Assembly (NCBI GenBank): GCA_009602725.1
Contig: WELB01000014.1
Location: forward strand, 744,788 to 794,007
Direction of reading: 5' to 3'
DNA length: 49,220 nt
Origin: Spirogloea muscicola
Taxonomy: Eukaryota; Streptophyta; Zygnematophyceae; Spirogloeales; Spirogloeaceae
Positions 1-49,220 of this stretch are shown piece by piece; the stretch's first letter is position 1; every line of letters begins with the position of its first letter. The translations under genes were made by a program, and so were the position numbers. The notes under the pieces were generated by a model that saw nothing but the letters and a program-made list of their open reading frames with translations, searched no databases and was not told where the DNA came from.

Positions 1-2
1 CG

Positions 3-33
<31 letters not shown>

Positions 34-86
34 TCGCGCGGGCGCGGATTAGATGCGCCGCTGTCGCCGCCGCCGCCGGGGGCGCC
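1..86 (+). other. GCC-repeat leader, possible N-terminal extension of MurD
   Basis: A CCG/GCC trinucleotide run precedes the first MurD ATG. In the MurD frame it reads without a stop as a Pro run followed by an Arg/Ala-rich stretch, ending in GGA before MDDLRG. It may be 5' UTR or part of a plastid transit peptide whose start lies outside the window. The other upstream ATG (53) is out of frame. Confidence 0.45.
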
Positions 87-3000
87 ATGGACGACCTCCG
101 CGGCCAGACTGTGGCGGTGAGCCGATGATTGGGCACTCCGGGGGCTGCTGCCGGTGCTGGCGACCCGCCATGGCCGGCGTCGATGATGGCCGTGCTGCGC
201 GCCGGGAATGGCGGGCGGGCGGGGCAGGTCGTGGGCCTCGGCGCGTCCGGCAGGGCGGCGGTGCGGCTGGCCCTCGCGCGCGGCGCCCACCACGTAGTCG
301 CCGTGGACCGCAACCCGGCGACGCCGCCGCTCGAGGTGGGCTGCGACGCGCTGTGGCGACGACTGACAGTTAGTGGTCGGTTTTCTCCGCCTAACATAAA
401 GGCAAACCTTAAGTAAACCCCATTATTGCGGGTTTAGACACCCTGGTTAAATCTTGCCAGCCTTGGTTCATTGGTGGCTTTTTGGCGCGGTCGTAGATAT
501 ATGAACCAGAGCTCTAAACACCTTTCATTTGCTTTAGTGGTTAGTTGAGTGATCTGCTCTACTGTGTGTTGGGGGCCTCAGGAACATCTGGGCCTGGCGG
601 GGTTCGACGCGGCGCGCGTCCGAAGTGTGGCCGGGCCCCACTGCGCAGCCACCCTCGCGAGCGCGTCGCTCATTGTCCCGGTGTGCCCGTGGCGCAGCCA
701 GACGTCGCCGCGGCCATCCGGCTGGTTCGTCACCCAGGGTCTCTATGACAGGCCCACATCTATGACCTCACCAACCCTAAACCCTAAACCCCTAAAATAC
801 AAGCCCTAGACCCTTGTTCTCTATGATGTTGACTCACTAATATCCGCAGTTTGCACCAGCTTTGTCCATGATTGTTTGCGTGGCCTAATGGTCGCCACCA
901 CTTGGTGCGGTGCGGGCAGGGCGTGCCGGCGCTGTCGGAGCTCGCCTTTGCGGCGGAGGCCCTGCCAAAGTCGGTCAAGATTGCAGCCATCACCGGCACC
1001 AACGGCAAGTCCACCGTCACAACCTTCACTGGTCAGGTGCCGCCGCAAACCTCCGTCGCTCACCGAGCAGCTACGGCAAAGACCGGGGTCGTGAAGTGGC
1101 GGGCTTCAGTCACTGATGCTGCTCCTCGTGAATTGAGATCTTATCGAAGTCTTATCTCCTGTTCATGAGGCTTTAGTGTGTATGGGCAACTTGGGACTTC
1201 ACTCTGAATCGTCATGTCGGTGGCCTCTGTCAGCTGCTGCAAGCCGCCGGCGTGCGCGCGTTTGTTGGAGGCAATCTGGGCCAGCCCCTCTCCTGTGCTG
1301 CGCTCGAGTGTCTCGCACAACCTCCCGGTAAATTTCCTTTTCAGGTAAATGGCACACACCTGGGCGCCGCTTTATATCTAGAAATCTGGGTCTTACACTG
1401 CAGATTGTATCCACCACGCATGAGCAGATCAAGCCATATTAAGATTGTCGACCCGCATTTCTCGCAGCAACTTTTTTTGGCGCAGCTACGGCACAATCAC
1501 TATGAAAGTATTATTGTACGTCTGCCGAGAGTGGTTGTTGAGAGTGGTCCACTGCGTCCAGGCTGCTGTGGTGGAGGTTAGCAGCTACCAGATGGAGCTT
1601 CCCGGCGACTTGAAGCCCAAGGCGAGCAAGCGGCCCAGCAAGTCCACCCACGTCCAGCATCATTGTGCTCTGTCTGTGAACCCTTTGCTTGCACAAGGCC
1701 TCTTGAACCTCACTGCCCTCTTCCTTGCATCTGTTTAGTGATTCTCAAAGCCCTAGTCTTCTGAACTTGCACTGCGGACCTTTAGGCTCAGGTTATGGTA
1801 TTTCAGTTGTGCAGTCAGGTGTTAAATGATCATTGAAGGTTCTTGACTGCCATTATTTGGTGCAGGCTGCGGTGGTGCTGAACCTGACGCCGGATCACCT
1901 GGACCGCCACGGCTCCATGGAGACCTACGGCGCTGCCAAGTGCCGCGTTTTCGCACGGCAGGAGTCGTCCGACCTGGCCATCATCCCACAGAGTAGGAAT
2001 GTGAGATGCCTAGCTTGCTTTCTCTTGTGCTGCTTCGTGTACTGGGGCACGGATTTAGCGTAGCGAGCTACCATAAGCAATGAGCTTTCAATGAGATAAT
2101 ATGGACCTCAAAGAAAGCATAAGCCGAGGCTCAAGAGCAGATGGAGCTCTCATTAGGCATCATTGCCCTCTTCACCTTGTCTGCTAGAGCGGGTGCTAAA
2201 GACTACTATATTGGAAACTGATCTGATGCCCGATCTTGCGGTGCGCTGCTGCAGATGACAACATGCTCCGGAGGCTGAGCGCACTTGCTGGCGGCAGTGG
2301 CAAGCGCGCCTGGCTGGGGGGCCTTCCTGGAGTTCAGGTGCCAAGCAACATCTGTGCTGCTCCCAACCCAGCTTTCATTGGGCCCTGCTCATATCGGGCC
2401 CTACTTATTGCGGGCCTCGTCTCATCAGCGGCCTGGTCGTCATAAGCACTAAATTGGCTCTTCATATCGTGATGAAGTGCATCACAGGCCCTGTTCTGTC
2501 ATGCAAGCTGAGAATTGCAAGCGTCCCATCTTGCCTGCTTCCACCTCAGCAGAGCCAGAATCTGGCAGAACCAACTCGAACTGTCAACGACGACGACGGC
2601 AAACAATGGCTGACATAGTCGGGTGTTGCCTTTTGCCAGCTGGACAGCCAGGCTAGGAGGGCAATCGTGGTAGTCCCGACGACCGGTGTCGAGGCCCGGC
2701 TGTACTTGACCTCCCTCAAGGCCGTTGGACTGCACAATGTGCACAATGCTGGCACAGCAGCACTGTTGGCGCTGGGCCTGGATGTTGGTCTGCGTGAGGG
2801 CGACATACAGGCCGGCATCAGTGCCCTGAGCCCCCCGCTGCACCGCATGCAGCTCGGTGAGGGCTCAATCTTCTCACTTCTCAAGTCATGGGCTTCCTTT
2901 GCTTCAGCTGGCTGACTTGCAAGCGATCGATGGGTGTGGGAAACGGCTCAAGCAGTACCTGAGAATGTGAGCTGAGCTGGCTCTCTATGCAGTTTGCGAG

Positions 3001-4061
3001 GATCACAACGGGGTTCTGTGGATCAATGACAGCAAGGCGACCAATGTGGAGGCGGCGTTGGCGGGGCTGGCTGGCCTTGGTGGTCGCAAGGCCGTCGTCC
3101 TCTTGGGGGGCCTGGCGAAGGTCAGGAGGCTGCGCCTCTATGATTTGGTTGATAAGAGGTCCCAAATTATGCTGCTGTAGCAGATGCACTGCATTTCAGG
3201 AATAACCTGTGAAACTCTACTTGCTTGGCATTAGCGTTGGCCACATAGCCCTTGGCTTTGATTGGCTGTTCATCTCACCCTATCTATTCAGGGGAGCTTT
3301 GGAAATCTCGTATGTCAACAGTCAAGGATGTTTCAAAGATCCCATTTGGTAGAGGTATTGCTTCATTGATGTCAATCTTGTTTGTCATACTGATCAGGCT
3401 GGTAGAGCTGGTGAAGGCTATGGCTTCAGTCGGCTGGTGAAGTGCCTGGATGCCCACCGCGCAGTAATCACGGTTAGTTTGTTGGCAACTATCACCCGTG
3501 GTCATCGACAATAGCAAGAAGCATTGATAGAACGCTGAGCTTTCTCTAGACCTGTATTTGCTTCAGTTTGGAGCTTCTGGCGGCGACATTGCCGAGGAGC
3601 TGAAGGCGGCGAACCTGGGAGTGGTGCTGCAGAGTGTCTCACTGCTAGCTGAGGCCTTGCGGCTAGCTGCAAACATAGCTCAACCAGGTCACCATCGGTC
3701 GACCACTATGTGCAGTGCATGTATTATTTGCATACTGTGACGCTGTGGCTTTGTTGAATCACCAGAACTGCATCTTTGTGATGACAGGGTGCACTGGAAA
3801 CACGATATTGTCCATGAATCACTCTAGCTGCAATTGTGGTGCCTCAGAAAGGTTGCAATAAGCAATAGTTTGCCTTACCACAACGTCTATCTCTACTGAG
3901 TGCTGCTTGCTCGTTGGTGCTTAAATGCAGGGGACATTGTGCTGCTGAGCCCTGCCTGTGCGAGCTTTGATGAGTTCACAAACTTTGAGCACCGGGGCAA
4001 GTTCTTCAGTGAATGGGCGTTAACTCAGTCGAGCCAGCCCAGTAAACGACAGGAATGCTGA
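87..4061 (+). CDS. murD: MurD, UDP-N-acetylmuramoylalanine--D-glutamate ligase (13 exons)
   Basis: Adds D-Glu to UDP-MurNAc-L-Ala in peptidoglycan precursor synthesis; in a photosynthetic eukaryote this probably serves the plastid wall. Exons I trace: 87-116, 228-335, 582-724, 920-1036, 1234-1327, 1545-1621, 1866-1992, 2255-2337, 2652-2856, 2993-3120, 3398-3472, 3567-3687, 3931-4061, about 479 aa. Seen: an N-terminal Rossmann start ([11 protein letters not shown]), the Mur ligase P-loop [26 protein letters not shown], the HNVHNA box, DSKATN and the C-terminal [18 protein letters not shown]. Exon 3 is one base short of frame near 690. Exon 6 ends at a GC donor (1622). The exon 5/6 and 8/9 junctions are the least certain. 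The frame upstream of ATG 87 stays open to base 3, so the true start and a transit peptide may lie left of the window. Confidence 0.93.
775..797 (-). repeat. Internal telomere-like repeat in murD intron 3
   Basis: Two and a half units of CCCTAAA, the plant-type telomere repeat read on the complementary strand, lie between murD exons 3 and 4. Confidence 0.7.
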
Positions 4062-4455
4062 CTATTGCCAACTCAGTGCCTTGAGGAGCTGATAATTTTT
4101 GTGGCTTAAATTAGCATGCGCTCCCGTTCATCCGAGAAACTACATCTGCTCAGCACCTAGCATTACTTAGGAGCTACATGGGAGGCTAGCAGACAAGCTA
4201 TTTGCCGCATCGCTAGCTGCCTCCTCATGGGATGAGCTGGTCAAAGGGTTGGCTGACAATTGTATAGGGCAATGACTGTGGTTGGCATACTAAGATATGA
4301 GTCTCATGAGGAGCAAATTGAGGGCTGTTTACATGTGGTCAAGTAGTTGATGCTTAGCGTCACGCCTGCAAAAGGCCTCTGACCATAATTACAAGCAAAT
4401 TCAGGAGTTACTGCTTGCTGCAGTGGTGCTTTGGCCTCCGCTTGTCCAGCAGGAG
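4062..4455. other. Convergent spacer between murD and M16 gene
   Basis: This AT-richer spacer holds the two 3' ends. I see no further coding signal or recognisable repeat in it. Confidence 0.5.
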
Positions 4456-7400
4456 CTACCGTATCGATATGTCGAGTGGGATAACTGGGAGCCCCAGTGA
4501 GGCCAGGCTCTCCTCCACCTGCGCAGCATCACTGACGACCAGGATCGGCTCTTCGGCAGGGTGGAGGTGCCGCCTGGCAGCCTGCAGGATGTCTCTGCTG
4601 GTCACCTTCTCCACCTCCCTCCTATACCTGCAGCCAATATGTATATAATTGTTGATAGATAATGGAGCAGCTTACTTGCTCATGCTTGATGGTGAAATCG
4701 ACCAATTCTTGTGAGAAGTATGCAATTTGGGTGCAGCATATGAACGAGTGCACTGCTTACTTGAACAAAAAATCCTGGTCCACTCCAAAGAGCTCGTACG
4801 TCATTATGCGCCCCAATTGCGAGCCCCTGCAAACAGACGAGTGAGGGCAATGACTGGTGCTGTTCCGAATGTAGCATATTAAGCTTCTGGGCAGATCAGT
4901 ACATTAAGCAGAAATTTCTGAGCTGTGGTAAAGGTCCGCTTGCTGGGTAACTCAGAAGCCGAGGCAGAGTGATCCTTGAGCATCTTAAACCAGAATCTGT
5001 CTTAAGAAGTCAACATTCTAAAGACTGAACGTTCATTTTGGCGACTAGCTCTGCAGAAGCACAACTTGTGCTGGTATTCCAGGACTTTGACAGGACATAG
5101 TAGAGGAGGTCAAGGGAGACAATGCTGTTGTAACGCAGTGTGTGCATCATTCGGTTGTGAAGATCTGGGACTCACGTGTCATCGAAGTTGAAGACGAAGG
5201 AGTTGAGAGCAGACTGCTTGGCCAAGGCCAGCTCTTCTGTGGAGTGAAACTTTGGGAAAGAATTCAACCAAATGCAGTGCAAATTAAGCAGCAGCTTCCT
5301 GAAGTCCTTAAGAGATAGAAATGGCGTGTCTCGCTTGAGGCACACATACCTGGCTTGATCAGCTCGGTGGTCACGCCCTGTAGCACCTTGCGCATGGATA
5401 GCACGCAATTAGCTACCTCCTTGACCTGCGTCTCAGCGCCGGCTACAAAGACGCCCTGCCCTTCCACAGCAAGCACACAATAGACAAGAGAATCAACTTC
5501 CAGCCTACAGCTTGGACGACCACAGGCAACAGTCATGTGGATCTGGTGTGCTCAAATTGCAGCAAGAATGGCCAAAGATGGTCATTGAGTCAGTGACAAG
5601 ATTATTAGATGAGCTTCAATGGAATAAACGGAGTCAGCTTGGTGCTCAACGTAAAATTAGTCAAAGTTGGTGTGCTAACCACACCCGATGCTCCAAAGCG
5701 GGAGACCATCCGCCGAATACGGAGTACGCCAGACCCTCCCTCGAACGCACCTGCTCAAAAACGCCTCTTCAATGTCAGCCCATGCACTGGAGGTCGCCAG
5801 CCATGGAGACCGTTGGTCATAAGAGCGTTCTGAAGTGCTTAGTTTTCGTTGTGAACACTTTTGACATGATGACTTTATGCTCAGATACATTGCCAATACT
5901 GTGGTGCAATCACAAATCACCCTTGTTGTTGGTGTTACCCAGTAGATGGTGTTACTTAATAGATGCTCAATCTTTAAATACAATACAATACAATGGCACT
6001 TGCTCTGGAACAAAATTGGACAAAATTGGAAATAAGAAGGTCCTGACATGCATGAAGAACTCAGAACGATGACAAGTGAGAAAACGAACTCCCGTTGCCA
6101 AGCAACCAGGACAGTGAGCTTCTTGCAAATAACCTGGTCAAAAAGGAGGCCACCAAAGCCGTTGAGGGCCGAATTAAGTACATCAAGCCTGAAAAGGTCG
6201 GGATCATCGAGTGTGGTACCTAGCTCTCCCATCCTGACATACCTGAACTCAGGACCAATGTCAGGAGTAAATGATTGTGACCATAGTCTGGAAAATGCAT
6301 GTAAATCTGCACCAACCCAAATCAATGCACCGAGGTTGCATTGAGGTTGGAGAGTCCCTCATCAGATTGGAGAATGAATATTACAGACCCTTGAGTCAGG
6401 CCTGGCCGGTCAATCAAGTAGACCCCGGGTGGCCGCGCGCTGAAGCCCTTCTCCAGTGGTGTCAGCACTGGCTTTGTAATGGAACGTGAAGCCGTGCTGA
6501 TCCAGTTCCCAAATTCATCTTCTACCAGCTTTCTGACAGTCGCCGAGCTGAAGTCACCCCAGATGCCCAGTACAGCTTGGTCAGGCCTGCAAATAGCAAC
6601 ACCTTGCAATCAGAAGCCCGTTGACCCTTTGTGACCTGGAAGTGAGCCAGCGCGCTATCAAAGCTCAGGACCTTTGGGAAAAGTGGTCAGCCCTTAATTG
6701 GTCACCTAAACAGCCCTGAAGTGACAAAGTGACCACTCAAATTCCCTCTGTAAACTGTTGTACAGGTTGCAGCTTATAAGTAAGCTATTGAGTAAGCTAT
6801 GACTAAGCTATTCAAACTTTGTGCTCCAGACCTGTATTCGCTGTCGTGGAAACATGCCAGGTCCGAGATCTTGATGGCTGACACGGTACTGATCTCTGGC
6901 CGTCGAGCATAGGGGCTCTCTGACCCGTAGAGCAACTTTGGCATCTCCCTCCTGGCAATCGTCCCTGGCTATGAACAAAAGATCCACGGTGTCAATGTTG
7001 ATGTTTCATTGCCAAAAGCATCTAGGCTGTGAAGCCACTGTTGAGGATAATAACGGTGTGATGACGGATTGTGATGCCGCATGACTACCAATGATACAGA
7101 TATCATTGACACACCCCTCTGACTTGGAATGCAAGAGCATCTGAGCCTCTACCGATGCGGCAATGATAATCACATCTGCTTCAGTCCCCCACAGAAAGCA
7201 AAATGTTTTTTCTTAGGAACAGCTGTGGCAAATGTGCAGCTTCTCAGCATAACTTACAGACTTATAGATAGCTCTCAGGCTATCTGTGAAAGGCTTGAAT
7301 ATGCTCGTCAGCTTACTTCGTCATTCCTGCGGGCAATTCCCCCCAACACCTGGCTCCGCACCAGTTCTAGCTTCTCCACAGGAAAAAGCGGCTGCTGCAC

Positions 7401-9364
7401 CACTGCCACAGCAACCCACAAAGACATCCCTGAGGAAGATGAGGAGTGTAGGCTCGTAACGGTGCCATGGCTTGCCATCTGGTCAAGCGCAAGGTGATTG
7501 CACGAAGCATGGCCCCCAGGACCAGATGGAAGCCCGTACAGCAGGGTGACTGACATTTGACATCCAGCTCTATAGGTCAGCAGGTGTCAAGTGAAGAGCA
7601 AGGACATACTGTCACCTTCGGAAAACAAGCCCATGACCTCCCCAAGGTCCTCTGTCAGACATCGGAACCCAACGCTCGCCTCTGCCACGCCTGCAGACGC
7701 TTCTATACGAGCAGCCAGCGTCTGCTCTTCCACGCAAACGGACAGGCTTTAGCAAATGCCTTGACATCTCCCATCTGCCTCTCGTCAGGACATGGCTGGA
7801 ACAAGTTGCAGTCAATATTGAGCACGTCAATCAGGTGAAGCTCCAGGGTTGGGCTGATGTATGGACCTCAAGGCGGAGGTCGAGGTAGTCAGCTGAGTGC
7901 TGCTGAGTCCCCCCACTCCGCTGCACGCTGCTTGTGATAGCAGCTAGACCCACCTGCATGATGCTGGATGTAGCTTGCACAATTGTCATGTAGAACAGAA
8001 GATCCGTCCCCGTGCAAAAATAATCTACTGTCATAAAACAGCCTGCAAGCCAGCATGAGTGGCTGAGAGGCTGCCGCTCTCGACCTGGGCAGCCGGCTCA
8101 GACTTGCTCCCGCCCTTCACCAGAAGCTGGCCTCCAACCTGCCAAGATGGAGTGACTCTGATTTCAATTGCCAGGTGTTTGACAGTGAAAGCTATATCTA
8201 AGCAGCCTGATGCAGTCCTTCATGGTGTTTCGACTATCCGACAAGACAAAGTCCAGAGAGACTGAGCACATTGCACACCGTGGGCTTGGCAGCTTGCTAC
8301 TCACAAGGCCAAGCTCGTGGTCTTCCAGGAGGAGAACCCTGAGCCCGTTGGAAAGCACCAACTGCAATGCAATAGGACTCGATCTAAATAAGCACTAGCA
8401 ACACCTCAAGCATGCAGGAAAAGGGCCTACATCAGATGCTACTTGATTCCTGGATATCGAAAGCCTGGACCAATGATCATACTCAACATGAGAAGATGTT
8501 TCTCACCTTCTGGTACGGCGGGAGCTTGACGTCTGGTAATGGAGGGAACTTGGTGGGGATGGGCGGCAGAAGCTGGGTGTCAATCAGGGGGGGCTGGTTG
8601 CTGAGCACGCTGGGTGCGCTGCCGTGTGTGCGACATCATCAGAAGCTCGACTAGAAGTGCCAGTATTAGCTGCCCTGGCTATTCATGAATGACGTTCTCA
8701 AATCCCAACATGTCAAGCCTGGCTGGACTTCTGCCTGCGTTGCTATCCTGCTTCTCAGGATATGATTCTGGGCTTTAGGCGTTCAGGGGCAAGGAATTAC
8801 AAGTAGCTCCGCCTGCTCAGCTGCCTGAAGCAGGCAGGCAGTCATGCTGCAATCGCTAGCATGACACGGTTTCACAGCAGGCCATTGACACTTGGAAATT
8901 CAGTTCATCTCGTCAGGTTTTGGGCTCAGGCCCCTTATTAGTCCCATCTTTTACCTGAGAGCAGGGTCCACGGTTGTTGCATAGACGCATGCGGCAGCTG
9001 CAATGGGCATGCAAATGCTTCCGAGCGCGTCCAAGATGCTCATTCCTTTGTGCGTACTCTCCAGGGCAGGCCCTTCATGGACGCCATAACGGTCTGGCCG
9101 CCCAAGTTGCTGGTGTACCAGCGCCGGCTGAGAGCCAGGCGCCGGCGCGTCGCCAAGGTGAGACGCAGCCTTCATCGAGCTGCCATAGCTGCTGCACGCC
9201 GACCCTTCAGTGCCCACGCCAGCGTCCCTTGGTGCTTCTTGAGGCTGGCCCGCGATAATCACAGCTCTGGGCGGCCGCCTGCCTGCAAGCCCGGCCGCCA
9301 TGGGCAGTGGAAGCGGTGGGCACTGCAGCGCCATGGTGCAAGCCGAGCACGCCATGCATGCCAT
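4456..9364 (-). CDS. M16-family peptidase homologue, non-catalytic subunit type (15 exons)
   Basis: Exons 5' to 3' on the minus strand: 9364-8955, 8618-8507, 8361-8305, 8138-8085, 7953-7867, 7724-7616, 7402-7317, 6968-6832, 6586-6389, 6242-6134, 5750-5685, 5455-5350, 5236-5176, 4826-4761, 4627-4456. They chain in phase to 609 aa. Exon 1 has an Ala/Cys/Met-rich leader and a hydrophobic segment, ALGSICMPIAAAACVYATTV, suggesting organelle targeting. The first M16 domain begins LSNGLRVLLLEDHE. At the usual HxxEH site it reads VGLAAITSSVQRSGGT, so there is no zinc ligand set. The C-terminal domain has DRPGLTQGYVRMGEL, VRSREGLAYSVFGGW (the R...Y pair seen in M16B subunits) and NSFVFNFDDTGSQL. It is presumably the inactive partner of a heterodimeric M16B protease; the catalytic homologue lies at 22222-27005. 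Exon 6 acceptor is the least certain. Confidence 0.88.
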
Positions 9365-9649
9365 TGCAGCACTCAGGCCCTCTGCAGGCTGCTGCTCGGC
9401 GCAGAAAGTGGGTTTACGTGGGTGCCTGGTGTGACTGAGTGCCCTCTATGCTGCACGAGTCAGTCGAGTCGTGTGAGCTCTGCGGCGGTGACGCCCGACG
9501 CCGTCCAGCTACAATGGCTGCCGTGCGGTGGCAGAGGCGGAGGACCTAGCCCGTGATGAGTGCTTGCAGCTAGGAACATACGCATCTTCCTTTCGCTGTA
9601 GGCTCTTGCATTAGCTGTGTGGTTTTGGCGCTAGTCTCTCGCATTAGCT
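9365..9649. other. Upstream flank of the non-catalytic M16 gene
   Basis: About 285 bases between the M16 start codon and the retroelement tail. A stretch recurring as CATTAGCTGTGTGGTTTTGG is duplicated near 9610 and 9641. No gene is seen. Confidence 0.4.
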
Positions 9650-10576
9650 GTGTGGTTTTGGCGCCTTTGGCACTATGGACCTTGTTCATTCTTTCTGGGC
9701 TGGCAATTCACAGCCCCCGCTCCCCTTATGAAAGGGAGCTCTTATGAAGAGCTCCCTTTCTTCCTCGGCCTCCCACCTAATTGCCTGATTGGGGTGCGCC
9801 AGTGCGAGTGCGGCTTCCGTGCAGAGGGTGCTGTGCTCGCCACTCACATGCTGAGATGCCCCACTGGATTAGAAGTGGTGGGCATTCACAACCTCCTTCG
9901 CGATGCCCTGGCGGGCTTGATGCGCGACGCCGGCTACCGTGCGGTCGTGGAAGTCAACAATATCATGCCTATCACCACGGACGCCCAGGGACGTCATCAT
10001 CGCCGCACACTTGACATTGTGGGCGTGCAACCTGGTGGAGGACCACGGGCCCTGGTCGACGTTGTTGTTACGGAGGCATATAAAGGCCCAGCATCAACAC
10101 ACATTGCTGGGCACGCAGTGGGCGGAGCAGAGCAAAGAAAACTGCGGCATTACTCCGATTACCCCCAATGCGATCAACTCCTGCCAGCTGCAATCGACAT
10201 CTTTGGCTGTCTGGGTCCTCGCTTCCACACTCTGCTTCAAAACGTTGCCAATCTAGGCTACACTCGACGCGCAGATGTGTTTCCGGCTGAGATGGGCTTG
10301 CCAGCTGCATATCTGTCGCTCTTGCGACGTCGGGTTTCGGCCTGTTTGCAGCGTGCTCAGGCTAGTGCCTTGCACCAGAAAGCTGGGCGAGCTCTAGTAG
10401 GTGGCAGAAGGGCTCCGTTCCTGGCATCTAGTATTCATGCATCGAGTAGTGACCTTTATGTTTTGACCCGTGGTTATTGAGCGGGTCAATCTGCTGTAGG
10501 TTATGTAGATTTTTAGATGTGCTTGCCTTTGTACCTGGCCATTTGGCCTACATTTCTTTCTAATACACGATCTCTC
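9608..10576 (+). mobile_element. Non-LTR retroelement tail with RLE-like C-terminal domain
   Basis: An open frame runs to a stop at 10480. Within it I see a zinc-knuckle-like CECG...H...C, then HNLLRDALAGLMRDAGY, a PD-(D/E)xK-like block (RRTLDIVGV, ALVDVVVTEAYK) and a C-terminal box ALHQKAGRAL with terminal YVLTRGY. CCHC plus PD-(D/E)xK is the layout of the restriction-like endonuclease of R2/CRE/Dualen-type non-LTR elements. There is no reverse transcriptase here, so the copy is 5'-truncated. The 3' UTR after the stop ends near TAATACACGATCTCTC. At the 5' side it carries the hairpin module (9680-9730). The family assignment is inferred from motif order only. Confidence 0.72.
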
Positions 10577-10586
10577 CTTTCTGATG

Positions 10587-10790
10587 CACCAGAAAGCTGG
10601 GCGAGCTCTGGTTGGTGGCAGAAGGGCTCCATTTCTGGCATCTAGTATTCATGCATCCATTAGTGACCTTTATGTTTTGACCCGTGGTTATTGAGCGGGT
10701 CAATCTGCTGTAGGTTATGTAGATCTTCAGATGTGCTTGCCTTTGTACCTGGCCATTTGGCATACATTAGTTTCTAATACACGGACTCCT
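10587..10790 (+). mobile_element. 5'-truncated second copy of the same retroelement
   Basis: This copy starts within the HQKAGRAL codons and runs through LTRGY and the 3' UTR. It is flanked by a perfect 10-base direct repeat, CTTTCTGATG (10577-10586 and 10791-10800), interpreted as the target-site duplication. It landed directly behind the 3' end of the longer copy. Confidence 0.85.
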
Positions 10791-10794
10791 CTTT

Positions 10795-10935
10795 CTGATG
10801 GCGTGCAGTGTGCATGAAATGAGAGGGAGGCCAAGCAAGCCAGTACAGTGTCCAAGTAGAACGAACGTGATGAAGAGGGAGCGAATGTGCGGGATGCGCA
10901 TGAAGTTAATGGAAGGCCAATCAAGCCAATGAAGC
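10795..10935 (-). repeat. GCGCGCCTTCTC-type module, two degenerate copies
   Basis: Two partial copies of the module read GGCGTGCAGTGTGCATGAAAT...GGGAGGCCAAGCAAGCC and GGGATGCGCATGAAGTTAATGG...CCAATCAAGCCAATG. Both are reverse-orientation versions of the module seen intact at 47360-47445. Confidence 0.6.
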
Positions 10936-11895
10936 TGCAAACGTCACGGCTGCATTAAGAGACTCACTGCACACTAAATTGCGCTTGCCAAACTGCGATG
11001 CCACGTGGTGCACATCTACTTGGAAATCTTACTAGTTGCCATCTTCCATGAGTTTGAGCAATGTGGGCGCCACTTCTGGACGTGCCAAAGCCACATTTGC
11101 ACCAGTTTGCAGGCCCCTAACTGAGGCGAGTGGGCAGGCACCACTGATAGCTCCCTGACATTGCCGTGCTTGCTCTACAAAAAGTGCGACAACTTCTACG
11201 GAACCTATGAAAGCATGCAGATTGCTTGTCACCAGAGACACTGCCACAATCAAGGTGACCTATTGGCCATGCCTGCTTGCCTGCTCATTCTGCTGTCAGC
11301 CACGACGATTGAGTACCTCAATCGCATGTATACTCAAGGATTGCCTTGTCAGTAAGCGGTGGTCCAAGCAGCATGAAGCACACCATTAAGCCGCTGCTCC
11401 AATCTTGCACAGGCCGTTTACTTCAAGCTTCAGAGAAGCTCATTTGACTTCGTCACTTTTAGGTGCTGAGGTCCCCTTCAGCTGTGTTTCGCCCTGTTTT
11501 GGCCCCTCTTTGCCTGGGCTTTGCTTTGTGTTGGACCGTTCTTTAGATCACTACTTCTTGCCGGAACAGTTCACTGACTCGTCTTGGCCCCACTTTCATG
11601 TCATGACCACTGCACGCCTTCTTCGACCCAACATATTAACACTTGAGTTGAGTTTCAGAGAAGGAGCAACATCTATGGATACCCAGCAACCATGGCATCG
11701 AGAAATAGTATAGGATCTCCTCCTCCTGCTGGATCTGTCAATGACAATAATGTTGAAATGAGCTTCGCTGCTGACATATGGCTTCCTATTTGGTAGTCTA
11801 CTAAAAGTTCGCCAGGTCTGCCATTTCTACTTGTCTAGTCAGCAAAAGCCAGAGGTAATGAGCAAAGTAGGCAAGATCAGCAGAAACAGGCAGTA
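10936..11895. other. Region without a recognised gene
   Basis: Only short unsupported frames occur. A minus-strand frame near 11032-11253 (reading ANVALARPEVAPTLLKLM) could be an exon, but nothing links it to a neighbour. Confidence 0.35.
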
Positions 11896-12015
11896 GGTGC
11901 TCTAGCACTCATAAAGTATCCAATGTAGTCCCAAATGCCGCTAATCAGAGAATGAGGTGCTCTAGCACTCATACAGTATCCAATATAGTCCCAAATGCAG
12001 CTAATCAGAGATGAA
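11896..12015. repeat. 60-base tandem duplication
   Basis: Units 11896-11955 and 11956-12015 are nearly identical (GTGCTCTAGCACTCAT start, CTAATCAGAGA end). The stop codon of the minus-strand gene at 12001 lies inside the second unit. Confidence 0.85.
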
Positions 12016-13960
12016 GCTGGCCAAGAGGAGGAGAGCAGCGAGAACAACCCATGGGCTTCTGAAGGCTTCCGGTATGCTAGACGTCATTGAATAACTGGCC
12101 CTCCTCTTTCTTGGCCAACCTCTACTGCTGGCCTGTTTCACGAGAAATTTTCTGAGAAGTTGATGGTCATTGATGTACTGCAGATGCCATATGCAGATGC
12201 ATGCCTCTGCTTCTAAGTGCAATCATGGCAAAGAGATGGCGACTGCAACAACATGCTCAACATGTCCCAATGAGACAAGAAACACCTTGAGGGTCGCCTT
12301 CTGATACGAAAGACTTGACCAACCATTTGGATAAATCATGTGATCTGCCCACCTGAACGAGAGCACACCATTGCTGAGTACAAGATGCATGCAGATTTCA
12401 GACTACTTGAAGGCAGTGGTGGCACCAAGACATCAGGTCGGCGGCCGTACTCTTCTTCACCGCTTGAAGAGCGAATTCCACAGTGCTCCAGACTTGATTC
12501 ATTTGGAAGCTAACCTCAGGAGCACAAGCATAAGCAGCTGGAGGTCCTTGTCAGCTGGCAGTCAAGGCTAGATTCACCTAAGCCAACTCATGCATAGCTA
12601 GCAGAGGGTCATGGAGCTCTGCATGGCCAGAGGCTTCATGCAGAGGACTGTACATATCCACCTCGACTCCGTTGAAAACAAGGGTTACGTTTGTAGTAGG
12701 GCCAGGAACAATGTGCGCAGATGTAAGCACCCGTGCTTTGAATTCCTCCACTGAATCAGATGCTCTTGCTCTGATTGGAAGCAACTGGAATAATTCTGCA
12801 CTGAAAGTTGAGCAATTGTCACACTGTTCAATCGTCCACCTAGACATAATATATGTGCAATCTTAGCCTGTGCAATATGCATGTCCAGAGAAGCTACCCA
12901 ACGTTGTAAGATGGCCTGGTAGTGATCCAGTCAGGAGCAGCTGTTGTCAATGTTCTCACCTGTCAGAGAACTTTATCAAGACCTCCAATTCAGGCAGCTC
13001 AGCCATAAGCCTCAATTCCAGCCCCAACTCCTGCTCTTGCTTGCTCTCTCTTGCATGCAACCTCCTCAGCTCTCTTCGGTCCAACTGTTACAAAGCCATT
13101 GACAAGTAAGTATGACCTCCTTGTCAAACATGTCGGCACAATGGTCATTTATCCATGGCTCGATAATCAGAAACCAGATTATAATAGAACTACCTGACTG
13201 ATTGCTTGCCCGTCTCAGCTAGTCGTGATCAGGGAGCAAGCGTGAGCTGCCGTAGCTTATGCTGTGTTGTTGGATCCTGGCCTCAAAAAATGAGAGTTTC
13301 AATCTCTGCACTTGCAAGAGCACAGAAGGTACTCAGAATTACAAGCGATTTAGCAGCTTTCACATGAATATGAACATGCAGAGACAAACCACGTCAAGCC
13401 TGTGCTCGAGTGGAACCAACGATCCCTGTGAGCGTGGAGGTCTCAAGGATGTCTTTGGGGAAATGGTAAGCCTTCTCTACACTACTAAAAGCATGAACAT
13501 AGTCCAAAGGACAGCTTGACCAGATGAAGAACCCTTGCCAGCTGTGAACTAGCTTGGCACGCTGAGAAATGTGAGCAGTATGACCTACTCCAAAAAGGTG
13601 AGAGACTGACCAGGGCAGGGCGCTGAACGTTAGCGCGGAGGTATGCCTGCTTGCTCGTGGGAAGTCGTACAACACCTGTGAGAGAAAGAGCAAATAATGC
13701 TGGCATTGGTCGACCTACACGTTGCTCCAAGGAAAGGGGACTCCAGCTCGCAGTGCTATCATCTCTGAGTAAGGCTGCCGCTCATGGAGGTTTTGGACGC
13801 CAGGCTCAGGGCCCTCGTCCTCACCGCTTGCGCAGGCTTTGAAGATCCTGGCGAGATCACTCTAAGGACGGACAAGCACGCCTGCAGCGCGCTCCGCAGG
13901 CCGGCCCACAGAGCGCAGGCTCGCGGGCGAGCCTGGCGTGCAGGCACAGTGAGCACGGAG
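12001..13960 (-). CDS. Unidentified tail-anchored protein gene (partial exon model)
   Basis: I do not recognise this gene. The best-supported exon is 12177-12001 (59 codons including TAG), preceded by a TCTGCAG acceptor. It ends in a basic stretch (RGWPRKRR) followed by a hydrophobic C-terminus, SPWVVLAALLLLASFISD, which looks like a tail anchor. Exon 13084-12960 reads as a charged, coiled-coil-like segment (RRELRRLHARESKQEQELG...LMAELPELEVLIKFSD) with good splice sites. Exon 13471-13421 (AYHFPKDILETSTLTGI) joins it in phase 0. Further candidate exons lie near 13672-13607 (VLYDFPRASRHTSALTF) and 13850-13750. The 12.2-12.9 kb part is unresolved; a frame with VEVDMYSPLHEASGHAEL may be an exon. 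The start is unknown. Confidence 0.45.
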
Positions 13961-14084
13961 CTGCTGGCATCAGCTCGTTATTACATCTGCGTTGTCCTAG
14001 CAACCTGCGATGCCTTCGGTCCATGGGTGTTACGGGGGTCGGTGGTCCTCGTTACTTTTGCTGCTGGCCTCTCAAGCTGACCAG

Positions 14085-14306
14085 CGGCGCCGGGAACAGG
14101 GTGCAGCCCTTCCCCGTGGCTCGGTGCCTTTAGGTCTTGTTTCCTGCTACCGAATGCGTTTATCTATGTGCCTACAGCGGTCCCAGGCGATTGCTTTGCA
14201 TCGCCGGGCTGGTCGCGCCCTTGAGCAGCCTCTGGTTTGCGCAGCGGGGTTGCTCTTCCTCCCCTCAGCTCATCTGACTTCCTACTGCTGACACGGGGGT
14301 ATTAAG
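14085..14306 (+). mobile_element. Truncated retroelement tail, second subfamily
   Basis: One frame reads LQRSQAIALHRRAGRALE. A neighbouring frame ends SSDFLLLTRGY then TAA at about 14304. The pieces match the conserved C-terminal RAGRAL and LTRGY boxes of the 9.6 kb element, with a frameshift between them, so this is a decayed copy. Confidence 0.65.
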
Positions 14307-14459
14307 GGCGCCCTGTCTGCCTAGCCTTTGGCTCCGTCATGAACACCTGTGTGCATCTGGCTGGCAGTTTACAGCCGATCTTAAATAGCAGCAGCCGTTA
14401 TCTTTAACTTCTCCAACCTTCCTCCCTACTTCAGATCTAACGCTACCCAAAGAAGAAAA

Positions 14460-14530
14460 GACGCTTCCAGGAGAGGGCAGTGGCTGTGAGAGGGCCAGCC
14501 CAGAAAAAGAATGAACAAAGTTCGAAGTAC
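14460..14530 (-). repeat. Hairpin module copy
   Basis: Contains GTGGCTGTGAGAGGGCCAGC followed by CCAGAAAAAGAATGAACAAAG. This is the reverse-strand form of the recurrent GTTCATTCTTTTTGGGCTGGC...CACAGCCAC module. Confidence 0.7.
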
Positions 14531-15569
14531 TTCTGGAGTAGCCGTATTCTAGCAAAATGACACAGCTAGACACACCACGACGCAACGGGAAACTCAGTAA
14601 CCACTGCCAAGCAGCCGCAAGTCGGAGTAACTGGCTTACCCAAGGACCGCCAGGGCCACAGCACAGAGATAACTTGTTCAAAGGAGTGACGTGCACCTCA
14701 AATATGTAATTCAAGACCTTCAGTGGCTCAATCATGACCTTTTAATTGTTGTGGTTGGTTTCTTGTGATTGTTTTGATTGGAGTGAAGTGCAAGGGCACC
14801 AGGGTTCTGAATATTGAATAAATTCATTCCAGCCAATCCCATCATTCAAGGTCATTGACTTTAACACTGCGCATGTATTGGTTACACTAACGTGCAGAGG
14901 GTCGCTACGATGTCCTCCTCCATGTACTAACATCTCTTCTTGACATCGATTGCAAGCCCAACGGCTCCTCAATCCTAGATCATGCTAAGACCGAACAGCA
15001 AAACACATGAATCACATTGTGTGCTTCCTACGGATATTTAGACCATATATCCACCCTCATCTCCTTGTGCTGCTAAGCACGAGAGAGCCTTGCAATGCAC
15101 GGAGGTACTGAAGGTTGTGCATACGTAATCATGCCAACATCATAGAATTCCGGACCTGTCATGAAACTCAGAATACTACTGTCGATCAACAATTTATGGC
15201 CATGCTTGTGGCTGAAGGGCAGATGCCAGCTGCTATGATCAAATTGCTGAAGGTTGATGACAATGACAAGAATGAGACAGTGACCAAAGCAACCGAAGGG
15301 CCTGATCCTCGCTCATTGCAATTCAAGCGCTCTGTGCAAACCATGCGTGGTCGCTGCCTCAAGATCCAAGTAGTCGTAAATGCCATGCCCTTTGCATGGT
15401 GACAGGAGCGATTCTGCTGGTGACTCAGGATTCATCGAACAAGCACAGCCTCAATTTCCCTGCCTTCAATGTCAAGGCCACCGCAAAGCAATAAGGTCCA
15501 GGGACAAGGCAGCGGCTTGGAGACACAAGGAGTCCCAGAGGTGGCCGGCCACTCAAGGAAGGAACCTTT

Positions 15570-15665
15570 CTAGCTGAGAAGAGAGATCGTGTATTAGAAA
15601 GAAATGTAGGCCAAATGGCCAGGTACAAAGGCAAGCACATCTAAAAATCTACTAGCTGAGAAGAG
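15570..15665 (-). mobile_element. 68-base 3' end fragment of the LTRGY retroelement with target-site duplication
   Basis: Bases 15584-15651 are the reverse complement of the extreme 3' UTR of the 9.6 kb element. They are flanked by perfect 14-base direct repeats, CTAGCTGAGAAGAG (15570-15583 and 15652-15665). This is a severely 5'-truncated insertion by target-primed reverse transcription. Confidence 0.9.
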
Positions 15666-15667
15666 GT

Positions 15668-15850
15668 GAAGGCGCGGGTTGCGCATGGGATGCAAAGAAG
15701 GCCAGATCAAGCCAATACACCGTTCAGGCAGAAGCTAGTCCAAAGAGAACAGCTATTCCATTTCAAGGCAGTGGCTGTGGAATGCCAGCCCATAGGAGGA
15801 AGGCGCCATGAAAGTAAAGGGAGGCCAATCCTACCCTTACAGATGTCATG
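15668..15850 (-). repeat. GCGCGCCTTCTC-type module and hairpin module copies
   Basis: AAGGCGCGGGTTGCGCATGG...CAAGCCAATACACCGTTCAGG is a reverse copy of the module. It is followed by GTGGCTGTGGAATGCCAGCC, a reverse hairpin module, and a second partial module near 15803-15835. Confidence 0.65.
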
Positions 15851-16554
15851 GTAATGTGGTAATGAGTTGGCTAAGGGGGGCACTATATCCTTGAGTGATC
15901 ATATACATATCTGACAAGCTAAGCTGAGGAGCCGCACCATCACCACGGAAGCCATTGGCCTGGCCTTAATGCACGCCCAGCACGCTGGTGTATCTCAAGT
16001 GCTTGGGAGCGCTGTAGACTCAATGATAGCCGCATTCTATAGCAGGCAACGATGGCTTGCGGGACGCTAGAATGCCCTATAAGCTACCCGCCCGACAACA
16101 GTCGGCGGGCATCGACTTGCTGTGCCAGGCAAAGCAGGAGGGAGGACCGCTTCGTTCCGTAGCCGCCGTATATGTCCATGGCGCATGGGAAGAGAGAAGG
16201 CGCGCGGGGCGCATGAATTGAAAAATGGGAAGAAGTGGTCGCCCCGGGGGTGGTCCTAATAATGTCGGTCCTTCTTCTCTTTCTGTTTAGTTTGCCCTAG
16301 ACTCTGCCTGAAAGGGTTTAGGGTTTAGGCTTGAATTGGCCTCCATTTCATTTCATGCGCCCCGCGCGCCTTCTCTCCGGATGATTTGTCGCCCAACCTG
16401 GCACAGTCGGCGTGGCTCCGGGGTGGTTGGAATGCGTCGATAAGAACGACGTCGAGGACAAGACGATGCCCACCGCTGCGGCGGGTAGCAACCACATCCA
16501 GACGCCTGATGTATGGTCTGTCACGCTTGAGGAGTACTGTCAGGATATTAGTGT
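15851..16554. repeat. Repeat-derived DNA with embedded telomere-like sequence
   Basis: Holds a reverse module fragment near 16195 (GGCGCGCGGGGCGCATGAATT) and a forward copy at 16290-16380. In the forward copy the usual ACAATGTATTG is replaced by two TTTAGGG units (16314-16328). No gene is recognised. Confidence 0.6.
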
Positions 16555-17185
16555 TTAAACCTTTTGGGCTGGCCTTTCCCAGCCACCAGTCAATCTGGCC
16601 GCGCTTTCTTAAACCTGCCTAGCGCACCATAGTGTTGTCAAAGTTCAAAGAATGGGGCGTCACAATGAGAAGACGCTCTTTCCAACGGGAAGATGGCTTT
16701 GAACGAATGCCAGCCCACTGCTAACGGGCAAAATGCAGTGGAGTCGCCACATGCATCCCGCATGTCAGGCCTCGCCTGGCCGACACGAGGGATGGACTGG
16801 ACAGGCTCACTCCAAAGCAGCGGCAGCGCTTCCCGGGCGGCGGGAGCAACAGAGGCGGGAGAGAGCTCAAGAAGGAGGCATCTTCCCAACAGGGGCGGGG
16901 GCTGTGAATGGCCAGCCCAGATGAAGAACAAACAAGGTCCAAAGCAACGAGCAGGATACGATCCTCCAACACGTCAGCAAGAGGCGCTCAATAACCTCCA
17001 GCGGGTCCCCACCGTCTATAGGCAGACGCCGCAGGGGGGACCGGCTGTGAAAAGCCAGCCCGAAGTGCATTGACAAGATCCGAAGGTGCCGGCAAGCCGC
17101 TGAAGGCAGTCATCGCCCTCTAATGGAAAATGTCCTCTCCGTGATGGGCCAGCCCAGAAAAGAAGGACGAGCCTAGTTCGAAGGG
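16555..17185. repeat. Cluster of five hairpin modules
   Basis: One forward copy lies at 16560-16610 (GGGCTGGCCTTTCCCAGCCA). Reverse copies lie near 16700, 16895-16945 (GGGGCTGTGAATGGCCAGCC), 17040-17062 and 17145-17180. Copies are spaced about 100-200 bases apart and are usually followed on their minus-strand 5' side by AACAAGGTCC-like sequence. Confidence 0.7.
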
Positions 17186-21250
<4,065 letters not shown>

Positions 21251-22221
21251 TTGCCACTGTGACCCAGTTTTGGCCTGGGGACCAGGGTCATATCTCAACC
21301 TCCCAACTTCTATAGTGTTTTTTTGGGCAGCCCCATTGTTTCCAGGAGCCATGGCTCCCGTTTTGCTGTGCTACCAGGCAGCTAGGCGCATGGTGCTGGC
21401 TCACAGTGCCGTGTTGTGGTGACCTTGATTGATAGCATGTAGTTGTAGATAGATGCAGTAGGTGCGACGCAGCACTCCTGGGAAGGCAGCTCATGGAGAG
21501 ATTGGTCACTTTTTAGCGCTGGTCGTTCGCAGTGACTGGCTTTCTTGTTCAGCTATACTTTGTACAGATTCATACACACTTTAGTGATCAGTCCATTTCT
21601 CATCATCGGGCAGGCTGACCAGTGTGTGAAACCTTAGTTCCAGGCTTTGCAGTCAGCATGCTTTGCTAGTCATTCACATTAGCTGTCCTCACGTATGTTT
21701 TGCAGCCCCTATTTAAGCAACCTTGGGCATGTATGTTCACAGCACAGAACCATGGGATGCCATAGATTGCTGATGTATTTCTGTATTGTGCTGGCCAGTA
21801 GGAAGCGTGTGCACTGATTGCCAACAGTCAATGTGAATTCGTAGAAAGGGTTGGGAAATTTCATCTTACTTCTTGAGAAGCTGCTGATGATGAGTAATCA
21901 AGAGCTAGCTCGTGGCTGCCAGTGTGCAATATGCGCTCAAGAGATGAAGGAGATGCTGTCAATCTTTCGGCCTCAAAGTGGCTCGCTTTACTTTCAGCCG
22001 GCTTTTAATACGTCCTTGCACTACTACATGATGCTCCTGGAAGGCAACAATCCAAGAATATACAGATTTCTAGGTGTAGACAGACCCAATAGATCCCACA
22101 AGGCTGCTATTTCTAACCAATGACTTTGAGGACTTGCACAGCGACCGAGGAAGTGCCAACAAATTTGTGAAAGATGCAGACATAGATACATCTCTACTAA
22201 AGGGTCGCCCACTTCACAGAT
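21251..22221. other. Convergent spacer, beta-amylase and M16 3' ends
   Basis: Nearly 1 kb of non-coding DNA between two converging genes. I see no repeat module or supported frame. Confidence 0.4.
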
Positions 22222-25200
22222 CTAGGAGGCAGTGGCAGCGGTCATCTGCACGTGGCCTGATACGCGATACCCGGGCCGCGTGAGCAAGGATGCAACGCGA
22301 CGCACGTCCTCAGGTGTCACCTCCTCCACACTCCGGCACTCTCTAAGCAGGTTATCCCAGCCTCCAGCCTCGGCCTCGTACTTGCACAGCAAGTTCGCCA
22401 TGCCGGAGTTGCTCCCAAAAATTTCCTGGAGATATGCAACGTGCATCAGCATGCTCTATATCTCTGCCATCTAGTAGAAGAAAAAGAAACAAGCGAAGTG
22501 CTGCTAATAAGAAGGTCCAGCAGCAACTTCACTGCCTGCACTTGGAAAACGAGCTGTCTCTGGGGGCTGTGAATTAGCGGGTAATTTCTACCAGGAGGCC
22601 GGCCCTTGTGGCCTTGCGCACGGGGACGAGCTGGTCCTCATCAACCAAGCCCTGGGCCAGGTCCTCCAGCTCCCTCTGTAGAAGGACTGCCAGTTCGTCG
22701 GTGCTTCCCCCTGGCGACATGCCGACTTGCACTCAGAAGCCTGTCCGCATGACCACATGACCACTTCTGCTGCTGCTCATAGGACGTGAACCTTTGGTAT
22801 GTCCATATGAGGACTTAGGACCCAATACTTTCACATGAGAGACCTACACTTACAGCCCTGAATGCTGAACCTTCAGTCCTTCACTTGACCGTCACCCACA
22901 GATTGAACTAGGATAACGATAGGTGCTAATGTCCTGCCCCATCCAATTTGAGGCAGCAGGTCGTAATATACATTATTGTCTAATTGCATAACCTTCTATT
23001 TGGCATAAGCACCTGGTAGGGGAATCGCGGAGAGGAGCAAAAGATTTGGCCGCAAATCGCCAGGGTAGCTCTCCCCCGCGTCTGCAGCCAATGCCTTCCT
23101 CTGGAGGACCAGCCTCTGTATCACGCGCATGGCCTCCCAACGATGTGAACGGTATCTTGCAGTTGTGCCACGCCACTTAATGTAGTGCATGCCCAAAGTA
23201 CATGATTTAATCCCATTTGTCATATACTTTCAACTCGCAGTCATTTGCGGGTCATAAGTTCCTTGTCCAAAGCCACACCTTGTAGAGTCGCGAGGTGCGC
23301 CCGCTGCTCAGAAGCTCTGAGATTACAGAGATGGTTGGGTCGTCCGTTGAGGAGGCCGCTGGCCGGTAGTGACCTGATCAGAGCACAATCATCGGGCCAG
23401 AAGACCCGCTTATATTGTAACCTTACTGTCGTATCTGGTATAGCTTGAACAATCAGTGGATTCAGAAGGGCTGCAGAACATACTGACATGTTTAGCCTAT
23501 CTTAAACGCAGTGCATTGGTAAGGACAGGACTTAAGGGTTTGAATTAGAGTAGCCATGTCTGTCTCAAACATAATATTAGCTTGGATCTAGGACACTCCC
23601 TGGAGATAGCTGTGTCCCATCCGACATTCAATGTCTCACCCTGTATGTAGAAGGGGTTGGAGGGGAGCGACATCCGCAGCTGCCCGACAGTGTCGCTGGT
23701 GGGCTCTGGCAGCTGCTCCCACTCGGCGCTTGTCCTCCACTGCCTAGGAGGCGGCGGCGGTGCTGTCAAGTACCCAATCGCTGGCAGCCAGCCGCCAAAG
23801 TATCGCCGTGCCAGCCTCTCCACCTTGGGAGTGAGACGCAGGAGGACAAAGGGTCTGAGCTATCGTCTTGCTGACCAAGTTCTGCAAAGATAAACCTGCT
23901 AATGCGCTGCAGACAGGGTAATGTATAAATGACTGCTTTGCCGCAACTCAAGCTGTAGCGGCACAACATACAGAAAGAGCAGGGTAAACCTCAATCAGCG
24001 TGGCATAGCGACTTGCTGGCTCACCTCCACAGGATCCACGTCCCCAACCTATCCAGGACGTCATGCAGCATTGATAGACACAGTCAGGAGGTGCACCTCA
24101 GCTTCTTTGCATTCCAGGCTTGCAACATCTCAACTAGCCACGAATACGGAAGCTGCCATCACGTGCATTGATTGACTGGGAGTTGTACTGCCAATGGGTT
24201 TAGGAGATGATAGCAGACGGATTCGAGTGGCAGACAGACAAAAGTAAAGCAATCAACTTGTAAAGCTAGAGTACTGGCTACAAATGTTGGGGCTCATGGA
24301 CTACTAGTGCTCATGTGAAGGGCAATGTTGCGGACCACTGCACATGTAAGTGCCTTTGGCGTGTAGCGCTGCCAGAAAAATGCCTCAACCTCTCTCCTCC
24401 CAATCTTCTCAAAATCCTCAGCTGGCTCTTGAAGTCAAGGTGGAGGTCGTGTACTTGGCTGGTGTCTGAGGTGATATAGACCTGCCAGGCTTCATACTAG
24501 CGCCTACACCGCATGTCTGATAATGTAAATCTCAGCCTGTTCCAAATTTCAACGTCTATTGCTCACGAAGTCCCTGCTGCCTGAGCAGTCACAGACACAA
24601 CTCTGAGTAGTAGTCGGCACTTGTGCTATGTAAATCAGTGCAGAGGGTCTATGTGCAGCAAGGCAGGTAGCGGAGAGGATACGGTAACCAATTACAGGCC
24701 GACCATATGGGCTGTTGGGGAATGCCATTCGAGAGAATGACTGCAGGAACCTGCCAAGTGGCGCATTATCGACTCGCAACCGGCGCTCCTCCTTTACAAC
24801 CTGCCATCAACTCCAACTGGCTGCATCCATGTCATGAGCGAGAAGCTGACCACGTGTACCAGGCGTGCAAGACACACATTACTCCTCCGATGCTCTTGTG
24901 GCACACAGACCCCAAGTAATGGTCACACTGTGCTTTCTTGCCATCATCACTGTGACAACCATCCCAACATTGGCTTCGACTCTGCTTGACTTGATCTCAC
25001 AACCGGTGAAATGTAAGGCTTTTGCTTTCTGCCATTGACATGCAAGTTTGTCACATCAAGGAGCACAAGAAAGACAAAGGTTGAGCCTGGCTCCTCACGT
25101 GGAACAAGTGATTGAAGAGCAGCTACTCACGAGAAAGGCATCAAACACACCTCTTTCTCTGCATAAAGGTCTCGGAAGACCGGCGCTATGAAGCGAGCGC

Positions 25201-27005
25201 TCTCAAGGGCCATCCACAGCTCCAGCTTATTTGCAGGAAGAGAGACGAAATACTCTGCAGCAGGATGCAAATGCAAAGCAGAGCAATGGCTGTAGCTCAG
25301 AGGTAACCCATTATTGAACTTTGTGACGCTTACAAGTTGGCCAGATGCACTAAAACAATTTGGTCTCCTTCTATTGTCCTAAGCGTGAAGGCGCAAGGAA
25401 AGAAGTTCCCCTAAGGGAATAATTGCGCTGCTTATAGTGGCAGTAGATTGTAAGAGGGACAGCTGGTACCCTGCTCTTTTGGCGCACGGGCTTGGCAAGT
25501 GAAGACAGCAAGCAGATTGACTGGCACCCGTACCTGTTGAATCCTGAGTCGTCTGGGCATTGAGTCCCACTCCACCTTCGCGGCTCAGCAGGGCCCCATA
25601 CGCATTTGGGACAGAGAGCTCTGCCGCCTGCGCCTTCCTTGCCTCCTGCTCACAGAGATTGCAGCAATACTTGTGTGAATTGCCCTGCACTGTGGAATGA
25701 AACGACATCTTTAACCTACTGCCCAAGTTGCAGTACAAATGCCTGCAGAGACCTCACTGCAGCGAGCACTAGGTGTAGTATCATGTCAGAGGTAGCTCTG
25801 AAGAACATGGTCTGTCACGAGAACTTGCATCCAGCATAGGATCCTGCTCCGGTCGTGATCCCGTCTACAGCATGTGGCTGCATGAGAGTTAGTGATTGGC
25901 CTCTGGAAGGGCTCCTGCTAGCGTACAAACTGCTCCGCCAGCCGGGATGCCGCTCCGCTTTTGCCAGACTCCTTGGCCTCCCGCAATTGGTAGAACACTG
26001 CAAGCAAACCCTTTACCCCCCACGTCATCATACTGCAAGCATGGACAACATTGCATCATCTTGGGTTCTTGACCGGTAATGCATTTGGAGGAGGACCTGC
26101 CAGCAGTTCACGGGCCTGACGCATCACCTGGAACGTGGCAAATGGTTCAGAATGCATGCAGCTCACTCACAGTAGTCCAGCTCGTCAAGGACAGATGCCT
26201 CCGCCTTTGGGTCCTTGCTGCCGATCTGCGACGTGCCCTTGAAGGCCAGGTGCTCCTGCTTGCAGAGAATGACATGAACATTAGCTGATCTTGCACGCAC
26301 ACCCTCAGCACCCAGTGATATGCAGAGCGAGCAGCGACATTGGCGCAGCAAGCTAATACGTTCCATAGAAAGCAATAATTTATCAGCTCTTAGCATCCCG
26401 AGCTGCTGCAGGAATACTTGCAGAATGCAATCAACGGGGACCAAAGCGGAGATGAGAAGCTGGGTACATCGTGCCGGCCTGTACTAGCATGGATGGACAG
26501 CTGCAACTTGCATAAGCAGCGGCTTAGCCACACCGTCAAGCTTATTGGAAGGCTTGACATTGTGTATGTAGTGTGACTGGAGCGCTTGACGGCGTTAACG
26601 AAACTGGCCCACCAGGAAGTGCGCGAGGCCCGTCTGCCCGTCGGGCTCGTCGGCCGCCCCGACGGCGGCGTACACGTGGCAGGCCACGATGGGCGCCGCG
26701 CGGCGCTCCATTACCACCCAGCGCATGCCGTTGGCCAGCGTGAACGCGGACACGCGCGAGCGCACGGCGTCCAGGGCCCGCGAAAGCGCCGCCTCGCGCT
26801 CGTCGTCCCCCTGACGAGCTGCGGCTGCGCATCACAGGAGCGCCGCAGCGGAACTCACGACAGTCAGTCACCACCAGCGGACTGCGCCGCTGAGAAGCGA
26901 TGCTGCTCCTACGCTTCGTCCCAGCGCTGTCCTCTCTGCTGCCGCCGCCGCCGCCGCCACCGCCGCTGCCGCGGCCGCAACGTCCATGCCAGCACGTAGT
27001 GCCAT
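22222..27005 (-). CDS. M16-family zinc metallopeptidase, catalytic (14 exons)
   Basis: Exons 5' to 3': 27005-26883, 26810-26613, 26255-26171, 25997-25927, 25645-25534, 25254-25151, 24800-24689, 24427-24336, 24048-24025 (24-base micro-exon VGDVDPVE), 23823-23640, 23373-23279, 23115-23013, 22731-22592, 22425-22222. Phases chain to 548 aa. The N-terminus is Ala-rich, perhaps a transit peptide; exon 1 is tentative. The zinc motif is split by an intron: exon 2 ends GLAHFL and exon 3 starts EHLAFKGT, giving HFLEH. The distal Glu lies in EKEVVKEERRL. Other family marks are VGLNAQTTQDST, AFPNSPYGRPVIG and LLSSGRTSRLYK. Presumably it degrades peptides in an organelle. It starts 130 bases from TAF9 on the opposite strand. 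Confidence 0.9.
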
Positions 27006-27134
27006 GGCCTCTCACACCTGCCAGCGCCCCTGCTGGCAAGGGAAGACGTGCACGGCCACACACCTGGCTGCGCAGGGGCAGCCAGCGGCTCCGCCCGAGC
27101 TGCCGCGGCGGCGGCGGCAGCGGCGGCGGCGGAC
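27006..27134. promoter_or_regulatory. Bidirectional spacer, M16 peptidase and TAF9
   Basis: 129 bases separate the two divergent ATGs. The segment is GC-rich with a GGC/GCG run just before the TAF9 start. By position it must hold both 5' leaders. No TATA-like box is evident. Confidence 0.5.
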
Positions 27135-27218
27135 ATGCCGAGGGACGCGAAGGTGGTGGTGCGCATCCTCAACTCCATGGGCGTGCACGACTTCGAGCCC
27201 CGCGTGGTGAATCAGGTG
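27135..27218 (+). CDS. TAF9: TFIID subunit TAF9, first exon only
   Basis: Exon 27135-27215 encodes 27 residues, starting MPRDAKVVVRILNSMGV and ending FEPRVVNQ, then a GTG donor base run into the gap. This is the start of the TAF9 histone fold (the family has MP-DA---ILK-MGI-EYEPRVINQ), a core TFIID/SAGA subunit that pairs with TAF6. The rest of the gene is in the N gap or missing. The ATG has a GGCGGAC context and is preceded by a GCG run. Confidence 0.85.
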
Positions 27219-27898
27219 NNNNNNNNNNNNNNNNNNNNNNNNNNNNNNNNNNNNNNNNNNNNNNNNNNNNNNNNNNNNNNNNNNNNNNNNNNNNNNNNNN
27301 NNNNNNNNNNNNNNNNNNNNNNNNNNNNNNNNNNNNNNNNNNNNNNNNNNNNNNNNNNNNNNNNNNNNNNNNNNNNNNNNNNNNNNNNNNNNNNNNNNNN
27401 NNNNNNNNNNNNNNNNNNNNNNNNNNNNNNNNNNNNNNNNNNNNNNNNNNNNNNNNNNNNNNNNNNNNNNNNNNNNNNNNNNNNNNNNNNNNNNNNNNNN
27501 NNNNNNNNNNNNNNNNNNNNNNNNNNNNNNNNNNNNNNNNNNNNNNNNNNNNNNNNNNNNNNNNNNNNNNNNNNNNNNNNNNNNNNNNNNNNNNNNNNNN
27601 NNNNNNNNNNNNNNNNNNNNNNNNNNNNNNNNNNNNNNNNNNNNNNNNNNNNNNNNNNNNNNNNNNNNNNNNNNNNNNNNNNNNNNNNNNNNNNNNNNNN
27701 NNNNNNNNNNNNNNNNNNNNNNNNNNNNNNNNNNNNNNNNNNNNNNNNNNNNNNNNNNNNNNNNNNNNNNNNNNNNNNNNNNNNNNNNNNNNNNNNNNNN
27801 NNNNNNNNNNNNNNNNNNNNNNNNNNNNNNNNNNNNNNNNNNNNNNNNNNNNNNNNNNNNNNNNNNNNNNNNNNNNNNNNNNNNNNNNNNNNNNNNNN
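27219..27898. other. Assembly gap (680 Ns)
   Basis: Unsequenced. It separates a TAF9 first exon from the body of a methyltransferase gene. Long frames crossing it are artefacts. Confidence 1.
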
Positions 27899-28527
27899 CG
27901 CCGCCGCCGCCGCCGTTGCCGCCGCCGCTGGGCATCCTGGGCCTGGGCGCCGGCACCGTTGCCGCCGTGCTGCTGCACGCCTGGCCGGCGCTGGCGCTGG
28001 AGGGCTGGGAGATCGACGCACAGGTGGTGCGCCTCGCCCGCCGCCACTTCGGCTTGCGCGAGCTGGAGGCGCCGAGAAGGCCGCCGCGTTCCAAGGATTT
28101 GTCGCTGGCGGCTCGTGGCCTGCGGGTCCACGTCGGCGACGCCCTCGGCGACGGCGCAGTCGTCGGCGGCGGCTTCGCGGGCCTCCTCGTGGACCTGTAC
28201 GCCGACGGGCGGCCGCACGCGAGGCTCTGCGACGCTGCGACGTGGGCCATGCTCAGAGGGCGGCTGGCGAGCGGCGGCCGCATCATGGCCAACTGCGGCG
28301 GCCCGCCTTCCGCGGGAGACCAGGCCTCTGTCCTGGCGTGGGAGGCGACGGTGCTCCGCATCAGGGCCGCCATGGCGGCCGCCTTCTCCGAGGACGTCTG
28401 GTCCAAGCAGCTCGAGGATGCCGGCCGCAACGTCCTCCTGATGACCGGCCCGCGGCCTGACGTCGAAGCGTGGCGTCGTGCCCTCCCATTGCAGCTGCGG
28501 CGCTGTGCCGACGGCTGGCACCAGTAG
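27899..28527 (+). CDS. Spermidine-synthase-like SAM-dependent methyltransferase, C-terminal part
   Basis: The frame is open from the gap edge to TAG at 28525-28527, about 208 residues, with no intron. It has the SAM-binding motif I (GILGLGAGTVAAVLL), the acidic end of beta2 (EGWEIDAQVVRLARRHFG), a VHVGDAL motif and a beta4-like FAGLLVDLYADG. This is the fold of the spermidine synthase superfamily, but I see no basis for naming the substrate. The N-terminus is lost in the gap. The sequence is extremely GC-rich compared with the following intergenic DNA, like other first exons here. Confidence 0.75.
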
Positions 28528-30570
28528 ATCCAAACGTGTCGAGCTGTTGGATGAACATGGAACCAGCAACTTCACAAACAAAAGCATCCTGTGAGGCTGT
28601 GTCCAGCAATAATTGCTCTCCAGTCCCACCCAGCAGCTGTTGCTTTCTTCTCTTTCGCTGAAAGGAAATGATCACATGCAAAGTAGATAATACAAGCTTC
28701 GGGCACTGACAGACAATGCTTGTCAGCATCTACATGGGCAATTTGGACATGGAGAGTTCAGGGCTTCTTGACATTCTGTTGCACCTGCTACCTGCAGTTG
28801 CTAAAGGCTGACGATTGTACATCACCAGAAGGTCTTAAGTGAGGGCTCCTGGAACTTCCTGCAGGCTGGCTTGTAGGCCTGGCCTGCCTTCGGGGGATTG
28901 GCATCAGAGAATTACAACAACGATAGAGGACTGACATCCAGTCAGCCACGCACTACGGATGCAATCCTTTGACGCACTTGCAAGCAGGACTTGGTATAAG
29001 CCTTTGGAGCTGCTGCATTGCAGATCGTGTCCACGAGGTTAGCAACAGGCTGGCCTGTTCATGCTGCTGCTTATGAGGCTTTCATAAACCATGTCACTCA
29101 ACGGAAGTAAGCCAGTCTGATGCGGGATGTGATGCATAGGTGTTATTGGACTCAGCAATATGCAATGTCTGTACTTTGTGGCTGGCTCTCTTTGATATTG
29201 ATTGGCTTGTGCAAGTTGAGCAGATTTGCATGCTGCCTGCTCATTGTCAGATTGCTCAACAATGCAGGGTGTCAATAAATGTCAAAGAAAGGCGTGGAAG
29301 ATATTGGCTGTGTCTATCAATATTATTATGGAGGAGCTAGACACGCTTGATACATGTTCTTGAGCCTCCAGCTTGATATGCCATGATGAAACACTGCATG
29401 ATTTTCCTGATGGCCAAATCTGCGGTTGTTTCCCCTTAGTTTACTTAAGGTCACAGCTTGCTAGTGTCATTTGTACTATGAATGTACCAAGACAATCATG
29501 AAGCACTCCTGCTGCTTCCATACATTTGTTTGCTTACTACATGTAACCATGTTGCTAAAAGTATCGTGCTACTTTGACTTGACAGAAGTACTGATGCCAT
29601 TTGTACAGAGGAGGGCATGTTATCAGCACTCGAATGAAGTCAATGGTTCACAACAGATAAAGCGATGCAAGTGCAAGTCCATGGTGCGAGCTCTACATTG
29701 TTTACTCTGAGGGATAGGGGGATACATTCTTTCTGATGAGCCCCAACTGCAGCTGCCGCTGTCCCAAATGTGTCCGCTCTGGACTTTCTCAGCCACCATC
29801 CTTTTGGAAGAGCGCTTACTATATAAGGCTTGTTCCTGAGATGAAGCGTGGATGTCCTTCTGATTTAGACTGTCGGGAGGAGGGGATCAGCCTGCAGGCA
29901 AGACTCCTGTTGTTGCATCCACAGGGTAATTGGACCCACCTTGGATGCTTACCTGATCAACGCACAGGACAACATTGCAAGGATCCAGCATCGTGAGATG
30001 CAGCCATGGTGAAGGGTGTCCCCAGTCACTACACACATTGGAGGGCAGGCAATGTCCAGCTCTACTTGGCAGCAATGATCCGGTTAATCTACTGATGTTG
30101 CTGGTGAGAAGGCATCTTCGGGAGAAGACTTGACCATACAATGCTTGTGTTGACCAGCTTAGTGGCCAAACAAGGTGAGGGGAGCAGATCACCATACTGA
30201 TCTTTAGCTTGGATGGACACACAGAACACCTCTTTTTACTATGACTCGAAGTATTTGTCTTGCTGACAAATCTTGTTACGCTGACAGTGAAGGGCGGCAG
30301 GGGGCCAGCAGGTCGCCTTGGACTGCAATCTGATTACCATACTTGATACTAGAAGGAGAACATTCGAGTGCACATTTTCTGGCAGCCCTTGTCATCAAGT
30401 TTGTGAGGGATCGTTCAAGAAGCTACATCTGCGGGCAATAATTGTGAGAGGCAGCCCAATTGTCGGGGATAGGACAGCACTGTCAGCAGATTCCAGCGAA
30501 CATTGGAGACAGTGCTGTGGACCATAGCTTAGTGAAAATTTTAAGTGGTTTTGCCTGGCTGGAGCTAATG
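28528..30570. other. Gene-poor stretch
   Basis: About 2 kb of AT-richer DNA after the methyltransferase. Short frames are present but none shows family motifs or plausible splice chains, and I see no clear copy of the repeat modules. Confidence 0.4.
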
Positions 30571-30574
30571 CTCT

Positions 30575-31045
30575 CCCGAAGAGGAGGCGGTGGCTGGGGA
30601 ATGGCAGCCCAGAGGAGTGGGCAACGTCGGGGGGGGGGAAGCCCCAATACGATTTCAGATTGCTTAGCAAAGGGAGAGAGGCTCTTCATACACCAGCGTG
30701 CTGGGCGTGCATTAGCCCAGGCTAACGGCTCCGGGGTGGTGGTTTGGCTCCTCAATTTGACTTGTCAGATATACATGTGCTCACTCGGGGATATCTAGTG
30801 TCCCCCTTAGCCAGCTCCTTACCCAGTTAACAGGACTCCGAAAGGAGAGAAGGAAAAGGAGGCGAAAAGGAGCTAGTGGCTGTGGAATGCCAGCGCAGCA
30901 GGGTGGACGACAGTCTAGGGGTAGCCCCAACGTCAGTCACGCGGTAACACAGAACAGCTCTTCCATGGCAAAGGCAGTGAGAGGCCAGCCCAAAGAGAAG
31001 GCGCGCGGTGCGCATGAAATTGAAAGGGAGGCCACTTCTAGCCTT
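30575..31045. repeat. Repeat island: hairpin modules and retroelement tail
   Basis: Reverse hairpin copies lie near 30586-30612 (GGTGGCTGGGGAATGGCAGC), 30873-30893 and 30970-30990. The 30655-30800 part encodes HQRAGRAL, then in another frame LSDIHVLTRGYL, which is the conserved C-terminus of the LTRGY retroelements (third subfamily). A reverse GCGCGCCTTCTC module lies at 30995-31035. Confidence 0.7.
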
Positions 31046-31178
31046 ACAAATGTCCTGTTAACTGGGTGATATGAGCAAAGGAATCAACAAGGTGTGAAGG
31101 TGTAAAGAAAAGGTCAAAGAACCGGCTGCCCACTGATGGCCAATCAGTCGGTGGAGTTGATTGGAGCTCCACAACGGG

Positions 31179-31330
31179 CCGTCCATGCATCGAGTAGTGA
31201 CCTTTATGTTTTGACCCGTGGTTATTGAGCGGGTCAATCTGCTGTAGGTTATATAGATTTTTAGATGTGCTTGCCTTTGTACCTGGCCATTTGGCCTACA
31301 TTTCTTTCTAATACACGATCTCTCCGTCCA
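31179..31330 (+). mobile_element. 5'-truncated LTRGY retroelement 3' end with target-site duplication
   Basis: Bases 31186-31323 match the C-terminal codons (VLTRGY) and 3' UTR of the 9.6 kb element almost exactly. CCGTCCA flanks both sides (31179-31185 and 31324-31330). Confidence 0.8.
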
Positions 31331-31560
31331 GCACGGCCTCTGGCTCTGGCCAGGGGAACCACTTCCAGGAGCCTAGCATCTCTGATCTGCGGCTGCTTAG
31401 CAGGGGTTACTGACTGATTCGTAGCTGCTATATTGCTTCATGTGCTTGTTTCTCATTAGCGCTTCCCCTGGCCCCCTTCTCGTACTCTGTTCATTCATTT
31501 TTGGGCTGGCTGCTCCAGCCCCTATCCTCAATGGGCAAGCACTTTCTTCCGAAAGGGCGT
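31331..31560 (+). repeat. Composite repeat: GGGGTTACTGA module then hairpin module
   Basis: GCGGCTGCTTAGCAGGGGTTACTGA... is followed by TTCATTCATTTTTGGGCTGGC-TGCT-CCAGCCCC. The same order is seen at 46375-46490, 47120-47165 and, in part, 45375-45500. The 31340-31375 part is the uninterrupted version of the site broken by an insertion at 45.9 kb. Confidence 0.7.
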
Positions 31561-31730
31561 CAACGAGCTGCCTGAACGTGGGCCCGAGCGGACGGGCTAC
31601 CGGCGTGGGAAGCCGTTCGCAAAGCCCCAATGGGAGAAGGCCAGTTCAGCATCCCGACACTGCCTCTCAGCGGACCGCTTCCCCCCCAGCCGACGAGCCA
31701 GGCCCCCGCGCCGCCGCCGCCGCCGCCGCC

Positions 31731-34068
<2,338 letters not shown>

Positions 34069-34770
34069 CGAAAAGAAAAGACGTTTTTTTCATGAGAGGC
34101 CGCTACAGACTCAATCTACCACATTTTCTTGTTTAGGCAAGAAGATGGCAGCAGGGAATAAGGGTAGTGACAGGGAGAGTCCCAAACATGGCCCATCTCG
34201 CACAAAGCTGATGCTTGCTTGTTGACAGTGTATCAATTGGTCTTGTATTTCTTGGTAGCTTTTTGCACTTAACGTGTCATTTAGCACCAAATACCTGTAT
34301 CAGCAGAATGGGCATGTACTTCTCTCGTCTTAATTGTAGACATTGCACTGCACCTCTCCTGAAGAGCTGGCTGTGAGAGATAGCACACTTGTGAAGCACG
34401 GCAGGGTAGAGAAGCCGAGGGTGAAGCTGGGAGGGAAGTTCATGTGTCATCGCCGACTCCACGGTTTTGCATAGAAGGCATGTTGCAAAGCACATTAAAA
34501 ACATTAGAAAACATGAGGGCGTGGCTGTGGAAGTTGCTTGGGCAGTCCGCACACTTTGAGGAGGCTCTTCCACCTACTTGATCTGGTACTTAAAACAACA
34601 TGAAGCATTAGTAAGAACTCACATCAGCAATGACTAGCAAGCTGCAGAAAGACCACAGGTAGGAAGTCGTCAGCCAACACTACACCCCAGCAGGCGCTGC
34701 TCCCTGCTCCTCAATTTTCCTGTCGACCTTAAATTGCTTACTCATGGTTACCAAAGTCTGCGCTTAGCCG
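34069..34770. other. Intergenic region downstream of TPI
   Basis: About 700 bases with no supported gene or clear repeat copy. Confidence 0.4.
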
Positions 34771-34920
34771 GCTAGCGCACTGTTACCTCGGCCCCCTTAG
34801 CGTAGGGCTTCGCTGTATGTAGCCCACTCTTTGCACTAGAATTTGCCTGCACAATGTATTGGCTTGTTTTGGCCTTCCTTGATTTCATGCGCACCGCATG
34901 CCTTCTCTCTAGCATGACCC
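34771..34920 (+). repeat. GCGCGCCTTCTC-type module, long copy
   Basis: The copy runs from CCCTTAGCGTAGGGCTTCG through ACAATGTATTGGCTTG and TTTCATGCGCACCGC to CCTTCTCTC. The same order is found at 45605-45740, which shows the module is at least 130 bases long. Confidence 0.7.
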
Positions 34921-35154
34921 CCGTTTCAGATCCTTGACTCGTGTCCAGCATTGTGTCTAAAATGTCTGGCTGGCTCCTCACAAGTAGCTGCCTTCTGTAG
35001 CGTGCAGGTAAGTCAGGGGCGGAATGACTTACAAGGACGGTCCGAAGTTCGCCCAGGTCCCGGTATTTCGTGGTGATAAGCAATGACGTCAAAGTCTGCT
35101 AGACTGACCGTGCCGGTCAAGTTAGCTGGAGCCTGCTGCAGTGGTCAACTTGGT

Positions 35155-35330
35155 CAGTTGCTAGCTACTCAGACTCGCATCTCCTGACTAGAGGTTACTG
35201 AGCGTTCCCTGGCTGATGTCTAAGTCCCAGCCCTTGGCACTCCGGCTCCTTCAGACCTTGTCCAGTCCTTTGGGCTGCTGGCCTTTCCCAGCCACCAGTC
35301 AGTCTGGCCGCGCTTCCTAGTAGTTGCCCT
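35155..35330 (+). repeat. GGTTACTGA module plus hairpin module
   Basis: TAGCTACTCAGACTCGCATC...CTAGAGGTTACTGAGCG, then GGCCTTTCCCAGCCACCAGT and CTGGCCGCGCTT. The same pair recurs at 46983-47110. Confidence 0.75.
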
Positions 35331-35612
35331 TCGACCAGGTCCGACGATCGCTCTGATTGGCGGGCTGGCCGCCGTCACGTGGTCATGGCGTGGCCGGCAG
35401 TGGCGACACGTGTCCTGTGGCGGCGGGGGCTGCTGCGACCCAGAGCTCCTTGGCCCGGCAGTAAAGAGTCGGCGGGAAAGAGAGACTGTTAGCACTAACG
35501 ATCACACTTAGATATACACCTCGATGTGACGTGCGGCTTGTGCTCCTCGACACTGTCACGTTACTTGTCGAGGGGCCGCGTGATGGGTTACCGACTCGTT
35601 GCGCTTTAGCTG

Positions 35613-38600
35613 ATGGATCACCGAGAGGTAAGTGAGATGCATTAGGTGTCCCGTCGCCTCCTGTCACTGTCATCCCGTCGCCGAGCGCGCCATCCCTGTC
35701 AAGGACAGCTGCCGCGGCGGCGCAGGCGGCGGCGGCGGCGGCGGCGGCGGCGCTGGCGGCTGCGGCTGCGGGGCCTCGGCGGCGACTGCGGATGCCGGGA
35801 GGATGCCGTCGACCCAGCGGCGTGGGAGGGCGCCACGCCGGCGGCGCGCTTCGGCCTGGACATTGGCGGCACGCTCTGCAAGCTCGTCTACCTGGAGCCC
35901 GAGGGCGCCGGCGCTCCTCCCGCCGCAGCCGCAGCCTCTGCTGCCGCCGACGACGCTCGACTGCGCAGAGCCGCCGCCGAGGCCGGCCCCGACGGTGGCT
36001 GCGCAGGGCCGCCGTCTACGTCTGGCAGGGGTGGCGGCGGCGGCAGCGGCGGCGGTGGCGGCGTCCGGAAGCTCTGGATGCCCAGCCACGCGCCGGTGTG
36101 CTTGCTCGGCCGCGGCACTCTCCACTTCAAGCGCTTCGGTGAGCATCGCGCTACGACGTTTTAAACTGAATGCAGTCGTCAACACTAATACCACAAGAGC
36201 CCAATAGGACCTGCGAGCAGTTAGTAGGACAGGCTCGGGGCTCTCGGTCGGCTACTTCAAGGCTGCCGCCGGCGTTGCCGTCCGCTTGGTCGTCGTACGA
36301 TGCTGCAGAGACGTGGAGGATCGAGGAGTTCCTCGAGGTGTCCAAGGAACACTCGCTGGTCGCTGATCACCACGTCATTGGCGCCACTGGGTGAGGGGCT
36401 TGAGCCGATTGCCACCAGCTGACTGACTTGTCAAGATAGTACAATTGCACAAATTCCCATCCAGCTAGCAAACGTTAGTACACACAGTAGTCTCTTCGAG
36501 CAGACGGCTACTTGCCTTGGTGTACCGCAAAAGAGGGCAGGCCTGGGGCTAAGCCATTCTGATTCTGAGACCCATCAGCCTTGTTTGTCTGCACAACCTC
36601 GGTGGTCTCACAATGTCGTGCACGTCATTGTCCACATTCCGCCTGAACAGCGGAGGGGCTCGCAAGTACGGTCCAAAGTTCTTGGAGGTGGCCGGCCTCA
36701 AGCTGCACAAAGCAGATGAGCTTTCTAGGTACAATGCCGTCTCTTGATACACAGTTGCTGGACAAGCCAACAAGGACCGACATTATCAAGAGCAGATGGC
36801 TTAAACTCAGACCTCTGGAGTTTTGCAGCACACTCTGAGCAGCCTTATGTACTGTGAGAACCAGAGTGTAGGAATACAAGGACTTGTTGACGTCAACACC
36901 AGTGGTGTGCGCTGCCTGGTCAGTCTTGTGCGAGGTGTGGACTTCCTGGCAAGGCATGCTGTTGACGACTGCTTTGAGTATCCCCAAGGTAAGCTTACAT
37001 GCTGGTGCACACCCATGACACAATCAGTATGGTCATTGTCCAGCTTTGAGAGCTGGCCCCTGGTTGGAGGCAGGAGGTTGTGTACACTCAATCCCAGCTC
37101 AACAAGAAGCTTTAGGCAACAGCCTCAAGACATTGCTCACAACCTGGAGGTCTTTAAACAGGTACTTACAAAGGAGGCGTGCACCAGCGGCCGCTGGACT
37201 CGTCATCTGAGACTAGCAGCGATGAAGATGAGGACCACCATCGTGGCTGCAAAGAGGAGCCCGTCAGTGGCAGTGGCCCTGCCATGGAAAGCGGGACAAA
37301 GACGGAGCGCAGGCCGAGGCCAAGGACCCTGGGCGGCGTGGTCGGCGACAATAAGCTCTTTGGCCAGGACAATGCTTATCCTTACCTCGTGGTATGGGCT
37401 GGCCTCTGGCTGAATATGTGATATGCTCGCCCATCTTCCATTCCCGTGTTCAGGCCTCAAAATCGAGTGTGTAATTGATGCAATGAGAGAAAATTCTTCG
37501 TCTGAATGCCGTTAAGCCCTCGCAAGTCAGGGATCTGGATTACCTGTTTTGCTCATCCTAGGGCTCGAGCATCCTGTCGTAGAGCAAAGGGCTCCCAGCC
37601 GAGGTTGAGCTGCATCATGGACCAACAGTCACATTGATTGCAGGTCAACATAGGATCAGGTGTGAGCATCTTGCGGGTGGACTCCGCGAACCAGTTCGAG
37701 AGAGTGGGCGGTACCAGCCTTGGTGGCAGGTACAGGTCATGCCCACCTTGCAGCCCGCTTTCAGCCCAGAATGCAGTTTTAGCATCACTCCTAGAGCACT
37801 TCCGCAAATGCTTGCAAGCAACGTGCTTGCAACACAAGGGCCATAGCTTCAAAATATTTAGTCTGGATATATGAACTGACCAATACAGGTATCATTGTCA
37901 ATTTCGCAGTACATTTCTGGGGTTGACGTTGGCGCTGACTGGGTGCAGCAGGTGCCACTTTACACTTGAAAATTGTTCTGTGTGATGTGGTGGTCTTTGC
38001 TCTCTCATAATTTGCTCATAAGCTCACCATTATCTGACATGCCAGAGTTGGCTTTTCTACCAGTTTTGACGAGGCCATTGACTTGGCAAGCCACGGTGAC
38101 TCCACACAGATTGACATGCTAGTTGGCGACATATATGGTGTGATACGACCCAGCAGAAATGTGGGAACCTGTCATGTTTAGTCGCTGCTTCTGTTGTAGA
38201 TGTTATTGGGGTTATCATGCATGCTGCATATGAGCATGTGAAGAATGTATGCAGACGGGACTCAGTGAGAGGTGCTCAAGTTGGTGCTTCAATAGCACCT
38301 ATAGCACCTGCTTGACCGTATGTTTCACACGTTCAAGTAGGTGGTGATTATCCGGAAATGGGGCTCGCAGCAACTACTGTGGCAAGCTCGTTCGGCAAGG
38401 TACTCACCTTGCAGAGCTGGCTACTATACTTTGAAGTGTGTCATGCAAGTCATCTTTTGGGAACAGAACTGCTTTGCAGACTTTGTCAGGCATAGCCTTG
38501 CCAATAGGCACATTCAGTCCATCAGAAATGAGCATCACTGCGCGACCACTGGCTTACACGCAGCACAGACTAGGTTTTGAGATTTCTTGGAATAATACAG

Positions 38601-39477
38601 CCTGGCAAGATAAGCGACCAGCTCACCTACTAAAGTGGGTGAAAGTGGCGCCATTTGTGTATCTCCGTGTACCGTCGTCCATGTGTGACAAGAGATTGTC
38701 TTGTACTAAGCAGCTTGTGCAGCCAAAAGGAAAGAACGGGACGAATGGTGCCATGAGCGAGGCATGCCACCTGGCCAAGGCAGCGCTTTTGATGGTCACA
38801 AACAACATTGGCAGTATAGCAATGCTTCACGCCAAGTCTGCAGGAGTGAGATTTATCCTATTTGCTGGGAGCTTCCTCTACAGCAATAAGGTAAGATCCA
38901 GCTCTGCTAGAGCTACTTAAGCGATTGACGTCTCTTGTCAGTTGCATCATGCTAGCATGCGCCTCTCAAACTCACCATGAGCTTGCCGCAGCAGCCACTC
39001 TGGTGCTAGCACTAGACCACAAGTTTGCCATTTGAGATGTTGGGTATGGGAGATTTCGATAGTGACCGGGGTGCTTGTTGACACTGAGTTGGTGTTTGGT
39101 TTGTGCAGTTGGCAATGAGGCTGCTTGCTGTGGCCGTTGAATTCTGGTCCAAGGGCAGCATGAAGGTACCGCCACCATCTTGTGCATCTTGCACCTATAG
39201 ATCTGCTGATGTAAGCTAAAACGCGACTTCAAGTGCACATATTACGACGTTCAGTAGCTCTGCGCCAACTTGATGTGGTTCTACTAGATGTCAATAACCA
39301 CAAGGCGCAATCTTCCAAGCTATGTACCCGTCCCACTCTTTTCTACAGGCTGTCTTTATGAGGCACGAAGCCCATGCTGGAGCTGTGGGGGCCTTGCTGG
39401 GCGTCCTTGATGGATCTGCGCTTTCTGATGATGCGTCAGAGAAAGTAAATCAAGGGCCTTGTAGAAGCGATTGCTGA
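35613..39477 (+). CDS. PANK: Pantothenate kinase, eukaryotic type II (about 13 exons)
   Basis: Phosphorylates pantothenate, the first step of CoA synthesis. Proposed exons: 35613-35627 (MDHRE, followed by GTAAGT), about 35709-36138, 36309-36390, 36651-36728, 36924-36988, 37162-37391, 37644-37729, 37910-37951, 38046-38137, 38341-38399, 38723-38890, 39109-39165, 39349-39477. From exon 3 on the phases are exact. Seen: phosphate-binding GLDIGGTLCKLVYLEP, ETWRIEEFLE, GATGGGARKYGP, VNIGSGVSILRV, FSTSFDEAIDLASHGD, MLVGDIYGGDYPEMGL and HEAHAGAVGALLG. Insertions of Gly/Ala and acidic residues occur in exons 2 and 6. The product ends after the kinase domain, without the C-terminal DUF89 domain fused in plant PANK2. 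The first exon and the exon 2 acceptor are uncertain because of the GGC run. Confidence 0.9.
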
Positions 39478-39902
39478 TAGCCTTCACTTCACAATTGCAA
39501 GGGGCAAGTTGTCCAGTTCAAAATCCCACTTCGTAGCACTACTTAATTGCTGCCGACCACTAAGACTTTAGTACGAGCTCTAGCTGAGCTACACCGAGAT
39601 ACAACAATCATCATCAAAGTGGTCATCTAATTGCACAACAAGTAAGTCATCCCCCCAAGCAGGCCAAGCACAACATGATCGTCTTGGCTGATGTGATAAG
39701 TTGCTGGCTATTTGAAAATATACACTGGTGTTTAACAGTGTCTAAGTAGAAGGCTGAAACATGGATACGTGCCAGACTAAAAGTAGGCACAATGAGAAAG
39801 AGTGTCAAGGCTTCAAGAATCAGAATTTACAAGACAGAGCGATAATCAGTCCAGATAAACGGATGGCATCAGATTGCCGTAAATTGCTTTGTGCAGGTCA
39901 CC
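39478..39902. other. Convergent spacer PanK / FtsHi3-like
   Basis: About 425 AT-rich bases between the two stop codons. It has no room or frame for an M41 protease domain and no recognised element. Confidence 0.5.
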
Positions 39903-42650
39903 TTAGCTTCTTGTTGGCAGTGCCCTGTAGCCTGGCGGTGGGCTCTCTGAACTTGACTGGCCTGTCAGCCCTCCCAGCCACCCTGCAAGACCTCGGGAGA
40001 GGCCCTGCACCAAGCCCTCTTGCCCGCCTACACCAAATCTGGACCGTCGCACGGCCTCAAAGAAGTCCTCCAGCTGCACAGCGGCCCTTTCTGGTCAAGC
40101 TCAACAACAAAAAGGCAGAGTCAGCGGGTCAGGGACGGGGCGAAAGTCTCACAGGAAGGTGACAATTCTAAGCAAGAGAAATGAGTTGCACTCCATTGTT
40201 GCGACTACAAGTAAGTGGGAGACGAATATTATGTTAAGAGGGGGCTAAGTGCAGAGACTGTCTTAGTATTTACAAAAAATTGTAGGGACCAAAACAAAGG
40301 GCTAAAAAGGCAAGTGTCAAAGTCAAGCAGTACCCTTCCGAGCTGCAAGCAGCGCGGCCTCATTGACCACGTTGGCGAGGTCAGCCCCTGTGAAACCGGG
40401 GGTGACACTTGCCACCATCCTGCGCATGCAGCCCGCACCAGTGAGATTGACAAAGTCGTAAATGACAGAAGCACGCTGTGCGAAGTTGCGCCAGAAGCAT
40501 GCACGGACAACAAGACTGGCAACACTCATTGGGTAAGGACACATTGTCAGATGTTGACCACTTGCTACATATAGGTGTCTGATTAGATGGTCAATAATCA
40601 GCTGGTTCCTCACCGGCAGAGTGCTGCGGAGTCGCCTTGGACCGGTAGCCCCCGGGCATGGACGGCCAGAATCTGCTCGCGGCCCCGCTGGTCTGGAACG
40701 GGCACCAGCACCCGCCGCGAGAGCCTCCCGGGCCTGATCAGCGCAGGGTCCAGCGCCTCCGGCCGGTTCGTCGCCGCTAGAACCAGGACGCCCGAGTCGC
40801 CCTCAAAGCCGTCCATCTCCGTGAGAAGCTGTGTGCAAGACGAGGAGAAGCTGGCTCAATTGGTGATGCACACTGTGCCTGCAGCACCGCCATGCATCAC
40901 AGAACTTCTGCAATGAGGAGACGGTTGCACTCAGTAATGGAAGCCGCTCTACACTCCCAGGTTGAAGATGCGGAACTTTGCCTGATTGAGGGTCTGGTCG
41001 CGCTCATCGTTGAAGCTGAGGCCCCTCTTCCCTCCCACAGCGTCAAGCTCGTCGATGAAGACGATGGACGGCGTCCGCTTGCGGGCCATGGCAAAGAGCT
41101 CACGGACCCGCGCGGCGCCCCGGCCCACAAAGAGCTCCACAAACTCGCTTGCTGACGCTGCAAAGAAGGGGACGCCGGCCTCACTGGCTACAGCCCTTGC
41201 CAGCATGGTCTTGCCAGTACCGGGAGGGCCCACCAGGAGCACGCCCCGCGGCAGCTTCGCGCTCAGACCCTTGTACTTGGGGGCGCCCCTGAGGCACTGT
41301 ACTAGCTGCCACACCGCAGCAAAATTCAAGCTATTACTTACTCCACATCTGCAGTACAAGTCCAGTACTTAAAGAGCTGAGTGTTGTGTGCGTCATTCGA
41401 GAGACTCAACCACTATGATGATGAGCTGTGGGTTCAAGGACCTACCTCACTGAGTTCAGCCTTGGCAGTATCGACGCCAGCAACATCAGCAAAGCTCACG
41501 CCCTTGCTCGCCTGCTTCTTCTGCTTCCGTGCAGAAACCCGCCCGCTGACCTGCCACGTGGTGGCACAAGGAAGAGGGGGCCTAAGTTGTCATGCTATCA
41601 CGAGCATGCTGAGGGGCGAGGATGGGCTAGCATCGCATGCATGGGACATGCTGTGCCGTGGCTCTGCTCACCTGGCGGTACATGAAGTAGAACAAAGGCA
41701 GGAGCGGGACCCAGACGAGCGCGACGGAGCCCATGGCGCGCTGCAGCACTGCGCTCACCGGCTGCGGCGCTGAGCTGTAACGCACACCCTCTGCTTGGCG
41801 GAGCCCACAAAGAGAGGGCAGCAACAATCAGCAGTAGAAGCCCAAGGCTCTACACTACCTGCAGAGCAGGCCGCCCGAGGCACATACAACACAAGCCTGC
41901 TGCCTGCAGCAAGGCTTGGCCTTCAGAATCTACGGCGCAGAGTTCAGTGCTCAGGGCCTTTGCCTGGATCTTCCGGACAAGTGAACAGAGGTTGGAGGAT
42001 GAGAGCTTATGATTATTCAATCACCAAAGTTGGACAACAACAACAACATGCTGGTAGGAAGTTAATGAAATCCGAGCTTGACTCACTTGATCTAGGGTTT
42101 AGGTCTCCTATTAAGTTCCTATAGTTAAGATTTAGAAGGACAGGCAGGCTGTGGAAAAGAGGCACGGCACTGGCCGCGACCACCTTCCACGTGCTGGAGC
42201 TGGCATGCATGCCGGCCCAGAGACCGTGGCTGGAGCAAGATTCATTATCTTGCCTTGGCGCATGAGTGCGAGCAGGTTGCCCTCGTCGCCGCGGACCGTG
42301 CGCGTGTCAAACTGCCACTTGGGGCTGGGCCTGCCGTGACCAGGCCAGGTGCCGGTGGAAGGTCGTCAGCTTCATGGAGCGTAAGCAAAAGCTGGGGAAG
42401 GGGCACTACTGTGGCGGCGCAAGCGAGGAGCTGCAAGCCTTCCTGGCGCGGCAGCCTGGTGGGAGACGCAACCTCGGCCTGCTCACCTCTTGGGCAAGGC
42501 TGCCGGAGCAGCCTCGGCTTGCTCGGCAGCCCGCCGCAGCAGCGTGGCGATGGCAGCCGGTGCTTCAGCGGCGCTCGCCGGCGGCTGCCCCGGGCGCAGC
42601 TCGGCGTTGAAGTACACGAGGTTGGAGCCCTCTTCGAACTTGGCGGCGGT
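39903..42650 (-). CDS. FTSHI3: FtsHi3-like membrane AAA ATPase lacking the M41 protease domain
   Basis: Exons 5' to 3': from about 42650 to 42487, then 42330-42254, 41790-41672, 41550-41446, 41305-40982, 40828-40614, 40419-40334, 40090-39903. All junctions are in phase. One transmembrane segment ([16 protein letters not shown]) precedes [14 protein letters not shown], Walker A GPPGTGKT, Walker [17 protein letters not shown], the SRH ([17 protein letters not shown]) and [24 protein letters not shown]. The protein stops about 60 residues later (GYRALPTRS) with no HExxH domain. From memory, plant FtsHi3 proteins also end shortly after the AAA module with a similar GY-L- terminus, so this is probably the normal form. 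Two introns (after 42254 and 40982) use GC donors. The first exon has no in-frame ATG before it runs into the antisense Hip exon, so the start is unresolved. Confidence 0.88.
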
Positions 42651-42692
42651 CACGGCCACGCCGCCGGCGCCGCCGCCGCCGCCGCGGGCGCC

Positions 42693-43527
42693 ATGGACGC
42701 CGCGAAGGTGGCGCAGCTGCGGCAGTTCGTGACGCTGTGCCAGGCGTCGCCCGCCGTGCTCGCCTCGCCCAACCTGCGCTTCTTCCGCGACTACCTCGAA
42801 GCGTGCGCCGCCTCCTCTGACCCCGGCCTCCGCAGCCTGGCCGCCAGTCCGGCTGCGCCAGCTCCCTTAGCACGGCTATGTAGTGGCTGCCGCCGCCTCG
42901 CCCCGCCTCTAGCCTTTCCTTAGCTGCTGAGCGCAGTGGCACAAGCCTGCCTGACTGTGACACTCAAGTCCCGCCTCTGCTCCCATACCCCTCAAGCGAG
43001 CTGCAAATTAGTTGCTGCTTGTTACACTGTGGACTTGCCGTGCCGGCTCCGTCTCGGTCCTCCGTGACGCAAATGGCGGCATATCTGACGGACTGAGCTG
43101 GCCGCGCTGGCGTGCGGCAGGCTGGGGGCGAAGCTTCCGGCGGAGGCTTATGGCTCGGTGAGCGCCTCTTGCTGCCCCTGCTTCACGGCAGGCTGCCATG
43201 GCCATACGAAGCCGTTCTGGCCACTTTTGGCACTGATTAGTAGCCCTGTCCTGAGACGAGACTAGGCGGAGCCCTTTGAGACTCCTGTATACCTATTCCA
43301 TGGCGCTCGCTGAGAATTCCGAGTGCTGCTGTGGGCATTCACAGGAGCCAGAGAGTGATGCAGGGGGGGCAGCTCAAGAGCCGCGGCACCACGAGCACGC
43401 GAGGGAAGAGTCAGCCGTTCCCGTGGAGGAGGAGGAGCAGCAGGAGGAGAAGGACGAGGGCTTGCCACCAGAGCCAGAGCTTGACATGGAGTCGGTTGTA
43501 GAGCCTGACGAGGAGCCTTCGCAGAAG
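42693..43527 (+). CDS. ST13: Hip/ST13-type Hsp70-interacting protein, 5' exons only
   Basis: Exon 1 starts at 42693 in a GCGCCATGG context and reads MDAAKVAQLRQFVTLCQASP... FFRDYLE, the Hip N-terminal dimerisation domain. The exon ends near 42800, possibly at a GC donor. Exon 2, 43345-43527, follows an ACAG acceptor and is acidic (EEEEQQEEKDEGLPPEPEL, SVVEPDEEPSQK), matching the acidic linker of Hip, and ends at a GTGCAG donor. The TPR repeats and the STI1 domain that should follow are not found in the remaining 5.7 kb, which is full of transposon fragments and has an N at 43655. So the gene has a very long intron, is broken, or the assembly is misjoined. Confidence 0.72.
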
Positions 43528-43654
43528 GTGCAGCCAGAACTGAAGCGCTGGACAGTGACGGCAGGGCACATTGGAAACATCTTTGCCGAAGTTGGAAATG
43601 CACATGTCTGCTCCCGACTCAGTAGCTGTGCTGCTGTGCGGCGGCTACAATCCA

Positions 43655-43655
43655 C
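43655..43655. other. Single ambiguous base at a composition break
   Basis: A lone N lies between the Hip intron and a GCGGC-rich run leading into repeats; a similar lone N is at 17682. Either may mark a consensus or join problem. Confidence 0.6.
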
Positions 43656-43799
43656 NGGCGCGGCGGCTGCTGCGGCGCCGGCCGCGGCGGGAGTTCCGGC
43701 GCGGGCCGCGGCGGCGATCGCGGGGGCGACCTTAAACCCCAAATCCCCTCCAAGCCCTTCGCTGGCGCGGCCGCTACTGTCGACGTGGCGCGGCCGTTA

Positions 43800-44235
43800 G
43801 GCAACGTGGCGCGGCCGTTAGGCACCGTTGTTCGAGTGGGAAGACGCATCCAGTAGTGGGCGATGGCTGCGAGTGGCCAGCCCCAGTAAGGAACGAAAGG
43901 GACGCCCGAGATCCGACACGTACTGGGAGCTGAGGGCGAAGGCGCGCATGAGATTCAATGAAGGCGGAAACGAGCCAGTCCACTGTTTGCAAAAACTTGA
44001 AACGAAGAGCTCTTCCAAATTGACAGCAGTGGCTGTGTGAGAGGCCAGCCCGAAGAAATCGACAAGGTGATCGACCAAAGAGATCATCTGTGAGCGGCTG
44101 AGAGACTGAGAGTAAGCTCTTCCAGAGAAGGAAAGTGGCTCGTCCAGGGGGGCGAGGGCCGTGAGAAGAAGAAGAAGCAGCTCTTTCCAATGGGGCGAGG
44201 GTCTGGGCAAGCCAACCCACAAAAGACTGCACAAG
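43800..44235 (-). repeat. Cluster of reverse hairpin modules
   Basis: A tandem 19-base unit (CAACGTGGCGCGGCCGTTAGG) occurs twice around 43783-43822. Hairpin copies follow near 43868-43890, 44028-44055 (GTGGCTGTGTGAGAGGCCAG) and 44185-44225. A short GCGCGC module remnant lies at 43938-43965. Confidence 0.6.
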
Positions 44236-44329
44236 GTCCACAGGAGCCAGAAAGAGTGTGTGAGAGGCCTGAAGAGTGGACAAGATCCCAAGGGGCCGGA
44301 AAGCGAGACTTCTGCGCCTGCCATGCGCC

Positions 44330-44565
44330 GGGCGTTCTTGGCTCCTTAGCCCTGGGGCATCGCACGCGCCTCTCCATCTCCCTGCAGCGTTGCCTGACTT
44401 GCACAGTGCATCTGCGTGCTGGCCGTGCCCTGGCTGCAGCCTCGGATTATAGGCGAGGTGACTTTGTTCCTCATCTCTACAACTGCTTTTCTCTCCGACT
44501 TGCGGCTGCTGAGTTGGGGTTGTTCAACGGGCTCAACATAGTGGTCACTTGCCCTGAGTAGTATA
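44330..44565 (+). mobile_element. Retroelement tail, decayed (fourth subfamily)
   Basis: A frame reads VHLRAGRALAAAS, matching the RAGRAL box. The downstream LTRGY is not preserved. It is followed by CTTGCGGCTGCTGAGTTGGG, the start of the GGGGTTACTGA-type module. Confidence 0.5.
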
Positions 44566-44574
44566 TTCATCTGT

Positions 44575-45100
44575 TCCGATCCCTCATAATCTTGTTCGTT
44601 ATCTTTGGGCTGGCCTTCACAGTCATGGCCCAATATGCAAGGGCTTTCCTTGAGCGGGCCCTGTGTGCCCATTTAAGGGTGGTCGTCAACGAGAATACCG
44701 CACAGCTTTGTGAGGCAGTTGCCGAAATAATCTTGACCTCGCAAGTCGCTGCATCGGTGTTGCAAATGTTGTCTGGCTGCTGTTTCTTCTTCTTGCGGCT
44801 ATTTACTAACTGCTGGGCACCCAATGTGGTAGCCACATTGAAATTGCGTGGTTCGCTCTTTTGGCCCCAACGAATATTGTTCAATCCTATTGGGCCCCAT
44901 TCTGAAGGAAGCTTCTTCTGTCCATTGTTTTGGGCTGGCATCTCACAGCCACCAGTCACTTTGGAAGCGCTGTTGTTTTCTTCTGTCAATTCGACATTTG
45001 GGCTTTGTTGTCGATGTAGCCCTCCGGCCCGTTCGGACCTTGTTCATTCTCTTTTTGGCTGGCTTTACACAGCCCTCGCACCCTTCGGAGGCGCTTGATC
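44575..45100 (+). repeat. Three forward hairpin modules
   Basis: Copies lie at about 44590-44630 (GGGCTGGCCTTCACAGTCAT), 44925-44960 (GGGCTGGCATCTCACAGCCA) and 45040-45080 (TTGGCTGGCTTTACACAGCC). Each is preceded by a TTGTTC-type stretch. Confidence 0.7.
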
Positions 45101-45109
45101 TCGTTTGGG

Positions 45110-45420
45110 CTGGTCTCTCGCGGGCATGCCTCCCTTTGAACCAGCAGCCGCTCTCTCTTTCTTTCAAGGGCGTTCTGCGTTCCCAGGCTCTAGCCACTTA
45201 TCAGCGTGCTGAGCGCGCACTAAGGCAGGCCACTGGCTTGCGTCGTGATGCTCAGGCGCCCCAGATAAGTCTGGCAGGTATGTATGTGCTCACTCGTAAG
45301 TACTACAATCCCCCTTCACTTGCGTTTCCGATTTGTTAAATTGCTCAACCGAAGACTAGTTTCTCTGACCTGCGGCTGCTCTAGGGGGGATTCAGCACGC
45401 AGTGGCCACTTGAGTCGCTG
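45110..45420 (+). mobile_element. Retroelement tail, fifth subfamily
   Basis: One open frame reads SQALATYQRAERALRQATG, then ISLAGMYVLTRKYY and a stop at about 45337. This is the RAGRAL/LTRGY C-terminus in diverged form. CTGCGGCTGCT of the next module follows. Confidence 0.65.
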
Positions 45421-45439
45421 TGTGCTTTTGCACTCATGT

Positions 45440-45805
45440 GGGCCTAACGAATTTTGTACATACTCTTCTGGGCTGGCCAATCACAGCAATCGCCCTTTAC
45501 TGGAAGAGTTTTTCTTGTTGGTCCTGTTAGACCCTTTGATTGTCCTTCTTACTCCAGATTACTGTCGGATTCGTGTATGCTCTATTCGTTGTTACTGGTG
45601 TACACACTGTTACCTTAGCCACCTTAGCATAGGGCTTCGTTTCACTCAGCCCCACTTGTAGCACTAGCTTTTGCTTGAACAGTGTATTGGCTTGAGTTGG
45701 CCTGCCTTGCGATTGTTGCGCACCGCGCGCCTTCTCCCTACACAATGTACTGGCTTGCTTGGCCTCCCTTTCATGTCATACGCACCGCGCGTCTTTCCCG
45801 GCAGC
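45440..45805 (+). repeat. Hairpin module followed by two GCGCGCCTTCTC modules
   Basis: GGGCTGGCCAATCACAGCAA is at about 45470. A long module copy spans 45605-45740 (CACCGCGCGCCTTCTCCC), and a second, starting again at ACAATGTACTGGCTTG, reaches 45800. Confidence 0.7.
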
Positions 45806-45925
45806 TGTCTCGCGGAGGGACATGCTCACGTAGCCCCACTGTTGCTTGCAGCCTCGTCCGCTGCGCCCGCCCTCCTGTTGCTTCTGGCTGTTGCCTCTGG
45901 CTCTGGCCAGGGGAATTCCGTTTAT

Positions 45926-46355
45926 TAGAAACTAATGTAGGCCAAATGGCCAAGTACAAAGGCAAGCACATCTAAAGATCTACATAACCTACAGCAGATT
46001 GACCCGCTCAATAACCACGTGTTAAAACATGAAGGTCACTATTCGATGCATGAATACCAGATGCCAGAAACGGAGCCCTTCTGCCACCAACTAGAGCTCG
46101 CCCGGCTTTCTGGTGCAAGGCACTAGCCTGAGCACGCTGCAAACAGGCCGAAACTCGTCGTTGCAAGAGCGACAGATATGGAGCTGGCAAGCCCATCTTA
46201 GCCGGAAACACATCTGCACGTCGAGTGTAGCCTAGATTGGCAATGTTTTGAAGGAGAGTGTGGAAATAGGACCCAAACAGCCAAAGATGTCCATTGCCGC
46301 TGGCAGGAGCTGATTGCATTGGGGATAATCGGAGTAGTGCCGCAGTTTCCTTTGT
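45926..46355 (-). mobile_element. LTRGY retroelement copy inserted in another repeat
   Basis: The minus-strand frame 46319-46008 gives LLQNIANLGYTRRADVFPAKMG, HQKAGRALVGGRRAPF and LHVLTRGY. It is a close relative of the 9.6 kb copy, truncated at the 5' side around the RKLRHYSDYPQC codons. Its flanks, GGCTCTGGCCAGGGGAA and CCGCTTCCAGGAGCC, are contiguous at 31345-31375, the empty site. Confidence 0.85.
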
Positions 46356-46374
46356 TAGGAGACCCGCTTCCAGG

Positions 46375-46725
46375 AGCCCAGTCTCTCTGACCTGAGGCTG
46401 CTAAGCAGGGGTTACTGAGTGCTTCGTAGCTGCTTAGATTCGCTTTGTGCTTGTTTTGCTTAGTGCTTCGCCTGGCCCCTTCTTGAAGGGAAAGGTAGTG
46501 CAAACCTTGGAGCTACCTAAAGCGAAGCTTAACGCTAAGTGGGGCTAAGGAATCAGGGCAAGGGCTGGGTTGGAGGAGAAGCTTTGATACCCACAAGCGA
46601 GCAAGAGAGAAGCTCCTCAAGCTCTTCAAGCTCTTCAACGTGAGAGAAGGCGCAGCGGGGCGCATGAATTGAAAGGGAGGCCAATTCAAGCCAATACATT
46701 GTTCAGGCAGAGTCGAGTGCAGACT
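46375..46725. repeat. GGGGTTACTGA module and reverse GCGCGCCTTCTC module
   Basis: 46390-46490 matches 31378-31480 over about 100 bases. 46645-46720 is a reverse module (GGGCGCATGAATTGAAAGGG, CCAATACATTGTTCAGGCAG). Confidence 0.7.
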
Positions 46726-46979
46726 AAACAATGCTACATAATACGGAGACCTAATCTAAGGTACCTAAGATGACATTAGTACCCAACGTGAGGCAATGAC
46801 TGTGAGAGGGCCCCGGGCAGCAGGGCGAGCAGCCCGGCTTCAACGTCGCCGGGTCCCTCGCTCAAGTCTTCCGAATGCGTTTGGGCCATCTCGATGCAGC
46901 GGTCCCTTGCCTTCGCGGTTCACTTGCGCGCAGGCCGAGCTTTGGCGGCGGCCTCCGGCTTCAGGGCGACGTCTTTCCG

Positions 46980-47345
46980 CCGGCTAGCTACTCAGACTTG
47001 CATCTCCTAACTAGAGGTTACTGAGCGGCCTTCGCACTCCGGCTCCTCCAGACCTTGTCCATTCCTTTTGGCTGGCCTTTCCCAGCCACCAGTCAATCTG
47101 GCCGCGCTTTCTTTCGAGAGGCCAGCCTTGGGATGCGGTTGCTTAGCAGGGGTTACTGAGTGCTTCTTCGGCCTCCGGCTTTCGGGGCGAAAGCAGGAAG
47201 TGCGGCCAGATTGACTGGTGGCTGGGAAAGGCCAGCCCAAAGGAATGGACGTGGCGGCGCTCCCCAAGTTAGCTTGTCAGATTTGTTTGCGCTCACCCGT
47301 GAATATTTATGTCAATTTAGGCACCTTAGTTTAGGTCTCCATATT
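46980..47345. repeat. Inverted pair of hairpin modules around a retroelement tail remnant
   Basis: A forward copy at 47055-47110 and a reverse copy at 47200-47255 share TTTCCCAGCCACCAGTCAAT and its complement, so the segment can fold on itself. 47270-47310 encodes LSDLFALTREYL, another LTRGY-type end. Confidence 0.7.
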
Positions 47346-47349
47346 ATGT

Positions 47350-47570
47350 AGCCTTGTTTAGGTTGCACTAAACTCTGCCTGAACAATGTATTGGCTTGAA
47401 TTGGCCTCCATTTCATTTCATGCGCCCTGCGCGCCTTCTCTCTTCGTAGCTACTTGTTTCCCTGTATGCTTTAGCGCTGTCCTTGGCCTCTTCAAACTTT
47501 GTTCATTCTTTTCCCTGGCCTGGCCTCTTCCAGCCACCGCCCTCTCCTTGAAGCGTCTGCCTTGTTGGAG
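47350..47570 (+). repeat. Best-preserved GCGCGCCTTCTC module and a hairpin module
   Basis: 47360-47445 runs CTCTGCCTGAACAATGTATT, GGCTTGAATTGGCC, TTTCATGCGCCCTGCGCGCC, TTCTCTC. A hairpin module with CTCTTCCAGCCACCGCCC follows at 47510-47545. Confidence 0.7.
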
Positions 47571-48028
47571 TGGACAAGGGGTAGCAGATACTCCTGACGG
47601 GACCATCTTTGTCCTTGAGAACTTGGACGTTGTCCGGCCCTCTATTGGGATGGCCTCTCACATCCATCGCCCAGTTTAGAAGGGCTTCCCTTTTCGGGAG
47701 CTTCGTCGTGTCGCTCGACAAGTGGGCAGATCATGGCACCTTTCCGGCGTGTCCAAAGCGGTCCCCACGTCGTTCGTCGTGTGGGGTGCAGATGCTTACC
47801 CGAGTGGGTGCTTGGCAGGCAAGACGAAGCAGCTTCTTTGCAAGGGGAAGGCCTGCGGAGGAGCTGGCGGGGCCACCCGCAGGCAAGTGGCTGCTGGGTC
47901 AGGACCCAAATGTACAATGTACAATAACAGTACATCCGAAAGGGAACGATACTTTGACAGTGAGAAGATGGGCGGTGCGCATGAATCAAAGGGTGGCTAA
48001 TTCATTGTTCATGACAGACAGAAGTAAG

Positions 48029-48120
48029 ATGAAGCAGCTCTTTCCACAGCGAGGGCTGTGGAAATCTTCCACAGCGAGGGCTGTGGAAAGCCAGCCCACA
48101 AAAGAACGAACAAGGTCAGA
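48029..48120 (-). repeat. Hairpin module with internal tandem duplication
   Basis: A 22-base unit, itself an inverted repeat (TTCCACAGC...GCTGTGGAA), occurs twice (48043-48064 and 48068-48089). It is followed by GCCAGCCCACAAAAGAACGA and AACAAGGTC. Confidence 0.75.
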
Positions 48121-48684
48121 ATCGTTTGTTCATTCTTCGTTTCGCAGTGTGAGGCAAGGTCCAAAGGAGCCGCGAAAATTGTGCAGACAGCCAGACGTGA
48201 AAAGCCAGCTCACAAAAGATAAGATCAGGGGGTGGGTCGGACCGTTGCCGAGAGCAAGGAGGGCACTTGTGCAGGGCCAGCGCCAACGACTGACACCCTC
48301 CCCACGTGGCACGACCGGGGTCGCCTTGTGATTCTCCCCTGGCGGAGGGGGGTGGGACCCCCGCCCGGGCCCAGCCGTAGTGGGCGTCAGCAAGTGACGT
48401 GGTGACGAACGTTCGGTGACGTTCACCTGCACGTGGCGGTCCCTACCGGGCCGTACCGTTCCTGTGCTCCTGTGAGGTGGGGGTTGGGGGAAGGTGCTGG
48501 GCCCGCCATGGACGCCTCCGGAGCCCAGAGATCATTTCATATACTACTAGTCCAGAATATATCCTTCCTCTGTGTGCATTCTTACAATGTCATACTGTGA
48601 CACGTTTTCAAGTACTGAATGACGTGTGTGGAGTGCTCGGCGCGGCGCCAACCGAGCGAGCCCAGCCTCTGCCCTGCGCTTCGG

Positions 48685-48765
48685 AAATAAGACTCTTCCA
48701 GTAGAGGGCGGTGGCTTTGATTGGGCGAGCCCAGGAAAAAAAATGGAGAGAGTTCGAAGGGGACA
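48685..48765 (-). repeat. Hairpin module copy, right-most
   Basis: Contains AGGGCGGTGGCTTTGATTGG then GCGAGCCCAGGAAAAAAAAT and a GAGAGAGTTCGAAG tail, the reverse form of the module. Confidence 0.6.
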
Positions 48766-48973
48766 GTAAAGCGGCAAAGCGCACAGCGACGCAAGTGGCC
48801 ACTGGGTGCTCATTGGCCCCTCCCCTGTTGAGCGGCCGGAGCGACACAGACACTACACTCGTCTCCGGCTGCCCGGCCCTGCGCCGCCGCCGGGAGGCCG
48901 TGCCCGACGCGGGCGCTCGCTTCTCGTCACTGTAGCGCGCGCGCGCGGGCGGTCCAAGGAAAGGGGGAGGCTG

Positions 48974-49135
48974 ATGGGGCCCGCGCTGGGGATGCCGCGC
49001 TGCCGCCCCGAGCTGGCGCGCGCGGGGGGCCCGTGCCCCAGCCTGGCGCAGCACTGCGCCGCCACTTGCGCCGCCTGCCGCAACCCCCCCCCCACGGCGT
49101 GCGCTCGCTTCTGCCGGCCGTGCAGCTTGCCATAG
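48974..49135 (+). CDS. Possible small cysteine-rich ORF
   Basis: A 53-codon frame in a very GC-rich end region. It has eight Cys after MPRC, with two CxxxCxxC clusters (CAATCAAC and CARFCRPC). This spacing recalls the end of ShKT-type domains, but the frame has no signal peptide, the GC bias alone favours open frames here, and an intron or upstream exon may be missing. Treat as a candidate only. Confidence 0.2.
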   Translation: MGPALGMPRCRPELARAGGPCPSLAQHCAATCAACRNPPPTACARFCRPCSLP

Positions 49136-49220
49136 CGACGGGGCCCCGCGCGCCTGCCTGCCCCAGAGGGCCCGTCCCGCCGCGGCGCCGCGGGAGCCTC
49201 GCCCCCCGGCCGCCGTCTGC

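Follow-up and report, generated by a model that had tools for sequence, protein, structure and literature searches.

A dispersed hairpin module in Spirogloea muscicola as the probable 3'-terminal segment of several R2-like LINE families

The dispersed hairpin module that recurs in the 49,220-nucleotide stretch of Spirogloea muscicola DNA analysed here (the window) is very probably the final ~60 nt at the 3' end of several R2-like LINE families that are sisters and putatively encode a restriction-like endonuclease; in these it would serve as a stringent-type tail for target-primed reverse transcription. A conspicuous repeated hairpin may thereby be accounted for: it would be the end by which a group of LINEs is recognised. 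Binding of the hairpin by the enzyme is suggested by analogy with stringent-type LINEs such as ZfL2 (PMC4176376, in the portion available). The hairpin is what the several source families of the window copies have in common, and the module appears free-standing because many copies were cut so short that little beyond the tail was copied.

Relative to full-length retroelement ends, a comparison named by the first-pass annotation, the module was located at the 3' end of the long-ORF elements B and D. Among loci hand-picked from 150 scored ones by the similarity of their ORF ends, the tail lay downstream of the stop in all 19 young, near-identical family-B copies (L036–L054). Of 20 more diverged B copies, 17 had it there too, the exceptions being L056, L064 and L067. 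The family-D set carried the full tail downstream of the stop in 15 of 20 loci and a partial one in 1, with L157, L171 and L172 unread at N gaps and L167 without a tail. Tails C and K were seen behind ORF ends on fragments only, and family A has a different G+C hairpin in the same 3' place. A copy located 5'-terminally in one B LINE (L035) proved to be an older tail into which that element had inserted; L178–L180 have other flanks.

At the transcript end, the ORF stop is usually followed by ~50–100 nt of loosely conserved UTR, then by the CYTTGTYCATTC box, a U-run and a GGGCUGG-loop-CAGCC hairpin, 3' of which lie ~20 nt of family-specific sequence and CUU-type pyrimidines (a CTT-type 3' end). 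This is the arrangement of a stringent-type tail, namely a 3'-terminal stem-loop common to related LINEs and then a pyrimidine end. In the mechanism proposed here, a protein of the element would bind the hairpin tail and then, if this order holds, nick the target; target-primed reverse transcription would begin at the pyrimidine end and would often stop early, which may be why many insertions consist of the tail and little else. More tentatively, and with considerable doubt, we suggest that diverged R2-like families (B and D, together with C, G, K and others recognised from their tails) might have kept one interchangeable RNA handle, such that the enzyme of any active family could copy the tails of the others in a shared-recognition community, with the insertions scattered over the genome, many of them tail-only, as its by-product. 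Sister R2-like families with near-identical hairpins and differing sequence after them offer a natural series for studying which features of the template RNA are read by an R2-type enzyme.

Concerning the encoded protein, the long open frames comprise, from stop to stop, 1,350 codons in B, 1,410 in D, and 1,267 and 1,313 in A, and all four matched RVT_1 (Pfam, E 1e-14 to 1e-18). A reverse transcriptase (RT) ORF together with a truncation series with a fixed 3' end identifies these elements as LINEs (non-LTR retrotransposons). In a profile comparison with the PDB, R2 was the best solved relative (7.6e-14, vs 0.003 for L1 ORF2), and by this match the RT would be nearer to R2 than to L1. The proteins of B and D are 64% identical, and family A is 41–42% identical to these. 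The C-terminal part may tentatively be assigned to a restriction-like endonuclease: its CxC...H...C and D...DVV-type residues are invariant in all four frames, three R2 structures ranked first in Foldseek (E 0.011–0.020) with a low-confidence model (pLDDT 48), and the sequence-profile search of this part against the PDB gave no match. L2 and L1 LINEs are APE-type, and the APE family was absent among the Pfam matches of the four long frames. Zinc-finger-like motifs near the N-terminus matched below the Pfam cut-off. R2 proper, which inserts site-specifically into 28S rDNA, is argued against by flanks that vary between copies (in 8 loci, then in 85); the window contains pieces of A, B and D and yielded no Rfam rRNA match.

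The report of more than 20 dispersed copies in both orientations was borne out in the window, where copies lie on both strands and the covariance model R1 gave 26 matches at E ≤ 10 (its E-values are rough). R1 recovered 24 of the 25 positions originally listed, 21 of them at E ≤ 0.0061. Three are weak: at 15.78 kb just the hairpin is matched (0.013), and E is 0.024 at 30.88 kb and 0.25 at 16.70 kb. Three window copies (9.69, 14.48 and 45.06 kb) belong to the 21 tails of its training set and therefore match by construction. The 17.15-kb copy is without an R1 match and without the right arm, and its positions 17146–17183 match the window's own 14.5-kb tail (blastn). An additional clear copy at 47629–47691 (E = 5.7e-5) had been overlooked, and an R1 match at 14359 was discounted as too weak (E 0.52). 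The features are as follows (E, R1 E-value; percentages, similarity to the reference).

9681–9741, +, LINE 3' tail with hairpin; 61.4 bits, E 7.4e-13, in the training set
9759–10574, +, 5'-truncated family A LINE, ORF end (...LYVLTRGY*) and own 3' end with GGCC-ATTT-GGCC hairpin; 99.5% to nt 3221–4036 of 4036 of the L034 reference
10585–10783, +, another family A 3' end, shorter and in tandem with the first; 94% to A 3833–4031
14455–14519, -, LINE 3' tail (K), accompanied by an ORF-end remnant at 14582–14627 (83% to B ORF end); E 3.2e-12, in the training set
15583–15652, -, family A 3' tail, 70 nt; 100% to A 3967–4036
15765–15791, -, decayed tail, hairpin part only; E 0.013
16550–16610, +, family D tail; E 7.8e-9, 90% to D
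16669–16732, -, weak, decayed tail; E 0.25
16874–16936, -, tail; E 7.3e-8
17020–17077, -, C-like tail; E 0.0011, 83% to C tail
17146–17183, -, tail fragment without right arm; 82% to the K reference (the window's 14.5-kb copy), no R1 match
30564–30625, -, tail; E 2.9e-4
30852–30911, -, weak tail; E 0.024
30951–31000, -, tail adjoining a family F tail (30997–31043); E 0.0054
31184–31322, +, family A 3' end, 139 nt; 99.3%
31336–31549, +, family B 3' end with ORF end SDLRLLSRGY*, 3' UTR and hairpin tail (31486–31546); 87% to B 3976–4176, E 3.6e-13
35161–35315, +, ORF end of family D with its UTR and tail (35257–35319); 72% to D 4193–4352, E 4.7e-7
43840–43899, -, tail; E 0.0061
44004–44066, -, tail; E 8.1e-6
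44174–44235, -, tail; E 6.1e-6
44591–44648, +, tail, with a decayed SDLRLL ORF end lying upstream, ~44.5 kb (by eye); E 2.0e-6
44917–44976, +, D-like tail; E 9.1e-9, 82% to D
45039–45100, +, tail; E 1.7e-12, in the training set
45453–45514, +, tail behind decayed ORF end SDLRLL (by eye); E 8.7e-7
45919–46354, -, family A 3' end, 436 nt; 93%
46357–46483, +, ORF end and UTR of family B, no tail matched; 77% to B 3992–4107
46646–46745, -, family F tail; 98% to L167 insert
46815–47110, +, 3' end of family D comprising the ORF end SDLHLLTRGY* and a hairpin tail (47054–47113); 72% to D 4021–4353, E 3.1e-10
47196–47253, -, family D tail; E 1.1e-7, 87% to D
47342–47438, +, family F tail; 93% to L167 insert
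47498–47561, +, K-like tail; E 1.4e-6, 87% to the window's 14.5-kb copy
47629–47691, +, the tail overlooked earlier; E 5.7e-5
48061–48114, -, tail; E 1.7e-6
48687–48751, -, K-like tail; E 0.0038, 83% to the window's 14.5-kb copy

A TTTAGGG-type tract and a match to glycosyl hydrolase 14 would fit an origin in the green lineage.

Most copies in the window are decayed insertions that were truncated at the 5' end, and not functional sites. A 19-mer with up to 3 mismatches matched the window twice (0.01 expected), and its exact form matched 133 times genome-wide, vs 0 for the reversed pattern. A gapped tail pattern gave 4,905 genome-wide matches (some places counted twice) vs 0 for the reversed control, and two further patterns gave 1408 (again with some places counted twice) and 1975, each vs 0 reversed; another pattern, aimed at tail D, was poorly chosen and found 5 places.

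For tail B, 85 copies were evaluated, of which 47 kept <100 nt upstream and 31 at least 145 nt, some truncation lengths being blurred by a second tail directly upstream. The truncation points of these copies were not piled up at the hairpin, and early hints of hairpin-caused truncation failed, with 7, 7, 3, 12, 8 and 8 breakpoints per 15 nt over the first 90 nt. Target-site duplications of variable length (8–13 nt), a LINE trait, were found in 9 of 51 truncated copies (shuffled mean 0.88, maximum 5 in 300), and the other 42 had none of at least 8 nt under a rule that discards pure-pyrimidine words; this controlled count replaces an uncontrolled one of 22/51 that included such words. The tail motif was present in 12 of 85 downstream flanks, vs 101 of 2000 random window pieces, which is only suggestive of insertion beside older tails, since the control is one window.

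As judged from one pairwise alignment of the B and D consensus sequences, the box and hairpin appear to be the best-conserved piece of the 3' end (31/39, 79%), followed by the coding end (24/34, 71%), the sequence after the hairpin (10/19, 53%) and the UTR before the box (32/69, 46%). The first-pass annotation had argued for structural selection from covariation, on the view that pairing survives changes in both arms. Its examples, GGGCTGG/CCAGCCC and GGGCTG/CAGCCC, differ in the loop and the closing pair. No significant covariation was found in 21 representative tails: 120 of 500 shuffles attained their score and 149 of 500 their number of two-sided-change cells, and zero hairpin-stem pairs were changed on both sides. 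In 139 distinct rows fitted with the covariance model, the score was reached by 8 of 500 shuffles and 1 of 7 hairpin pairs showed a two-sided change (one cell), in an alignment that leans to structure because it was fitted to it and its rows are related. Structure as such is unproven apart from sequence, because the stem pairs hardly vary. The proposed RT recognition site carried by several element families keeps the support of the 3'-end position and of the B/D conservation and loses the covariation argument; the opposite outcome, either a lack of significant covariation or copies that are fragments of a single element drifting in the stem, is half borne out, as the representatives lack significant covariation and the copies are mostly decayed and 5'-truncated, yet they come from several families, not one.

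The fold z-scores were strong in B (-2.9) and G (-4.7) and between -0.4 and -1.7 in C, D, K, A and F. An outer stem formed by CYTTGTYCAT and AUGGGCGAG was strongly predicted in B and G but is left unclaimed, because pairing energies within a family did not surpass those obtained after swapping the arms (-5.24 vs -5.29 kcal/mol); across 7 families, 53% of 5,040 permutations were as good, with no family-specific arm matching.

It could be argued that the tail copies are LINE fragments with a functionless hairpin, the sequence being common to the families by descent and by recombination between them. The representatives without covariation and the mostly decayed window fragments would agree with this, as would the 64% identity of the B and D proteins, at which common descent would lead one to expect a degree of likeness at the 3' end. 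However, the box and hairpin exceed the UTR, the post-hairpin sequence and the coding end in the single B/D alignment (79% vs 46%, 53% and 71%), and family A, whose protein is 41–42% identical, likewise has a G+C hairpin at its end; we therefore regard this explanation as unlikely. Still less likely are SINEs, that is, short non-autonomous copies that bear a LINE-like tail and are moved by the enzyme of the LINE. Many copies measure just 60–150 nt, and SINE/LINE tail pairs are known in Chlamydomonas according to the accessible part of PMC3747384, but the 5' ends of the 85 tail-B copies are spread and not fixed, the longer ones carry LINE UTR upstream, and ARAGORN found no tRNA-like sequence in the window.

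The high copy number on both strands and the conserved stem could also bring to mind a dispersed regulatory or structural element of the host, in DNA or RNA, such as a small RNA source or a protein-binding site; this is very improbable given the position fixed to LINE 3' ends, the target-site duplications and an Rfam scan of the window, at gathering scores, that matched nothing. If the module is a LINE tail, as we favour, caution is advisable, since a LINE insertion that consists of the tail only and measures a few tens of nucleotides can mimic an independent RNA family.

Among known systems, the elements resemble R2 and non-site-specific R2-like LINEs (RLE-type) in the single long ORF with zinc-finger-like N-terminal motifs and RT, in 5'-truncated copies and, tentatively, in a C-terminal CCHC-like motif and a putative nuclease. 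They differ in the many different flanks and the pyrimidine CTT-type 3' end; their R2-likeness is by profile, and the candidate clades are R2, NeSL, R4, HERO, CRE and Utopia. R2-like elements with a random genome distribution have been described in a cockroach (PMC7650587, in the part available). A conserved 3'-terminal stem-loop or shared tail has been read as an RT recognition site in UnaL2, ZfL2-1/-2, a monocot L1 lineage, and Chlamydomonas L1 and RandI (excerpts of PMC4176376 and PMC3747384); the present families share with these stringent-type LINEs a conserved 3'-terminal stem-loop, whereas the latter belong to the L2, L1 and RandI clades and the present RT is R2-like. Compensatory changes were reported for the monocot L1 stem (PMC3747384, same excerpt), unlike the present stem, whose sequence is nearly fixed.

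In the open-access literature, as far as its accessible text extends, no description of this LINE group was recognised, though one may well have been published, and the available sections of the streptophyte genome paper PMC7027972 yielded nothing on LINEs. Zepp and Zepp-like LINEs of green algae show frequent 5' truncation and nested insertion, resulting in arrays mostly of 3' ends (PMC8226300, available part), as do the present elements. In contrast to Zepp, which is of the L1 clade and clustered at centromeres, the present elements have an R2-like RT, and in the window their tails are interspersed with genes.

The hairpin-bearing segment is repeated on both strands of the window, and a covariance model (R1, built from 21 tails, three of them window copies, with 16 pairs) gave 26 matches there at E<=10. 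The dispersed hairpin module described in the first-pass annotation was thereby recovered at 24 of its 25 listed positions, 21 of them at E<=0.0061. A clear copy at 47629-47691 was absent from that list, and one further unlisted match is too weak for counting; the listed copy at 17.15 kb lacks its right arm, and its part upstream of that arm matches the window's own 14.5-kb tail. Chance is excluded, because a 19-mer from the hairpin region, allowed up to three mismatches, gave two window matches against 0.01 expected, and its exact form occurs 133 times across the 153-Mb genome, where the reversed pattern is absent. A second repeated hairpin, CATCTGGCTGGCAGTTTACAGCCGATC with variants, was observed at window 14356-14400 and at three genome loci (L013, L014, L074) in differing flanks, and may mark the 3' tail of yet another family.

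The module is the 3' tail of LINEs, since it lies downstream of the ORF stop across copies of two families, labeled B and D by us. Several of 20 genome regions taken around exact 19-mers contained an ORF end (...SDLRLLSRGY* or a variant), then a short 3' UTR and then the hairpin. Loci were also chosen independently of the hairpin, by protein similarity to ORF ends, with targets picked by us from 150 scored matches; the two queries derived from the hairpin-bearing loci L017 and L031, and the rough candidate counts at the first look were 14,692 for family A and 16,840 for B, with 150 scored in each. The tail followed the stop in 19/19 near-identical B copies (L036-L054), in L052 with an intervening insertion, and in 17/20 more diverged ones, mostly 60-100 nt past the stop (about 26 nt in L062, farther off in L068 and L074 owing to nested insertions); L056, L064 and L067 had none. 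Among 20 D copies (ORF end ...SDLHLLTRGY*), 15 had the full tail and one a partial tail, while L157, L171 and L172 were masked by N and L167 had no tail. Family A, represented at window 9759-10574 with 99.5% identity to the 3' part of its reference L034, has a different 3' end, CTGGCCATTTGGCCTACATTTCTTTCTAATACACGAT with small variants, as read in 8 of 12 loci.

Patterns anchored outside the hairpin gave 4,905 matches against 0 reversed, and the tail C pattern 1,408 against 0, some places being counted twice in both.

3' tails by family (letters are our labels)
Tail B: GGGCTGGCTTTTCCAGCCC-CTATCCTCAATGGGCGAGC
Tail G: GGGCTGGCTTTGCCAGCCC-CTCTTCTCTATGGGCGAGC
Tail C: GGGCTGGCTTCTCACAGCCC-TTGCCCCCATTGGGAGAGCC
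Tail D: GGGCTGGCCTTTCCCAGCCA-CCAGTCAATCTGGCCGCGC
Tail K (composite): GGGCTGGCCTCTCACAGCCA-CCGCCCTCTCCTGGAAGCG

Only the tails of A, B and D were tied to long-frame elements. In L031, read by eye, the ORF end SDVRLLTRDY* precedes tail C; an ORF-end remnant at about 14.6 kb of the window precedes tail K. Two places elsewhere in the genome (C2:215802 and C2:245590) carry a C-like upstream part and 3' end with another hairpin, CTGA...TCAG, of weak fold; these are possibly an arm-changed family and material for a real covariation test.

The stop-to-stop frames comprise 1,267 (L033) and 1,313 (L034) codons in A, 1,350 in B (L035) and 1,410 in D (L155); flanking sequence may account for their initial stretch, as it does in L035. 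Protein identity is 64% between B and D and 41-42% between B and A. Pfam identified a reverse transcriptase in 4/4 long frames, and N-terminal zinc-finger-like motifs are legible, yet under the Pfam cut-off. In the C-terminal part CxC...H...C is invariant, and D...DVV-type residues come after it. In the profile search against PDB sequences, R2 proteins ranked top (7.6e-14; L1 ORF2, 0.003); the C-terminal part alone gave no match in the PDB sequence search, and its model was poor (mean pLDDT 48), with R2 structures as the top three Foldseek matches (E 0.011 to 0.020). We class the elements as R2-like, with a putative restriction-like endonuclease.

The covariation of the stem arms claimed in the first-pass annotation found no support, as no stem pair changed on both sides in 21 representatives. 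The stem is almost invariant, and therefore covariation is unable to back the hairpin. A fitted set of 139 distinct rows showed a two-sided change in 1/7 hairpin pairs, in one cell, and the score of the set as a whole was attained by 8/500 shuffles; its rows were fitted to the structure, and hence we discounted it. Folding of B (z -2.9) and G (z -4.7) also predicted an outer stem, which failed the arm-swap test across seven families. The notable feature is conservation of sequence between the B and D consensuses, where identity was 31/39 in the hairpin and the box preceding it, 24/34 in the coding end, 32/69 in the UTR and 10/19 past the hairpin. Such conservation would be expected of a handle read by the protein, and a reading of sequence without structure would also be compatible with it.

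The exact B 3' anchor gave 1,975 matches (control 0), and the first 85 of 100 listed places, in listed order and from 80 regions, were all analysed, a sample biased towards young copies by the exact anchor. The sequence kept upstream of the anchor was <100 nt in 47/85 and at least 145 nt in 31/85, a few lengths being blurred by a second tail immediately upstream. Breakpoints were scattered along the tail, with no peak at the hairpin in the 85 copies; the hairpin as a stop for reverse transcription, hinted at by insertions of about 35-40 nt starting at or just past its 3' arm in L043 and L068, thus failed. Direct repeats of 8-13 nt, pure-pyrimidine words left out, surrounded 9/51 copies truncated within 120 nt (shuffles: mean 0.88, max 5, n=300). 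Two examples outside this set were read by eye: L052 holds at about 257-336 an A tail of 80 nt whose 5' portion is inverted, directly upstream of a B tail and flanked by CCTGGCCCC, a 9-nt target-site duplication, and a 100-nt F-tail insertion in L167 is flanked by TCTCTTTGCAGCG. The latter (13-nt duplication) and an antisense D tail in L168 (8-nt duplication) are short insertions inside D-family ORF copies. The base after CACTTTCTT is C in 81/85, then T in 67/85, decaying towards background, which fits a CTT-type 3' end meeting a pyrimidine target. The elements also insert into or next to older tails: in the A and B copies L179-L181, L184 and L186, the sequence on the 5' side was recognised by eye as another tail. 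Elsewhere, an LINE ORF-end fragment forms 10 copies with an 882-bp period (contig C353, 50324-58510), apparently a satellite built from an LINE 3' part.

These data are well accommodated by target-primed reverse transcription, which would start at a stringent 3' tail. We hold this reading to be likely, short of firmer confidence because B and D alone link the tail to long-frame elements, A having its own hairpin. That one handle is common to several families, each able to copy the others' tails, seems rather doubtful to us. In ZfL2 LINEs the stem-loop is needed and protein-bound (PMC4176376); a monocot L1 lineage has conserved 3' stem-loops and Chlamydomonas LINEs and SINEs have tails in common (PMC3747384). 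RLE-type LINEs are mostly target-specific, HERO having many non-specific members (PMC4640811), and R2-like elements of random distribution are reported in a cockroach (PMC7650587). In green-algal Zepp LINEs, too, insertions that are nested and truncated build up series of 3' ends (PMC8226300). The present group is a combination of known traits.

Other window features
~770-796, minus strand: TTTAGGG-type repeat tract, which suggests plant-type telomere sequence
~18487-18753: open frame with a glycosyl hydrolase family 14 (beta-amylase) match
~27.2-27.9 kb: gap or withheld stretch, visible as an N run within open frames
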